64,000 nt of DNA from Candidatus Obscuribacterium magneticum (lineage in GTDB: Bacteria > Elusimicrobiota > Elusimicrobia > F11). A program made the translations under genes and the position numbers. This document shows, in pieces, positions 1 to 64,000 of the stretch. The stretch spans positions 16,208 through 80,207 of the forward strand of contig JAJAPZ010000007.1 of NCBI GenBank assembly GCA_020523905.1. The letters run 5' to 3'. The notes beneath the pieces were generated by a model. That model was not told the DNA's origin. It saw nothing but the letters and a program-made list of their open reading frames with translations, and did not search any database. Within the stretch, counting starts at the first letter, position 1; every line of letters starts with the position of its first letter.

Positions 1-371
1 CTGGAGGTCAGGCGCCAGCCGCCTCAGGGCTTGCCTATTCACACGATCCGAGCCGGAGTAAGCCCATCACGGAGTATTACTCCTTGGAAGGACGCCTGGA
101 GCGCTGGCCCGTCGCCCTCTGGGGCCATTACGGAACCGGCCTGTGGGGACCGGAAATGAACATTCACCCCTTTTGGGGGTATGTTTTCGATCGATTGTGG
201 GGAATCGGAGTAAGTTATAGCATTACCGTCAATACCACCTGGGATGTGAGTTACCTCGCTGCTCGGGAAGACGATGGGATGTTTGTGGCCCCGGATCTGG
301 GTTCGTATGAAGAAATCCGAACGATGCTGTCCCATCGTTTTGGTTTTGATTTCAAATTTCAAGAAGAATAG
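1..371 (+). CDS. C-terminal part of an outer-membrane-type protein (5' truncated by window)
   Basis: The frame is open from the first bases of the window (codons from position 3) to the TGA at 369-371, so this is the 3' end of a longer gene. The visible 122 residues are rich in aromatic residues, glycine and alternating polar/hydrophobic positions. They end FGFDFKFQEE, close to the aromatic-rich C-terminal strand of outer-membrane beta-barrels. A TTG at 84 could act as a start, but no Shine-Dalgarno sequence supports it and coding character continues upstream. It lies 50 bases before a secreted-protein cluster on the same strand. Family not recognised; an outer-membrane location is an inference from composition and the C-terminal pattern. 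Confidence 0.6.
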   Translation, partial: GGQAPAASGLAYSHDPSRSKPITEYYSLEGRLERWPVALWGHYGTGLWGPEMNIHPFWGYVFDRLWGIGVSYSITVNTTWDVSYLAAREDDGMFVAPDLGSYEEIRTMLSHRFGFDFKFQEE

Positions 372-421
372 CTGGCTTTCTTGAAGGAAGAATGGAAGTT
401 ATTAACACGAGGAGGAAAAAC

Positions 422-1111
422 ATGCGTCAGCATTTCGTTGTTACAGCACTGGCTGTGAGCGTTGGATTGGTGGTGGGGTCGGTGAGTTGGGCCGCCACGC
501 CAGCCAAAAAGAAATCCGTCTCGGAAGGAGACGTGTTTTATGTTTACACCGAAGGGGGGTCGCGGTTGAACCATTACATTCCCTCCGGGTGGATGGGCGA
601 TTACGGGGATCTGAGAATGGATCAACGGTGGAGTAAGGGCGTGGGAAAGCCGAAGCTGAAAGAAGGGAAAGCCGCCTCGAAAGCCAAGGCGCCCGACGTG
701 CTTGCGGAGGATAAAACCTGCATCCGGGTCATCTACACCGCCGAGCGAAAGCAAGGGGCTGGATGGGGAGGCGTCTACTGGCAGTATCCGCAGAACAATT
801 GGGGCGACAAGAAGGGGGGCTATGATCTCACCGGTTACAACAAGCTGACCTTCTGGGCCAAAGGCGAAAAGGGCGATGAAGTGGTCGATAAGTTTTTTAT
901 GGGTGGCATTACCGGCCAGACGGAAGAGGGCGATTCGGATGAGGCGTCCATTAGTCCCGTGAAACTGACCAAGGAGTGGCAGAAGTTTGAGATTCCTTTG
1001 ACGGGCCTTGATCTGAGCCACATCGTTGGAGGCTTTGGGTTTGCGTCCAATGCAGATGCCAATCCGGAGGGCTTTACGGTCTATATCGACGAAATTCGAT
1101 ACGAAAAATAA
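422..1111 (+). CDS. Secreted carbohydrate-binding-like beta-sandwich protein (paralog 1)
   Basis: The start at 422 is chosen because GAGGAGG lies 5-8 bases upstream and the product opens with a Sec signal peptide (about residues 1-25, ending SWA|A). An upstream in-frame ATG at 392 lacks this. The mature part is one domain with the marks IPSGWMGD (about 59-66), GWGGVYWQYPQNNWG (about 118-132), a YDLTGYNKLTFWAKGEKG core and a C-terminal VYIDEIRYEK strand. The same signatures recur in the next two genes and, more loosely, in the lipoprotein at 3197 and the large protein at 13299. The look is that of a jelly-roll carbohydrate-binding module (CIA30/CBM11-like). Ligand unknown; no catalytic domain is attached, so a periplasmic or surface glycan-binding role is inferred. 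Confidence 0.72.
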   Translation: MRQHFVVTALAVSVGLVVGSVSWAATPAKKKSVSEGDVFYVYTEGGSRLNHYIPSGWMGDYGDLRMDQRWSKGVGKPKLKEGKAASKAKAPDVLAEDKTCIRVIYTAERKQGAGWGGVYWQYPQNNWGDKKGGYDLTGYNKLTFWAKGEKGDEVVDKFFMGGITGQTEEGDSDEASISPVKLTKEWQKFEIPLTGLDLSHIVGGFGFASNADANPEGFTVYIDEIRYEK

Positions 1112-1139
1112 TCGCACCGAGACGTTTTTTTGTTGACCG

Positions 1140-1172
1140 CCCTCTCTCCCCTTCAAAAGAGGGGAGAGAGGG
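1140..1172 (+). terminator. Hairpin between paralogs, possible terminator or attenuator
   Basis: A perfect 13-bp inverted repeat (CCCTCTCTCCCCT at 1140-1152 and its complement at 1160-1172) surrounds a 7-base loop, 28 bases after the stop of the preceding gene. Only TTT follows the stem, not a full U-tract, so it may stabilise or attenuate the message instead of ending it. Confidence 0.45.
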
Positions 1173-1205
1173 TTTCGATGACGGTAGCAGCGTGAGGGGT
1201 GTGCT

Positions 1206-1940
1206 ATGAGGACGAGAAGTAAAATCTTTCCGTTGGTTTTGGGATTGCTCCTGTTCACCTCTCCAGGTTTTTCCAAAGCACAAAAGCCCCAGCCCACCAA
1301 ACGTTACCAGCGGTATTCGCTCTCGCGGGGGGAACCCATCGAAATCCCTGCCCGAAAAGCCATTCTGCCTTTTGTTATCTATGGAGATGAGATGAAGGGG
1401 GCCACCGCCTATGTTCCCAGCGGCTACATCGGCGATGCCTCGGCCCTCAGTGTATCGCCGATCTATGAGTCCGCCCCCTTGGCGTCGGGAAAGCCCGGGC
1501 GCACGGCTCTTAAAATCACCTATTTTCCGAAGGGATCTGAGGGGTGGGCGGGCATCTTTTGGCTTACGCCCCCCAACAATTGGGGCACGGTCAAAGGCGC
1601 CGGGTATGATCTGAGCCAGGCCAAACGGCTTACCTTTTGGGTTCGCGGGGAGAAGGGAGGCGAAATCATCACCGAAGTGAAATTGGGCGGGATCGCGGGC
1701 GGCCCCTATCCGGATTCCGACATGGCCTCCCTGGGGCCCTTGGAATTGTCTACGGATTGGGATCAATACGCCATCGATTTATCCGGGAAGGATCTGCGGC
1801 ATATTATTGCCGGATTCGCCTTTGTGGTCCGTCGGGCGGACAATCCCCGCGGAGCCGTGTTTTATTTTGATGAAATCGTTTTTGAAGGGGAGGCCCCGTC
1901 GCCGGCGGCCACACCAACAACCCCTGAAAAATCTCCATGA
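1206..1940 (+). CDS. Secreted carbohydrate-binding-like beta-sandwich protein (paralog 2)
   Basis: ATG start behind GAGGGG; signal peptide over about residues 1-25. The mature domain repeats the motifs of the preceding gene: VPSGYIGDAS, GWAGIFWLTPPNNWG, GYDLSQAKRLTFWVRGEKGGE, then a PDSD loop and a C-terminal FYFDEIVFEG strand. A short Pro/Thr-rich tail (PSPAATPTTPEKSP) follows and could be a linker or a processing remnant. The stop overlaps the next start as ATGA, so the two are translationally coupled. Function is inferred from fold-like features only: binding of a polysaccharide in the periplasm or on the surface. Confidence 0.72.
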   Translation: MRTRSKIFPLVLGLLLFTSPGFSKAQKPQPTKRYQRYSLSRGEPIEIPARKAILPFVIYGDEMKGATAYVPSGYIGDASALSVSPIYESAPLASGKPGRTALKITYFPKGSEGWAGIFWLTPPNNWGTVKGAGYDLSQAKRLTFWVRGEKGGEIITEVKLGGIAGGPYPDSDMASLGPLELSTDWDQYAIDLSGKDLRHIIAGFAFVVRRADNPRGAVFYFDEIVFEGEAPSPAATPTTPEKSP

Positions 1941-2617
1941 GGCGGATTCCAATCACTCCGTTTTTACTTCTGTTATTTTCAATGACCGCTGCCCTTAGCG
2001 TCAGCGGCTGTCGGCGCAATCCGATTGAACGATTGTCGGATCCCTTGCCGGACGGGGCCGTCCCCAATTCCAGCGGCGTTTATGTCATCTATGATGATGA
2101 GCTGAAGACGGGAGGCGGAATGATGTTCATCCCGGGCGGTGAAAATCAAAATATCAATTTTCTCGATCAAGGGGCGGCCCCTCAGGGATTTGCCAATATC
2201 AGCTATTCTTGGAATGGCGCCGATGTGATGAATTCCACCACCCCGCAGCATTTGTATGCCGGCTTCTCTTTAATCGTCAGCTCGAGCGCCAGTCAATTGG
2301 ATTTTGTCCCCGGCAAGAACCTTTCGGGGCCCGGCTATTTAAATCTGAAATTGTATGTTCGGGGAAGTCTTTCCACGGCCACACGTTTACGCATCGAAGG
2401 ACCGAGCGATGGCACCGGTTTGACGACACCTGCGCGAACCGAATTATTAAGTTTGGGTTCAAGTTGGCAAGAAGTCACCTTGCCTGTTCCGGCGGCTGAT
2501 TTTGCCAACGTGAAAGTGTTTGTCACCATTTCTTTCCAATATGACCAGCCCCCGCGCACGACCAATCCCGGCAACGGCGGTATCGTTTATGTGGATTATC
2601 TTCGATATGAGCTCTAG
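1937..2617 (+). CDS. Lipoprotein with carbohydrate-binding-like domain (paralog 3)
   Basis: Starts in a 4-base ATGA overlap with the upstream gene. The N-terminus is a lipoprotein signal with lipobox LSVSGC (Cys at about residue 25), so the mature protein should be lipid-anchored. The body is a diverged copy of the same beta-sandwich: an opening VYVIYDDEL strand matching VIYGDEM of paralog 2, a FIPGG loop in place of PSGYxGD, a LNLKLYVRG core and a terminal VYVDYLRYEL strand. The NNWG loop is missing and an SSSAS stretch replaces it, so ligand specificity may differ. It overlaps the next gene by 11 bases. Confidence 0.7.
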   Translation: MRRIPITPFLLLLFSMTAALSVSGCRRNPIERLSDPLPDGAVPNSSGVYVIYDDELKTGGGMMFIPGGENQNINFLDQGAAPQGFANISYSWNGADVMNSTTPQHLYAGFSLIVSSSASQLDFVPGKNLSGPGYLNLKLYVRGSLSTATRLRIEGPSDGTGLTTPARTELLSLGSSWQEVTLPVPAADFANVKVFVTISFQYDQPPRTTNPGNGGIVYVDYLRYEL

Positions 2618-3200
2618 ACGATTGTTTGCGATACTGTGCGTCTTGGCCTTGTGTTTGGCGGGCGGACATGTGAGGGCCGGCGAGACAGGGGAGGCCCCCT
2701 ATGGAGACGCTGTCCCCAGCCTTTCGCCCATGGGAGAAGCGACCGCCTCCCTATTTGACCGTGTGCTTGGCCGCAAGGGGGAGGCAGCCAACATCAATTA
2801 CCTGGTCGTTGAACTTCATCAACACGGGCCCGGCCATGCGTCTTTGCGATCGGCGCTTGTCCCCGGTTGGGGGCAGATCTTCAATCAACAACCCGGGAAG
2901 GGAACCCTGTTTTTTGTGACCTTTTCGGCGGCTCTGGCGGGCAGTATCACCACGTATCATGACGCTCGACAGAAATATGCGGATTACCAGGACCAGGGAC
3001 AGAAGAATAATTCCCTTTTCGAAGATTACGAAAACAGAAGGACCCAATCTTTTATTTTAGGCGGCGCCGCCGCCCTTCTCTGGGGTGTCTCGATCGTCGA
3101 CGCCTATCAACACGGGTATTCGCCGCTCTGGTCCGGTTCAAACATTCAGTTGGCGGTTGATTCGGAGGGTGCCGGGGTGATGTGGAGGAGGAGATTTTGA
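2607..3200 (+). CDS. DUF5683-like exported membrane protein
   Basis: The start is ATG 2607, giving a clean signal peptide (MSSRRLFAILCVLALCLAGG...). Longer frames from 2520 would bury this signal. The middle has the hallmark ALVPGWGQIFNQQPGKG, typical of DUF5683 proteins, followed by a hydrophobic segment (TLFFVTFSAALAGS). Next come a charged DARQKYADYQDQ helix and a second hydrophobic segment (FILGGAAALLWGVSIVDAYQHG). DUF5683 proteins are small envelope proteins of unknown function. Its position between two lipoprotein genes with overlapping ends places it in the same operon. Confidence 0.65.
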   Translation: MSSRRLFAILCVLALCLAGGHVRAGETGEAPYGDAVPSLSPMGEATASLFDRVLGRKGEAANINYLVVELHQHGPGHASLRSALVPGWGQIFNQQPGKGTLFFVTFSAALAGSITTYHDARQKYADYQDQGQKNNSLFEDYENRRTQSFILGGAAALLWGVSIVDAYQHGYSPLWSGSNIQLAVDSEGAGVMWRRRF

Positions 3201-4060
3201 CGGCCCACGAACGTTATTTAACATACGGGATTTGCGTTGTTTTTTTGCTTTTCTTCGGATGTCATAAAAAGGATCGATTGAGTGAGAATACCTATACGCT
3301 GGCCATTGATCCGCCGGCGGTGGCGGTTGTTAAAGAAGGGTCCCAGACCTTCACCGCGCGCGCCGTGTCCGCCGCCGGGAATTTCAATGTCAGTCCGACC
3401 TGGTCCGTTTCCCCGCCCGCCATGGATTTTTTGAGTTCTCATATCGGAAATCCCGTCATCTTTCAGCCCACGGAACTGGGGGACGCGGTGATTACCGCCA
3501 CCTTTGAAGGGACCCAGGCGAACGCTCAGGTGGCGGTCGTCACGTATCAACCGAACAGCAACACCTTTGATGTCTACACCGATCTTTTACCGACGGGAGC
3601 GGATATCGACAGCGATATTTTTCTCTTTTCCGGGAATATAACCGTCACCGAAATGACGTCGGGCTATACGCCGCAGGGCGTGAAATACCAGAGGGCGGTC
3701 CCCTCAATCTCAGGGGCTTTTTGGGGCGTGACATTGGATAAGGTTGCCCTTGGCAAGAGCAAGAATCTTCAAGAATTTTCGAGCGGGAGTTTGGAATTTT
3801 CCATTCGGCTCAGCCGTCAGTTGACAACCGATGGGGTCAATATTTTTATAAATAACATTGCCGGTTCAACGGGGACCGTCGTGTTGGCGTCGAGTCACAA
3901 CTTTCTCAATACCGTTTCGGATGATTGGCAGGAGGTCTCCATTCCCATTTCAGAATTCGCAATTGATACGAGTTTCATCAAAGTTCCGTTTGGAATCAAA
4001 ATAGACCCGTTAGTCAGTTCGTTGACCTTTGACGTTGATGCGGTCCGATGGCAAAAATGA
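3197..4060 (+). CDS. Lipoprotein: bacterial Ig-like domain plus carbohydrate-binding-like domain
   Basis: TTG at 3197 is preferred. It overlaps the upstream stop as TTGA and has GGAGGAGG 4-7 bases before it; GTG 3182 would place that Shine-Dalgarno sequence inside the gene. The lipobox LLFFGC gives a lipid-anchored Cys near residue 22. Residues about 35-115 are a Big_2-like Ig domain (IDPPAVAVVKEGSQTFTA ... WSVSPP ... ITATFEG). Residues about 125-287 are a beta-sandwich ending FDVDAVRWQK, like the domains in the large protein at 13299 (VYSDAG, APEGVKF, terminal DVDNVKW). Last gene of the cluster; role inferred as cell-surface glycan contact. Confidence 0.7.
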   Translation: MTAHERYLTYGICVVFLLFFGCHKKDRLSENTYTLAIDPPAVAVVKEGSQTFTARAVSAAGNFNVSPTWSVSPPAMDFLSSHIGNPVIFQPTELGDAVITATFEGTQANAQVAVVTYQPNSNTFDVYTDLLPTGADIDSDIFLFSGNITVTEMTSGYTPQGVKYQRAVPSISGAFWGVTLDKVALGKSKNLQEFSSGSLEFSIRLSRQLTTDGVNIFINNIAGSTGTVVLASSHNFLNTVSDDWQEVSIPISEFAIDTSFIKVPFGIKIDPLVSSLTFDVDAVRWQK

Positions 4061-4068
4061 AGCATGAA

Positions 4069-4096
4069 TTGTAAAAAAAACGGGGGATGCTATACT
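4069..4096 (+). promoter_or_regulatory. Candidate extended -10 promoter for the 4135 operon
   Basis: TTGTAA (4069-4074) and TATACT (4091-4096) are separated by 16 bases, and a TGC triplet immediately precedes the -10, as in extended -10 promoters. It lies in the 74-base gap before the 4135 gene. Confidence 0.42.
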
Positions 4097-4134
4097 TATT
4101 CAAGCGCTTTAATTTCATTATTATTGGTTTTTGA

Positions 4135-5442
4135 ATGCTATTAAAGATTGGTAAAAAATCGGGCAAAAAGACCTTGAACTTCTGGATTATGCCGAACGCC
4201 GGATTTGCGACAAGAGGCATTCTCCAGAAATACCTTGATGAATTTGAGCGGCGGTGGCCGGACGTGACGATTCATCTCACCATTCACCCGTGGAGCCTGG
4301 CCTGGAACCGGCTGATGGAGGTCGTGAAGGGCCGATACATGGGATCGTTGCCGGATGTCATTCAGGTCGGGACGACATGGGTAGCCACCCTGGCCTATCT
4401 GGGCGCCTTGGAAAAAATTCCATACGAAAAAGTATTGCCGCATGACGATAAAACATCTGCCTACATATGGGATCCCGGGGCTCAGAGTGAATCCGGGAAA
4501 GAACTTTTTTGCGTCCCCTGGTTTATTGACATCAGGGTCCTCTATTACCGGCGGGATATTTTTGATGCGATCGGGGTCGGGCCTGGTTTGATCAACGATT
4601 GGGTGGGGTTTCACCAGGCGTGTGTGGAGGTGCGAAAATATTTAAGCCGGGGAGGGCCGGTGTCCAGGGTGGTGGCACCTCTGGCCATCCCGGGACAGAA
4701 AGTGGGTGTTCTCATGCATGATTTGGCCCCTTTCATCTGGGAGGCCGGCGGGGATTTTTGTTCCGATGATCTGCAACGGGGCAACTTGAATAGCCCCGCC
4801 ACGATGCGCGGCTGTGAATTTTATTTTGACCTTATTCATCAGGGCTGCATGCCCATCCCCTCCACCGACGTGCCATCCGGCAATTTTTTCACCGGCAATA
4901 CCGCTATGCAGTTTTCGGGGACGTGGCCGATTGAGACATTCCTCAATCCGGATTACCCCTTCAGGTCGCGCGAGGTGACGGACCATTTTTCCGTCGCCAT
5001 GTTTCCGTCGGGCCCTCAGGGGCGCTACACTTTTCTGGGTGGGAGCAATTTGGCCGTTGCCGCGGTGTCCCCGCAGAAAGAGATGGCCTTGGAACTCATT
5101 CACTTTTTGACCGAGCCCTCTCGGCAATTGGACCATGCGCGCTCGACCGGCACCTTGACCGCCCGCGTGGCCAGCATGGAGAAGTTGTTTGAGAAAGCTC
5201 CCGAAGCCAAAAAGGTCTTCTGGGATTCCTTGGGGCACGCCCGGCGGCTGCCGCGCCTCATTCCCCTGGGATCGGTGGAGCAGATTATCACAAAGATGTC
5301 CCGCCGTATTCTGGCCTTCATCCGGGCGGGAACCTACAACCACAAAAAACTCTACGATGAGATGATCAAGGCCAATGACGATATCAACACCGTCCTCTCG
5401 TTGCACCGTTATGGAGACAGCGGATCGGGGGTTTCGTCGTGA
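4135..5442 (+). CDS. Solute-binding-protein-fold protein (SBP_bac_1-like) without export signal
   Basis: The sequence matches family 1 extracellular sugar-binding proteins of ABC importers: an N-terminal LNFWIMPNAG strand, YLDEFERRWPDVTIHL, LPDVIQVGTTWVATLAYLGAL, a hinge-region VPWFIDIRVLYYRRDIF, and FTGNTAMQFSGTWPIETF. Length (435) is normal. The oddity is the N-terminus: MLLKIGKKSGKKTL leads straight into the first strand, with no signal peptide or lipobox and no alternative upstream start carrying one. No permease or ATPase genes adjoin. Its stop overlaps the start of a diguanylate cyclase (GTGA). I infer a cytoplasmic ligand sensor coupled to c-di-GMP signalling, not a transport component. 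There is no obvious Shine-Dalgarno sequence. Confidence 0.75.
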   Translation: MLLKIGKKSGKKTLNFWIMPNAGFATRGILQKYLDEFERRWPDVTIHLTIHPWSLAWNRLMEVVKGRYMGSLPDVIQVGTTWVATLAYLGALEKIPYEKVLPHDDKTSAYIWDPGAQSESGKELFCVPWFIDIRVLYYRRDIFDAIGVGPGLINDWVGFHQACVEVRKYLSRGGPVSRVVAPLAIPGQKVGVLMHDLAPFIWEAGGDFCSDDLQRGNLNSPATMRGCEFYFDLIHQGCMPIPSTDVPSGNFFTGNTAMQFSGTWPIETFLNPDYPFRSREVTDHFSVAMFPSGPQGRYTFLGGSNLAVAAVSPQKEMALELIHFLTEPSRQLDHARSTGTLTARVASMEKLFEKAPEAKKVFWDSLGHARRLPRLIPLGSVEQIITKMSRRILAFIRAGTYNHKKLYDEMIKANDDINTVLSLHRYGDSGSGVSS

Positions 5443-6950
5443 TCGCTTTACGCGCCCTCATCATTTACGAAGAGCTGCTCCGGGAGTTTTTGGGGGAATT
5501 GTCCCGTGCGGTGGGGTTGGAGGAATCCCTTGAGTTGGGACTGGGTTATCTCTCCCGGCGGTTGCGGTTGGAAAACGCCGCCCTTTTTTGGTGGGACGAT
5601 TCCCGGCAAGCCCTGACGATGCAGTACGTGTTTCAGGACGACACCCTGATGGAAGGCGAGGAGGAAATTCTCGTCAATGCCTCGAGCCAGCTCCACATGC
5701 TGATCCAGGAGCTCAGACCCGTCATTGTTTCCAAAGGGACGCCCTGGTTGGTCTATTTGCCGCTGACGTCGAAAGGGACATTGATCGGCGCCCTTCGTTT
5801 AACTCGGAAGCGTCCCATCCCGCGGGGGCGTGTTTTGGAGAAGCTCCCGCCCCTGCGAGCGCAACGGCGGTCCGCGATTCGGGAATATCCACTTCTGGAG
5901 GACGTCTCCAATATTTTATCGACGAAATTGCAGGAGGTTTTCCACGAACAGACGCATCGGAAAAAAGAAGAGTATTTTCAAGCCGGTGCGGAGGTGGCCA
6001 CGGCCGTCATGGAAACACCGCGGCTGAAGGAGATGCTGGAGGCGGTGTGCCGGAGTCTGGTGGTCCACTTAGGGTTCGATCGCATCCGTTTTTATCTCAT
6101 CCATCCGGGACGGGATGTGTTGGCAGGGATCGTCGGCTTGCAGATTCCGGGGCGCTGTCTCAACATCGAATCGGAATCGTATCCCATCAAGTCCGGCGTC
6201 AATCCCCTGGTCGATGTGATTCTGGCGGGGCGAAGCGACGTTCAAGTGGATGCGGCGGGCCCGCGGGTGGTTTATGTGCCGATTGTCATTCGCGGGCAGG
6301 TGGTCGGGTGCATGTCGGTGGACAATCTCTTAAGTCAACAGGAGATCGATGGGGAACAGCAGTCCGTGCTAAAAACCCTGGCCGGGCAGATCGGCATGGC
6401 CATCGCCAACGCCAAACTCTTCGAAGACATCGAGCAGCAGGCCATCACCGACGGGCTCACCAAGCTCTACGTGTACCGCTATTTCCAGCAGCGGTTGAAA
6501 GAAGAAATGGACCGGGCCGACCGGTATTCCTACAGCGTGGCCTTGATCATGATGGATGTGGATAATTTTAAAAAGTTCAACGACACCTACGGACATCCCC
6601 TGGGGGATAAAGTCCTGGAATTTCTGGCCCATACGATACGAAGCAACATACGACGGATCGACCTGGCGTCGCGCTACGGAGGGGACGAGTTTATCCTTCT
6701 TCTTCCCGAGATCACCGAGCAGGAAGCCTGGCTCATGGCGGCCCGCCTCCTCAGTGCCTTGAAGACGTGCACGTTGCGTGCGCCCAGCGGAGACCCCATC
6801 AAAGTGACCGTCACCATGGGGGCCGCGCTTTACCCCTCCGATGCCGCCAACGCCCGCGATCTTATTGAGTTCGCCGACAAAGCCATGTACTGGGCCAAGC
6901 GCAACAATCGCGGCGATATCGCCTTTCACCGCGTCGTCAGCGAAAAATAA
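5439..6950 (+). CDS. GAF-GAF-GGDEF diguanylate cyclase
   Basis: GTG start inside the upstream stop (GTGA). Residues about 20-150 and 185-340 are two GAF-like sensor domains joined by a helical linker. There is no membrane segment, so the enzyme is soluble. The GGDEF domain (about 345-500) has MDVDNFKKFNDTYGHPLGD and an intact GGDEF active site at residues 414-418, so synthesis of c-di-GMP from GTP is expected. An RxxD inhibitory site (R405-D408) sits five residues before GGDEF, the canonical spacing for product inhibition. The C-terminal part continues with FADKAMYWAKRNNRGDI. Pairing with the preceding solute-binding-fold protein suggests control by a small ligand. Confidence 0.92.
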   Translation: MIALRALIIYEELLREFLGELSRAVGLEESLELGLGYLSRRLRLENAALFWWDDSRQALTMQYVFQDDTLMEGEEEILVNASSQLHMLIQELRPVIVSKGTPWLVYLPLTSKGTLIGALRLTRKRPIPRGRVLEKLPPLRAQRRSAIREYPLLEDVSNILSTKLQEVFHEQTHRKKEEYFQAGAEVATAVMETPRLKEMLEAVCRSLVVHLGFDRIRFYLIHPGRDVLAGIVGLQIPGRCLNIESESYPIKSGVNPLVDVILAGRSDVQVDAAGPRVVYVPIVIRGQVVGCMSVDNLLSQQEIDGEQQSVLKTLAGQIGMAIANAKLFEDIEQQAITDGLTKLYVYRYFQQRLKEEMDRADRYSYSVALIMMDVDNFKKFNDTYGHPLGDKVLEFLAHTIRSNIRRIDLASRYGGDEFILLLPEITEQEAWLMAARLLSALKTCTLRAPSGDPIKVTVTMGAALYPSDAANARDLIEFADKAMYWAKRNNRGDIAFHRVVSEK

Positions 6951-7013
6951 GTCTTCCGGGGCTCCCCCGCCCGTTAAAAAATGGGATGATTGTTTGACCC
7001 AACCCAACTGTCC

Positions 7014-8705
7014 ATGCAGAAAGCTATTCGACTTGTCATCGTGGCGGGGTTGATTCTCCTTTTCGCGGGCCTGCTCGTTTCGACCGCCCGGCAAAAGTCG
7101 TTGGTGTTCGATGAGGTGATCTATTCCGCGGTCGGCGTCCTTTATTGGACCACCGGGAACCTTCATTGGAACATCATCCACCCGCCTCTCCAGAAATATA
7201 TTTCTGCGCTGCCGCTTCTCACCCAAAAACTGAAGATCCCGCAGGATCTTCAGCCCGACGGAACCGATGAATGGCGGGCCGGCTATCAACTGTTTTTTCA
7301 AAGCCCCACGCCCGCGCCCCGCCTCCTATTTTTAAGCCGCCTTCCGTCGATTCTGGTGACACTTCTGTTGGGGGGTGTCCTGTTTGTGGTCGGCTGGAAA
7401 GGGGGGAGATTCCTTTCCGGCCTTTTGGTGTTGGGCGTTTTTTCTTTGGATCCTTTGGTTTTGGGCAACGGCTCATTGGCCATGAATGATATCTTTGTCA
7501 CCGCCTTCTTCTTTTTTACCGTGATGGCTTTTTACGGGTGGACTCAAGGGAAGCGCGGGGCGGGCGTCGGGTGCGGGGTCTTGATGGGCTTGACGGTGCT
7601 CATGAAATCCTCGGGACTTTTGTTGATACCGGTCATTCTCCTTCTCTATGGGTTCAATTGTCGATTGTTGCGGCGAAGGAAAGGGAGCCAAGGCCTCGGC
7701 GCGATGGCCCTTATTTTCCTTGTGGCCGGCGTTGTGATTTTTGCTGGTTACCGATTTAATGGCTCCCTTTTAATGGAGTCCTTAAGAGCCCAGTTTTTTC
7801 TGCAAACGTCCCGTCCGGTGACGGGGTATTTGCTGGGGCCGATTTCGGGATTTGCCTCTTGGTATTACTACCCCATTGCGCTGATCATAAAAACCCCCTT
7901 GCCCTTGTTGCTTTTGTGGGGATTTGCCATAGGCGTCCATCTGAAAAAGCACAGGAAAGACGAGCGTTTTCTTTTTGCTTTTCTCCCCCTCCTCTGCATT
8001 TGGGGGGCGAGCCTCATGAGCCGTAATTGTTTTGGCGTGCGCTATCTTCTGCCGGCGACGCCCTTCCTCGCCATTCTGGTGGGGGGAAGCCTTTCTCTCC
8101 TCAAGAAAAGGGAGCGAATAGCCACTGTTATTTTAATGGGATGGTTGATGACGGAAACCATCTTGGTGCACCCCCATCACATGGCTTATTTTAACGAGTT
8201 GATCGGGGGCCCACGGGAGGGGCATAAATGGCTGGAAGGGTCCAATCAGGATTGGGGTCAGGATTTGCCGGCCCTGGCCACCTATCTGAGACGAGAGGGT
8301 TCTCCAACGGTCCTCATGGGGTACTGGGGCTCGAATGATCCCGGGGCTTGGGGGATAGAGTACCAGGATGTGTTATCTGCGGCCATCGCCAATGCTTTTC
8401 GGGCCGAGATCGTTCATCCAATCGACGCGAAAAAGGAATTTCTCGTTGTCAGTGCCCGGCTCCGGCATGACCCGAGTACGCGGGCGGCATACCAATGGCT
8501 GGACCAAAGGAAACCCATCGCGTTTCTCGGCTATACCCTCTTCGTCTATGATGTCAGCCATGATGCCGAGGCGGCACTGAATTTGGCGGATGTCTATCTG
8601 ACGATGGGAAGGATAAAATCGGCAAAAAGGCAGCTTGTAAAAGCTCTTCGTACAAATCCAAAAATTCCCCGCGCCCGGGAACTTTTGAAGACGTTGAAAG
8701 TTTAG
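7014..8705 (+). CDS. GT-C (GT39/PMT-like) membrane glycosyltransferase with C-terminal TPR
   Basis: A polytopic membrane protein of about ten hydrophobic segments. After the first helix comes an acidic pair, VFDE (D33-E34), followed by HWNIIHPPLQKY. This is the layout of lipid-phosphate-sugar-dependent glycosyltransferases of the GT39/ArnT type, where the first outer loop carries the catalytic acidic residue. A large periplasmic domain follows the last helices (NQDWGQDLPALATYLRREG). The last 50 residues form a TPR unit (AALNLADVYLTMGRIKSAKRQLVKAL). ATG 7014 is chosen because it opens directly into the first helix; TTG 6990 adds eight polar residues and is possible. Sugar donor and acceptor (protein or lipid) are unknown. 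Confidence 0.8.
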   Translation: MQKAIRLVIVAGLILLFAGLLVSTARQKSLVFDEVIYSAVGVLYWTTGNLHWNIIHPPLQKYISALPLLTQKLKIPQDLQPDGTDEWRAGYQLFFQSPTPAPRLLFLSRLPSILVTLLLGGVLFVVGWKGGRFLSGLLVLGVFSLDPLVLGNGSLAMNDIFVTAFFFFTVMAFYGWTQGKRGAGVGCGVLMGLTVLMKSSGLLLIPVILLLYGFNCRLLRRRKGSQGLGAMALIFLVAGVVIFAGYRFNGSLLMESLRAQFFLQTSRPVTGYLLGPISGFASWYYYPIALIIKTPLPLLLLWGFAIGVHLKKHRKDERFLFAFLPLLCIWGASLMSRNCFGVRYLLPATPFLAILVGGSLSLLKKRERIATVILMGWLMTETILVHPHHMAYFNELIGGPREGHKWLEGSNQDWGQDLPALATYLRREGSPTVLMGYWGSNDPGAWGIEYQDVLSAAIANAFRAEIVHPIDAKKEFLVVSARLRHDPSTRAAYQWLDQRKPIAFLGYTLFVYDVSHDAEAALNLADVYLTMGRIKSAKRQLVKALRTNPKIPRARELLKTLKV

Positions 8706-8860
8706 AATTCCGACCCTCTTTACCGTTTTCTTACATAATCCTGACTTGCATTTTCGACGATGATTTTAGTAGAAGAATATAAGGTAAGTTATTGGTTTCG
8801 TGGCCTCTCTTCGTTCGATGTGCTCCTCCCGCGAAGTCAAATATCAAATGAGTGCGTTTT

Positions 8861-8926
8861 TTCAGTGAAAATTTACAACTTGTTAACAGTTTCTTAATGC
8901 GTTCTTAAGACGGCTTTAAGTAGGAT
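8861..8926 (+). promoter_or_regulatory. PhoB/PhoP-like array of 11-bp direct repeats before the PorV-like gene
   Basis: Hexamers TTTACA (8872), TTAACA (8883), TTAATG (8894), TTAAGA (8905) and TTAAGT (8916) stand at an exact 11-bp pitch; a weaker TTCAGT fits at 8861. TAGGAT (8921-8926) directly after the array can serve as the -10. OmpR-family response regulators such as PhoB and Gram-positive PhoP bind direct repeats at this pitch, and TTAACA is the B. subtilis PhoP half-site. A matching array precedes the giant gene at 32289. The rest of the gap (8706-8860) is AT-rich and shows nothing I can name. Confidence 0.6.
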
Positions 8927-8976
8927 TGGATTGGGATGGAATGTCCCAATGTCGAAGTTGTTTAAGGGAGCAGGAT

Positions 8977-9978
8977 ATGGCTCGGGAAAGCGGTGTCGAA
9001 CATAGATACGTCTCCCAATCCAACGGCTTGAAATCGCTTTGTCTTTTCGGAGCGATGCTTCTCTTCTGGCCTGGCCTTTCCCGGGCGGCTTTTCAGGAAA
9101 ACCTTTGGGGCGCCCGGCCCGCCAGTCTGGCCGGCGCTTTCACCGCCCTGGCCGATGATGCAAATGCCCCCGTTTACAATCCCGCCGGCATCAGCCTCAC
9201 GACGAACAACGAAATTACCCTCATGTACGCCCGCCTGTATTCGGGCCTAAAACTCTACGCCGGCGATAACGACACCTCCCGTTTGGGACTTGGATTTTTC
9301 AGCTACGTCCCGCAAATTGCGGAAAAACGGTTCGGGAGTTATGGTTTCAGCTGGACCAATTTTACCGCCACCAACCTTTATCGCGAGGACACCTTTTCAC
9401 TCACTGTTGCGGATTCCTACCAATTCGATCAATTGTCAGTCAGACCCATTCTATCCTACGGCGCCAATGTGAAGCTTTTGCGGCGGTCCTTTTCCACGGA
9501 CGTCCGGACCGATCAAGACGCTGTGTTTCAGAACGGGCGGGACTCGACAGCTTTCACTTTCGATGTGGGACTGATCGCCCAGCCACGATTCTCGCTTTTA
9601 CCGGGATTGAAAATCGGGATGGCCGCCCAAAATGTGACGGAACCCGATATCGGGTTGGCCTCCACCGACCGCGTGCCGGCGCGCTATAGCTTCGGCCTGG
9701 CTTACGAGGACCGGCGTTTCCGGTATTTCAATCCCGCGATCGATGTATCCCGCCGGCGGGGGCGGACGCTTGTCTCGGCGGCGTGGGAAGGATGGGTGGC
9801 CGGGGATACCCTGGCTCTTCGCCTCGGTGGAAACGCCGATCAGTTGGCGGGCGGCATCGGATACCGATTTCGTCTTTCTCGTCAGGTCACGGTTGGATTG
9901 GACTATTCCATTCAGTGGCCGTTTAACGTGGAAGGGACGGATGGAACCCACCGGGTGTCCATCACAACGAATTTTTAG
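8977..9978 (+). CDS. PorV/FadL-like outer-membrane beta-barrel protein
   Basis: ATG 8977 follows GGGAG at a good distance and gives a 333-residue protein; ATG 8926 would lie inside the regulatory array's -10 zone. The N-terminus has a long polar stretch, then a hydrophobic core ending SRA|A. The mature start carries the PorV/FadL-type signature GARPASLAGAFTALADD followed by NAPVYNPAGI. Alternating barrel strands follow, and the chain ends in Phe (SITTNF), the usual outer-membrane C-terminal signal. In Bacteroidetes, PorV acts with the type IX secretion system. Here a protein with a CHU_C-type C-terminal domain is encoded 2 kb downstream, but no other type IX component is visible. The upstream repeat array suggests two-component control. 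Confidence 0.75.
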   Translation: MARESGVEHRYVSQSNGLKSLCLFGAMLLFWPGLSRAAFQENLWGARPASLAGAFTALADDANAPVYNPAGISLTTNNEITLMYARLYSGLKLYAGDNDTSRLGLGFFSYVPQIAEKRFGSYGFSWTNFTATNLYREDTFSLTVADSYQFDQLSVRPILSYGANVKLLRRSFSTDVRTDQDAVFQNGRDSTAFTFDVGLIAQPRFSLLPGLKIGMAAQNVTEPDIGLASTDRVPARYSFGLAYEDRRFRYFNPAIDVSRRRGRTLVSAAWEGWVAGDTLALRLGGNADQLAGGIGYRFRLSRQVTVGLDYSIQWPFNVEGTDGTHRVSITTNF

Positions 9979-10205
9979 TCTGACAAAGGAGGGCTAAAAA
10001 ACATGCATGAAGCACCATGGTTAATGAACGGACACTCCCCTCGGCTGTCCTCTCTAAACAGCTCGATTAGGAGTGAAGTGCCTCGCTGGCCGGAAAACGC
10101 GCCAGCTCGGGGTCACATCGCTGAACTTAGCTGGGGTGCTTTCCGGTCACAACGTGATGAATCATGCAAAATTAAACGGGGAGAAATCCCTAAAGGAGTA
10201 CGACA
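9979..10205 (+). promoter_or_regulatory. Possibly structured leader with pseudoknot potential (or small coupled ORF)
   Basis: Several helices can form: GGACA (10030-10034) with TGTCC (10046-10050), and GCTGGC (10085-10090) with GCCAGC (10101-10106). The loop CCGGAAA (10090-10096) of the second can pair with TTTCCGG (10140-10146), giving an H-type pseudoknot. No known riboswitch core is recognised. A 68-codon frame also runs 10003-10209 behind a strong AAAGGAGGG and overlaps the next start as ATGA, but its product looks unlike a protein. Structured 5' UTR is slightly favoured over a leader peptide. Confidence 0.35.
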
Positions 10206-11057
10206 ATGAAGAAAACAAGAGTCATTGTGTTGGCTGCCCTTGTCTGCGCGGTGGGACTCATAACTGCGCCGGCATCGGCGGCCTTCACGAGCTTACAGAC
10301 GGCTGTGTCGTCAGCGGTCGTGTCTGTTGGAGGATCGCCGACGGTCAGCTTTTCGTTGGCGCTTCGTGTCCTCACGTCAACGACGACACCCAAGACCATC
10401 ATCGACTGGGGTGCTGTTAATGCGGGGACGGGATGGAAAGTCTCATCGACGACCATCATGCTCGATTATTCGGTTACGAATGGGGCGGGTGGCATCCAAC
10501 TCTACACAAACAATAAATCGGCGGGTGGGACTACACTCTATCCCCGGTTTTTTGATCCGACGACAGATCCAAATCCCAATGACATAGCGAACCACAACCT
10601 GGATTCAAATCCGGCCGGGTTGCTATGGAGTAGCGGTTTGGCGACCTCGTCTCGGACGTTGTCCATGGCTTGGACGATCAAGACGAGCACCAAGGTTGTG
10701 GAGTTGAGTGATCCTGTGAATGGCCTCGGGGCTTCGGATCCGACGTCAGGTCCGATCTCGGGTTATAACAACAGGTTCCAATGGGTGTTTATGCGTGACA
10801 AGCAAACACCGGCCATTGACTTCAACGGCAACGGTACTTGGCCCGATCCCGGTACCGGTGAAGATGCGTTTGTGGATGGCGAAGCAGGTTCCACCATCGC
10901 CGACAGCAATGGTGTCCACTACGGCCAGGCTCCGACTGAATTCACGGGGCCCAATACCGGCCGAGCGTGGATCTATCTCCAGGCCAGCTTCAACACGGCC
11001 TTGGCGGGAGCCACGTATCGGACAAACACGGTCACTGTTGAGTCCTTCACTGAGTAA
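10206..11057 (+). CDS. Secreted beta-rich protein, pilin-subunit-like, sharing a domain with the 13299 product
   Basis: Starts behind AAAGGAG; signal peptide of about 27 residues ending ASA|A. The mature chain is Thr/Ser/Asn-rich, predicted all-beta, with no Cys after the signal. Two stretches, GIQLYTNNKSAGG and IANHNLDSNPAGLLWSSG ... TLSMAWTIK, match the C-terminal domain of the large protein at 13299 (GVQIYTDNQNG, HNIDSDPAGLLLY, LSLAWSIND). The two also share a final strand (AGATYRTNTVTVESFTE against SNYQAPIIIEYYSQ). A terminal T-V-T-V strand is common in subunits assembled by donor-strand exchange. The next gene encodes a chaperone-fold-like protein, so a polymerising surface subunit is possible but unproven. 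Confidence 0.65.
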   Translation: MKKTRVIVLAALVCAVGLITAPASAAFTSLQTAVSSAVVSVGGSPTVSFSLALRVLTSTTTPKTIIDWGAVNAGTGWKVSSTTIMLDYSVTNGAGGIQLYTNNKSAGGTTLYPRFFDPTTDPNPNDIANHNLDSNPAGLLWSSGLATSSRTLSMAWTIKTSTKVVELSDPVNGLGASDPTSGPISGYNNRFQWVFMRDKQTPAIDFNGNGTWPDPGTGEDAFVDGEAGSTIADSNGVHYGQAPTEFTGPNTGRAWIYLQASFNTALAGATYRTNTVTVESFTE

Positions 11058-11067
11058 CTGATCGCTG

Positions 11068-11094
11068 AACAGACGTCTGTTTGGGAGTTTTTTT
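11068..11094 (+). terminator. Candidate rho-independent terminator
   Basis: The palindrome AACAGACGTCTGTT (11068-11081) is followed, after GGGAG, by a run of seven T at 11088-11094, just after the stop at 11057. The stem is short (five base pairs once a loop is allowed), so it may be weak. Confidence 0.5.
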
Positions 11095-11177
11095 AGGGGC
11101 AACGAGAGGCGGGAGGAGCCCTCCCGGCTTCTCCCCCTCTCTTGCCTTGCCTCCCAACCCGGCGCCGAGGAGGAGAC

Positions 11178-11960
11178 ATGAAACGAATGCGGAGCTTGAG
11201 ATTTTGGCTGCTTTGCGGGCTCAGCATGGCGGGCGTTCGTCCGCTGGCAATCTTCGCGATTCAAGTCACGCCGGGCTACCAGGTGATTACCGTGGCGCCC
11301 GGCCAGAAGGCAAAAGTACAGGTGACACTGACCAACACGGAGCCGAACGAATGTAAAGTCTCTCCGGATGTCAAGAACTGGTTTGTCTTGCCGGCCAACG
11401 AAAGCATTAAGGTCGCCGATTGGTTAAAGGTCGTCAAGACTCCTTTTGTGCTTAAACCCGGCCAGACGAAGACCCTGACCTACACAGCCCTGGCCCCCAA
11501 AAATGCCGTCGGTGAACTGGTGGGGATGGCCACTTTCCTGACGGAAGGCCCCGTCGTGCAGACGGTTAATTTGCAGATCAGCGTGGCGATCTATGTGGCG
11601 GTCAAGGGAACGGAGAAATTCAGCGGAACCGTTGATTCCATTGAGATCATCCCTTCCGATGGTTCCCTAAGAGTTGCCGTCCTCATGAAAAACACGGGCA
11701 ATGTGCATTTGAGGCTTCGGGGCTTTGTGAGAGTCTGCAACGAATCAGATGTTCCCGTGGTGATGGTGCAAATACCGCCGGGCCGTCCCATTTACCCCGG
11801 TCGGGATAAAGCGCTGATGGGCGAAGCGAAGGATGCCGTGTTAAACCCCGGCCTTTATATTGTGGATGCTTCTTTTACAGATGAGATCCGTTATATGGAA
11901 ATTTCGACGGACAAAAAGACGTTCAAATTGGAAGGAAAGGAGAAAGTGGTGGTGAAGTAA
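11178..11960 (+). CDS. Secreted Ig-like (PapD/DUF916-like) protein
   Basis: ATG 11178 has GAGGAGGAG 3-11 bases upstream; an ATG at 11142 does not. A signal peptide (about 1-29) precedes the mature chain. VTPGYQVITVAPGQKAKVQV then VTLTNTEPNECKVSPDVKNW resemble the first Ig domain of periplasmic pilus chaperones and DUF916 proteins: a P-G-Q turn, an N-terminal strand, and a Trp-ending strand. A second Ig-like half (about 145-260) carries VLMKNTGNVHLRLRG. A chaperone role for the upstream secreted protein is an inference from this fold and the order. A perfect hairpin CGGGAGG-AGC-CCTCCCG (11110-11126) lies in the leader. No usher is visible. Confidence 0.6.
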   Translation: MKRMRSLRFWLLCGLSMAGVRPLAIFAIQVTPGYQVITVAPGQKAKVQVTLTNTEPNECKVSPDVKNWFVLPANESIKVADWLKVVKTPFVLKPGQTKTLTYTALAPKNAVGELVGMATFLTEGPVVQTVNLQISVAIYVAVKGTEKFSGTVDSIEIIPSDGSLRVAVLMKNTGNVHLRLRGFVRVCNESDVPVVMVQIPPGRPIYPGRDKALMGEAKDAVLNPGLYIVDASFTDEIRYMEISTDKKTFKLEGKEKVVVK

Positions 11961-11973
11961 ACCATCGTCGCTT

Positions 11974-13287
11974 ATGATGCGGAGTCGACGGCTTCATCGA
12001 AGTTTGGTGTGGGCGGTTGGACTGGCCCTCTTTCTTTTGTGCGCGGGAGGGCTGGTGCGGGCCTTTTTGTTTGCTTTCACCAGCGTCCACACCGAGACCC
12101 TGACCGCGGAGGTCTTTATTCGAGAAATCCCTAAGCCGGTCGTCCTTCTGCACACGGTTTTGCGTCGAATATCCCCGGTCACTCACCTGGCGATTATTCA
12201 AGGGGAAGCCGGCACCAATCCCCGGAATATCCGCATCGCGTTCCCTTCCCGGATTACCGCGGCTTCGAAACGGCCGGCGGCGGCGGGGGATCAGATTCGG
12301 GTGACGGTGTCCTTCAAGATGGTCGGGCCGGGAGAGGAGGAGTCCAGCATCCCTTTAAGTGAGCTTCCTCCCGTGATTGGCCCGGACCCCCTCGCCTTTG
12401 CCTTCCAGGTTCCCGCCAGTTCTATTACCACAGGACAATTCCTTTACAAGATAAGGGCAGAAAGGCTTAAGGATTATGGGTTTGGTTGGGAGTCGGTCAC
12501 CGAAACCTGGTATCCGGTTGAGGCCGTCACAAGCACCCGGGCTTACGTCAATGTGGGTATTACAGCCGCGGCCAGTGAGGTGCTCGGCCCTCAAGGAGGC
12601 CGCGTCGTGGTGAATAACGGGAATCCCAATGTCGGGATGACGGCCCTCGATATCCCAGCGGGACTATTACCCACACTGACGACGGTCAATTTGGATGAAC
12701 TGGCCGCAACGGATCCGCAGGTCCCGTCGCCGAACGCCTACGTAGGGCCTTTTGCGGTTTACCATCTTGATCTCGGCCCGACGTTTCGGGGGTATATGAA
12801 CCTCTCCCTTTTGTACCCCGATTTTATGTTCCCGGAGGGGCAGCGGGGATTGTTCGACGGCACGGAGATTACGGAAGGCTTGGCGTCAATTGCCTGGTGG
12901 GACGGTTTCAAGTGGCGCCTCGTCGGCGGGAAGGCGGATCCCAACACGAATTTGGTGAGCGTCCGCATCAGCAAAGCCGGCTTGTATGCAGTCGTGGCCG
13001 CGGCGGGGGCCACGCCTCCCGAACGCCGGCCGGCTGAGAAAATCATTACGCCGAATGGAGACGGCATGAACGACACCGCCCAATTCTTTTTCAACGATTT
13101 GTTTGACAACATTAAGGTTGATATTTTTGATGTTTCCGGCCATCGCGTCCGGACGATGATGAGCAATGAGACCTCGGAATGGGATGGCCGGGATGAATCC
13201 GGGAAAATCGTGGAGAGCGGCGTTTATATTTATCAATATACGGTCGAAGGAGAACGCGTCAGCGGCGTCATCGCCGTGGCGAAATAA
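11974..13287 (+). CDS. Exported multi-domain protein with FlgD-Ig/CHU_C-type C-terminal domain
   Basis: Signal peptide about 1-30 (LALFLLCAGGLVRA). An all-beta N-terminal half follows. Residues about 205-235 read GPQGGRVVVNNGNPNVGMTA then LDIPAGLL, a ZU5-like pattern. The last 85 residues are diagnostic: ITPNGDGMNDTAQF ... VDIFDVSGHRVRTM ... WDGRDESGKIVESGVYIYQY. This is the FlgD-Ig/CHU_C-type domain that in type IX substrates serves as a C-terminal sorting module. Twelve bases after the preceding gene and twelve before the next, so co-transcribed. Surface attachment through the C-terminal module is inferred. Confidence 0.7.
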   Translation: MMRSRRLHRSLVWAVGLALFLLCAGGLVRAFLFAFTSVHTETLTAEVFIREIPKPVVLLHTVLRRISPVTHLAIIQGEAGTNPRNIRIAFPSRITAASKRPAAAGDQIRVTVSFKMVGPGEEESSIPLSELPPVIGPDPLAFAFQVPASSITTGQFLYKIRAERLKDYGFGWESVTETWYPVEAVTSTRAYVNVGITAAASEVLGPQGGRVVVNNGNPNVGMTALDIPAGLLPTLTTVNLDELAATDPQVPSPNAYVGPFAVYHLDLGPTFRGYMNLSLLYPDFMFPEGQRGLFDGTEITEGLASIAWWDGFKWRLVGGKADPNTNLVSVRISKAGLYAVVAAAGATPPERRPAEKIITPNGDGMNDTAQFFFNDLFDNIKVDIFDVSGHRVRTMMSNETSEWDGRDESGKIVESGVYIYQYTVEGERVSGVIAVAK

Positions 13288-13298
13288 ATCGAAGATTT

Positions 13299-16200
13299 AT
13301 GAATAGAATCGCGCGAAAAATCCCAGGACTATTCTTTTTCGGGATATTCCAGGCTGCATCATTATTTGCTGTGGCGACAATGGAATACACGACAGACCTG
13401 GGCCCGATTAATGTTTCCACATTCACCTATGGACAATGGGGCACGATAACCGTCAACCAAGATTTTGCCGCGTCGGATGCTCCTGAAGGCATTAAAGTTC
13501 AACAAAATGTTGTTGGTGCCGGCGGTGGTGGATGGTATTTATTGAACACAGTCGGATGGAATGATTGGAATGTCGTGTTACGTGACTTTTCGGCGTATGA
13601 TCGTATCCGTTTTTGGTTAAAAAGTAGCGCTGCCGTGGCGATCGAAATTGAGTACCAGACGGGTGCGTCACCTGTGAATGTTTCATCTTCCATCGCGAGC
13701 ACAGGCAATACGTGGAGGGAATTTATTATTCCGCTAGGCACGGGGGGATTCGGCCTCACTCTCGTTCAGATGCAAAATATTCGAGCTCCGTTCAAGTTTA
13801 CGTCAGCAGCTGCGGGGACATGGTACATAGATCATGTGCGCTGGACCAAACCTCTCACCAACATTCTTTTCTATCCTACGAGCACGCAGGTCAACCCAAA
13901 CCGTCACCGGCAGTTCACGGTGGAAGGGCGCAATACCACCAACGAGCTGGTCATCGTTTATCCGCAATTTCCGGCTACCAGCGCGGGGACGATTGCGGGG
14001 ACGATTGGTGCGACGGGCAAAAGCCGCTCCATTGTTTTGACCGCCTCCGGTGCCAGCGGAAACATCACCGCCTCGGATAGCGGCATTAACCGAACGGCCG
14101 GTGTCACGATCACCTCAAACAATCTCGACAGCACCTTTGGGCTTTTAAGCGAGACGATTCCCGGAGCGATCATCGATACCGATTCCAAATTGTTCATGGA
14201 AAACAGTGCGGATGCCAGACAGGTGGAGGTCTTTGACGAAATCAATAGCGACAATCGGGAGGGCCTAAAAAGGTTTAAGACAATCGTCCATCCCGCCATT
14301 ACGCCCGGTTCGACAAATTGGACCGGGTGGTTTATCCAGTGGGGCTTTGACGGATCCTCCACGACGACGGTGGACATGTCTAATTATTACGACGGTTCAA
14401 TTCGATTCTGGTTCAAAGGTCCGCCGGCGTTGGCCACAAAACTTGAGGTGGGCGTCCGTTCCAGCAACGTTCCCGAAGGATCCCTGTCCAAAACGTTGTT
14501 GCGCAATTATGTGGCGTTCGATAATGTGTGGCGTCCCGTCGTCATTCCCATTTCTCTGTTTGCGAAGCCTCCCCCCTATGCCGATCTTTCGAGAATCAAG
14601 GTTTTGTTCAGCGTGTTTGCCTTGGGGGACACCGGTTTGACGGATCAAACCTTTTATATCGATAACTTAAGGTGGGATACGCGGATCCCCGGTCCGGTGG
14701 CGTCTGTGACGGTGAGCCCTTCTTCGACGACCATCCCCACCAATGCCTCCCGTCAGTTTGTCGCCTCTGCCGTCGATGCCGCGAACGTCTCCGTCGACAT
14801 GTCAAGTCCCATATGGAATTTGGGGAATGCGTGCTTGGGCACACTCGTCCCCAAAGGCCCGACGGCCATTTTGAACAGCGGTGTGTCCCTCTGTCACAGT
14901 ATGATTACCGTTTCATCCAATGCAGTGTCGGCCACCAGTGATGTGACGATCATTGACTATGTCCCAACGCAAACGTTTAACGTTTATTCTGATGCGGGAG
15001 CTGGTGGAGGAGTCGGCGTCGCCCATAATCCGGAAACCTCCTTTGGCCTCTCCGAACCGAATGATGGAACGGCGCCGGAAGGTGTCAAGTTCATGCGTTC
15101 GACCTACACGCTGGTTAATACACCGGGTCAAACCAATGCCTACGGTTTGTGGTTTGTTGAATCGGTGAATTTTCCTCAGTTTATGTCTTTCTACTCCCCC
15201 AGCGATAACGGCTATCTCCAATTTTATGTTCGATCCAGCAAGGATCTGACGGCCGGAATCCGGTCCAATAATATCGCCGCAGGAACGGAACGATCGAAGG
15301 TGACCATGAGCGAGTTGGGCCTTGTCTTGGATGGGGTCACGTGGAATAAAGTATTTATATCCATGGATTTTTTCGCCCGTCTGGAACCTCTTCTGGACTT
15401 CAGCCAAATCAAGACATTCTTCTATATAGGCCCCCTGGTGAATCAAGCGGGGCTCACGCCCGATCAGCAATTTGACGTGGACAATGTGAAATGGATGACG
15501 AACAGTCCCCGTCAACCCGACGTCAACAAGGTCTATCAAGGATTGGTGGTCAAGCAAGAGCCGTCGGGACTCGTTCGTTCTTATGATGCCTTGCCTCAAT
15601 CCGTGACGTATGACAATGCCATCGCCGCCATGAATTTCACCTATCGGAAAGATCTGTACAAAGCCCAGGCGGTGTTCAATGTCTATAAGGCGAAATATGG
15701 CGTCGGCGGGGGATTTGCCGGTTTTCATGATGAGTATGATGTCACGGCCCCCGGCGTCATTCTGGATGCGGATCGCCTGGCCGGCCCCAATGCTTGGATG
15801 CTCCTGGCCCTGGAGCATTATCGGAGCGTGACGAGCTCGACCACCTATGATGCCATGATGAATGGCATTGCCAGCTGGCTCAAGAATAATCTGCAATCGG
15901 GAGATGGCGGTGTCCAGTTCGGTTACGTAAACAACGTGCTCCAAACCAGTAAGTCAACCGAACACAATTTTGATTGTTACGCGGCCTTTAAAGCCTACGC
16001 CCGTATTTTCGGTGACACCCAATTTGATACAGCGGCCAACAACGTTTTAACCTGGTTGACAACGAATAACAAAGGCTGGAATGCGGCCGAGGGGCGATTC
16101 AACGTGGGGACAGATCCTGGGGGAAATGCCGATCCTCGGAAGGCGTTAGATGCCTATTCCTGGGCGCCCCTGGCCCTATCCGGATATTCGTCGCTCCTCC

Positions 16201-17231
16201 CCTTGGCAGAAGTGGATTTTTCAACGCATCACGTGTGTGATAGGACGGGGGTGGACGTCACTGGTTTTGATTTTGTCCCCCCCGCCAGCGTGACGCCGGA
16301 TAAAGTGGCCGTTTGGTTGGAAGGCACCGGCCAGATGGCGCTGGCTTATTTGGTTTCGGGGAGCACGCTATCATGGAGATATTATTTGCAGGAAATTGAG
16401 AAGGCCGTTTCGCCCAACTCTCCGACCAGCCAGGGCATTCCCTATGCCACCAATGCCGGCACGGGATTCGGCGGTTTCACCATGGATTCCCTGCATCCGG
16501 CGGTCAGTGCCATGGGATGGTATCTCTTCGCCAATAATCAGTTTAATCCTTTCAAGCCTGTGTCGGATATTTCTGTTGAATTACGAAATATATCGAACGA
16601 CCAACTGACCAACACCATTGGTTGGACGGTTTCGGCTCCCGCCGGCTGGACACGCGCCGATCAATACATACTCCTCCGGGCCAATCCCGTCTCCTGGGAC
16701 CCTTGGGGGGTCCAAATTTACACGGATAATCAAAACGGATCACACCCCATACGGTATGTGGATCCCACCTCCGGAGACCCCCATAACATTGACTCCGACC
16801 CGGCCGGCCTGCTTCTATATATCGTGGGACATTCAACGACGAGTACGAAGCTTTCCCTGGCTTGGAGCATTAATGATTTGAAAATCCAGGGACCACTTTC
16901 GGTGGACATGGATGCTTGCCCTCGAAGCCCCGCCTTTTACCAATGGAATATGATGAGAGATTATTCCAGCCCCTCTCTTGTTTTGGACGGGCGATGCGGG
17001 GGAGTGACCTCCACAACGGCTTTCGCCAGAGATGGGGATTTTGATTCCTCTCTTTTGCTTCACCAGGTAACGTTCAGTGGTCATATCTACGATGGCATTC
17101 ACTATTTACAAGGGCCCAGTTTCTCTACCTCGTATCCCCCCGATTACATTTTTCTCCAAGCCAATTTTGGGTCCGCCGCGGCCCAGTCGAATTACCAAGC
17201 CCCCATCATCATCGAGTATTACAGCCAGTAG
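13299..17231 (+). CDS. Large secreted protein: three carbohydrate-binding-like domains, alpha/alpha-barrel, subunit-like C-terminal domain
   Basis: 1310 residues. Signal peptide about 1-25. Domains by eye: beta-sandwich 1 (25-185, ends WYIDHVRW); Ig-like (188-275); beta-sandwich 2 (about 285-460, ends FYIDNLRWD); Big_2-like (467-555, VASVTVSPSSTTI); beta-sandwich 3 (560-735, ends FDVDNVKW). A helical domain (744-1080) has TYDNAIAAMNF, GGFAGFHDEYD, STEHNFDCYAAF and HPAVSAMGWYLF, in the style of (alpha/alpha)6 toroid glycosidases. The last domain (1088-1310) is homologous to the 10206 product. The sandwiches are cousins of those in the cluster at 422-4060. I infer a cell-surface polysaccharide-binding or -degrading enzyme. 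The catalytic acids are not identified, so the activity is uncertain. Confidence 0.75.
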   Translation: MNRIARKIPGLFFFGIFQAASLFAVATMEYTTDLGPINVSTFTYGQWGTITVNQDFAASDAPEGIKVQQNVVGAGGGGWYLLNTVGWNDWNVVLRDFSAYDRIRFWLKSSAAVAIEIEYQTGASPVNVSSSIASTGNTWREFIIPLGTGGFGLTLVQMQNIRAPFKFTSAAAGTWYIDHVRWTKPLTNILFYPTSTQVNPNRHRQFTVEGRNTTNELVIVYPQFPATSAGTIAGTIGATGKSRSIVLTASGASGNITASDSGINRTAGVTITSNNLDSTFGLLSETIPGAIIDTDSKLFMENSADARQVEVFDEINSDNREGLKRFKTIVHPAITPGSTNWTGWFIQWGFDGSSTTTVDMSNYYDGSIRFWFKGPPALATKLEVGVRSSNVPEGSLSKTLLRNYVAFDNVWRPVVIPISLFAKPPPYADLSRIKVLFSVFALGDTGLTDQTFYIDNLRWDTRIPGPVASVTVSPSSTTIPTNASRQFVASAVDAANVSVDMSSPIWNLGNACLGTLVPKGPTAILNSGVSLCHSMITVSSNAVSATSDVTIIDYVPTQTFNVYSDAGAGGGVGVAHNPETSFGLSEPNDGTAPEGVKFMRSTYTLVNTPGQTNAYGLWFVESVNFPQFMSFYSPSDNGYLQFYVRSSKDLTAGIRSNNIAAGTERSKVTMSELGLVLDGVTWNKVFISMDFFARLEPLLDFSQIKTFFYIGPLVNQAGLTPDQQFDVDNVKWMTNSPRQPDVNKVYQGLVVKQEPSGLVRSYDALPQSVTYDNAIAAMNFTYRKDLYKAQAVFNVYKAKYGVGGGFAGFHDEYDVTAPGVILDADRLAGPNAWMLLALEHYRSVTSSTTYDAMMNGIASWLKNNLQSGDGGVQFGYVNNVLQTSKSTEHNFDCYAAFKAYARIFGDTQFDTAANNVLTWLTTNNKGWNAAEGRFNVGTDPGGNADPRKALDAYSWAPLALSGYSSLLPLAEVDFSTHHVCDRTGVDVTGFDFVPPASVTPDKVAVWLEGTGQMALAYLVSGSTLSWRYYLQEIEKAVSPNSPTSQGIPYATNAGTGFGGFTMDSLHPAVSAMGWYLFANNQFNPFKPVSDISVELRNISNDQLTNTIGWTVSAPAGWTRADQYILLRANPVSWDPWGVQIYTDNQNGSHPIRYVDPTSGDPHNIDSDPAGLLLYIVGHSTTSTKLSLAWSINDLKIQGPLSVDMDACPRSPAFYQWNMMRDYSSPSLVLDGRCGGVTSTTAFARDGDFDSSLLLHQVTFSGHIYDGIHYLQGPSFSTSYPPDYIFLQANFGSAAAQSNYQAPIIIEYYSQ

Positions 17232-17306
17232 TTTATAGTTTGATTTATCTCTCATTCCATGCCGTGAATTCAGTTCGTTTTTTAAGTGTGACTTTTGGCA
17301 ATACCC

Positions 17307-17336
17307 GTGGCATTTGTGTGACATCCTCTTTACAAT
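17307..17336 (+). promoter_or_regulatory. Weak candidate promoter before 17356
   Basis: GTGGCA (17307-17312), 18 bases, then TACAAT (17331-17336) lie 20 bases upstream of the next start codon. The gap from 17232 to 17355 holds nothing else recognised except two copies of GTGTGAC (17286 and 17315). Confidence 0.3.
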
Positions 17337-17355
17337 AGAAGGGTGAGGTATCCCG

Positions 17356-18195
17356 ATGGGTATTGATATCATTCACTTGGGCGGCGAGACGCGGTCCTTC
17401 GATCCGGCGATCAAGATCGAAGACTTGGGTTCGCCGGCATTTCAAATGTTTCGTCTTCCCAACCAACCGATGGTCATCTGGATGATGACCAACCCGCTCA
17501 ATAAGACCCCGTTCCCGTGGTGGCCCTATGAAGTGACGATTGACGACGACCTTCGCGACTTGAATCAAACGTGGCGTGTCACAAACCCGCAGAATCTTTT
17601 TGACATCCTGTTTTTAACGCATCTTCAGAAACAGATGATGGGGAATATGTTTGTTATTTTCCCGGGGAATTTGAAAACCGTGGGCTGGACATCGCTACGG
17701 GAGGTGGACCAAGACACCTATAAACGGGGCCAGGGCTGCGTCTACCATCTTAACAGCGCCTATGATGGCAAGATGAGCGTTAATTGGGTCCCTTTCTGGG
17801 CGCCTCAGAGCATCGTCCGCAATCCTCCCTTTGGGAGCTTGTGGCGGCTTTTTGCCAATAGCGTGGGGGACGAGGAAACGCGCTGCCTCACCTTTTTGGG
17901 ATTATCCAATCCGCAGTTTCTGCCGGAGATCGTCAATCTCCTCATCGAGAAGGATGACGAACGGTCGGAGAAGTTGTCCGTCCTTGTGGATTGGTTTGGG
18001 GTTTATTCCTCGCCCTTTAGTCCGAGGAACGCTTCCTCTTTTATTGTTTATACGCGCAACCAAGACGTCCTGAAGAAGTTGGGAAAGTTTCAAGAAGAAT
18101 TTTTGGCCTTGTCTCGGCAAATCCAAACGGAATTGCTGATCGATCCCCATCCGAGATCGGTGCTGCGCATTCTCACTCGCCTAGTGGCCTTGTAA
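17356..18195 (+). CDS. Hypothetical soluble protein
   Basis: 279 residues from ATG 17356 behind GGTGAGG. No signal peptide, membrane segment or lipobox, so probably cytoplasmic. Composition is ordinary, with several Trp-rich stretches (PFPWWPYEVTIDDDLRDL, NWVPFWAPQS) and a more helical C-terminus (VLKKLGKFQEEFLALSRQIQ). I do not recognise the family and see no catalytic motif. It stands alone between a secreted-protein operon and the DUF922 gene, with its own possible promoter. Confidence 0.6.
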   Translation: MGIDIIHLGGETRSFDPAIKIEDLGSPAFQMFRLPNQPMVIWMMTNPLNKTPFPWWPYEVTIDDDLRDLNQTWRVTNPQNLFDILFLTHLQKQMMGNMFVIFPGNLKTVGWTSLREVDQDTYKRGQGCVYHLNSAYDGKMSVNWVPFWAPQSIVRNPPFGSLWRLFANSVGDEETRCLTFLGLSNPQFLPEIVNLLIEKDDERSEKLSVLVDWFGVYSSPFSPRNASSFIVYTRNQDVLKKLGKFQEEFLALSRQIQTELLIDPHPRSVLRILTRLVAL

Positions 18196-18229
18196 AGAAA
18201 TTTACCTATAATCCCAACCAATACATCTC

Positions 18230-19147
18230 ATGAAAAAAATCTCTTTATTCGTTACCATCCTTTTCGTGTCTTCACTCCTTTCCTTTTTGTCCGCAATCGC
18301 CGACGAAATCGTGTTGAAGGAGGGTAAAACCGTTCGGGGGACGATTACCAAAGAGGATGATAAGGAGGTTGAAATCTTCGTGAGCGGCAATATGGTTCTG
18401 CGGATCGCGAGAGACAAAATTAAAGAGGTACTCCGGCCAAAAAAGGAGGGGGTCAAAAAGATCCAGGTTCAAACGGTTCCGGGTTCGCCCCCGGCCCCAA
18501 CCATAAACCCCACAGAGGCGATACCGCCAACAGGGCCCCCCCCGGTCGCTCCGATACAACCGCAACTCTTTTCGTTCGATGGAAAGCCGGTAAATTTATC
18601 TGATCAAAAAGGAAACGCACGGCTCTTTTTCACGGTCCGGCGAAGGACCTATCCGGTTCGTGGACTCAACCTCAAGGAAGTGTCGAAAGAGATCTCCGAC
18701 CTGGAGAGTGGGAAAGGCTTTCGTGTGGGTTACAAGCGGGATCCTTCCAAAACGGTCTTGGTGTCGTCCTGGGAGGGCCGCGCCATGGCAGCGGAGGGTC
18801 GGATGCGGTGGGAGGATTTTATTTTGCAGGCCACCATGACGGTGTCGTTGCCTCAGTGGGTGACGGTAAAAACGCCCTCAGCCGAGGCGATTGATGAATG
18901 GAATACCTTCGCTTTTCAGATCGAGAGGCATGATCAAGGCCATGTGGAAATATATGAAAACGCCCTGAAATCACTGGCCGATTTAATGGGGCAGCTGACG
19001 GCGCCGGATGAGATGACTCTTCGCCTGGAATCGGAGAAACTCTATCAAGAGGGACGTCAGCGGATGGAGAAACAGCAGCAGGGATACGACCGGCGCCAGA
19101 AGTCAAAGCCAAGCTCCCCCCTTTCTATCCCGCCGCAAAAAACCTAA
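18230..19147 (+). CDS. DUF922-type secreted putative zinc protease
   Basis: Signal peptide 1-24 (ends AIA|D). The mature N-terminus is a small beta domain seen in many exported proteins (IVLKEGKTVRGTITKEDDKE ... IARDKIKEVL). A Pro-rich linker (about 85-115) follows, then a DUF922-like domain with WVTVKTPSAEAIDEWNTFAF and ERHDQGHVEIYENAL. H234 and H238 form an HxxxH pair in the place of the HExGH motif of this family, with Asp replacing the usual Glu. If the Glu is essential for zinc hydrolysis, activity may be altered. The tail is Gln/Lys/Pro-rich. It precedes the Tad cluster by 79 bases; a link to pilus maturation is only possible. Confidence 0.65.
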   Translation: MKKISLFVTILFVSSLLSFLSAIADEIVLKEGKTVRGTITKEDDKEVEIFVSGNMVLRIARDKIKEVLRPKKEGVKKIQVQTVPGSPPAPTINPTEAIPPTGPPPVAPIQPQLFSFDGKPVNLSDQKGNARLFFTVRRRTYPVRGLNLKEVSKEISDLESGKGFRVGYKRDPSKTVLVSSWEGRAMAAEGRMRWEDFILQATMTVSLPQWVTVKTPSAEAIDEWNTFAFQIERHDQGHVEIYENALKSLADLMGQLTAPDEMTLRLESEKLYQEGRQRMEKQQQGYDRRQKSKPSSPLSIPPQKT

Positions 19148-19226
19148 TATCTAACTCCCTTCGACGTAAACAAGACCCTCTCCAAATAAATCTCCTCAAA
19201 AAGCATTCCCTTCAAAAGGACCTGTT

Positions 19227-19637
19227 TTGAATCGAAAGAGCCGCGGAAACACCACGGTCGAATTTCTTTTCGCCTTCCTCCTCCTTATAATATTGTGTTT
19301 GGGCGTTCTGGATTTATCTCTCCTGAGCCTGGAGCAATTTCGATTGGAGAGATTTTGCCAGAAAACCGCGCGTGACTTGACGCTTTCTTCCCTTTTTGAC
19401 GAAGAACAAATGCGGCGGGCCGTTGATGAAAAGTTGCGCGCGGCCGAGCTTGCCGGTGTCACCTATCAGCTGTTGATCCGGCCTCTTCCCACCCTTTCGG
19501 GCTCCTCTCCTTTGCGAAGCGTAAAGTCTGTGTTTGTTGTCGAATTGGAAATGAGGCGCCAGGGGAGGCTCCGGTTTCTCAAGAACCCCGTTGTATTAGG
19601 AGCCCGGTCATGGGAAGCCGGATTTTGGGATCAATGA
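19227..19637 (+). CDS. tadE: TadE-like minor pseudopilin
   Basis: TTG start with AAAAGGA about seven bases upstream. The product begins MNRKSRGNTTVEF, the TadE-type prepilin-like N-terminus, followed by a hydrophobic helix (LFAFLLLIILCLGVLDLSLL) and a short periplasmic region. TadE pseudopilins are processed by TadV and belong to the Flp/Tad pilus. First gene of the run; its stop overlaps the next start as ATGA. Length (136) is typical. Confidence 0.75.
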   Translation: MNRKSRGNTTVEFLFAFLLLIILCLGVLDLSLLSLEQFRLERFCQKTARDLTLSSLFDEEQMRRAVDEKLRAAELAGVTYQLLIRPLPTLSGSSPLRSVKSVFVVELEMRRQGRLRFLKNPVVLGARSWEAGFWDQ

Positions 19638-20422
19638 AACGGGAAAGAGGCCAGGTCCTCATTATGATGCTGTTCGTCAGCGGCCTCCTCTTTGGGGTGA
19701 CGTTTTTGGTCTTCAATGTGGCGCGGGCGCACTACCGTCTTGCACGGGCGCAGTCTCTGGCGGATAGCACCTTGATATCGTCATTACGGATTCGGATCGA
19801 TGGGCTGGCAAAAATAGCCGAACGATGGGGATCCATTCAATCGTTGTTTTTAAGGGGGGATGACGAGGGGGGAACGGTCCTCGCCGCTCATTGGCCCGCA
19901 TTGGAAGAGCAGGCCCGCACGCTGGAACGCGCCCTGCCGGGTTACAAGGGGCGCATCCGGTCCGTCGTCAGCGTGGTGGCTGAAGCCCAAGACGAAATGC
20001 GGGAGAGCGTCAATATAATCAAGGAAGACGGGTCGTTTCTCGGCGTATCGCCGGAAGCTCTTCAAATTTGTGATGAGAGTGGCCGTACGAGCATCATGCG
20101 GTCCATCTGGTATCGACGGTTGTGGGCATTGGAGGATGGCGGAGGCGAACCCCAGGAAAGAAGCGTCCATGAAGTGACTCAAACGGTCCCCTTATTGACA
20201 GGTGGCGGCCTTGATGAGAGGCCCTGGATTCTGAAGGCTTTTGCAAGCGGGCGGGTCGTGGGAGATGTCAATCTTAATCATCCCGTTGTTCAAAGCCTGG
20301 GGAATGGCGGTTTTCCCAGGGTGTGGCCGGAGACCCTTGTCGATGGCCGGGTGGATCCCTTTCGTTATCCGTATTATCGAGCCCGATTGGATGGCGGTGT
20401 GTTTGACTTGGGTTTGCCGTGA
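19634..20422 (+). CDS. TadG-like Tad pilus-assembly protein
   Basis: ATG 19634 in the ATGA overlap is preferred to 19610, since it begins directly with MKRERGQVLIMMLFVSG, the N-terminal helix typical of TadG/TadE-like proteins. The remaining 235 residues are a periplasmic domain without the von Willebrand A motif of some TadG proteins; it contains a helical ARAHYRLARAQSLADSTLIS. Its stop overlaps the next start as GTGA. Probable role: minor component of the Tad apparatus. Confidence 0.65.
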   Translation: MKRERGQVLIMMLFVSGLLFGVTFLVFNVARAHYRLARAQSLADSTLISSLRIRIDGLAKIAERWGSIQSLFLRGDDEGGTVLAAHWPALEEQARTLERALPGYKGRIRSVVSVVAEAQDEMRESVNIIKEDGSFLGVSPEALQICDESGRTSIMRSIWYRRLWALEDGGGEPQERSVHEVTQTVPLLTGGGLDERPWILKAFASGRVVGDVNLNHPVVQSLGNGGFPRVWPETLVDGRVDPFRYPYYRARLDGGVFDLGLP

Positions 20423-20829
20423 GGAAAAACGGTCCTCTTCAAGGAGGTGCCTTGGTTGAATTGGTCTTGGGAATGTGGATTTTCGCTTTTTTTATTGGAG
20501 CTTTGGTCGCTTCCTCCCGCCTTTATCTTTTGAAGATCCGCTTGCATTCGGTCGCCCGCTTGGGGACGACACTGCAGGGCCTTGCGCTGGTTGATGAAGG
20601 GGTCATTCAATCCGAGGTCAATGATTATTTATCAAGACAGACTCGTTTTCCCCTTGTCTCGGCCGATATCGTCATGGGCCGGTTTTTAGGGACACCCTCC
20701 TCGCGGTTTTACCAGCTCACTATGACCGAGGTTCATGGGCGTTATCAGGACACGTTTTTAAAATGGCTGGGGTTGCCGGAGGTGGCTTTTTCGGAAAGGA
20801 CGGTCGTTCAAAAGGAGGGAAATCCATGA
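20419..20829 (+). CDS. TadE-like protein (second copy)
   Basis: GTG start inside the upstream stop. It begins MRKNGPLQGGALVELVLGMW, matching the G-x-x-x-V-E prepilin-like junction with Glu five residues into the helix, followed by a hydrophobic IFAFFIGALVASSRLYLL segment. 136 residues, as for the first TadE-like protein, but with little other similarity. The next gene starts in an ATGA overlap. Likely a minor pseudopilin of the same system. Confidence 0.65.
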   Translation: MRKNGPLQGGALVELVLGMWIFAFFIGALVASSRLYLLKIRLHSVARLGTTLQGLALVDEGVIQSEVNDYLSRQTRFPLVSADIVMGRFLGTPSSRFYQLTMTEVHGRYQDTFLKWLGLPEVAFSERTVVQKEGNP

Positions 20830-21569
20830 GTCCAAAAGTCCGGTTGTTGGCCTCGTTAATCGGCGGGATCGTGTTGGGTGCGGTCATTTGGTTGTATTTG
20901 GATCATACAGAAAAGAAGATGCATTCCCGGTTTAAAATGGCCACGGTTATGACGGCCCGGCGTTATATCGCCGCCGGGAAGCTCATCACTCCGGAGCTTG
21001 TTGAGGAAACGAGCGTCCCTGCGGCTTTCATTCAACCGCGGGCCTTTTTGGGACGGACAGAGCTCTTGGACAAAAAGAATAAACCCCGCTATCAAGCCGG
21101 GTTGGGCCTCTTGAAAGGAGAACAGTTGACACGGTCGAAGATCCGCGATGTCGAATCGGCTGAAGGATTGTCGTGGGTGATCCCGGAAGGGAACACGGCA
21201 CAGACCCTCCGCTTGTCGTTGGAGCAAGCCGTCGGCGGCCTCCTTCAGCCGGGTGATTTTGTCGATGTGCTGTGGACGGGACGGCTTGAACGCGGGATCG
21301 GGCGCACCTTCTGTCTTTTCCAAAAAATACGGGTGTTGGCCGTCGAAGATCAGATTTGGAATCCAGACCGGGTGGGTTACGAAAAGATTCTTTTGAAAAG
21401 AATGCAAACGGAAAATATCTTAGTTACACTTTGTTTGGCGCCGCGGGATTCGGCTCTTCTGGCATTGGCCAAGGAAGAAGGCCGCGTTAGCTTGGCGCTG
21501 ACATCCCCGTTGGATAACACGACGCACGAAATACCACCCGTGGGTGGCGGAGACTTGCAACCGGGTTAA
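20826..21569 (+). CDS. cpaB: CpaB/RcpC Flp pilus assembly protein
   Basis: ATG 20826 (ATGA overlap, AAAGGAGGG just upstream) gives a single N-terminal membrane helix (LLASLIGGIVLGAVIWLYL) and a periplasmic body. The SAF domain (about 40-110) shows the pattern of CpaB: VMTARRYIAAGKLITPELVE and LLKGEQLTRSKI. Then comes the RcpC-like part (about 115-235) with LSLEQAVGGLLQPGDFVDVL. CpaB links the inner-membrane platform and the outer-membrane secretin. The secretin gene usually next to it is absent here. Confidence 0.85.
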   Translation: MSPKVRLLASLIGGIVLGAVIWLYLDHTEKKMHSRFKMATVMTARRYIAAGKLITPELVEETSVPAAFIQPRAFLGRTELLDKKNKPRYQAGLGLLKGEQLTRSKIRDVESAEGLSWVIPEGNTAQTLRLSLEQAVGGLLQPGDFVDVLWTGRLERGIGRTFCLFQKIRVLAVEDQIWNPDRVGYEKILLKRMQTENILVTLCLAPRDSALLALAKEEGRVSLALTSPLDNTTHEIPPVGGGDLQPG

Positions 21570-21961
21570 TGAGCATGCCCCAAAAGATAAAGAAATACGT
21601 TGTGACGGACGAACAGATCTGTCCCCAATGCGGGACGGCGAATCCGCATCATGCCTACTGCTGTCTTAATTGTTTCAAGGTCCTGCGTGAAAAGCCGAAA
21701 GTCCCCTTTTGGAAAATGGAAATCCGGTTGGATTTGTTGATCATTGTCGCGGTTTTTGTTGTTTTCGCCGGCATGGCCCTTCTCTTCAAACAGTGGCTGA
21801 CCAATGTGGAGGCGGAAGTCACCTTGAATTTGACATCGGCGGAATACAACGTTTCTGTTGTCGCGGACAAAAGGAAGCGATCCGCGTCTCTGGAATTAAA
21901 AAAAGGCGGCAACGATTCGGATTCCACCTCCACGCCCACGGACGATTCTGCCCCGAAATAA
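21569..21961 (+). CDS. Zinc-ribbon membrane protein in the Tad cluster
   Basis: The start overlaps the stop of cpaB (TAATG). The N-terminus has CPQCG (C18, C21) and CCLNC (C31, C32, C35), a zinc-ribbon layout. One membrane helix follows (about 52-72, LLIIVAVFVVFAGMALLF), then a small beta-rich, presumably periplasmic tail ending in a Ser/Thr/Asp-rich stretch. The zinc ribbon would be cytoplasmic. Such proteins are not standard Tad parts; it occupies the place where the secretin gene usually is. Function unknown; a platform-associated accessory protein is a guess. Confidence 0.6.
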   Translation: MSMPQKIKKYVVTDEQICPQCGTANPHHAYCCLNCFKVLREKPKVPFWKMEIRLDLLIIVAVFVVFAGMALLFKQWLTNVEAEVTLNLTSAEYNVSVVADKRKRSASLELKKGGNDSDSTSTPTDDSAPK

Positions 21962-22002
21962 ATTGGTCGTAATACAAATCCCCTCCTATCGTAACCAAAA
22001 GC

Positions 22003-22075
22003 CGTCATACCGGCGAAAGCCGGTATCTAGGTCTTAAGGTTCAAAGCCTGGATTCCGGCTTTCGCCGGAATGACG
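22003..22075. repeat. Dispersed palindromic element, copy 1
   Basis: An inverted pair of the form CGTCATACCGGCGAAAGCCGG ... CCGGCTTTCGCCGGAATGACG, each half itself a hairpin. Two further copies lie at 25484-25573 and 32074-32195. This is the common intergenic CGTCATTCC(C/G)GCGAAAGC-type repeat of many bacteria; it separates the two halves of the Tad cluster. Confidence 0.8.
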
Positions 22076-22137
22076 AATATAATGAGACTCATGATTTACC
22101 ACACTGGCGTTATTCGTTGTTGATGGGAGGTGTCCTG

Positions 22138-24039
22138 ATGTTGCCCCTGCTCATGTTTATCCGGCCGTCCTACGATGATCTTGGAAGTCTTCCCCTTTTT
22201 TGGTCTCTCGTTTTTGCGCTCAAAGAGCGGACCCCTTACGCCGCCTGCCTTGTCCCGGAAGGTCCGGCGTTTCACCGCCTCTGTCCTCGTGTTTTCACCT
22301 TTCCTTGGGCCCAATGGCAAGCTGAAGTCGAGAGCCGCCGGCGGGGACCTCCTTGTCCGGGTGACGATACCGGATTGGTTTCGGATCTCAAGGGTCGATG
22401 GAAGCCTTCGCCCAATGATGTTGTCCTCGTCCCCTATGAATCAGACGTCAAACTCGACGTCCTCCTAACCCTTTTTCCGCAGGTCTTCGGGCCGACGTTT
22501 GTCTTCCTTCGTTCCGACGATATCGACGCTCAAACAAAAGAGGCCTCCTTCGAGGCTGTTTCTTGTTATGTCCTTTTTCTGACGCCGACGTTGGACAATG
22601 TGGATGACGTGAAGCGCCTTCGGGGAAAATTACTGGCGCGGGGTGTTCTCAAGGAACGGATCCGGACGCTTCTTTTCAATGCGGGCCTCCCGGGCGCGCT
22701 CACCCAGAAGACCGTGGAAAAGGAATTGGGGGAACTCGATTTCGTCATACCGTCAGACCTATCTTTACTTCTTCGAGCTCAATCGGAGGGGCAGCCCGTT
22801 CAAACCCTGAAGCCCCGGTCTCCTTTGGCGGAGGGCGTTCGTCAGGCGGCTCAGAGGATGGCCTCTTTTTTCAATGGAGAACATCCTTCCGGTGAAAAAA
22901 CATCAGCGCCGCCCATTCCTTTGGCGAACGTTAAAAAGATTGTAATAGAACGATTATGGCGACAATGGGAGGAGGAAAAAAGCCATTCAGCGGCGGGAGG
23001 GGAGACGCTTCACCGGCAGATTGATCGTGAGATCCATGACGTTTTGGTTGAGTGTCGCGTGGGCGATGTCGATCTTGAAGCCATCCAAGAAATGCACCAG
23101 GCCGTGTTTGATCACCTGGCGGGGCTGGGGCCTTTGGAAAAGTGGCTGCGGGATGAGGCCGTCAGCGATATTATGATCAACGGCCGGGAGCGTCTCTACC
23201 TGGAAAGGGAAGGCCGGATGGAACGAACAGCAGAGACGATTGGGACGGAAGCGCAGCTCAAAGTGATGATCGACCGGATGGTCGGCCAGGCCGGGCGGCG
23301 TGTGGATAAAGCCTCCCCTTTGTGTGATGTGCGATTGAAAAATGGGTCACGCGTGAACGTGGTTTTACCTCCCATTGCGCTTCATGGGCCGGTGGTCACC
23401 GTCCGCCGGTTTCGCGCGGCCTTTATGACCTTTGAGGATTTGATCCGTCAGGGAACCTTGAAAGAGGCCCACGCCGCGCAGTTGATACGAGACGTTCGGG
23501 GCCGTCATAATATCGTGATTGCCGGAAACAGCGGCTCCGGCAAAACAACACTGCTTAATATTCTTTCCAGTTATATCGAGGAGAACGAGCGGGTTATCAC
23601 CATCGAAGATGCGGCGGAATTGAAATTGCAGCAGTCTCATGTGGTGGCGCTGGAATCGCGTCCGCCCAACGCCGAAGGGGAGGGGGAAATCACCATGGTT
23701 GATTTGGTCGTGAACGCTCTCCGGATGCGGCCCGACCGGATCATTGTCGGAGAGTGCCGGGGCGCCGAGGCGATTCCCATGCTCCAAGCCATGAACACGG
23801 GGCACGACGGTTGCATGACGACCCTCCACGCCAATTCGGCGGAGGAGGCGCTCTGGCGCCTGGAGGCGATGGTTCTCATCGGAGCGCCCCAATGGCCTAG
23901 TTCAGTGGTCCGGCAGCAGATCGCCTCCGCTTTGGATCTGATTGTTTATTTGAAGCGAATTGGCACCGAGAGGAGATTGACCGAAATGGTGAAGGTCCAG
24001 TATGAGGATGGGCATCTGACGGTCTCTTCAAATTTATGA
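22138..24039 (+). CDS. tadA: TadZ-like/TadA (CpaF) fusion: pilus secretion ATPase
   Basis: ATG 22138 has GGAGGT six bases upstream; TTG or ATG starts at 22117-22123 would include it. The C-terminal part (about 250-633) is a complete CpaF/TadA ATPase: [21 protein letters not shown], Walker [10 protein letters not shown] (463-471), Walker B-like IIVGECRG (about 535-542), and [12 protein letters not shown]. The N-terminal 235 residues look like a degenerate TadZ/CpaE (MinD-like) domain: [32 protein letters not shown], and [19 protein letters not shown], but with no deviant Walker A loop. The fusion would tether the localisation factor to the motor. It powers Tad pilus assembly at the inner membrane. 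Confidence 0.88.
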
Positions 24040-24701
24040 TGGTCATTCTCTCTATCCTGATGGGACTCTGGGGCATGGGCCTTCTCTGGGATGCCTTTGG
24101 GGATCAGTCCGTCGACTTCTGTCGACGTGTCTTTTTTAACTTCTTGCGCTTTTTGAAAAGTTGTCGGCAGAAAAGGGTCATTAGGCGGCAGTGGCCGGAT
24201 GCCGTGCAACTATTGGCCAGCGCCGTTCAAGCGGGATTTTCCATTGAAGGAGCCTTGGATGTGATGGTTCACGGGTCGCCGGACCCCTTGCGCGCTCATT
24301 GGGTTCAAAAAATCTCTGGGGCAAGCGGGTGGTTGCCTTTTGAGGCCCGGGTGCGGCTTCTTTTTGATGATCCCGGACTGTCTCTCATTCAAGCCACCCT
24401 CCTCATGGCTCATGAATCCGGCGGGAGGGCGGCCGATATCATCGAGGCCAGCGCCCGTTTGATGCGAAAAAAAATGGAGTTGAAGGAAAAGACGAACGTG
24501 TTGACCGCCCAGGGGCGGTTGACCGCCTGGATTGTCGGACTTTCTCCCCTGGGAATGCTCGTGGCGTTGCAGGTGTTCGCTCCTGATTTGGTGCAACCTC
24601 TTTTTACGACCCGCGCCGGAGGAATGATTCTGGCCCTTGCGGCGCTACTGGTGGCGACGGGATTATTTATCGCTCATCGGATTGTCCGTATCGAGGCCTA
24701 A
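24036..24701 (+). CDS. tadB: TadB-like inner-membrane platform protein
   Basis: ATGA overlap with the ATPase gene. A T2SSF-type domain with RQWPDAVQLLASAVQAGFSI, LLMAHESGGRAADIIEASAR and ELKEKTNVLTAQGRLTAWIV, the last leading into two C-terminal membrane helices. An N-terminal helix lies at 3-20. At 221 residues it is shorter than many TadB proteins (about 300), lacking most of the usual N-terminal region. It forms the membrane platform with TadC and the ATPase. Confidence 0.85.
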   Translation: MMVILSILMGLWGMGLLWDAFGDQSVDFCRRVFFNFLRFLKSCRQKRVIRRQWPDAVQLLASAVQAGFSIEGALDVMVHGSPDPLRAHWVQKISGASGWLPFEARVRLLFDDPGLSLIQATLLMAHESGGRAADIIEASARLMRKKMELKEKTNVLTAQGRLTAWIVGLSPLGMLVALQVFAPDLVQPLFTTRAGGMILALAALLVATGLFIAHRIVRIEA

Positions 24702-24710
24702 GGAGAGAAG

Positions 24711-25469
24711 ATGGACGGATATTTTGAAATTATTCTGGTGTCGGCGGGGGCGGGGGTGGGCGTTCTTGCGATCCAAGCCTTTTATGATTGGCAGCGTGAA
24801 ATTCACCTCCACAAGAAATGGGCGGAAGCCGGATTCAAAAAACTGAGACCTTCCTGGAACGTTAAATACAACGTGGTGGGTTTAGGCAGCATAGCCGGAG
24901 CCCTTGCATTTCTTCTTTTTCTTCCTCAGGAAACATGGCTTAGTTTGTTGGGGGGAATTTTAGGGGGCGGAGTTCCTCTTTATTATTGGCGGGAGGAGAG
25001 ACGGCGGCGGCAGTGGAAAAATTATTGCGCCTTCCCCGATTTTCTGGAACTTATCGCCATGGCCTTGAGAGCCGGCCTGGTGTTGGAGAAAGCATGGGAA
25101 CTCGCTTTGCGTTATATGCCGCCTTCACCGCTCAAAGATGAGCTGGAGAAATCCTATCGTCATTTTTCTTCGGGACAGTCGAGAGACGAGCTCTTTGAGC
25201 GATTATTAAAAAGCCTCAACGATGAACGGCTGTCGCCGGCTCTGCGCTTTATCGCCCAATCGATGAGCCAGGGTCTTCCACTCCAGTCCGTCCTGTTGGA
25301 GCAAGCCGACATCCTTCGCACATCGGTCTATCTTTCTTTGGAGAAGAGGGCTCAGACGGCATCCATCCGGATGTTGTTCCCCATCGTTTTTCTAATCTTT
25401 CCCAGCCTTTTCCTCATACTTTTTGGATCGATCGCTCTCCAGTTTGCCCTACACGGCGGCCTTTTCTGA
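24711..25469 (+). CDS. tadC: TadC-like inner-membrane platform protein
   Basis: Nine bases after tadB, behind AGGAGAG. N-terminal helix (IILVSAGAGVGVLAIQAF), a central hydrophobic pair, and a T2SSF domain: FPDFLELIAMALRAGLVLEK, ALRFIAQSMSQGLPLQSVLL, then EKRAQTASIRMLFPIVFLIF and a final hydrophobic segment. This is the standard TadC arrangement. Last gene of the Tad run, closed by a repeat element. No prepilin (Flp), TadV peptidase or secretin is found in this window. Confidence 0.85.
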   Translation: MDGYFEIILVSAGAGVGVLAIQAFYDWQREIHLHKKWAEAGFKKLRPSWNVKYNVVGLGSIAGALAFLLFLPQETWLSLLGGILGGGVPLYYWREERRRRQWKNYCAFPDFLELIAMALRAGLVLEKAWELALRYMPPSPLKDELEKSYRHFSSGQSRDELFERLLKSLNDERLSPALRFIAQSMSQGLPLQSVLLEQADILRTSVYLSLEKRAQTASIRMLFPIVFLIFPSLFLILFGSIALQFALHGGLF

Positions 25470-25483
25470 TACAAAATAAGGAC

Positions 25484-25573
25484 CGTCATTCCCGCGAAAG
25501 CGGGAATCCAGTTTGTAAACTTTTCTTTGAAAGAAGGCTTGAAGCCTGGATCCCCGCTTTCGCGGGGATGACG
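25484..25573. repeat. Dispersed palindromic element, copy 2
   Basis: The best-preserved copy: CGTCATTCCCGCGAAAGCGGG at the left, CCCCGCTTTCGCGGGGATGACG at the right, with nearly complementary AATCCAG/CTGGAT next to the halves and about 40 bases between. It lies 14 bases after the tadC stop and may act as a transcript terminator or stabiliser. Confidence 0.85.
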
Positions 25574-25652
25574 ACCACTGATTGCCACATCACTTTCTGG
25601 CGTTTGTATTCGTCGTCCGTATTAGTTATCTTTACTTAGAGTCTTTTCTCCC

Positions 25653-26627
25653 ATGAGTCTGAAGATATTGAAAAACAAAAGAATTCTTGTGACGGGGGGC
25701 GCCGGGTTTTTGGGGAGCCACCTCTGCGAACGGCTCATCGAATTGGGGGCCCACGTCATCTGCGTCGACAATTTTCTGACCGGGTCGGCGGACAATATCG
25801 CGCATTTGGTGGGGCACCCCCGTTTTTCTTTCATCAAACACGACGTCACCAATGACCTTTATGTTTCCCAGCCCATTTTTGCGGTCCTCCATTTTGCCTC
25901 GCCCGCCAGTCCCAAGGATTATTTGGAATTGCCCATTCAAACCCTGAAGGTGGGCGCCTTGGGCGCCCATAAAATGCTGGGTTTGGCCAAGGCCAAGAAG
26001 GCGCGCTTTCTTTTGGCCTCAACGTCGGAAGTCTATGGGGATCCCCAGGTCCATCCTCAACCCGAGACCTATTGGGGGCACGTCAACCCCGTGGGGCCCC
26101 GCGGGGTGTATGATGAAGCCAAGCGTTTTGCCGAGGCGATCACCATGGCCTACCACCGGGTGCACGGCGTCCCTGTGCGGATTGCCCGCATCTTCAACAC
26201 CTACGGCCCGCGCATGAGGCCGGATGACGGGCGGGCCATCCCCGCGTTCATTTCGCAAGCGATGGCGGGTAAACCGGTGACTGTTTTTGGGAGCGGCCGA
26301 CAGACGCGATCTTTTTGCTACATCGATGACGAAGTGGAAGGGCTTTTGAGGCTCCTCATCTCGAATTATGCGGGGCCGGTGAACGTCGGGAATCCCTCGG
26401 AGATGACCGTCGAATCCATGGCGCGCCTCATCATTAAACTCTGCGATAGCCGGAGTCGAATCGTTTATAAGAAATTGCCCACGGATGATCCCAAAGTGCG
26501 CCAGCCGGACGTGCATTTGGCGAGGAAAGTGCTCCGGTGGACGCCGGGCGTCCGGCCCGAGGTCGGCCTCAAACGGACCATCGAATGGTTTAAAATGACG
26601 CAGTTGAAAAATCGGGCGAAAGGGTGA
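25653..26627 (+). CDS. uxs: UDP-glucuronic acid decarboxylase (UDP-xylose synthase)
   Basis: An extended short-chain dehydrogenase of 324 residues, normal for UXS. It has the NAD-binding [10 protein letters not shown] (G15-G21), [24 protein letters not shown], the STSEVYGDP loop, and catalytic Y153/K157. Substrate marks are [17 protein letters not shown] and [18 protein letters not shown]. The family oxidises and decarboxylates UDP-glucuronate to UDP-xylose for cell-surface glycans. The next gene starts three bases after the stop, but its function is unrelated. Confidence 0.93.
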
Positions 26628-26630
26628 TCT

Positions 26631-28676
26631 ATGTGGAAAAACCATAACGTGCGGAGCTTTTTGATTTGTTTGGGTTTGACTCTCTTGGTTTTGTTGGCCT
26701 ACTTGAGAACAGGGTGGCTGGATGCCCTGGAGTTGAAGGCCATCGATTTTCGGTTTCAGTGGCGGGGAAACCGGGTGATCAACCCGGACATTGCGGTCAT
26801 TGAGATCGACGAGAAGTCCATTGATCAGCTGGGCCGCTGGCCGTGGAAGAGGGAGCAGCATGGGAGGCTTCTGGAGATCCTCAAAAAAGCCGGAGCCAAG
26901 GTGGTGGCCTTCGATACGTTGTTCACGGAAAAGGATTTGGAAAACAGAGAATCCGATCTGGCATTGGCCCGCGTCGTGAAAGAGGTGGGAAACGTCGTGT
27001 CCGCCTTTTTCTTTAAAGGAGGGATTCAGGAAGCCATGGGATTGGATCCTCTCTATCCCTATGAGCCGCTCTATTCCAACGGCCGCGTGGGCTTTGTCAA
27101 TTTGGACCCCGATACGGACGGCGTCACAAGGCGCGCGGCTCTTTTTGCCTTTGAGAAGGTGAAAGAAGGCGAGGTCCGCATCCGCCCCTCCCTGGCCGTG
27201 GCAGCCTTGGCTTTGAGCCGCCACCAATCTCTGGAAGAATTGCTGCCGGACTTGCCCGCCACCATCGACAAAGAGGATTTGAACCTCTCGCAGAACCGGC
27301 TTTTCATCAATTTCGCCTTCGATCAAAAAAGTCCCACGGGCTACGCTTACCCGATTTATTCCTATGTGGATGTGATCAAGGGAGCTGTTGACGCCGCGAA
27401 ATTATTTAAGGGAAAAATGATTTTCGTCGGGGCCACCGCCGCCGCGCTTTATGATTTGAAAGCGATTCCCTTTGTTTCGATTCATCCCGGCGTGATGGTT
27501 CACGCTAATGTGGTGGACAATCTCATCAATCGCAATTTTATACGCGAGGCCCCGGTGGAACTGACGCTTCTTTGTGTGCTGTTGATGGGCCTCTTCTTTG
27601 GATTGGTTTTGCCGCAAATCAAACCCTGGTCCAAGCTGGGGATCTTTGCCGCGGCGGTCGCCGGGTGGCTGGGCTTGAGCTTGTGGCTTTTTGCCTCCAA
27701 GAATTATGTTCTTCCCCTGGTCCCGCCTCTGGTCACCGCCGTCGGTTGTTACGGTGGCGTCATCTTTTACCGGTTGCTCATAGAAGAGCGCGAAAAACGG
27801 AAGATCAAAGGGAGCTTTAAGCAGTATCTCTCACCCAAGATCATCGACATCATCACAAAAGATCCGGCAAAGCTGAAGCTCGGCGGAGAAGAGCGCGAGG
27901 TCTCGATCTTCTTTCTCGATATCGCGGGGTTTACCACCATGTCGGAGGCCCTCAAACCGGCGCAATTGGTGGAAGTGATGAACCAATGCCTCACCGTCTT
28001 TTCGGGGCTCATTTTCAAATACGAAGGGCTCATTAACAAATATATCGGCGATTGCATCATGGCGTTCTGGAATGCTCCTATTGATCAGCCCGGCCATGCC
28101 GGCCAGGCTTGTTTGGCCGCTTTGGGTTGCATCAATGCCCTTCCGGACTTGAACCGTCAGTTGGAATCCCGGGGCCTGCCCCGGATCGACTGCCGTGTCG
28201 GCATCAACACGGGGGTGGTCGTGGTCGGGAACATGGGATCGAACGAGCGGTTTGACTACACCGTCATGGGGGATGCCGTCAATTTGGCGTCGCGCCTGGA
28301 GGGAGCCAACAAGGAGTACCATAGCCACGCCATGATTTCGGACGTGACATTCCAGCAGGCCTCAGGGGAAATTGAGGCCCGGGATCTGGACTTGATCCGC
28401 GTGAAGGGGAAGAAGGAGCCCCGGAAGGTGTTTGAGCTTCTCTGCAAGAAAGGGGAGATGTCCGAGGAGTTGCGGGAAGGGCGGGACGTGTATCACAAAG
28501 GCCTGGGGTTTTATCGGCGGCGCAATTTCCCGGAAGCCCTGAAATGTTTTGAGCAGGTGTTCGCCACCTTGCCGGATGACCACATCACGAAGGTCTATCT
28601 CGATAGGACCCAAGCTTTCATTAAGAATCCGCCGCCGGATACCTGGGACGGCGTCTTCGAAATGACGCATAAATAA
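26631..28676 (+). CDS. CHASE2-domain class III adenylate/guanylate cyclase
   Basis: An N-terminal helix (12-28) leads into a periplasmic CHASE2 sensor (about 30-300, with IAVIEIDEKSIDQLGRWPW). Three membrane helices (about 305-385) and a linker of KIKGSFKQYLSPKIIDII type follow, then the cyclase domain (about 415-600). Metal ligands D430 (FFLDIAGFT) and D474 (KYIGDCIMAFW) are present, as is K470 in the substrate-specifying place. GINTGVVVVGNMGS and YTVMGDAVNLASRLEG complete the active site, so cyclic-nucleotide synthesis is expected. A TPR-like tail (VYHKGLGFYRRRNFPEALKC) ends the chain. Its TAA supplies the first base of the palindrome that follows. Confidence 0.92.
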   Translation: MWKNHNVRSFLICLGLTLLVLLAYLRTGWLDALELKAIDFRFQWRGNRVINPDIAVIEIDEKSIDQLGRWPWKREQHGRLLEILKKAGAKVVAFDTLFTEKDLENRESDLALARVVKEVGNVVSAFFFKGGIQEAMGLDPLYPYEPLYSNGRVGFVNLDPDTDGVTRRAALFAFEKVKEGEVRIRPSLAVAALALSRHQSLEELLPDLPATIDKEDLNLSQNRLFINFAFDQKSPTGYAYPIYSYVDVIKGAVDAAKLFKGKMIFVGATAAALYDLKAIPFVSIHPGVMVHANVVDNLINRNFIREAPVELTLLCVLLMGLFFGLVLPQIKPWSKLGIFAAAVAGWLGLSLWLFASKNYVLPLVPPLVTAVGCYGGVIFYRLLIEEREKRKIKGSFKQYLSPKIIDIITKDPAKLKLGGEEREVSIFFLDIAGFTTMSEALKPAQLVEVMNQCLTVFSGLIFKYEGLINKYIGDCIMAFWNAPIDQPGHAGQACLAALGCINALPDLNRQLESRGLPRIDCRVGINTGVVVVGNMGSNERFDYTVMGDAVNLASRLEGANKEYHSHAMISDVTFQQASGEIEARDLDLIRVKGKKEPRKVFELLCKKGEMSEELREGRDVYHKGLGFYRRRNFPEALKCFEQVFATLPDDHITKVYLDRTQAFIKNPPPDTWDGVFEMTHK

Positions 28677-28766
28677 GGGGTCAGGTCTCCAGTACTAGAG
28701 AGATTGGGCTGAGATAAAAGTGGCCCATCTTTTCTTGCTCTCTCTAGTACTGGAGACTTGACCCCT
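28676..28766. repeat. Long palindromic (MITE-like) element A
   Basis: Inverted arms of 28 bp (28676-28703 and 28739-28766) with a single mismatch flank a 35-base loop. The ends read AGGGGTCA(G/A)GTC, shared with element B at 30373. The element fills the whole gap between two convergent genes and overlaps both stop codons. No transposase lies inside. It could serve as a bidirectional terminator. Confidence 0.85.
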
Positions 28767-29580
28767 AGTAATGCCCCAGCGTCCCATCTCGCTGGGATCG
28801 GTGCAGCGCGATTTTGAAGACGTAAATTCCAACCGGCCAAATCACCAGCGTAAAACCAGCCAGATAAATGAGGTTGTATCCAATCTCATTAAATCCCGCG
28901 TTGTTGAGAAGGCTCTGCCTTAACGCCGCCAGGGCGTGGGTCATCGGGATCCAGTCCGAGATGGATTTGATCCAATCGGGGAGGATTTGCACGGGAAAAT
29001 AGACGCCTCCCAAGAGTTCGCTGGCCGTTGCAATCAGCCAGGCCACGGGATTTCCCTTTTTAAAACGCAGGATGAAGGCCGCCGCCAGGATGCCCAGTCC
29101 CATGAAAGAGGAGATCGTCAAAAAGAGGGCGGCCAAGGCCGGGAGGATGTGGGCTTGAGGCAGAACGAGTCCGAACACGAAGACGCCCAGCGTAAAGTAG
29201 AGAAGGACCTCGAGCGTTGTGTAGAGAAAGTCCCACAGGGCCGAGCCGGCGAGAAACGTAGTGATATTGATGGGGTTGACCAGCACCGATTCCAGGGTCC
29301 CAAGGTATTGTTCCTGCCGCAGGGATTGCGCGAAAGAATTGAGTCCGATCGATTGGTAGGTGGAAAAAGCGAGACCAATGATAACGAAGGGGAAGTAAGA
29401 TCCACCGTAATTGGAAAACAGATGTGACGGGCCGGCGTCAATCAGTTTGGCCACAAAGTAGAAGGTCGCCGCGTTGAAAAAGACGCTGGCCATGTCCAGG
29501 AAAAACGCCAGGCGGTAGCTCAGGGTTTGCCGGGCATCCCTTTTGAGAAAAGCGTAAAGAACCCGGCCGTTAAGAATCAC
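28765..29580 (-). CDS. ABC-2 type transporter permease
   Basis: 271 residues with six hydrophobic segments in the ABC-2 arrangement: a cytoplasmic start (LKRDARQTLSYRLAFFLD), YFPFVIIGLAFSTYQSIG, the amphipathic SLRQEQYLGTLESVLVNP coupling region, ILAAAFILRFKKGNPVAWL, and SELLGGVYFPVQILPDWIKS near the end. This last pattern is typical of drug/polysaccharide-type ABC-2 exporters. It overlaps the ATPase gene upstream by 11 bases, so the two are co-translated. The exported substrate is unknown. Confidence 0.9.
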   Translation of the reverse strand: MILNGRVLYAFLKRDARQTLSYRLAFFLDMASVFFNAATFYFVAKLIDAGPSHLFSNYGGSYFPFVIIGLAFSTYQSIGLNSFAQSLRQEQYLGTLESVLVNPINITTFLAGSALWDFLYTTLEVLLYFTLGVFVFGLVLPQAHILPALAALFLTISSFMGLGILAAAFILRFKKGNPVAWLIATASELLGGVYFPVQILPDWIKSISDWIPMTHALAALRQSLLNNAGFNEIGYNLIYLAGFTLVIWPVGIYVFKIALHRSQRDGTLGHY

Positions 29581-30346
29581 TTTTCTCCTCCCAGGCGATG
29601 GTTTTTAAATAAAGCTCTTCGACCGTTGCGTGTTGGAGCTCTTTGTTGAGTTCCCGCGAATCGATGGTTTTAACGATCTCTCCTTTGTTGAGGATGATGA
29701 GGACATCCGCCAGACGCCGGGCTTCTTCCAAGAGATGCGTCGATAGGAGAACCGTCTTTTTATGGATCCTTGTGATGTGGTCTTTGAGGAGGCGTCTTAG
29801 GCGCAAAACGGTATGGGGATCGAGGTTGCGGAAGGGTTCATCCAGAACAAGGACGGAGGGGTTGTGAAGAAGCGCCCGCATGAGGCCTATTTTCTGGCGC
29901 CCCCCGCCGGAGACACGGAGCATCCTCTGGTCCAGATCGTCGTGCAGATCCAGTTGAATGGCGAGATTGCCGATGAGGCGCTGCATTTCGGAGGTGGGGA
30001 TATTTTGGAGGGTGGCAAAAAACTCCAGGTTTTGTCGACCGCTCAGGCGTCCGTAGAAGCCGCTTCGGTCCTCCGCCGGCATCCAGCCGATGTGGGAGCG
30101 CGCCGCCAAGGGTTGTGTTCTCATATCATACCCCATGACCGAGACAGACCCCTCCGTCGGTTCCAGGAGACCCGCGACGGATTTAAGGAGTGTTGTTTTC
30201 CCGGATCCGTTGGGGCCCAGGAGGCAGACGATGTGTCCCAGGGTCACCTGAAGGGAGATGTTTTTGACGGCGTCGGGCGCCCCTTTTTTGTGGGAATATC
30301 GTTTGGTGAGGTTTTTTACATCGATGGCAATGGGGACGGCTTCCAT
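29570..30346 (-). CDS. ABC transporter ATPase
   Basis: A standard 258-residue nucleotide-binding subunit: Walker A GPNGSGKT (44-51), a signature written VSGGGRQK (145-152) in place of LSGGQ, Walker B VLVLDEP (165-171) and the H-loop LLSTHLLEEARRLADV. The Q-loop region reads IGWMPAEDRSGFYGRLSGRQ, carrying Pro-Ala-Glu in place of the more usual Gln, as in some ABC-2 exporters. It precedes and overlaps the permease gene. Together they should form an ATP-driven exporter in the inner membrane. Confidence 0.92.
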   Translation of the reverse strand: MEAVPIAIDVKNLTKRYSHKKGAPDAVKNISLQVTLGHIVCLLGPNGSGKTTLLKSVAGLLEPTEGSVSVMGYDMRTQPLAARSHIGWMPAEDRSGFYGRLSGRQNLEFFATLQNIPTSEMQRLIGNLAIQLDLHDDLDQRMLRVSGGGRQKIGLMRALLHNPSVLVLDEPFRNLDPHTVLRLRRLLKDHITRIHKKTVLLSTHLLEEARRLADVLIILNKGEIVKTIDSRELNKELQHATVEELYLKTIAWEEKSDS

Positions 30347-30372
30347 ACCCGCCCATTGTGGTAAACAACGCT

Positions 30373-30462
30373 GAAGGGGTCAAGTCGCGACATACGACAT
30401 TTTTTTAGATGTTAAAGGAGTCACGTGTGAAAAAATGTCGTATGTCGCGACTTGACCCCTTC
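30373..30462. repeat. Long palindromic (MITE-like) element B
   Basis: A perfect 33-bp inverted repeat (30373-30405 and 30430-30462) around a 24-base loop. The ends read GAAGGGGTCAAGTC, the same terminus as element A, but the inner part (GCGACATACGACATTTTTT) is unrelated. It lies between the stop of one minus-strand gene (30466) and the start of the next (30346), so transcripts would cross it or end in it. Each arm runs into a T/A tract at the loop side. Confidence 0.88.
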
Positions 30463-30465
30463 ACT

Positions 30466-31017
30466 TCACCTTATCTGGAAGTGGACGGGAGAGACGAGGG
30501 CGTTGGATTTGACGCCGGCGTTACGGGTGTAAACGACGAGGAAGACTTTCAGATGGGCGGACGAAGGGCATATGTCAGCCGGGATGTCGTAAAGGGTTGA
30601 GTACACGTAGTCCTGCCCCGGGGCGATCGGGGTATTGTAGACCGGCGACAGGGGCGCCCCTGGAAGGCGGCTGCCGTAGGAGTACGTTTTACCGGTGCAT
30701 TCCATTCCGTCGGAATGAAGAGACGACTGGATTTCCACGCGAGACGGGGATTCATTGGTCAGGTTTTTAATCCGGATCCGGTAGGTGAGGGGCTTTCCCT
30801 TCTCGTATATGTATTCTCCTCTATTGGAGATGGATGAGAAGTTATCAAATTCCACCCACGCGCCAAGCCCCTGGAATTCGCCCACATAAATGGGATGGCT
30901 CGCTCCATAGGAGATGGCCACCAGAACCATTTCCATTAATATAAGGCCCGTCCAAAGGAGCCAGCGGGCCCGCGGCGTCGAATTGGCTTTCATCGGGGTG
31001 TCTGTCATCTCGCCCAT
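30466..31017 (-). CDS. Hypothetical membrane-anchored exported protein
   Basis: I take the ATG at 31017 (product starts MGEMTDTPMKANSTPRARW); the ATG at 31008 is equally possible, and the longest frame (from 31062) adds an unlikely basic stretch. One hydrophobic helix (LLWTGLILMEMVLVAISYG) acts as an uncleaved anchor. The rest (about 150 residues) is beta-rich: VEFDNFSSISNRGEYIYEKG, LTYRIRIKNLTNESPSRVEI, and a C-terminal LKVFLVVYTRNAGV. It resembles Ig-like or DUF-type periplasmic domains, but I recognise no family. Divergent from the FecR-domain gene. Confidence 0.6.
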   Translation of the reverse strand: MGEMTDTPMKANSTPRARWLLWTGLILMEMVLVAISYGASHPIYVGEFQGLGAWVEFDNFSSISNRGEYIYEKGKPLTYRIRIKNLTNESPSRVEIQSSLHSDGMECTGKTYSYGSRLPGAPLSPVYNTPIAPGQDYVYSTLYDIPADICPSSAHLKVFLVVYTRNAGVKSNALVSPVHFQIR

Positions 31018-31125
31018 AGCAATCTTTAGTTTAACGGGAGGCCCATGACAGGCCTGTGGCATTTCAAAGACAAATTAAGGAAAATGGAACACGTCGGTGC
31101 CATTTTTAGAAGGGAGGTTTTATTT

Positions 31126-32070
31126 ATGCGTAAATTTCAGATCGTTTTCGTATTGACTGTTTTCGGCCTATCCCTCAGGGGATCTCGAGCGGCCGAGGTG
31201 ATACCCGCTGAAGAATTCCATGTCACGCTGGCGGAAGGGCGGGCGGGTCTCGTTCCGGCCGATGCAAGGAAAGCGTCTCCGGCGCGGAAAGGGATTCTGA
31301 TTTTGCCGGGAGACCGCCTGATCACTGGGAAGAACGGGCGGGTTCAGATGGCGACCCGAGAGGGAAGCGTGTTGGAAATCCGGGAAGAGTCGAATCTCCT
31401 GGTGGAAGAAATTTCCGACCGGACAAAAATGTTTTTCCTCAAAGTGGGGAAGTTATTGGGTCGGATTGCCTCCCTTAAAGAGAGGAAGAATAAATCTCCC
31501 TACCGCATCCGCACCCCGGTGGTTTTGGCCTGCGCTCGGGGGACGGAGCTGGCCCTTAACGTCGACGAAAATCAAGAGCTTCAGGCCGGCGTCATGGAGG
31601 GCGAAGTCGAATTTGAAAAAGAGAGGATTGAGGAGGAGCCGGCTGAAGAGTTGAAGCCTGTCGAGGTGCTTTCTTCCGCAACAGTGACCTCCTCCACCGC
31701 TGCAGAAGTGGCACCCGAAGGAACGGCTCCGGAAGGTCCTTCGAAAGTCGTCGTCGGAAAATCCGAAGGACTCATCGCAAACCCGGGGAAACCGATTGTC
31801 AAGACGAACGAAATCCCGCCTTTGCTTGTGAGTTCGCTTGATTGGTTTAAGCAAATCCGTGAACAGATCCCAACCCTTAAGGAAGAATGGAAAGCTCTCG
31901 ATTATCCCAGCCGGATGAAGCTTCGCCAGGGAGTGTTGAGAGAAAACATCACCTGGGAAGTGCCGAAGAAATTAGGTCTGGATCTCGAGCCGCCTTCCAA
32001 GCAACTTGAGAAGAAACCAAGTCCCGCGCGCATTGCTCCGCCCAAACGCGACATTCCCAAACCTCGCTGA
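31126..32070 (+). CDS. FecR-domain exported protein
   Basis: ATG 31126 follows GGGAGG; the signal peptide ends near residue 24 (SRAAE). The FecR core is clear: ILILPGDRLITGKNGRVQMA, EGSVLEIREESNLLVEE, FFLKVGKLLGRIASLKERK, then RIRTPVVLACARGTELALNV, the conserved TP-x(n)-RGTE step of the family. After a Glu-rich and Ser/Thr/Pro-rich linker (about 195-250) comes a helical, basic C-terminus (WFKQIREQIPTLKEEWKALD). Stand-alone FecR-domain proteins bind or present surface structures in the periplasm. It is the last gene before the giant reading frame on the same strand, which suggests but does not prove partnership. Confidence 0.85.
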   Translation: MRKFQIVFVLTVFGLSLRGSRAAEVIPAEEFHVTLAEGRAGLVPADARKASPARKGILILPGDRLITGKNGRVQMATREGSVLEIREESNLLVEEISDRTKMFFLKVGKLLGRIASLKERKNKSPYRIRTPVVLACARGTELALNVDENQELQAGVMEGEVEFEKERIEEEPAEELKPVEVLSSATVTSSTAAEVAPEGTAPEGPSKVVVGKSEGLIANPGKPIVKTNEIPPLLVSSLDWFKQIREQIPTLKEEWKALDYPSRMKLRQGVLRENITWEVPKKLGLDLEPPSKQLEKKPSPARIAPPKRDIPKPR

Positions 32071-32073
32071 CAT

Positions 32074-32195
32074 ATCATCCCAACGAAAGCCGGTGTCCAG
32101 ATGCCCGTCATTCCGGCGAAAGCCGGAATCCAGGCTTTGAACTCGTATTTTAAAGAATGTTTAAGATCTGGACCCCTGCTTTCGCAGGGGTGACG
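32074..32195. repeat. Dispersed palindromic element, copy 3 (with an extra half)
   Basis: A decayed half unit (ATCATCCCAACGAAAGCCGG from 32074) precedes a complete pair, CGTCATTCCGGCGAAAGCC (32106) and GCTTTCGCAGGGGTGACG (to 32195). The element starts four bases after the FecR gene stop. Between its end and the regulatory array (32196-32288) lies an unremarkable stretch with no open frame of note. Confidence 0.8.
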
Positions 32196-32288
32196 ACATT
32201 ATTGTAACACGGCCTGACTGCTGCGCCCTACACGCACATAAGGCGTGGATGTCATGTTGCGACCCACCCGAATACGTCCCCGTAATTC

Positions 32289-32364
32289 TTAATAGCTTTT
32301 TAACCCCGCCTTAAGGCTAACTTAATACTCCCCGTTTACAATTTGTTTACAGCCAATTTATAAC
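32289..32364 (+). promoter_or_regulatory. PhoB/PhoP-like repeat array and promoter of the giant gene
   Basis: TTAA hexamers begin at 32289 (TTAATA), 32300 (TTAACC), 32311 (TTAAGG) and 32322 (TTAATA), exactly 11 bp apart. After a 13-bp step a second series follows: TTTACA 32335, TTTACA 32346, TTTATA 32357, again 11 bp apart. A sigma-70-like promoter is embedded: TTTACA (32335-32340), 18 bases, TATAAC (32359-32364). The last part, TTTACAATTTGTTTACAG, matches 16 of 18 bases with TTTACAACTTGTTAACAG before the PorV-like gene (8872). Control by an OmpR/PhoB-family regulator is inferred. The start codon lies about 57 bases past the predicted transcription start, with only a distant AAAGGGGA. Confidence 0.62.
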
Positions 32365-32427
32365 AGAGATTTCACTGACTTATCACGGGGTGTAATTAAG
32401 ATAAAGGGGAAATAGCAACGAAACGCC

Positions 32428-35400
32428 ATGAACCCACGCGCCAAGGATAAAATACGTAAATTCATAGCGATTTTGGTAGCGGTTGCCCAGCTCCAAACGC
32501 AGGTGGCTTTTGCCGGCTTGCCGGGAACGATGGGCCTCCCTCCCGGATTCGATAAACTTCCCTTCGCCACCAAGTCCCTCGCCAAAAAACTTCTCTCCCA
32601 AGGCCTCGTTCTCTTCCGATCCCTCCCTTACTACCAGTTTCTCGAACCCCAGAGAAAGTCGGATCTGCCGGAAGAGTCGCGGACGACCCCGGAACAGGCC
32701 TTGAGCCGCGACGAAAAGCAGATGAGCCTCTTGAGACAGCTGGAGGAGCTCCAGATCTTCCAGCAGGAGACCTTCAAGAACCGTCCGAAACTCCCCAACA
32801 CCCCCATTGAGATCCTGGATGGCATCTCCACCTACAAGCTGAACGTCAATATCGCCAAAGAGATGAAGAAGGTCTACGAGGGCCGGGCTCAATCCGAAAA
32901 GGAAATGAAAGAGGAGCTCGCATCCATGAAAAAAGCCATCAACGGCGCCGGCGGGTCCGTGCGCACCGAAAAAGACGGCTCCCACTCCTTCTTCCTTCAT
33001 GGTCTCATGGTGGCCAACCGGGGAGCAAAGTATCTGGATGGAAACGGCCAGATCACCATCGTCGACACCCGCCGCATCAAGTACGACAAAGAGAAAAAGC
33101 TCCAGCGGGGCACCACCCGTATTTCCAAAGACAGCCTGGGGAATGTCTCCGTCACGGTGCGGTCGGACATCGAATACACCGATGACTCCAACCCCCACGG
33201 CAAGCAGATTGTGACCTCCTACAAAGACACGATCATGGATCCCAACGGGAACGTGCAGATTGTCGAGCGCGACAACATCAAATACCTGGAAGGGGCCGGG
33301 GTGGAGAAAAAGCAGCGCGGCCAGTTTGAGGTCTCCTACGACGAAGTCCGGACCGATTCCTTCAACAACAAGACGACGAAACGCTGGGAAAACGGCGCCT
33401 ATGTGAAACTCGGCGAGGAGTGGTACCTCACCGGCTACGATCAAAAAGAGACCGATGCCGACAAAAATACCAACCTCATCCACTGGCGCAGCGGCACCTA
33501 TGCCTTTAACCCCAATTACAAGAAATACAAGACCATCAACTCCACCCGCCAGGAATATCTCCTCACCGGTTATGTGCAAGAGGTCACCGATCCCAAAGGG
33601 TTAAAGCGGACGGAAGTGTGGTCCGATGGAACCTACGACAGCCGCGACAATCTCGTATCTTTCGACCAGAGAGACTTAAACGCCGCGGGGGAACTCCCCA
33701 CCCTCATCCAATTCCGCAACGGTCGGTTCGACGCGTGGGGCCGTCAGATCGGCTATGAACGGAAGGAAACCAATGCCGACGGCTCTTACGTCAAAACGGT
33801 CCGATTGGACACCACCTACAACAAGCTCGGCGATGTGACCTCGTACTCCGACCGGATTGAAGGTTCGGACGGATCGCGCTATCGCGTGGACCGCTTTGGG
33901 ATTGATTACAACCGGAAGCGCCAGCAGGTCGCTTACAAACAAACCACCATCGGTGAAGAGGGTCGGGTGACCTCGGTCACCTGGTCGGCCCTCCAGGAAG
34001 GTTTGAACAAGGAAGCGATTGCCGGGCCGGGCGAGAAGGGTTACGACGAGAATGGCCGACTTAAGGGGTATGAGGAAACCACCGAGGTCGACGGCCTCGT
34101 CATGGCCCGTCTTGTGACCGACATCACCTACGTGAAAGGGGATCAGGCCAGCTCCAAGGAGGTCACTCACACAACGGGACTCATGAACGGCGAGGATGTG
34201 GACGTCACCCGGACCGTCGACACCCAGCGCCTTTCCACCTCCTGCGGCAAAGATGGCGATGCCGCGGACTGCAGCGACGAGGGGGCCCAGGTGATTGCCT
34301 ATGTCGACCGGGTCACCGATTGGGGCATCGATAACAGGAGCAAAACCATCCTCCGCGACTTGCTCATGGAGATTGTCCGGAATTCGATCACCGTGGAGGG
34401 ATTTTTTGAGAGGAAGACCACCACGGGAGGCTCCCAGCGGCGCGACGCCGGCCAGGATGATTCGGAAATCATCAACACGGTGAACACCACCCTCCAGACC
34501 AACACGGTCTACGGGGGTAGCGGCCGCGTGAACAGCTATACCCAAGTCACGACGGATTCCACAAATCCGGAGAAAGTCACCACCAGCCGATTCTCCCATC
34601 TTCTCTACAACCCGGCGGGCCAGCTGATCCAATCCCTTGAGCAAGCCCGCATTTCCTTCTTGAATGATCTGAACGATGTGAAGGATGGCGACCGGGGTTA
34701 CGACATGGAAACCGAGCGGTCCAAAATCGCCTACGACGCCTTTAATCGCATATCCGATGTTCACACGGTCACCCGGACGATGACGCGTGAAACGGATATC
34801 ACCACCGTCGCCGACCGGACCAACGTGACCTATAACGGAATGGGAGACGTCGCCCGCTACACGGAACAAGTGGTGACCAACAGCACTCCCGGTTTGACCG
34901 AAACGACCCATTGGCAGGGAAAAGACTACAGCGCCCTGGGCCGGCTGCGGGAGTCGGTCCAAGAAGTGCAAAGTACGGGTGTCGACGAGCAAGGTTTTCG
35001 GTTGGATTCGTTGAGGTCCATCCATACCTCCGGCATGCAGTACGACGACCGGAACCGCCTGATCGGTTACAGGGAGGTGATCCGTAGTTCCGATGCTCCC
35101 GGCGTGACAACGACCCATACCGTGGGAGATCCTCAAACTGGCGAAGCGGGAATCTTCTACGACACCCGCGATCATCAGTTGGTGTTAAAAGAGGTGACCG
35201 TTCGTGAAGGGGTGGGCGTGCAGGAACAAACGATCACCGAAAGGAATATGTGGCAGGTCGTGATCGATGAGGCTGGCATATTGCGGGGGTATACGGAGGT
35301 TACCGAAACCTTATCGGACCCCGACGATTTGGTGACCACAAATGTGATCTCCAACATCCTTTGGTCGGATTGGGGAATGAATGAGCAGATCCGATCCCGC

Positions 35401-38400
35401 CATACGGACACGACAAGCAATGAGGCAGAGGCGGTGGTGACGGCCGTCGATTATGATGTGACACAATTCGATGTTTATGGCCGGGCCATTGAAACGCGCG
35501 AAGACATCCGTCGCACCACACTTGAAGACATCCGCCATACCAGTTCTGCGGTTGACATCCATACGATACGTTCGATCAATACCACGTTTAACGGCTTGGG
35601 CCAGGTGGGATTGAAGGTGGAGGTGACCCAGAATCCGGAGACCGGCGTCACCACACTTGTTAAGCAATCTTCATCTTATGACACCGAGGGCCGGTTGGCT
35701 GATCAAGTCGAGGAGAGTACGACGCGGGGAGCCAACCCCGCTTTCGAGAAGACCGTGACCACCCACAGTTCTCTTTATACTTACGATGCCGGCTCAGGAC
35801 GGGTCCTGGGCTATGTTCAAGAGGTGACCTCGACCGACGCCCCCCTCCTGGTCACCACCACCCAGCGCTCTGGGATCGACTACAACCTTGAAGGGCAGCA
35901 GCTCGGTTGGAAGGATTTCGTTCATGAGATCGGAGGGGATATCGACCATACCTTTACCACCGAAAGAAGCGATATGGCTTATAACCGGAACCGCCTCGTG
36001 AAGTTTAAGGATGTGACTTACGATGGCGAAAAACAGGAACCCAATGAATTGACCCGAACACAAACCCTGGAAACGTTTTTTAACGAGGAAACCGGCCTTG
36101 TGATGCAGACAGAGCAACGGACGACCGAAACAGGTCTCATGACAACGCCGGAGACGGGGCCGTCCGGTACGGGAGCTCTCCTTAATCATATCCGCGAGGT
36201 AATCCGCTCTGACATCGAATACAACACCCAGGGGCAGGAGACCGATTACCGGGAAACCATCCATGACAACCAGACGCCGGAGCTCACCGAAGAGACGGCT
36301 CGTACCAATGCCGTTTATACAGGCGGACTTCTCACCTCCTATACCGAGACTTCACACCGCTTTTCGGCGGATGAGTCCTTCGATACCACCGTTCGGGTTG
36401 ATCATACGCTTGGTTATGACGGCTTTGGGAGGCTACAGGAGGACATAAACACCGAACACGACGCTTATGGCGCCGTTCTAGATCATATCCGACGTCAGTG
36501 GTACGATGGAACAGGCCGGAACAATAAGACGTGGGAGGAAACAAAACGTCGAGGCACCGACGTTGTCCAGACCGTTCACCGGTCGAATATCCGCTACACC
36601 CAAAGAGGGGATCAAGCTTCCTACACCGAAACGCAGCAATCAACCGAGCGGCCGGATGTGACCGTCACCGTCGAGTGGCAGGCCCGCGGGGGGACGCGGG
36701 AGGGCTACAATGAAATGGGTCAGTTGGTTGGATTCCATCAAGTGGAGACAAGCGAAGGAGAAACGCTCAACCGGGCCGTGGAAACCGACCGCTCCCAAAT
36801 CCAGTACACGAACGTGGGCCAAATCGCCCGCTATAACGAGGTTCGGCACGACAGCGCAACGCCGGACCTAGAAGAGCAGGTCCTTTGGACGGGAGACTAT
36901 AACGGCAAAGGCCTTCTGGCACAAAATAACGTGACGACACATCGACTCGACCGGTCACCGGGGGGGACTCTTTTGGATGTGACGGTTGAACAGGATATTC
37001 AAAATAGTTACGACGCGCTCGGCCGGATCAACCACAGCATCACCGAAAGCCATGAGACCTCTCCCGGTAGTATTATTAACGCAACGACCCGTGAGGAGAA
37101 ATTCGACATTCAGTACCTTCAAGATCAGCAGGTCGGTTACGCCCTTCGCAACTGGGATGCCTACAATATCTCCCACAATATCTTCAGTACCACCATCCGC
37201 CGGAACGTTGTTTATGACGATTTAAGACGCCTCATGGAATATGACGAAGAAGTGGATGCCCCGGTTTACGACGGTTCAAATAAATTGTTGCCGCGGCTCA
37301 CCCATTGGAGTGCCGAGGATTATAACAGCGACGGGCAACTGACGGGTTTCGTGAAAGATGAAATAGAGTATGACGAAGTGGAGCCCGTTCAATTCAACCC
37401 CGCCGAAATGACGCCCCGTTCCGAAACGCAAACCGTTCACAGCCGAGTTCAATACAACACGGACGGAACCGAGGCCTCTTATTATGAATCCAGTCACCAA
37501 ACATGGCGGGATGGGGCCGAGACGTTGTCGGAGGTGACCCGGTCCGGGATTCACAACAATGGGTTGGGGCAGATGTCGGCGTGGCGGGAGATGGGCACAA
37601 ACACCACCTTCCAAGACGGCGTGCTTCTGCGCGAATTGGCCGTTGACACCACGTGGAAAGCCGGCGGACCGGGCTGTGAAGGCGGATATCTTCGGAGTGG
37701 CCGCATGGGAGCGTATCAGCAGGTTGTCAATCAGGTCTCTCTGCGGGATATTTTCCAGGTCACTGAAACCACCCAATGGTCGGGGGCGGTGTATAACAAG
37801 GAAGGATCCCTCGTCACCTACAATCAAAACGTCCTGAGACGGGGTTTGAGTCAGGAAAAAATGATCATCCCTACGGAATGGAGCCTTTTGTCCGAGCTTC
37901 AAAAGGCCGAATACCTGAGCCGTTTCGTGTATGTATTGGATGACGGCCGCGCCGTCGCGTGGCGGGATCTTCCGACACTGGCCCGGGTGGATTTGGTGGC
38001 CATTGGGCGCGCCCGAATCAACGGGAAAGACGTCCGACTGCGGGCCATGGTCGTTCAAAGTCGCCTGGATTCCACGGTGGAAACCCAGCGTCTTACAACC
38101 CTCTATAACGAAATGGGCCTCACGAAGGAGTACAACGAGTTGGTGAAAGAGAACTCACTCAAAACCAACCGCGAATGGAAGGGACTCGCTTTCAACGCCA
38201 AAGGGCAGGCCATGCAGGTTCACGAAGTCACCGAAGGGCCGACCGGAGAGATCACCACGGCCGATCGCGACCGGATCCAATACGATCTTCACAACCGCAT
38301 GCTGGGCTACCGGGAGGAGTCGCATTCTGATTTTTCTCCGGCCTTAACGACCCGACAGATTGTTTTAAACAGTTATGACGCGTTGGGGCGGCTCTCCGAT

Positions 38401-41400
38401 CAGGAGCGGTCTGTTCATGAATCCGGCGGGGGGCTCGATCGGCACTCGACGGTTATTTTGCGGGATGTTTCCTACGACCGGTTCGACCGTCAGCAGGGTT
38501 ACAACCAGGTGCAGTTCGACGGGTTGGCGGTTGTGATCGGACCCCGGAGCTATCAATGGGATGACCGGTTTAATGAAGCCAAAAGAAATATGGATGTTTC
38601 CCCAGACTGGGGAGACCTTTTCTTTTATGGGGATAGTTTGGGCGACGCCGATCGCCGCACTCTCACCGCGGGTCGAGCTTTGGCGGATCATTTGGTCACG
38701 GTCACCGCCATGCGGGGGATCAATTATGACCTTATGGGCAACCAGTGGGGCTACTTAAGAGTTCAGCGTCAGGCGGGACATCAAGCCGGCGGCACAACCG
38801 GCGGAGCCGCCGTTTTTGAATCGGCCCAGTCTACCGTGCGGTCCGGCTCGCAGTATTACCATTCGGGGCGGCAGGCGGGGTTGGCGAGCGGCTATAAAGA
38901 GGTCACAAGGACAAACGCCTCCGCCATCGAAACCATTTCCCAAACACGCGGCATTCAATACGACAAGGGCCGCCAGACAAGCCTCTCCATTCAGACAGAG
39001 CTTAAAGGGGAGGTCGTTGTCAGGGGCGAGAGGAAGGAGATCCAGAAAAAGACGACGACGGCCCGGCACGGCATCCTGTACAACGCCGCCGGACTTCAGT
39101 CCTATTCCATTGATGACACGGTGGAGAACGGCCTTCGCAGCACAACCGTTACCGAGAACCTTCAATTTGACGCCAAGGGGCGCGTGATGAAAACGGAATC
39201 CACGACGTGGGTGGAAGGGGAGACCACGCGCTTGGCCTATTTCCTGGATGATCAGGAGATCGATCCCTCCCTTGTCGCCCTGTTGGAGAAAAATCCCGAC
39301 CTGCCCATCCAAGGCATTGAAATCCGCGAGGTACCCCACCGGGTGAGCGAGAAAACCGTCGTCACCCGCCAGGCGATTGAATACGACGCCTTGGATCGCC
39401 AGGTGGCGTACACGGAGGTGACCCGTTCTCCCGGGGGTGTCCTCACAGTCACAAAAGTAGAAGGCGTTGAATTCGACAAGTTTGGCCGCCAGACCCGTTA
39501 TCATTCGGTGACGCAAACCGAAGGGTGGGATCTGACCTATTACATTGACGGCGTCGAAGTGGACGCGAAGACGCTCCTCGATCTGTTGAACGGCCGGACG
39601 GCCCTTCAGGATTTTCTGGATGGGGCGGAGCTCGATCCCCAGATCCTCATCGATCAGTTGGATGGGGGGAGCGTCCTGGATTTATTGCCGACGGGACAGA
39701 TGACGATTTGGCAAGCCCTTTCACTCGGACTCATTGTCACGGGACGGAAAAAGACCCGCATCGAAGATCCCGACCATTTGGATCCGGATCGGGCCAAGGA
39801 CTCCACCCGTTACGATATTGAGTATGACGCGAATGGGAACATGTCCCGTTACCAAGAAATAATGACGGATTTCAAATCGGGGATTCTGAGCCAGGAGACC
39901 CAAGTCCGGATGACGTATAACGAATTCAACAAGGTGGACTCCCAAGTTTCCGCCACCGAGACCTCTTACGGCGTTCATCAGGACGGACAACCCGATGTCC
40001 CTCCTCAATCCCAGAGTTTTATGGAGAGTCGTATTTTTTATGTTTATGACGGACGGGGAAACCTGAAAGGCGCCGGCGGGGGTTCCGTCACCACCAGCGA
40101 AGATTTTGTCGCAGAAAGTCGCACCCGCCAGGTCAGCGAGGATTACTTCAGCCTGATCGGCTCCCAGGCGAAGAACGTGTTCTCCAAAGTGACGTCCCGG
40201 ACCGTGAATGGGGACGGCGTCGTCATTGAAGGGAAGGCCACGCGCTTGAACTCCTACGACCTCCGGGATGGTTCCGCTCTGGCGTCTTATGAGATTGGGA
40301 CATCCGATACATACGATGCGGTGGCGAAGACCTTGACCCACACCAAGAGCCGGCAGATTTCAACAGCGGTCAACGGCGAACTGAAAACGTTATTGACTCT
40401 CAACGACAACCTGACCTCTTACCCTGACAAATCGGAGCGGAAGAACCAGCGCGTGAGCCAGTCGTCTATGGTGAATCATTATGGTGAGGATGGCCACCTC
40501 GCCTATGCCGACGGCTTCGAAGGTGCCTTCGCCAATGACGGTCATGACAACTTGACCTATAGCCGCTCTCAACAAACTTATGAAGCCGTGGGCGATCGGG
40601 CGCGATTGAAGACCGTGCGCAATGATTCTTTGGGTGAACGTGCGGATGGGAAAAGCCTTTCCCGAAACCACAGCGTGATCGATTACGACCTACACCAGAG
40701 CGGGCCCCTCATCGGGGTCGTGAAAAGCGCGCTGGAGACGGGCCACTTCGCCAATCGCGAGTGGGTCATCACCACGGATGAAACCGGCAAGATTAAAGAC
40801 AGTGGTTATCTGTTTTCGAAAGGAGACATCACAAATCTCTACGATGAGGTCTATTTGGGGGAGGCGAAATTGACCCGCTCCGTTGTGAAGACGGATTCCT
40901 GGAGAGCCGACGGGACCTTCACGCACGATGAAAAGTTTACGGAGTATTTCTATGACAGGCTGGGTCATGTGACAGGGGCGGAAGGGGCGGGTGAGGATAC
41001 CCGGCATCGCGAGCTGGAAGATGGGGAACTGAGCTCTGGGGGTGTCAGCACAACGAGCGTGTATAACGAGAAAGGGGATCTTTACACCCTGACCACCACC
41101 CACACGCTGATGTATTACCAAGATGTTATCAACAACCAAGCACGCCTGACGAAGTCCGTCTCTGATTCAGATACGGTTTATCCGTTTGGTTCGGTAGCGG
41201 ACACTCAGCATATCGAGGTGACTTACGGAAATGACCTCGACACCGGGGAGGTTCTCGAGGCCCGGGGCACGGGACATTTCAATAATCACGAATGGGGCTA
41301 TTCGGATGGAGTGATCGTCAATGTCAGCAATACAATGAACGGGCAGATTCGGCAGGCCTACGAGGTCATCCGCGGCGAAGCGAAGCTGGTCAAAACAACC

Positions 41401-44400
41401 TCCTGGAGTACCACCAACAACCGGGACGGTTCGTACGTCATCATCGATGAGGCCAATCCCAGCGTCACGACCTATGTTTATAACGACAAGGGTCAGCTTG
41501 TGGGTGGCCAGTCCTCCAGCCGTTCCCGTTCAAACGAAATGGGGACAAGAAACGCCGCGGATCCCGCGGCCATTGAAATCAGCCAGACGGTCACCGTGAC
41601 GCAACAGAAGATTGTGGCCATCATGGGAGAGACCCGCACCCTGTGGTCGGAATCGGCGTCGGACTCCGTCCAATTGGATGCCAATGGAGATCCCCTGGGG
41701 TCACGCACAGGGGATCCGGAAGGATCCAAATCCCATCAAAAGATCCGCGTGGATTACACCTACGACATGAAGACGAGCCGGGTCCTCGGGGGCCGGGGCC
41801 ACGGGACGACTCAATCGATGGATTATTATGGGAATGTGTCCTTGGGAACCATCGATCAGGAATTTATCGGCAAGGCCAACCAGGCCCGCTTGTTTAAATC
41901 CACCACTGTCACGGACACGGAAAATGTGGACCGGACCTACAGTCATCAGCAGACGGAGATGGTGAATAATTATGACGACAATGGCTTGTTGATGGGGGCT
42001 TCTTCCATGGGGGCCTTTGTCAATGTGAATGAGTCGGGCGATACATCAGACGGGCAGATTTCCCAAACCTTCCGCGTGTTGAACGGGCAGGCCAAGCTCA
42101 ACACCAACACCACCATCACAAATTCGGCGGGGTCCGATGGGGGGACGAGCTATCAAGCGGTGACGGTGCGTTATTCCTATAACGGGTTGGGATATCTCAC
42201 CGGGGCCCATGTGGGGGAAGGCGACGGCTATTTGGAATCGACGGACTCCGAAGGCAACCAGACCCGCGGCAACATTCGCCAGACGTATGAAATCATACTC
42301 AACCAGGCCCGCCTGACCTCCTCCACCACCGTCACCCGCATGGAGCATGTCGATGGGGCCTTTACCGATCAGACCCTGGTGATCTTTTATGAAAACGATT
42401 CCATCAAAGGCTTGCTCCAAAACGCCTACAGCCGGGATCCCCTAGATCCCACTACACCGGAGGGTGAAAACCACTGGGAGACCTGGTACATCGATGGAGA
42501 GGGCCACAGGCAGGAAGTCCATGGGACAATCGTCCAGACCTTTGATCTCAACGTCATCACTCGCACAGGTCAGGCCAAGGTGGTGGAGTCCAAGAGCTTG
42601 GCGGATAGGGTGACCTACAACACCTTGACCCATGAATTTGGAGGAGAGCTTCCCATCCATCCGCACATGAATAGCTATTCGTTGAATACCTACGATGAGC
42701 GGGGATCCCTCACCAGCGCCTTCTCCGACTCCCGGCGTGTCAACATGGCAGGAGAGATCACCCGCCAAATCCAAATCGCCCTTTATACGACGGACGGCGA
42801 CGGAAATCGCGTTTCGGGTCACATTTATGGGTCCACCTATCGCGAGGGCGCGGATGCAACGGGCACGGGCACAACGAGAATCGAATCGACCGATTTTGAC
42901 ACGACCGAGGAGTACACCCTTCTTCCCTACAAAACCTTTATGGGTCAAATGGTGGAGCGCGCCCGCCGCACCAAATCCTTCACCCGCTCAACGACCGACA
43001 GCATGGATGGCTCCGACAACCACACGGAAACCGAGGTCTTTTACGCGTATAACCGGGACGGCCGCATGGTCGAGGAAAACGAATCGGGTTTCAGGACCTA
43101 TGGCCGGGGGTTCTCCATTGGCCATTCGGGGTTTGGTTCTGACCGCAATCCTTGGGATGAGGTCCGCACCGTCATCGATCAGGCGTATGAGATCATTCCC
43201 ATCGGGATCGGCGTGGCGAAACTGAAGAAGAACGTTTCAACGTCCAATACCTATCACTACCGCTTGGATGCGGCCGGCCAGCCGGCCGCCTGGTTGGGAA
43301 TGTTGGGAATGAGGAGCCGCCTGGAGGCGCGGCATGGACGGCTCGGCCGGAATGGCGAAACCATCGAGCCGACGACGTTGGACGGAATCGATCCTCCATT
43401 CGGACCCACCGGCCTTAGGCTGGCCATCGAAGGGGGGCGGGACGGCACGACCAACCGGCAAATCCTGACCGTGACGTATGAGAACAGCCGAAGCGCCCGG
43501 GTATTGAGGGGGCAGGGGATTGGCGAGTTCCATCAGGAAGACCGCTACGGAAACCGGACCGAGGGGAAGATTTATCAGGATTATGCGGGGATCGCCAATC
43601 AGGCGCGGTTGAGAACAAACCGGACGATCACAGACACGATCAACCGGGACGACTCCACCAATCACCAGGAAATTGTGACCGAGTACCGGTTGAATCAACG
43701 GACGGGCCGCATCTTAAACGTTCGGGGCACCGGAGACTTCAATTCCAATGATGGCCATGGGAATGTCACCGTGGGGAGCCTCCAGCAGACTTATCACCCG
43801 GGCTTTATCGACCGGTATCAGCTCGCCCGCGTCCTTTCCACGATCACCGACAGCACCTCCTCCAATCGAGACGGGTCGCTGACCGTCTCCCATAATGTCG
43901 TGGATAATACCTATGACGAAACGGATCACGTGGGCCTCTTAATCGGAGTCGATGGATACGGAAACAGCACCACCAACGATCACGGGAATATCACCGAGAC
44001 TTCTCAAATTCAATTGTACGACCTCACCCTGTTGCGTGAGACCGGCCAGGCGCGCGTCCGGGAGCAGAGGTCCCATTCCACCACCACCAACCGGGATCGT
44101 TCCCGCAGTTATCAATCTATGTTGATCACCAACGATTACGATGCCTTTGATGCGAGCCTGGAGAATACGGAAGGGCATGGCCTCCTTCGAACCGATGATG
44201 ACCGCGGAGGGTTTACAGTGGGTCTCATTACTCAGATCTATGATCAGGACGTCCTCGATGCGACGGGCCAGCCCAAAGTCTCGAAGACACTAACAGAGGT
44301 TGTCACCGCGGACGAGACGGATTTTGATAGCGCCACTTTTCAGCCCGCTTTGAGAGCGGATGTGCCGGCTGATGATTACAACCAGAGGGCAGCCTTTGAG

Positions 44401-47400
44401 GGTATTGTCAACCATCTGAAACAGTATAACCCGGACGATCCGACCCATAGAAATTCGGATCGGACTTGGGTCTTTCAAAGTTCGACCGTTGAATACGGAT
44501 ACGACGGCTTGGGGCGTCTTAAATCCGCCACGGGGAGCGGGTCCAGCCTGAGTGACGACGGCTTCAGCCGCGACGGCATTCACAACATCACCGTCGGCAC
44601 CGTTCAGCAGATTTATTCCATTATCAACAATCAGGCGAAAGTGGTGGAGAACCGGTCGCACACCACAACGCACGCCACCGATCAGGTAGAAGGAGACCGC
44701 AATGTGCAGGATGTCACGGTTTATAACGCCTATGATGACAATGGCGTCCTCATGGCGGTTCGGGCCTCCGGCCTGTTCACCTCCATCGACACGTCCCGTA
44801 ACGTCACCCGCGGGCTCCTCACCCAGATTTATGATCAGGAGCTTCTTAAGAACACGGGCCAAGCTAAAGTGAAAGACAGCATCACCCATAGTTGGGGCTT
44901 CAACCGGGATGGATCCATTGTCAAGCAGAAGATGGTCGTCACGACCCGTTACGACGAAGATGGGAGGATTCTAGATGACTCCGATGGAAAGGGGAACTTT
45001 ATCGGCGTCCGGGGCGAAGGGACATCGGAAGCGGACGACGGGTTTGGAAACATCACGTTTTCAAATGTCACCCAGTACTATAACCGGGAGTTAACTATTC
45101 AGTTGGGCCGCGGGATACTTCGGAATACCAAGACCGGAGGGACGGCGTACAACCGGGATGGGTCCTCCGCCGTCATCGAATCAAACCAGGAGAACGCCTA
45201 CACCCCGGGGGGAAAACTAAGCAACGCGACGGGCTGGTCCAGCAGTCTCCTCGATGATGGGTTTGGCAATTACACGTTAAGCTACACGAATCAGGAATAC
45301 GACGAAATTATTTTGAGCCGGACCGGACTTTTGCGTGTATCCAAGGCCGTCACCAGCACGAACCCGGCGCGAGGCGATGGAACGACGGCAGGGGCCAAAA
45401 ATCAGGACGGCTCATATACAGTACAAAATATGACCGTCACGTACGCCTACGATGCGAGTGGCGTGGCGGTGATGGAAGGGGGCCAAGGCCGCGAAGGCCG
45501 GACCTCCGGCATCGGCGATGGATTCAGCGATGATGGTTACGGGAATAAAAATGCGTCCGTCATTAATCAGACCTATGTGATCCTCAACAATGCGGCCCGA
45601 GTCAGCGGAACGGATTCCCAAAACTTCACCTTGGATTCCAATTATGTGGACGGTCAGGCTCGCGTTCTTGGGCTCAACCGGGACCGGACCTGGAGTCTGC
45701 AGTGGAGCCACACGGACAACTTTTACAATGCGGACGGGAAGCTCGTCGCCAGCGATGGGTGGGTGAAAGGCGTTTCTTCCGACAGTTGGGGATCCCTGGC
45801 GGAAGGGCAGGCCATCAAGACAATGGGTTGGGACAATGCTGTTGGTACGGTTGCTTCAGGCCATCTCACATGGTCAGAGTCGGATCAGGTCTATACCGGT
45901 CTCTTCGGTCAGCCCAAGCTCATTCGCCAGACAACCAATTCCTGGTCCACTTCGGTGGACGATGTGGATTCCTTCCAGCGGGTGACGGTGTCCTACGAGT
46001 ACGATCCCTCGGGGCAGATGCAGGGAGCCAAAGGCGAAGGTTTTACGCAGAGTGAGGATCACTACGAGAACACAACCTTTGGGACACTGGAGCAAACGTT
46101 CTTAGGAATTCGGGGACAGGCGAGACTGGTGGAGTCCCGAAGCGAGATTGACAACCGGAATGTCGATGGGTCATCTGGTCACCAAAGCATGACGGTCACG
46201 ACGTCGTACGATGCTCTCGGCCGTTACGAATCGGCCGTCGGGCGTGGGACCTCCGACAGCGATGATGGTTACGGGAACATCACCACGGGGTCCACCGTCC
46301 AAGAATATGATCGGAACCTTCTCACCGTCTACGGCCAGATGAAGGTATTAAAAACCACATCGCAATCTTTCACCCAGAACCATGACAAATCATCCACGCG
46401 CCAGACGGCCGTCGTCGACTATGAATATAGCGCTGAAGAAGATGTTGTATCGGGATACCTGGTGAATGCGGGATTGTTGGTAGGGGCTCACGGGACCGTC
46501 GATTTCAACTCTGATGATGGCTCGAAGAATATAACCACCGGCTACACATTGCAGGATTATGACCTGGCTTTGCTTGGAAACACGGGCCTTCTTCGTGTGA
46601 AGAAGGCGTCGACCTATGCCAGAACCGACAATTTGGACAGAAGCGTTATGACGCAAGTGACCATTGTCGATTACGCCTACGATGGGCAAGGGGGAATTCG
46701 AGCCGATCGCACCACCGGCCAAACCGCTTCTATCGCTTACGATGGATTCGGGAATACGACGAGATCAGGAGCGTTTGTCCAAGAGCCGGGGTCACGGGAG
46801 CTCACGATTACAGATGTTGGAGGGACACAGACGTATGGCGAATTCATGGGTCAGGCTCGCCTTGTTCAATCCATCACCACTTCACATACGTTGGACGATT
46901 GGGATCCCCACGGGGCGACGAATGATCAAACCACCGTTTTGACCAACACCTATGATTCGCGGGGCCGCTTGGTGGCGGCCTATGGCTCGGGTGGATTCAC
47001 CTCCCATTCCGGCACTGCCCCCGACAACATCGCCTTTGACACGACCACGGGTCAAGTGCGGCAGTTTTACGTCATCCTGAACGGCCAGGCCAAACTCCAG
47101 GCCGCTGAGACATCAACGGCCACGCAAGCCCGAGACCGATCCCGCTCCGATCAAAGGATGGTCGTCACTTATTCCTATAATAATGACGGCGTGCTCGAAG
47201 GGGCCGCCGGCACCGGAGAAGGGACCGGTGACGACGGCTATGGGAATGTCACCGTCTCCCGGATTTTTCAGTTCTATGAAATCCTTTTGGGCCAGGCTCG
47301 CCTCACAAGGTCCGTCACAGACACGACCTCCACTAACCGGGATGGGTCCTCCAATGTCCAGATCCAAACCCTGGACAATCGTTATCAAGAGTCAACGGGG

Positions 47401-50400
47401 CTTCTGGCGGCTGCCCTCGGCCAGGCGCAGTTCACCTCAAACGACGGATACGACAACATAACCCTGGGAACGGTGAGCCAGACCTACTTCATCCACCGCA
47501 ATCAGGCCAAGATTTTGGAAACCCGCACCTTGAGTGACACGCGTAACCTCAATAAATCCACTCAGCACGCCGAAACAACAGTTCATTACACCTATCAACC
47601 CCTCAGCGGGGAACCGAGAGCGCTGCGATTGGTTGATGCCGATGGCCAGGTGGATTTCACCTCCCGCGATCAATATGGAAACAGAACCGTCGGCCACACC
47701 GAGCAGGATTACGATGAAGGCGTCTTGGCCACGACGAACCAGGCCAAAGTCAATTGGACCAGAACCATTTCGGACACCACCAACTTGGATGGATCCACCA
47801 GTCACCAGGACATGACGGTTCACAATGAGTACGACGGTGCGGGGAACGGCATTTTAGTGAGGGCCTATTCGGACCCCGGGACGGTCAGCTCGAACGATGG
47901 GTTTGAAAATATCACCGATGGACTCCTCTATCAAACCTATGTGGTGATAGCCGGTCTGGCGAAACTGGCGACCAGCCAGACCGTGTCCGACACCTATATT
48001 CTGGACGAAACCTCCAACCATCAGAATATGACGGTCACCTATCATTACAACGGTGCCGGCGTTCTTATCTCCGCGGTTGGCGAGGGAATGACGTACGCCT
48101 TTGACGGCAAAGAAGGTTATACGGCCGGGCGTATCGATCAGACCTTCGACATCATTCATGGCCAGGCGGTGGTGAGGAAATCCCAACAATTGTCCTGGAC
48201 ATCCAGTGAAGAGGAAATGGGCAGCCGCGAGGACCCGTTAAGAAACCACGGAAATTTCTGGTCTCAACTTGAGATCACGGGGGGCCGGTTTGAAGCGCCC
48301 CTGAGAAATCGGGACGATTCCTGGTCAAGACAGGATGTTACAACCGAGTATGAATACAACGGTTTGGGAGAGCTGGATGGCGCCTCCGGTTCGGGTTCGG
48401 CCTTGGCCAATGACGGCGAAGATAACTACACGGCGTCGGTGATAACCCAAGCGTATGAGATCATCCTTGGCCAGGCCAAGCAAACCGTTTCAACGAACGC
48501 GTCGTTCTCAAGCACCGCCTTGGGCGAGGGATCCTTCGAGGCGCCGCATATAAATCCGGACGGCACCTGGACAAATTCCCTTAACCAGGTCGTCAACAGC
48601 TACAACACTCTGGGGCATCTCCAGTTTGTGGCCGGTTCGGGGACGGGCCTCTCTTTTGATGGTTTCAACTTCATGGCCAGCGAAACCCGCCAGAATTACG
48701 ACGTCGAATATCTACATCGGCACGGCTTGGCCAAGATCAGTTCGACTTCGACAAAGAGCTTTTCCTCCGATGCCGATGGACACGGCTCCTATTATAAGCC
48801 GCTTACCCTTGCCGACGGCAGCTGGAACATCCAGGAAAGCCGGGTGGATTATTGCTACGACGACACCTGCGGCCAGCTGCTCACCAACGGCGTTTTGACG
48901 GACGCCAGCGGGCACGCCACCTTTGAATCCGATGACGGCCATGGGAATAAAACCGTAGGGACGACGGACACAGAATTTGATGAGACCGTGATCGGATTGA
49001 CGGGCCAACTCAAAGCCAGAGAAGTTGTGAATAAGTCGGACACGTTCAATCGGGATCGACCGCTTGGAAGTAGCCTTAGCCCGAGCGCCCATCAAGAAAT
49101 AACCGTCACCTATGTCAACGACCCTGTCACAACAAAATTGGAGTCGGCCTCCGGAACAGGGTGGAGTCTTTCCAATGATGGGTTCGGGAATTTCGTCAAA
49201 ACCGACATCACTCAAATCTTTGAAATGATTCGCGGCGTCGCCCGGCTGACGGAGACCCGTTCAGAATCCTTCACGAGCAATGCCGCGGGAGGGGGGTCCT
49301 TTGGAGATTGGGAGCATTTGGAAACGGCCCCGCCGTCCGCGGTCAACCAGGACGACAGCTTCTCCTTCCAGTATTCGGTCGTCACCAACCGCTACACCGC
49401 CGGGGGGCAGCTGTATTCCACCTCCGGCCAGGCCGTTACTCTCAGCAATGATGGGAGCGGGGATTACTACAAGACCGGTCGAATTGAAGATGGATTGGGG
49501 AATTACACGGCGACCGGACGGCTGATTAAAGTTGGGGCTGGCACCTACCGCATGGAAGACGCCATCCGGCAGGACTACGACATCATTCGCGGCCAGGCGC
49601 GCCTCGTTCGCTCCCTCAGCCGGTCTTTTACCAGTGACGCGGGATGGAACGGCTCTTATGAGAGTCCTCTAGCGGATCGGGTTAAGAATGCGGACCGCTC
49701 CTGGAACCGTCAGGAATTTGTCCTCACCAATACGTATGACGGGAACGGCGTTTTGACGAACACCGAAGGGTTCGGCCGGGCCCTGAGCAATGACGGCATG
49801 AAGGCGGATGGCACCGGCAATTATCAAGCCTCGAATATCCGGCAGACGTATGAGATCATCCATGGGTCGGCAAAACTCCGGCAGGCCGTCACCGAATCGT
49901 TCAACAGTGATGCCCTCGGCCATGGCTCTCCTGCCGCCCCCGTCGCCCAAACCGATGACGCTTGGAATTCCAATACCGCGGTCACCACCTACGACTACGA
50001 TTACGAAGGGCGCCTCATCGGGGCGTCGGGCCTCACTCACGGCCTCTCTAATGATGGGCTGGGCCGCTTCACGGCCAGCCAAGGCCTCCAGTTTTATGAC
50101 GCCGATCTCATCCGGCAGTTCGGGCAGGCGAAACTCACCCAAACCATTTCCCGGAGCTACACCAGCGACGGCCAAGCCCGAGGCACCTACGAAAATCCTC
50201 TGCCGAATTCAGATGCAACCTGGAGCCGCCAGGAAAACACGGTGGATTACGGCTATTCGCCGAAAGGGAAGTTGGCCACAGCGGGTGGCCAAGGCATCTC
50301 GTTCGCGGACGACGGCCACGGCAATATCTCCGAAGGAACATCCAGCCAGGAATTTGTGATTGCGTTGGGGCAGGCAAAAGTTTACAAGACCACCACAAAT

Positions 50401-53400
50401 ACGGAGACATTCAACCGGGACGGCTCGGGCAGCTTTACCACCATGATCGTCACAAACATTTATCACACCAAACAGAACGACGCAGACCGATGGTTTGGGT
50501 ATCTGGAGGATGTCACAGGTTTTGGCCTTTCCCTTTCCCACGATGAAGGAGGGCGGTTGACGCGTTCGGAGATCACTCAGGATTATGATGAGGGTAAAAT
50601 CGCCGAATTGGGCTTGGTGAAGCTAAGGCTCACCTTCACGCGGATGTATTCGGTCAATTTTGCCCCCAATCACCAAGGTGGTAACACCTATCTCAATCCC
50701 GGCGTCTATGAAGACGGCACCTGGGTAAGGCAGAAGATGACGGTCGTTAACATCTACGACACGGGCGGAAAATTGACGAGCGGCCTTGGCTTGGGGGATG
50801 GCCTCAGTAACGACGGTTTCAATAACTTTATGGCCTCCTTTATCCATCAGGATTTTGTCGTCAAGGGAGGCGACCTCCGTTTGGTGCAGACCGTCACAAA
50901 TTCCTGGACCGCCGACTACGATCCGAATCAGGGTGATTCTGTAGAGGGGAAGGTCTTTGGGGAGTATGTTGAGCCCCATCGAAATCGGGACAAATCCCGG
51001 AGCCGGCAACACATGACCGTCACCAATGAGTATTTTGATTCCGGCCGGCTTAAATCCAGCGAGGGACACGGGCAATCGCTATCGGAGGATGAATTCGGCA
51101 ACCTCACCAAATCGTTCATCGATCAAGTCTACGATGAGGAAACGATCCTGGAGTTGGGGCAGGCGCGCCTCACCGGAACCCATACCCGCAGCATTACCGC
51201 TGGCCGTCTGACGCTGACCGAAGCGGAGGGCCTCTCCTTTGATTATTTCGTTCAGCGGGCGCGCGATGGATCGGCCAGCCCGGATGGCTCTTGGAGTTGG
51301 CAGGACGTCCGTGTGTTTAACACCTACGATGATCGAGGCCGGCTGCTGAAAACACGGGGAGAGGGATCCTCCCTCTCCAACGACGGCCACGGCAATTACA
51401 CCGGCGGACAAATCCAGCAGCGTTATTTCATCAAAGAGGGCCGCGCCCTGTTGGATTCCTCACTCAACCGATCGTTTACCGCCACTCTTAGGGACCCTCA
51501 GGATATTTTGACGTTTAAAGGAAGCTATGAATCCCCCGAGCGCGATTTCGACCGGGTGCAAAGCGTCCAGGAAGTCACAACCCGCCAGATTTACGATGAG
51601 AACGGCCGACGCACCGGTGTCGTGGGGAAGGGAACCGGCAACACGGACGACGGCTCCGGCAATAAGGCGATATCCTCCATCCAGCAAATATACAGTCAAG
51701 AGTTCCTCGCGATGGGTTTTGAAAAGCTCGATGAGGTGATAACCGCCACCCGTGCTTTGAACAAGGATCGGACGCGCTCGGACTCAACCGCGCACCAAAT
51801 ATATGAGTACGGCCCGATCGTGGAGGGCGAGAATACCTACATCCGATTGCGCAACGTGACGGGATTCACCGATACCGTCGCTAATGACGGCAGCGGCAAT
51901 ATCACGAAGAGTCACACCGATGAATCCTACAACCAGCGTCTTTTGGATGAGCTGGGGCAGATCAAGCGCGAGTCATCCACCACGGTGAGCCGGACCTACG
52001 GGCGGGACGGGAACTTTAGAAAAGACGATACAATCTTGGCTTTCCGTTACGATGACAACGGCCGTTTTGTGGACGTTCAGGGGGGAGGCCGGTTTGTCAG
52101 CAAACTTTTACAGGGACAAGTGGACACGAATGTGTTGGAGCCGGACGGGATTGTCACCAGTGTCGGAACGATAACACAAACCTACGACATCGGTGTCCTC
52201 CAAACGCATGGCCGGACGCGTCTCATCGATACGAAAACCTTAGCCGAATCCGTCAGTGGCGAACCAACCAAGCAGATGGAGGTGGTGGACCGGACGAATC
52301 AGATTCGGGGCACAATCCAATGGAACCGGACCGGCGAATTGTTGGGCGCTTCTTTTAACGATGCCTTGACCGGGGATAACTACATCGTCAAAAAGGAAGG
52401 GGACGTGTTTTTCCTGGTTTACCGCGATGAGGAGGGACGGCCGGTCAAGCATCAATTGAATGTCCGGACCGAGGACGTCGGTGGGACAATCACGGAAATC
52501 ATGTCCTTTGAAGACGACGATGTCCGTTTCATGTTGGATTACTTGAAAGACGGCACTGATTTAAGGAATCCTCATCTCGTTCTTTTCAGAAGGGGTCAAG
52601 GAGCCGCCTTTGAATTTGGAGAACCTCAAGAGACCATCTTTTTACGGGAAACGACCCGCTATGGGGCGTATTCGCCGGAGCTGGGGCTGGGGTGGCATGA
52701 GCTCGCGGTGGTGCGCGCTCCGGACGGGACTCTCACCACACTGGGTTATCTGGCCCAGAACGGCATCCATTTCGTCTTGGAGCGCCTGATCGAAGGGGAG
52801 AACCGGTGGGTGTTAAGTTACATCGCACCAGATCCCGTGAGCGGGGGCCTTAGCGAGAATACGGTTGAAGGAGGATTTGTCGGCACTGATTTTGTCGGCG
52901 ACGATGGGTTTACCTATATTGAAGGTTTGAATTTTAGTGGGGGAAGCGCTTCCATCAAGGCGAACCTGCCGAGTTTGGCGGGCATGACAGTCAGTCTCAT
53001 TGAGTTGGAGAAACTCAACACCCGCGACAACCAGATCCAGCTGATGGATACGACCTTTAACTACGATGCTCAAGGGACGCTTCTTAACGCCTGGAGCCGC
53101 GGGACGTTTATGGGCGAGACCGCCGGCGGGGATCGCGTCTCCGGCAGCATTATCAACCATTACACCGTCATCAACAATCAAGGCCGGATTTTAGCCACCG
53201 AGCGTTATACGAACACCGCGAATACCGATTATTCCTCCAGCCACAGTTACGAGATCACTTATAACGAATTGGATTCGCGGACGGGCGTTCAAACCGGTGC
53301 ATCGGGTTGGTCGATGACCGCCGCCGAAGATGGCTTTGGGACAATAACACTTACGCGTTCGAATCGGACCTTTGAGATGATTTCGGGCCAGGCGCGTATC

Positions 53401-56400
53401 GTCAAGCAACTCACCCACAGTTCCACTTATGAGAATTACGGGACGCCGGCAGAACGCCTTCTTTCCTACACGGATCCCTATGTTCAAGTCAACCGTTATG
53501 ACGACAATGGTCGCCTCCTGGCGGTGACCGATGAGATGGGGCGCGATACGATTGTCATCACTTCTACGAATTTCGAATACGGTTACCACCAGGGCCAATT
53601 GATTCAAGAGGCGGTGTCGGTGACCGAATCCCGCGTGCGCCAGAAGTTCGTCGTCATCGAACAGCAAGCCAAATTGGATGAGGCCGTCACCGAATCCCGC
53701 GTCATCTCGGCCGACGGCTCCGAGACCCATCAAACCTCGCAGATGGACTACATATTAAGCCCGCGGGGGACACTCTTGAGCGCCGATGGCTTTTCCTCCT
53801 CGGTGAGCCTCGATGCTAACGGGTTCGAAACAAAAACGGTCGTCAAGCAGAACTACATCATTCTCAAAGATCAGGCCAAGTTGGGCTCCCAGGCTACGGA
53901 GGTGACCACGCGCGATCCCGAAGGGCACATCGTGTCCCACCAAAGCCCGGTTTCCCTCTTCTACCATTACAATGCCCGGGGTCTTTTGGCGGATGTGCCT
54001 GTGACCGACAAGGATGGGTACCCGAACATCGAGAGCACCGTTGAGAATTTTGACTTTGGCTACGATGAGACCAGCGGCGTAAAGAGAATCCAGGAGGGGA
54101 ATACCTCCATCACTCATCTTACCCAGGTTTACGTCGTCGTCAACAACCAAGCCCGCGTGGCATGCCAGAGGAGCCAGACGGATACTTTTGACACACAGCC
54201 GGCCCATCATCTCGTGAGTCGCCAGAACGAGTTCACCTTGGTCTATAACTATGACCACAACGGCCGGCTGGCTTCCGTCCGCGATGGAGCAAACGGCGAT
54301 AACATTGTCACGCTCACCAGCGAGTCCTGGGACTATGCGGATGCCGATCATCCGGATGAGATCATCACCCGCGGCGTTTCAGTGAGCGAACAGGTCTATG
54401 ATTTGGTCGCCGGCCAGGCGCGCGTGGTCGCACAAACTGTTGTCGATTCCCGCACTTATGAAGTGGTCTGGGCTGTGGGTGGCGCGGAGCACCCCGTCCC
54501 CCCGATTGAGCGCCTCCTCTCCCGGCAGATTAGGCCCAGCGTGCTTCACAATATTTATAGCGCAGGTGTTTCTCGCCCGGTGGATGAGAGAAGGTTTGAT
54601 GTCCGGTTCCTGGAAGGGGCGGGACAGTTCCTGGCGGTGGCCGGTGTTGATACCGCCGGGAATTTAATGGACGGCGTTTTAGTGGAGCAGGAATCGTACG
54701 AATATGCGGATAGCACGGATCCTTTCTCGCCGACGTCCACGACAAAGACGGAGGCTTTCCAAACGTATACCGTTATCGGTGGGCAGGCGCGAGTGAGCTC
54801 CGTTAATACGACCGGCTCGACCGTGGGCGTGGATGGAGCCATTACCTATATCGGTTCCACCTTGGAGGACGGACAGCGTGTCGAGAGGGGGAACTGGACC
54901 GTGAATCTTTACGACCGCCACGGACGCCTTCAGGATATGTTTGCCAGCGCCATCTCCGTCAGCCACAGCGGTTTTACCGACGGTCGGCCTTGGGATACAA
55001 CGGTGTCGGAGTCCTATTCCACTTACATTTTTATTAATGGGCAGGGCAAGGTGTCCAAAACGGAGTCGCGTTCGATCACTCGGGGACGGGATGATTCCTA
55101 CAACGAGCAAAAAGGAACGACCTATTTTGGTTATGACGAATATGGACGGTTGCTCGAGGATCCGGCAAAGACCTTTGGGACATCGACGTTCAAATCACAT
55201 TCAGGATTCGAGCCGGACGGGACGCCCTGGGATGAGACCACCGGCACTCAGCAGATCGCCTACCGCGTCATACACGGGCAGGCGAAGCAGGTGGATACGA
55301 CGTCGATCAGCCGCGCCCAGGCGCGGGATGGCGCTTTTACCGACAGTGTCTCTCATACACATTTTGCTTTGAACGAGGACGGGCAGATTGTCGAAGAGAG
55401 AGGCAATGAGAAGACGTTCGGCGAGGTGGCTTCTTTGGCCAACGACGGCTGGGGAAATCTCACCTATACGGGCCTTTTAAGCCCCGACAATAAAAGCCTA
55501 TTGAAAGCCGGTGTCGAGCAGACCTACGATATTATCCCGGGCCTGGGCCAAGCCCGACTCGTTAAATCGGTGTCAAACAGTGAAACGAAGAATCTGGACG
55601 GAAGTTACACCTATCAAACGTCCGAGACGGTCAATACCTATTATAGGAGTGGACCTTTGTTAGGGCAGTTGGAGACATCGGCCGGCCATGTTTCTTCGCT
55701 TTCCGAAGATCAAAATCTGACCTACACCGTCGCGGAGACCACGCTGGAGTATGACATCATTAATAATCAGGCTCGCCTAAGGACATCCACCAATACCTCC
55801 TATGCCACCGGCGCCGACGGCTCGCCCTCCCATAGTTTAAGCGTCACTCGCTATGAGAACGATGGGGATACAGGGAAGCTGTTGGGGGCGTCGGGAACAA
55901 GCGCCTCCTGGTCCGTGGATGCAGAAGGGAACTATACTGAGTCAGGAAAGATTGGATTCGATGCGGTCAACAGCCGGGAGTTCATTGAAACCGAAGGGGG
56001 GTGGCAGACCTATCGACTCATGTTCGGTCAAGCCAGGGCCGTCTCCAGCCATTCCCTTTCGACAACCCACAGCGTGGACGGGTCCGTCAATACGCAGGAT
56101 TTTTACACCATCACGGAATATCATCCGGACACAGGCCGGTTAAAAGCCCAGAGGGCTTTCGGCGGCTGGAGCACGGCCGATCCATTAGGAAACGTCACAG
56201 AAGGGGAGACACGGCAGTGGTTTGAGATCCTGACGGGCCAGGCCCGTATGACCTTCTCTCACAGCTATAGGACCTCGGCGGGTCCCCTCACCGCGCATAC
56301 CGTGTCTCAGGTTGATAACACCTACAACAGCTTGGGGATGCTCGTCACCTCCAATAGCCTCTCCGGCAACTATTCGCCCGACGGCCTTTTCACCGCCTCC

Positions 56401-59400
56401 GACACCAACGTGGTTTATACCTATGACGGGAATGAAAAGCGCACCCTGGGAACGATCACGGGTCTCTCCAAGCGTTATGAGTATGATCCCGTCACGGGAG
56501 TCGATTTCTCTCTCGCCTTCGAAACCGTCGAAACCGATACCATCGAGACGTATGAAGAGCGGGGCGATAAAACCCGCCGTATCAAGTCGGTGTCGAGCAG
56601 TTACCAAAGCAGCATGGACACCTCCTTCAGCGAACAGCACATCACGACTTTCTATGCGTTCGATGGCGACGGGCAGGTGGTGGAGCAATTCGATTTGGAT
56701 GGGGATGGTGATTTTGATCAGGAGAACGAATGGACCCATGGCCGAGGGACCAGCCTCAGCCATTCCGGGCACGATGATCCCAATCTCGCATGGCGAAATG
56801 TCCCTTCGGATAAATGGTTCGACACGACCGTGGGAGAGTTGGACCAGACCTACGGGATGATTTCGATCCCTGTCGGGCCCCACTTCGTCGGTTGGGATCC
56901 GAGCGGACAACCCCGGATGATCAATACGATTAATGTGGCCAAGTTGCATCAGACGGATACGCAGAGCGAAACCCGCGGGCGGGACTCTTCCTACAACCAC
57001 CAGACGATGACCGTTACCAACCGCTATTGGTTGGACGGCTTCCGGATCAAACTTCTTGAGACGGTCGGCGACGGCGAGATCTTGGAGGCGCATTCGGGAC
57101 GGGATGACACGTGGGGGCCGGATTATCGGGATCCGGCGACCTTTTCCCCCCGCAATCAACGGGAAATCAACGAGACGGAGTGGTGGGATACAACCGTCGG
57201 CACCATTCATCAGGAATACCAGGTTTTCTTCGACGCCATCGCCAAACTGAAGGTGACGACCAACCGTTCGGTTACCTTGAGTCGCGAGGGATCCTTCAGT
57301 TATTCCGACTCCCAGACGGTGAACGCCTATACGGAGTCGGGCAAATTGGTGGAGTGGATCGATTTGAATCAGAATGGGGAAAGAGATTTTGGGGAGGTGA
57401 CGGAGGGTAATAGCACCACCACCAGTTATTCCGGGGCCGATGCCATATTCATCACGGTGCCGGCGAATTGGAAGACGCTTTCCGAGCCGAATCGCCAGGC
57501 GTATTTCGATGAGTTGAATCCGGATAGCTTTATCACTGTGGCGCGGGCGCACGATGCGTATCTTCATCCAACGTCGCAGAATCCGCCGTCGGGGCCGGTG
57601 TGGTGGGATTCCAGTTATTCCACGACGCATCAGGATTACGTCATTCTCCGGGGCCAGCAGGCGCGGGTCCACCAAAGCCAAACCACGACAAACACGTTTG
57701 GTGTGGACGGTTCCTACACTCTTCAAAATATCACAACGACCTATAATTATGACCATCGCAACCGTTTGGTGGATGCCAACGCGGCCAACGCCACCGGCTT
57801 CACCTTCAATGATGACGGCAACGGCAGCAACTCCATCGGCCAGGTGAGGCAGCAGTTCATCTCGGTGAACGGCCAGGCCCGGATTCATCTGAGCGAGACA
57901 AAATCCGATCCGGCCTCGACCGACGGCGCGGTCTCTCACCAGGCGTCCTACACCGAGTACGCCTACACCTCAGAGGGGAAGATTGATCTACCAAATATGA
58001 AAGGGCGCACCGCCTCCTGGACCATCGATTCCGAAGGGAACATGACCTCCTCGGGGAAGTTGACGACCGATGGCTATGTGGATTTCGCCCAAAGCGCCGA
58101 CAACCAGCAGACCTTTGACGTGTTGAACGGCCAGGCCAAGGTGCTTGTCACTCACACCCGGACGCTGACCCATAATATTGATCTTTCCCTCTTCCAGCAG
58201 GATCTCGATGTGGAGAACTTCTATGACCGGGTGAACAATCGGGCCGGCGGTCATTATTTAGGCCGGTTGATTGGGGCGCACGGCTCGGGCACCTGGTCGG
58301 CGTGGGACCATGACCCGGCGCGCGGAGGGAGTCCACATCGGACGGATGGTTTTGTGACGCAGAATTACCAATTCATCACCGGCCAGAACCGGCTGGTTGA
58401 GGCGGGGACCTATCGGGATCACAGCTTCCCGCCCTCCGGCATTCGCAGCGATTCCGACGGGATTTGGACGTTTGTGCCGGTTCCCATTTATGCGCCGCCG
58501 GCGGACGAACACCTTTATGCGCATCCCGAGAGCTATTCCTTGACACGCTACGATGCCAACGGCGCCGTCATCTGGACCCAAAGCGCCAGCGATGTTTTTA
58601 ACAACGAAGGGTTCCTCACGCACTCCTGGCAGAAAGTAAATTATGTGGACGATGACGGGGACCGGCGCCGCGATCATGGGTATATCACCGGCCAGACCCA
58701 CCGGTACGAGTATACGGTGGGAGGTCTTCCGGACGGCATAAAAACGGACGTGTCTATGGAGGACACTTATTTTGACACCGTTGAGACTTATGAAGAGGTC
58801 CATTCGGACAGGCTCGGCATCGATGTGACCCGCCGAATGATGACGGACACCAACTCGCGAACTTATAGCTTGGATGGGTCTTTCAATAAACAACATCTGG
58901 TGGTGCATTACGCGTATGACCACAATGCCGTCATGGTGGAGGAAAACGAGCGGGGAGAGAAGACCTACGGCGAAGGGACCTTTGTCAGCCATTCCGGCCA
59001 GGAGCTCGAGTTCGATCCGGTACATCATCCGGAACGGGGCGAGACGCTGGAGGAATACTGGGCCCTGGCCAATCCCGCGGATCTGTGGGACGCCACGATC
59101 GGTTCCCTCGACCAGCAGTATCGGGTTTTCCACTTGGGGCCCAATGGTGAAGTGGGGGTGGCCCGGCTGGCCCGAACCGATACCGTCAGCGACACGGTGG
59201 GTCGCGATCTCTCCTTTAATCATCAGGAGCAAACCACCTTCCAGGCCTATTTCCCGCCCGGCTATCCGCCGGACAATCCGACGCCGCTTCTGTTAACCAA
59301 CGAGTTCGACTACAACGGCGACGGCGATATCGACGAAGAGCTGGGCGAAAGAACGATGACGACGGGCAGCTTCACCAGCCACAGCGGCCGCGACGAATCC

Positions 59401-62400
59401 GATCCGGATCCGTTTTCCGGTCTTTTTGCGGCGCCTTACCACAACCTTATGGAATATCTGGTTTCCGTTCGAAATATCACGGATCCCCAATTGGTCGATC
59501 AAACCAGGCGGGTGGTCATGGGGGACCTCGCTCAGGCTCAAGAGAATTACGTCGACCTCAGCGGGAACAGTTTGTGGTGGGACACGACCACGGGGACGAC
59601 GCGAACCGATTACATGGATACAAGCAAAGTCTTTTATCAATTGAAGGCCAAGACGCAGCAGACGGACTCCCTCACCTTCTCGCGCGACAATTCGATGAAT
59701 TACCAGCACAATCTGGTGACCTACAAATACAGCAATGAGTATGTGGCTCGTGATGTTCCCCTCACCGATCCCGCCCGGTGGAATGCCAATGACAGTGGGC
59801 CGCTTCTGGTGGGCGCCTACGGCGTGGGGAATTTCATTCAGGATGACGGGAACGGCAATTTGACCCTCGGCTTCACCGAACAGCGTTACAAGATCACCCG
59901 CGGCCAGCGGGCTCAAGTCGGCGAAGCCACCACCATTACCGATTCGTCGGGTTCGGAGGGCGGGACGTCGCACACCCTCACCACTGTAACTTACAACTAT
60001 GACGACACCACGGGCCGGCTCAGCCGGTCCGCGCCGGCCGTTGGGCATGGCGCTTCCTTTTCCATCGACGGAGAAGGGAACATCACCACCAGCGGCGTGA
60101 TTGGGACAAAAGCGGCCAGCGACGAGACGCCCTTTGATGTCACCGATGAGAAGGTTCTTCCTTTTGCCGCCGATCCTGCAGGAGACCAGACAATCAACCA
60201 GGCCGAGGGCCTCGTGGGCCAGTGGGGGAGCGTCCAAACCTTTACCTTTATTAATGGGCAGGCGAAGAACTCCTTCACCGATTCCATCACCCGATTTGAC
60301 GGGATCGAAGGCGGGGGCGTTCAGCAATCTGTCCAGATTCAACGAGTCCATAATGAAAATTTTTACAGCGCCATCGGCCAGCTGGATAAGACGCGCCCGC
60401 CGGTCGGAACCGGCACCTGGGTGAGCTATGACGGCTTTGAGTCGGCGGAGCTTCCCCTGGGCCACCAGACGCGCGGGGGCCTCTGGCAGGATTACACCGT
60501 GATCCTGGGCCAGGCGCGGCTCATCTGCAGTCAGCAGAACATCGGGTCTACACGCCTGGATCCTCCCGACATCACTCGCGCCGATCTCAATGGCGATGGC
60601 GACGCCAATGAATGGGTTGAGGTGCCGGTTCCTCTATTCACGCCTCCCTCGGGCCAGAATTTGTATGCCCATACGGAAAATTACGCGGAGAATTATTACG
60701 ACGAAAACGGCGTTCTGACCCTCGCCCAGTCCGCTTCCAATAATTATAGCGCCGACGGCATCCTCACCCACGGTTGGCAGCGGGCTGTTTACAGCCGACA
60801 GACGCTCACCCTGCCCGATCCCCGGGATCCCCAAAGGACCATCCAGCGGACCGTTCGTGTGGGCGGGGATATTCACAGCGAAAGCTACAAATATGATTAC
60901 GAAGAGAATGGGGCGATCCATGTGCCGCCGGATTATCCGCCCCTGGAGACCACCATATCCAACAGCCACGAAGACTATTCGGTCCTGGGCCCTCTGTTTT
61001 TTGTGCGGCGGGTGAGTGTGGATTCCAACGCCCGCACGTATGGCATGGATGGCTCTTATAACGATCAGCACCTGTTTACGACTTATGCTTACGACGCCAA
61101 CGCAGTGGCGGTTGAGCAGATCGATCTGAACGGGGATGGGAATTATGATGATGTCACCACAGAAACCATCGGCGGCCGCGAGCAGAGACGGTATGAAAGA
61201 ACCTTTGGGGCGGGGACCTTTAGCGGCCACGCCGGCCGGGACGATGAGAACATGAGTTGGGGCGACACATTAAATGATCACCCGGAGCAGGTGTGGGATT
61301 GGACGGTGGGATCGATCGAGCAAGAATACAAAGTCTTTGGATTCCCGCCGGGCCGCGTGGGGGGGCCGTTGGTGGGCGTGGCCCGGGTCAGCAAAACCAC
61401 GAGCGTTTCGGATACCGTGGGGCGGGATACGTCCTATTCCCATCAGGCGGCGGTGAACACCGTCGCCTATGATCCACGGACGCTGCGCGTGGTTTTGTCC
61501 TACGACTATGACGGTCCCGGCGGCAACGACCCGGTTCGAACCGAGGGGATTGTGCATTCGTTAAGTCACAGCGGCCGGGATCAAACGGATCCGGATCCCT
61601 TTAGCGGTCTGGATGTCTCGGGGGCCGATGGGATGAATGATGATGACCGCCGGGCCCTGCAAACGGAGCTCTTTCAGGCCCAGGACGACTACGTCGACTC
61701 TAGCGGATACAGTTTGTGGTGGGACACGACCGACAGCGAGACAACCCAGACCTATATCATCCCGGGGAGAACCAACGATCCGCTTCATGGGCGGTTCAAT
61801 ATCCATAAGCTCGGCAAAACGACGACCGTCTCCTCCACCATTTCCCGGGATCACTCCACCAACGGACAATTCATGGAAGTGATCTATTGCTATTCGAAAA
61901 CACGCCCCCCCTCCGCTTCGCTCTCCACACGAGACATTTTAGCCGCATCGGATGACGGCCCCATTCTCGTAGGGGCGGTGGGGCGGGGGAGCTTCTGGGC
62001 CCAGGATGGTTCGGGTGGCGTAACCGTGGGGCAGATGGAACAGCGCTACCGGGTGATCCGGGGCCAGCAGGCCCGCCTGGCCGAGCAGTCGACCTTGAGC
62101 GACGGGACCGGGTCCGATGGCTCGCCCACTCACAGCCTCACGACGGTGAATTATGACTACAACAATCGAAACGGTCGCTTGCTCAGCGCCGGAGGCGTGG
62201 GGGCGTCTTATTCCTTGGATCAGGATGGAAATATCACCCTTTCCGGCAGTCTTGTTCGAAAACAGGACATTGTTTATTCGGATCGATTCCAATACGGGCC
62301 CATCGAGGACGAGGTGGCGGGATTTGCCGGTGTCGATCCGGAACTGGCCCGCATCAATGTTCCGGCCGATCTCGCTCAGTTGGTCGGCTATCTTGATGCG

Positions 62401-64000
62401 GCGGGGAATCTGGTCCCGCTGGGGACGACGCTTCCCGATCAAACGTGGCAGGGAAGTAACGGGATCGTGCAGGTGTATGAAGTCATCCAGGGGCAAGCGC
62501 GCCTGGACACGTCCACGACGCTCAGCTTGAGCGTTGGCGCGGACGGCTCCTTCAACGTTCAAAATTTGACGGTTAATAATGACTACTATCGCCCCGGAGA
62601 GACGGGGCGGCCCATCGGGCAACTCAAGAGCGCCGTCGGGACCGGCCGCTGGACCACGTGGAATGAGCATGAGGGTTTTGTGGTCGGCTCGGCCTCCGGC
62701 TATCCGCCCGCTGGCAGTATCTGGCAGACATACGACGTGAAAATTGGCCAGGCCCGGATGACCGAACACCGGCAGCACATGGGCAATACGCCGACGGATC
62801 CGGCTCTCGTCCCGGATGGGAGCGGCGGTTGGGCTAGAGATCCGGCGACCGGCCTCTGGATCATGGCGGAGAACTCCACCCTCTTTCCCGACACGCGGAC
62901 TCCTTATGATCCCATTTACGCGCATACGGAAAGTTACATGCAGAATAACTACGATCGGGATGGCGTCCTTGTCTGGTCGGGCAGCGTCACGGAACAATAC
63001 GGGGCGGACGGCCTTGTAAACCGGTCCATACAAAACAGCGTGTTTCATTTGGATGACCAGGGTCGGCGCGATTGGGGCGAAATTCACGGCGAATCCAACC
63101 GGTACTCTTACGGCCAGATGACGGACAGGACGTGGGCGATTGATACGTCTCAATCAGTCGAGACCACCTCCTTTAATACGCGGGAGGAGTATTCCCTCAT
63201 CAGTCCGAGACAGCTTGTCCGCCGGGTGAGTGTTCATACGGTGTCCGACACCCTGGGCATCGATGGCTCCGACAACCATCAGGATTTGACCACGACCTAC
63301 GCCTATGATGACAACGGTGTCTTGGTGAAAGAGATTGACCTCAACGGGGACGGCGACTTTAATGACCACGTTGGTGAAGGGGAGAGTCTCCGCTACGAAA
63401 GGACCCAAGGGGATGGTGATTTTACCAGCCATTCCGGGTACTCGCCGGATCCGATGGATCGTGTGGCCTTTGACGAAACGAAGGGACACATCCATCAGGA
63501 GTACGACGTCATTGTCCTCAGTTATCGGGACATCCGGCCGGACCGGCGGGTGGGTGTGGCTCGGATGAAGCAATCCGTGACGGATTCCCAAACCACGAAC
63601 CGCGATTGCGTTGACGCCCAGGGGCACGTGGATCCCACCAAAGGCACCGTCACCGTTCAGCACGCCGTGGTGGATTACACGAATGATCCGCGAAGCACGC
63701 AGCTTTTGGCGGCGGAAGGGAACTCCTATTTTTCGACGAAAGATCCCTTTAACAATTTCACGAGCGGTTTCACCCATCAAACCTACGACGTCAAATTCAA
63801 TCAAGCCAAGCTCCGGGTGAGCGACACCAGATCCTGGACTGGCGATGAAGGCTGGTACGCCGCCTATAACGCCAGCACCGGCGATTATAAGTCCTTTGTT
63901 CCCCGTCCCGATTTTGACGTCGAGCGGGCTTACGCGCATCCCCAACCCGGCACGGACCGGTCCTGGTCGCGTCAGCAGATGACGGTGACCAATGATTACA
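32428..64000 (+). CDS. Giant exported YD-like-repeat protein, at least 10,524 residues, open at window end
   Basis: From ATG 32428 the frame runs without a stop to the last base; I read it codon by codon along its length and found none. The in-frame TAG at 32413 and the absence of an earlier ATG fix the start. Residues 1-29 are a Sec signal (positive start, hydrophobic core, AFA|G). Residues about 30-200 are non-repetitive and partly coiled-coil-like (LLRQLEELQIFQQETFK). Then come YD-like units in three styles, interrupted by a few unique islands. Typical phrases: YDALGRL, YDDNGRLLA, NDGYGN, GQARL, QTYEII. Only about nine Cys occur. This suggests a very long surface fibre or adhesin. No RHS core, protease or toxin motif is seen; the C-terminus, with any sorting signal, lies outside the window. 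Proteins of this size have been reported in Omnitrophota. Confidence 0.93.
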   Translation, partial: MNPRAKDKIRKFIAILVAVAQLQTQVAFAGLPGTMGLPPGFDKLPFATKSLAKKLLSQGLVLFRSLPYYQFLEPQRKSDLPEESRTTPEQALSRDEKQMSLLRQLEELQIFQQETFKNRPKLPNTPIEILDGISTYKLNVNIAKEMKKVYEGRAQSEKEMKEELASMKKAINGAGGSVRTEKDGSHSFFLHGLMVANRGAKYLDGNGQITIVDTRRIKYDKEKKLQRGTTRISKDSLGNVSVTVRSDIEYTDDSNPHGKQIVTSYKDTIMDPNGNVQIVERDNIKYLEGAGVEKKQRGQFEVSYDEVRTDSFNNKTTKRWENGAYVKLGEEWYLTGYDQKETDADKNTNLIHWRSGTYAFNPNYKKYKTINSTRQEYLLTGYVQEVTDPKGLKRTEVWSDGTYDSRDNLVSFDQRDLNAAGELPTLIQFRNGRFDAWGRQIGYERKETNADGSYVKTVRLDTTYNKLGDVTSYSDRIEGSDGSRYRVDRFGIDYNRKRQQVAYKQTTIGEEGRVTSVTWSALQEGLNKEAIAGPGEKGYDENGRLKGYEETTEVDGLVMARLVTDITYVKGDQASSKEVTHTTGLMNGEDVDVTRTVDTQRLSTSCGKDGDAADCSDEGAQVIAYVDRVTDWGIDNRSKTILRDLLMEIVRNSITVEGFFERKTTTGGSQRRDAGQDDSEIINTVNTTLQTNTVYGGSGRVNSYTQVTTDSTNPEKVTTSRFSHLLYNPAGQLIQSLEQARISFLNDLNDVKDGDRGYDMETERSKIAYDAFNRISDVHTVTRTMTRETDITTVADRTNVTYNGMGDVARYTEQVVTNSTPGLTETTHWQGKDYSALGRLRESVQEVQSTGVDEQGFRLDSLRSIHTSGMQYDDRNRLIGYREVIRSSDAPGVTTTHTVGDPQTGEAGIFYDTRDHQLVLKEVTVREGVGVQEQTITERNMWQVVIDEAGILRGYTEVTETLSDPDDLVTTNVISNILWSDWGMNEQIRSRHTDTTSNEAEAVVTAVDYDVTQFDVYGRAIETREDIRRTTLEDIRHTSSAVDIHTIRSINTTFNGLGQVGLKVEVTQNPETGVTTLVKQSSSYDTEGRLADQVEESTTRGANPAFEKTVTTHSSLYTYDAGSGRVLGYVQEVTSTDAPLLVTTTQRSGIDYNLEGQQLGWKDFVHEIGGDIDHTFTTERSDMAYNRNRLVKFKDVTYDGEKQEPNELTRTQTLETFFNEETGLVMQTEQRTTETGLMTTPETGPSGTGALLNHIREVIRSDIEYNTQGQETDYRETIHDNQTPELTEETARTNAVYTGGLLTSYTETSHRFSADESFDTTVRVDHTLGYDGFGRLQEDINTEHDAYGAVLDHIRRQWYDGTGRNNKTWEETKRRGTDVVQTVHRSNIRYTQRGDQASYTETQQSTERPDVTVTVEWQARGGTREGYNEMGQLVGFHQVETSEGETLNRAVETDRSQIQYTNVGQIARYNEVRHDSATPDLEEQVLWTGDYNGKGLLAQNNVTTHRLDRSPGGTLLDVTVEQDIQNSYDALGRINHSITESHETSPGSIINATTREEKFDIQYLQDQQVGYALRNWDAYNISHNIFSTTIRRNVVYDDLRRLMEYDEEVDAPVYDGSNKLLPRLTHWSAEDYNSDGQLTGFVKDEIEYDEVEPVQFNPAEMTPRSETQTVHSRVQYNTDGTEASYYESSHQTWRDGAETLSEVTRSGIHNNGLGQMSAWREMGTNTTFQDGVLLRELAVDTTWKAGGPGCEGGYLRSGRMGAYQQVVNQVSLRDIFQVTETTQWSGAVYNKEGSLVTYNQNVLRRGLSQEKMIIPTEWSLLSELQKAEYLSRFVYVLDDGRAVAWRDLPTLARVDLVAIGRARINGKDVRLRAMVVQSRLDSTVETQRLTTLYNEMGLTKEYNELVKENSLKTNREWKGLAFNAKGQAMQVHEVTEGPTGEITTADRDRIQYDLHNRMLGYREESHSDFSPALTTRQIVLNSYDALGRLSDQERSVHESGGGLDRHSTVILRDVSYDRFDRQQGYNQVQFDGLAVVIGPRSYQWDDRFNEAKRNMDVSPDWGDLFFYGDSLGDADRRTLTAGRALADHLVTVTAMRGINYDLMGNQWGYLRVQRQAGHQAGGTTGGAAVFESAQSTVRSGSQYYHSGRQAGLASGYKEVTRTNASAIETISQTRGIQYDKGRQTSLSIQTELKGEVVVRGERKEIQKKTTTARHGILYNAAGLQSYSIDDTVENGLRSTTVTENLQFDAKGRVMKTESTTWVEGETTRLAYFLDDQEIDPSLVALLEKNPDLPIQGIEIREVPHRVSEKTVVTRQAIEYDALDRQVAYTEVTRSPGGVLTVTKVEGVEFDKFGRQTRYHSVTQTEGWDLTYYIDGVEVDAKTLLDLLNGRTALQDFLDGAELDPQILIDQLDGGSVLDLLPTGQMTIWQALSLGLIVTGRKKTRIEDPDHLDPDRAKDSTRYDIEYDANGNMSRYQEIMTDFKSGILSQETQVRMTYNEFNKVDSQVSATETSYGVHQDGQPDVPPQSQSFMESRIFYVYDGRGNLKGAGGGSVTTSEDFVAESRTRQVSEDYFSLIGSQAKNVFSKVTSRTVNGDGVVIEGKATRLNSYDLRDGSALASYEIGTSDTYDAVAKTLTHTKSRQISTAVNGELKTLLTLNDNLTSYPDKSERKNQRVSQSSMVNHYGEDGHLAYADGFEGAFANDGHDNLTYSRSQQTYEAVGDRARLKTVRNDSLGERADGKSLSRNHSVIDYDLHQSGPLIGVVKSALETGHFANREWVITTDETGKIKDSGYLFSKGDITNLYDEVYLGEAKLTRSVVKTDSWRADGTFTHDEKFTEYFYDRLGHVTGAEGAGEDTRHRELEDGELSSGGVSTTSVYNEKGDLYTLTTTHTLMYYQDVINNQARLTKSVSDSDTVYPFGSVADTQHIEVTYGNDLDTGEVLEARGTGHFNNHEWGYSDGVIVNVSNTMNGQIRQAYEVIRGEAKLVKTTSWSTTNNRDGSYVIIDEANPSVTTYVYNDKGQLVGGQSSSRSRSNEMGTRNAADPAAIEISQTVTVTQQKIVAIMGETRTLWSESASDSVQLDANGDPLGSRTGDPEGSKSHQKIRVDYTYDMKTSRVLGGRGHGTTQSMDYYGNVSLGTIDQEFIGKANQARLFKSTTVTDTENVDRTYSHQQTEMVNNYDDNGLLMGASSMGAFVNVNESGDTSDGQISQTFRVLNGQAKLNTNTTITNSAGSDGGTSYQAVTVRYSYNGLGYLTGAHVGEGDGYLESTDSEGNQTRGNIRQTYEIILNQARLTSSTTVTRMEHVDGAFTDQTLVIFYENDSIKGLLQNAYSRDPLDPTTPEGENHWETWYIDGEGHRQEVHGTIVQTFDLNVITRTGQAKVVESKSLADRVTYNTLTHEFGGELPIHPHMNSYSLNTYDERGSLTSAFSDSRRVNMAGEITRQIQIALYTTDGDGNRVSGHIYGSTYREGADATGTGTTRIESTDFDTTEEYTLLPYKTFMGQMVERARRTKSFTRSTTDSMDGSDNHTETEVFYAYNRDGRMVEENESGFRTYGRGFSIGHSGFGSDRNPWDEVRTVIDQAYEIIPIGIGVAKLKKNVSTSNTYHYRLDAAGQPAAWLGMLGMRSRLEARHGRLGRNGETIEPTTLDGIDPPFGPTGLRLAIEGGRDGTTNRQILTVTYENSRSARVLRGQGIGEFHQEDRYGNRTEGKIYQDYAGIANQARLRTNRTITDTINRDDSTNHQEIVTEYRLNQRTGRILNVRGTGDFNSNDGHGNVTVGSLQQTYHPGFIDRYQLARVLSTITDSTSSNRDGSLTVSHNVVDNTYDETDHVGLLIGVDGYGNSTTNDHGNITETSQIQLYDLTLLRETGQARVREQRSHSTTTNRDRSRSYQSMLITNDYDAFDASLENTEGHGLLRTDDDRGGFTVGLITQIYDQDVLDATGQPKVSKTLTEVVTADETDFDSATFQPALRADVPADDYNQRAAFEGIVNHLKQYNPDDPTHRNSDRTWVFQSSTVEYGYDGLGRLKSATGSGSSLSDDGFSRDGIHNITVGTVQQIYSIINNQAKVVENRSHTTTHATDQVEGDRNVQDVTVYNAYDDNGVLMAVRASGLFTSIDTSRNVTRGLLTQIYDQELLKNTGQAKVKDSITHSWGFNRDGSIVKQKMVVTTRYDEDGRILDDSDGKGNFIGVRGEGTSEADDGFGNITFSNVTQYYNRELTIQLGRGILRNTKTGGTAYNRDGSSAVIESNQENAYTPGGKLSNATGWSSSLLDDGFGNYTLSYTNQEYDEIILSRTGLLRVSKAVTSTNPARGDGTTAGAKNQDGSYTVQNMTVTYAYDASGVAVMEGGQGREGRTSGIGDGFSDDGYGNKNASVINQTYVILNNAARVSGTDSQNFTLDSNYVDGQARVLGLNRDRTWSLQWSHTDNFYNADGKLVASDGWVKGVSSDSWGSLAEGQAIKTMGWDNAVGTVASGHLTWSESDQVYTGLFGQPKLIRQTTNSWSTSVDDVDSFQRVTVSYEYDPSGQMQGAKGEGFTQSEDHYENTTFGTLEQTFLGIRGQARLVESRSEIDNRNVDGSSGHQSMTVTTSYDALGRYESAVGRGTSDSDDGYGNITTGSTVQEYDRNLLTVYGQMKVLKTTSQSFTQNHDKSSTRQTAVVDYEYSAEEDVVSGYLVNAGLLVGAHGTVDFNSDDGSKNITTGYTLQDYDLALLGNTGLLRVKKASTYARTDNLDRSVMTQVTIVDYAYDGQGGIRADRTTGQTASIAYDGFGNTTRSGAFVQEPGSRELTITDVGGTQTYGEFMGQARLVQSITTSHTLDDWDPHGATNDQTTVLTNTYDSRGRLVAAYGSGGFTSHSGTAPDNIAFDTTTGQVRQFYVILNGQAKLQAAETSTATQARDRSRSDQRMVVTYSYNNDGVLEGAAGTGEGTGDDGYGNVTVSRIFQFYEILLGQARLTRSVTDTTSTNRDGSSNVQIQTLDNRYQESTGLLAAALGQAQFTSNDGYDNITLGTVSQTYFIHRNQAKILETRTLSDTRNLNKSTQHAETTVHYTYQPLSGEPRALRLVDADGQVDFTSRDQYGNRTVGHTEQDYDEGVLATTNQAKVNWTRTISDTTNLDGSTSHQDMTVHNEYDGAGNGILVRAYSDPGTVSSNDGFENITDGLLYQTYVVIAGLAKLATSQTVSDTYILDETSNHQNMTVTYHYNGAGVLISAVGEGMTYAFDGKEGYTAGRIDQTFDIIHGQAVVRKSQQLSWTSSEEEMGSREDPLRNHGNFWSQLEITGGRFEAPLRNRDDSWSRQDVTTEYEYNGLGELDGASGSGSALANDGEDNYTASVITQAYEIILGQAKQTVSTNASFSSTALGEGSFEAPHINPDGTWTNSLNQVVNSYNTLGHLQFVAGSGTGLSFDGFNFMASETRQNYDVEYLHRHGLAKISSTSTKSFSSDADGHGSYYKPLTLADGSWNIQESRVDYCYDDTCGQLLTNGVLTDASGHATFESDDGHGNKTVGTTDTEFDETVIGLTGQLKAREVVNKSDTFNRDRPLGSSLSPSAHQEITVTYVNDPVTTKLESASGTGWSLSNDGFGNFVKTDITQIFEMIRGVARLTETRSESFTSNAAGGGSFGDWEHLETAPPSAVNQDDSFSFQYSVVTNRYTAGGQLYSTSGQAVTLSNDGSGDYYKTGRIEDGLGNYTATGRLIKVGAGTYRMEDAIRQDYDIIRGQARLVRSLSRSFTSDAGWNGSYESPLADRVKNADRSWNRQEFVLTNTYDGNGVLTNTEGFGRALSNDGMKADGTGNYQASNIRQTYEIIHGSAKLRQAVTESFNSDALGHGSPAAPVAQTDDAWNSNTAVTTYDYDYEGRLIGASGLTHGLSNDGLGRFTASQGLQFYDADLIRQFGQAKLTQTISRSYTSDGQARGTYENPLPNSDATWSRQENTVDYGYSPKGKLATAGGQGISFADDGHGNISEGTSSQEFVIALGQAKVYKTTTNTETFNRDGSGSFTTMIVTNIYHTKQNDADRWFGYLEDVTGFGLSLSHDEGGRLTRSEITQDYDEGKIAELGLVKLRLTFTRMYSVNFAPNHQGGNTYLNPGVYEDGTWVRQKMTVVNIYDTGGKLTSGLGLGDGLSNDGFNNFMASFIHQDFVVKGGDLRLVQTVTNSWTADYDPNQGDSVEGKVFGEYVEPHRNRDKSRSRQHMTVTNEYFDSGRLKSSEGHGQSLSEDEFGNLTKSFIDQVYDEETILELGQARLTGTHTRSITAGRLTLTEAEGLSFDYFVQRARDGSASPDGSWSWQDVRVFNTYDDRGRLLKTRGEGSSLSNDGHGNYTGGQIQQRYFIKEGRALLDSSLNRSFTATLRDPQDILTFKGSYESPERDFDRVQSVQEVTTRQIYDENGRRTGVVGKGTGNTDDGSGNKAISSIQQIYSQEFLAMGFEKLDEVITATRALNKDRTRSDSTAHQIYEYGPIVEGENTYIRLRNVTGFTDTVANDGSGNITKSHTDESYNQRLLDELGQIKRESSTTVSRTYGRDGNFRKDDTILAFRYDDNGRFVDVQGGGRFVSKLLQGQVDTNVLEPDGIVTSVGTITQTYDIGVLQTHGRTRLIDTKTLAESVSGEPTKQMEVVDRTNQIRGTIQWNRTGELLGASFNDALTGDNYIVKKEGDVFFLVYRDEEGRPVKHQLNVRTEDVGGTITEIMSFEDDDVRFMLDYLKDGTDLRNPHLVLFRRGQGAAFEFGEPQETIFLRETTRYGAYSPELGLGWHELAVVRAPDGTLTTLGYLAQNGIHFVLERLIEGENRWVLSYIAPDPVSGGLSENTVEGGFVGTDFVGDDGFTYIEGLNFSGGSASIKANLPSLAGMTVSLIELEKLNTRDNQIQLMDTTFNYDAQGTLLNAWSRGTFMGETAGGDRVSGSIINHYTVINNQGRILATERYTNTANTDYSSSHSYEITYNELDSRTGVQTGASGWSMTAAEDGFGTITLTRSNRTFEMISGQARIVKQLTHSSTYENYGTPAERLLSYTDPYVQVNRYDDNGRLLAVTDEMGRDTIVITSTNFEYGYHQGQLIQEAVSVTESRVRQKFVVIEQQAKLDEAVTESRVISADGSETHQTSQMDYILSPRGTLLSADGFSSSVSLDANGFETKTVVKQNYIILKDQAKLGSQATEVTTRDPEGHIVSHQSPVSLFYHYNARGLLADVPVTDKDGYPNIESTVENFDFGYDETSGVKRIQEGNTSITHLTQVYVVVNNQARVACQRSQTDTFDTQPAHHLVSRQNEFTLVYNYDHNGRLASVRDGANGDNIVTLTSESWDYADADHPDEIITRGVSVSEQVYDLVAGQARVVAQTVVDSRTYEVVWAVGGAEHPVPPIERLLSRQIRPSVLHNIYSAGVSRPVDERRFDVRFLEGAGQFLAVAGVDTAGNLMDGVLVEQESYEYADSTDPFSPTSTTKTEAFQTYTVIGGQARVSSVNTTGSTVGVDGAITYIGSTLEDGQRVERGNWTVNLYDRHGRLQDMFASAISVSHSGFTDGRPWDTTVSESYSTYIFINGQGKVSKTESRSITRGRDDSYNEQKGTTYFGYDEYGRLLEDPAKTFGTSTFKSHSGFEPDGTPWDETTGTQQIAYRVIHGQAKQVDTTSISRAQARDGAFTDSVSHTHFALNEDGQIVEERGNEKTFGEVASLANDGWGNLTYTGLLSPDNKSLLKAGVEQTYDIIPGLGQARLVKSVSNSETKNLDGSYTYQTSETVNTYYRSGPLLGQLETSAGHVSSLSEDQNLTYTVAETTLEYDIINNQARLRTSTNTSYATGADGSPSHSLSVTRYENDGDTGKLLGASGTSASWSVDAEGNYTESGKIGFDAVNSREFIETEGGWQTYRLMFGQARAVSSHSLSTTHSVDGSVNTQDFYTITEYHPDTGRLKAQRAFGGWSTADPLGNVTEGETRQWFEILTGQARMTFSHSYRTSAGPLTAHTVSQVDNTYNSLGMLVTSNSLSGNYSPDGLFTASDTNVVYTYDGNEKRTLGTITGLSKRYEYDPVTGVDFSLAFETVETDTIETYEERGDKTRRIKSVSSSYQSSMDTSFSEQHITTFYAFDGDGQVVEQFDLDGDGDFDQENEWTHGRGTSLSHSGHDDPNLAWRNVPSDKWFDTTVGELDQTYGMISIPVGPHFVGWDPSGQPRMINTINVAKLHQTDTQSETRGRDSSYNHQTMTVTNRYWLDGFRIKLLETVGDGEILEAHSGRDDTWGPDYRDPATFSPRNQREINETEWWDTTVGTIHQEYQVFFDAIAKLKVTTNRSVTLSREGSFSYSDSQTVNAYTESGKLVEWIDLNQNGERDFGEVTEGNSTTTSYSGADAIFITVPANWKTLSEPNRQAYFDELNPDSFITVARAHDAYLHPTSQNPPSGPVWWDSSYSTTHQDYVILRGQQARVHQSQTTTNTFGVDGSYTLQNITTTYNYDHRNRLVDANAANATGFTFNDDGNGSNSIGQVRQQFISVNGQARIHLSETKSDPASTDGAVSHQASYTEYAYTSEGKIDLPNMKGRTASWTIDSEGNMTSSGKLTTDGYVDFAQSADNQQTFDVLNGQAKVLVTHTRTLTHNIDLSLFQQDLDVENFYDRVNNRAGGHYLGRLIGAHGSGTWSAWDHDPARGGSPHRTDGFVTQNYQFITGQNRLVEAGTYRDHSFPPSGIRSDSDGIWTFVPVPIYAPPADEHLYAHPESYSLTRYDANGAVIWTQSASDVFNNEGFLTHSWQKVNYVDDDGDRRRDHGYITGQTHRYEYTVGGLPDGIKTDVSMEDTYFDTVETYEEVHSDRLGIDVTRRMMTDTNSRTYSLDGSFNKQHLVVHYAYDHNAVMVEENERGEKTYGEGTFVSHSGQELEFDPVHHPERGETLEEYWALANPADLWDATIGSLDQQYRVFHLGPNGEVGVARLARTDTVSDTVGRDLSFNHQEQTTFQAYFPPGYPPDNPTPLLLTNEFDYNGDGDIDEELGERTMTTGSFTSHSGRDESDPDPFSGLFAAPYHNLMEYLVSVRNITDPQLVDQTRRVVMGDLAQAQENYVDLSGNSLWWDTTTGTTRTDYMDTSKVFYQLKAKTQQTDSLTFSRDNSMNYQHNLVTYKYSNEYVARDVPLTDPARWNANDSGPLLVGAYGVGNFIQDDGNGNLTLGFTEQRYKITRGQRAQVGEATTITDSSGSEGGTSHTLTTVTYNYDDTTGRLSRSAPAVGHGASFSIDGEGNITTSGVIGTKAASDETPFDVTDEKVLPFAADPAGDQTINQAEGLVGQWGSVQTFTFINGQAKNSFTDSITRFDGIEGGGVQQSVQIQRVHNENFYSAIGQLDKTRPPVGTGTWVSYDGFESAELPLGHQTRGGLWQDYTVILGQARLICSQQNIGSTRLDPPDITRADLNGDGDANEWVEVPVPLFTPPSGQNLYAHTENYAENYYDENGVLTLAQSASNNYSADGILTHGWQRAVYSRQTLTLPDPRDPQRTIQRTVRVGGDIHSESYKYDYEENGAIHVPPDYPPLETTISNSHEDYSVLGPLFFVRRVSVDSNARTYGMDGSYNDQHLFTTYAYDANAVAVEQIDLNGDGNYDDVTTETIGGREQRRYERTFGAGTFSGHAGRDDENMSWGDTLNDHPEQVWDWTVGSIEQEYKVFGFPPGRVGGPLVGVARVSKTTSVSDTVGRDTSYSHQAAVNTVAYDPRTLRVVLSYDYDGPGGNDPVRTEGIVHSLSHSGRDQTDPDPFSGLDVSGADGMNDDDRRALQTELFQAQDDYVDSSGYSLWWDTTDSETTQTYIIPGRTNDPLHGRFNIHKLGKTTTVSSTISRDHSTNGQFMEVIYCYSKTRPPSASLSTRDILAASDDGPILVGAVGRGSFWAQDGSGGVTVGQMEQRYRVIRGQQARLAEQSTLSDGTGSDGSPTHSLTTVNYDYNNRNGRLLSAGGVGASYSLDQDGNITLSGSLVRKQDIVYSDRFQYGPIEDEVAGFAGVDPELARINVPADLAQLVGYLDAAGNLVPLGTTLPDQTWQGSNGIVQVYEVIQGQARLDTSTTLSLSVGADGSFNVQNLTVNNDYYRPGETGRPIGQLKSAVGTGRWTTWNEHEGFVVGSASGYPPAGSIWQTYDVKIGQARMTEHRQHMGNTPTDPALVPDGSGGWARDPATGLWIMAENSTLFPDTRTPYDPIYAHTESYMQNNYDRDGVLVWSGSVTEQYGADGLVNRSIQNSVFHLDDQGRRDWGEIHGESNRYSYGQMTDRTWAIDTSQSVETTSFNTREEYSLISPRQLVRRVSVHTVSDTLGIDGSDNHQDLTTTYAYDDNGVLVKEIDLNGDGDFNDHVGEGESLRYERTQGDGDFTSHSGYSPDPMDRVAFDETKGHIHQEYDVIVLSYRDIRPDRRVGVARMKQSVTDSQTTNRDCVDAQGHVDPTKGTVTVQHAVVDYTNDPRSTQLLAAEGNSYFSTKDPFNNFTSGFTHQTYDVKFNQAKLRVSDTRSWTGDEGWYAAYNASTGDYKSFVPRPDFDVERAYAHPQPGTDRSWSRQQMTVTNDY
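37879..38046 (+). other. Unique insert in style I repeats
   Basis: Within the giant frame, about 56 residues (WSLLSELQKAEYLSRFVYVL, DDGRAVAWRDLPTLARVDL) break the YD pattern. It has the look of a small helical hairpin. A related phrase, NWKTLSEPNRQAYFDELNPD, occurs at 57467-57526. Confidence 0.5.
39541..39750 (+). other. Unique Leu/Asp-rich insert in style I repeats
   Basis: About 70 residues (YYIDGVEVDAKTLLDLLNGR ... LDPQILIDQLDGGSVLDLLP) form an amphipathic helical island. The opening YYIDGVEVD resembles YFLDDQEIDPSLVALLEKNP at 39240, so both may be copies of one inserted element. Confidence 0.5.
42658..43260 (+). repeat. Isolated early copy of the style III module
   Basis: HPHMNSYSLNTYDERG, TTDGDGNRVSGHIYG, the Arg pair at 42964, DSMDGSDNHTE, AYNRDGRMVEENE and YGRGFSIGHSGFG follow in the same order as the matching parts of the units at 58522-58990 and later. 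It therefore belongs to the style III family but sits some 11 kb upstream of the main block, within style II repeats. Confidence 0.65.
52381..53040 (+). other. Non-repetitive island of about 220 residues in the giant protein
   Basis: The repeat pattern stops at 52381 and resumes near 53041. The interval contains VFFLVYRDEEGRPVKHQLNV, VRFMLDYLKDGTDLRNPHLV, GLGWHELAVVRAPDGTLTTL and SGGSASIKANLPSLAGMTVS. It appears to be a mixed alpha/beta globular domain with no catalytic motif I recognise. It is the longest unique segment after the N-terminus. Confidence 0.65.
54200..64000 (+). repeat. Repeat style III of the giant protein: higher-order unit of about 2.2 kb
   Basis: Whole multi-unit blocks recur. 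One anchor, an Arg pair before S-V, lies at 56575, 58831, 61006 and 63220 (steps 2256, 2175, 2214). Another, S-x-S-x-D-x-EGN-x-T-x-SG, lies at 55912, 58015, 60055 and 62209 (steps 2103, 2040, 2154). Each block includes YAHxESY, LTHxWQ, VEExDxxGDGD, GTFxSHSG, a WWDTT segment and a GQ(Q)AR segment. The earliest block (54.2-56.4 kb) is looser and shorter. The last is cut by the window end. Confidence 0.8.

Follow-up and report, generated by a model that had tools for sequence, protein, structure and literature searches.

The giant open reading frame

The window analysed here is a stretch of 64,000 nucleotides (G000:C115:16208-80207) whose last base is also the last base of its contig (C115, 80,207 bp). 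Its main feature is a giant ORF on the + strand (32428..63999), which runs for 10,524 codons from the ATG at 32428 with 0 stops and has its 3' end beyond the contig. The original prediction had described a single open frame of more than 10,500 codons without internal stop, and this holds here; no internal stop was seen in the assembly or in relatives. It had also noted that the frame has no stop in the window; the frame indeed continues and runs off the contig end. Since the contig stops at the window's last base, the true gene is longer, and its 3' end is absent for technical reasons. The chance of so long an open frame is ~10^-180 at the base composition of the region, and no stop-free stretch in the remaining five frames is longer than 594 codons. 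Along the giant frame, third-position GC keeps within 0.67-0.75. AT skew is positive (0.05-0.20) across the whole giant (32428-63999) and mostly negative upstream. A promoter and terminator scan gave none.

The visible part of the giant has a predicted mass of 1,165 kDa, in line with the earlier estimate of at least 1.1 MDa. As also proposed earlier, the protein begins with a predicted Sec signal peptide (32428..32514, + strand; residues 1-29, ...AFA|G, judged by eye), which is the sole segment of the window part above the transmembrane-type hydropathy threshold; the product is thus predicted to be exported. The conserved N-terminal region (32428..33927, + strand) shares 52-65% identity with four other sequences; among 340 genomes of the phylum, 17 have it, counting the window's own.

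Upstream neighborhood

Immediately upstream of the giant lies a gene for a FecR-domain protein (31045..32070, + strand; Pfam PF04773, E 8.6e-11), which weakly resembles the surface adhesin Lsa33, under the cut-off of that model. The conserved upstream neighbors include an ABC transporter ATPase (29570..30346, - strand), an ABC-2 type permease (28765..29580, - strand) and a CHASE2/nucleotide cyclase sensor (26631..28676, + strand; 60-73% identity). An epimerase gene also lies upstream. A set of Tad/Flp-pilus-type genes (20763..25469, + strand) encodes CpaB/RcpC, a TadA-like ATPase and two T2SSF proteins; CpaB is above the cut-off of TIGR03177, and the TadA-like ATPase is under that of TIGR03819 and above that of T2SSE. 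Relatives of most upstream genes keep their order beside the giants of two other genomes, G001 and G002, and both giants have Tad/Flp-type relatives upstream. The FecR protein has a relative at the equivalent position in G002:C91 and in G000:C122; none was matched beside the G001 giant. In Omnitrophota, Tad genes have been linked to predation, according to the accessible part of PMC10066038.

Contig C122 of the window's own genome carries a second giant N-terminus (G000:C122:5807-7642; 53% identical to that of the window and 69% to that of G003), adjoined by its own CHASE2, ABC and FecR genes. It is either a paralog or contamination, with the bin being 13% contaminated. A palindromic, REP/MITE-like element, ATTCCGGCGAAAGCCGGAATCCAG, occurs in four copies with 0-3 mismatches and in none of 100 shuffles; copies lie at 22007-22071, 25488-25511 and 32110-32133, one of them in the gap just before the giant. 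Elsewhere in the window, positions 11974-13287 encode a 437-residue protein with a CHU_C/FlgD-Ig C-terminal domain.

Relatives in other genomes

A complete relative was found in another genus (G001:C10), where 18,143 codons plus a stop span 54.4 kb inside a 316-kb contig. The second relative, G002:C91, consists of 3,608 codons, a 2-N gap and then 7,191 codons up to the contig end. When the window protein was cut into 150-residue pieces, 70/70 matched both relatives, and the best matches were collinear for 66 pieces in G001 and 68 in G002. Protein identity to G002 is 54% over 3,522 and 52% over 6,313 aligned residues. The giant protein is under selection: pN/pS against G002 is 0.38-0.53 in 11/11 segments, values that are a rough measure only, since synonymous sites are saturated (dS 1.9 or more).

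The source genome assembly (137 contigs, 71% complete, 13% contaminated) is of a kind in which an assembly artefact or a non-coding open frame might be expected, and multiplied repeats had been raised earlier as something to check. They were seen neither in the assembly nor in relatives. A blastn comparison of the gene with itself (E <= 1e-3, plus strand) gave 3 short matches of 47-139 bp at 67-81% identity, and with only these short, diverged self-matches, no DNA block was multiplied during assembly. Together with the collinear relatives in two other genomes and the pN/pS values in every segment, this makes an artefactual or non-coding frame scarcely credible, and we rejected assembly artefact as an explanation. 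The piece at window residue 10,351 begins matching near G001 residue 9,829, so the frame seen here probably falls short of the full gene by ~8,000 codons; its absent middle part was not found in the window's own genome.

All genomes matching the N-terminal region or the B units described below fall within the class of the window genome. Two of the relatives, G002 (fen_1177) and G003 (RA.bin92), are named Elusimicrobia bacterium and belong to the same family as the window genome, so an Omnitrophota host was rejected; the bacterium is likely a member of Elusimicrobia. Comparable giants had earlier been described as known only from a few groups such as Omnitrophota; that they are largely limited to Omnitrophota is not supported, given these two relatives and the Elusimicrobia giants that appear in the accessible parts of PMC12057145 and PMC11573180. 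P0002, an incomplete protein of 7,425 residues whose record carries the name Chlamydiota bacterium, has 51 B units, so either the family extends beyond Elusimicrobia or the record is misnamed. In yet another genome, contig G015:C3 breaks off within a B-unit frame of 5,096 codons and G015:C20 starts within one of 18,984; should both belong to a single gene, its length would be more than 24,000 codons.

Repeat units and predicted fold

The giant contains two types of repeat. Short, RHS-like type A units of 31 residues (consensus TTVRSGIQYDALGRLTGYKEVTTDSGGPETT) number 43 domains at E <= 0.05, of which 41 form a zone at 33154..39858 (+ strand; residues 243-2477). Type B units follow at 40036..63840 (+ strand), where 84 of the 85 domains lie (residues 2537-10471; the remaining one is at residue 1083); their profile is 66 residues long, their median spacing is 85, and the 66-residue consensus starts VTYAYDENGRLVGARGTG. 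A ~265-residue stretch inside the B zone (52258..53052, + strand) has no detected unit. Reversed and five shuffled sequences gave no A or B domain at E <= 0.01, and the claim of a genuine giant repeat protein, predicted to be exported, is supported. The repeats are genuine yet divergent: the 84 B units share a mean pairwise identity of 27% (maximum 54%), and larger blocks of ~730 residues toward the 3' side are 36-41% identical, perhaps as the trace of a block duplication within the sequence. Of the 340 genomes, 16 have B units, again counting that of the window; G003 has the N-terminus without a B-unit match in an assembly of ~530 contigs.

Pfam and NCBIfam scans of the giant gave no informative match. 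The RHS_repeat profile, suggested earlier as a check, reached E 0.028 and 15.3 bits on the whole protein (Pfam cut-off 22) and E 3e-4 on the short-unit consensus; the two consensuses scored 21.5 and 16.9 bits. The RHS suggestion is thus backed by a weak match and by the prediction of antiparallel strands, but all scores stay under the Pfam cut-off. AlphaFold2 predicted four B units as one continuous antiparallel sheet (pLDDT 93.4), folded from the A4 alignment of four-unit blocks; the A3 alignment (6 units), whose register was poor, was not used for folding. In Foldseek, teneurin ranked first at a TM of 0.11 and was the sole RHS-type shell among the matches listed in the structure comparison, where the absence of other shells is no counter-evidence. 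We infer from these results that the A and B units are distant RHS/YD repeats. The four-unit sheet fold, as modeled, may hold for the rest of the giant, and the sheet may curl rather than lie flat. That the giant is an outer-membrane barrel or a chain of barrels, as porin matches suggest, is very improbable, and this reading was rejected on the hydropathy of the units.

A protein search with six B units gave no hit among 7,996 scored candidates, and one with the full-length B region found 2 proteins. PDB sequence searches with profiles of the B unit, the f1 C-terminus and the f4 C-terminus gave a best E of 0.027, to unrelated proteins. RHS cores carry an aspartyl-protease cleavage pattern, P..DPxG[LYW]; the longer pattern was found in 0/30 frames and a short pattern once each in 4/30.

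C-terminal domain in relatives

Among 16 related frames examined, 7 of the 8 with an end have a JAMM-type metallopeptidase motif of the form E ... HxH ... S/TxxD near the C-terminal end. This count omits G006:C5 (its frame stops and another B-unit frame comes next), P0001 (3' status uncertain, no motif) and frames running off contigs, and it includes G003:C521, even though no B unit was detected in the 1,477 codons of that frame. The pattern was widened to HVH post hoc, after the G008:C12 tail had been viewed by eye, and the shuffle control was run with the widened pattern. Residues E173, H222, H224 and D243 are invariant in 8/8, and the position three residues ahead of D is T or S. The domain is likely a JAMM/MPN metallopeptidase by its motif and its predicted fold, with putative zinc binding and peptidase activity.

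The complete G001 protein has two weak hydrophobic segments near its C-terminus by hydropathy. Its final 500 residues found matches in 4 of the 196 genomes of the class, each of them in family f1. G002:C23 (3,376 codons) and G003:C521 start inside the gene and have the same C-terminal domain. In the window's own genome, the first frame of contig C88 (355 codons, open at the contig start) ends with the JAMM-type domain, predicted to adopt a JAMM/MPN fold. As C88 starts inside such an end, it probably supplies the 3' end that belongs to the window gene or to the second N-terminus on C122, and the window gene itself may end in a JAMM domain. On the opposite strand beside three f1 C-termini are related genes that by eye resemble a response regulator and a histidine kinase; no immunity gene was recognised beside these three. 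Three C-terminal fragments gave no Pfam toxin model at E up to 1, and PADLOC gave one weak match (E 0.069) when run on two C-terminal fragments together with the N-terminal region. Four f4 and f6 giants have a second zinc-type motif, HExxH, near the end.

Genome G001 also encodes two paralogs with A units and no detected B unit, at C6:178957-208887 (9,977 codons) and C17:23341-46764 (7,808 codons). These carry the toxin-type C-terminal domains Ntox10 (27.5 bits, cut-off 26.8) and Tle3 (28.5 bits, cut-off 27, with no single stretch passing alone), which led us to consider contact-dependent, toxin-like delivery.

Comparison with known giant and RHS-type proteins

A preprint by West-Roberts reportedly places secretion genes near giant ORFs, a feature that the window giant shares, and its abstract is said to mention a SecA-like helicase domain in giants; no Pfam match to such a domain was found in four window pieces, which lack the 3' part of the gene. 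Giant proteins of Omnitrophota and Elusimicrobia are in print (accessible parts of PMC10066038, PMC12057145, PMC11573180 and PMC13104272). The giant resembles the Omnitrophota and PVC-related ones in length, at 31.6 kb in the window and 54.4 kb in G001 against a giant-ORF threshold of > 20 kb, and in its few recognisable domains and the Tad-type genes in the genome (accessible part of PMC10066038). Unlike those giants, its named relatives are Elusimicrobia, it has RHS-like repeats and, in relatives, a JAMM C-terminus, and its window part has no transmembrane-like segment beyond the signal peptide, whereas 42 helices are reported for V. archaeovorus in the text available. An RHS-labelled protein of ~6,000 residues from Ca. 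Menyafoubacter (PMC12057145, as far as accessible) likewise has a signal peptide and no transmembrane helix; it differs in its beta-helix and lyase domains, for which the window part has no Pfam match.

With RHS/YD proteins such as Tse15, Tc toxins and teneurins, the giant shares short repeats with a YD..GRL turn, a predicted continuous antiparallel sheet and a C-terminal enzyme, here predicted. In RHS/YD proteins such a sheet winds into a hollow shell. It differs from them in its B unit of ~66 residues with four strands, in RHS_repeat scores under the cut-off, in the core cleavage motif, which was not seen, and in the JAMM domain that, in relatives, replaces a variable toxin. Tse15, whose beta-cocoon serves as the structural comparison, has 1,590 residues (PMC11461821, accessible part), and the complete relative in G001 is more than ten times as long. 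Tox-JAB polymorphic toxins also combine a JAB/JAMM-type domain with RHS-type repeats (PMC3482391, accessible part), but here there is no Pfam toxin model and no recognised immunity gene, and the domain is conserved across genera. A literature search by title and start of abstract, which covered neither subscription papers nor preprints, found no JAMM-ended RHS-like giant and no description of this giant family.

Proposed function and alternatives

A surface or predation structure was the original guess, and a guess it stays. Building on what was observed directly (the open frame and its collinear relatives, selection acting on the protein, the two repeat types, and a JAMM motif near the C-terminal end in relatives), we tentatively propose that the giant serves at the surface as a very long, RHS-like stalk or sheath, holding out a C-terminal metallopeptidase of the JAMM type towards other cells, a reading that we consider quite possible. 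Once exported through Sec, the giant would take the shape of this stalk or sheath on the cell, folded as a single uninterrupted antiparallel sheet. The tip of this stalk would present the metallopeptidase, which may act on a neighbor cell or release the tip upon contact.

The main rival to this proposal is that the enzyme trims the giant itself rather than acting on a neighbor. The giant could be an adhesin or cell coat in which the sheet has a structural role only, while the JAMM domain serves in maturation as a protease, trimming the giant or its neighbors after export; we hold this to be possible, if somewhat doubtful. It would fit a JAMM domain that is conserved rather than polymorphic, the lack of a recognised immunity gene, the HExxH motif of the f4 and f6 giants, and the resemblance of the upstream FecR protein to Lsa33. 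The absence of the RHS aspartyl cleavage motif also means that another protease may cut. Omnitrophota giants have been interpreted as adhesins or coats (accessible part of PMC10066038). However, two paralogs with A units bear toxin-type domains, and no adhesin domain is among the Pfam matches of four window pieces. The same paralogs would suit an unusually long RHS polymorphic toxin of the canonical kind, whose JAMM domain would be an antibacterial toxin of the Tox-JAB type. There are precedents: Tox-JAB-1 is described following RHS repeats, and Tox-JAB-2 as part of polymorphic toxins (PMC3482391, in the part available). Yet the C-terminal fragments match no toxin model, the same domain recurs in 4/4 f1 genomes and no immunity gene was recognised, which leaves such a toxin improbable. 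It is also unlikely that one chain of 18,000+ residues forms a hollow tube by winding up hundreds of antiparallel strands (an RHS cocoon as a nanotube), with the zinc metallopeptidase reaching another cell through the tube or at its tip; this one-molecule contact machine would be a new class.

Returning to the stalk or sheath and its family, an anonymous giant ORF has become a defined, testable family with one member known in full (18,143 codons), profiles for both repeat types, a high-confidence fold prediction for the main repeat and a predicted terminal enzyme. Giants in these phyla have already been reported; what looks to be added is the C-terminal JAMM-type domain in relatives and the toxin-carrying paralogs. 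Four B units or the JAMM domain are pieces short enough to be produced and tested on their own, which avoids working with the megadalton protein. Should the sheet prove to wind into a tube, the giant would be an exceptionally long single-chain assembly.
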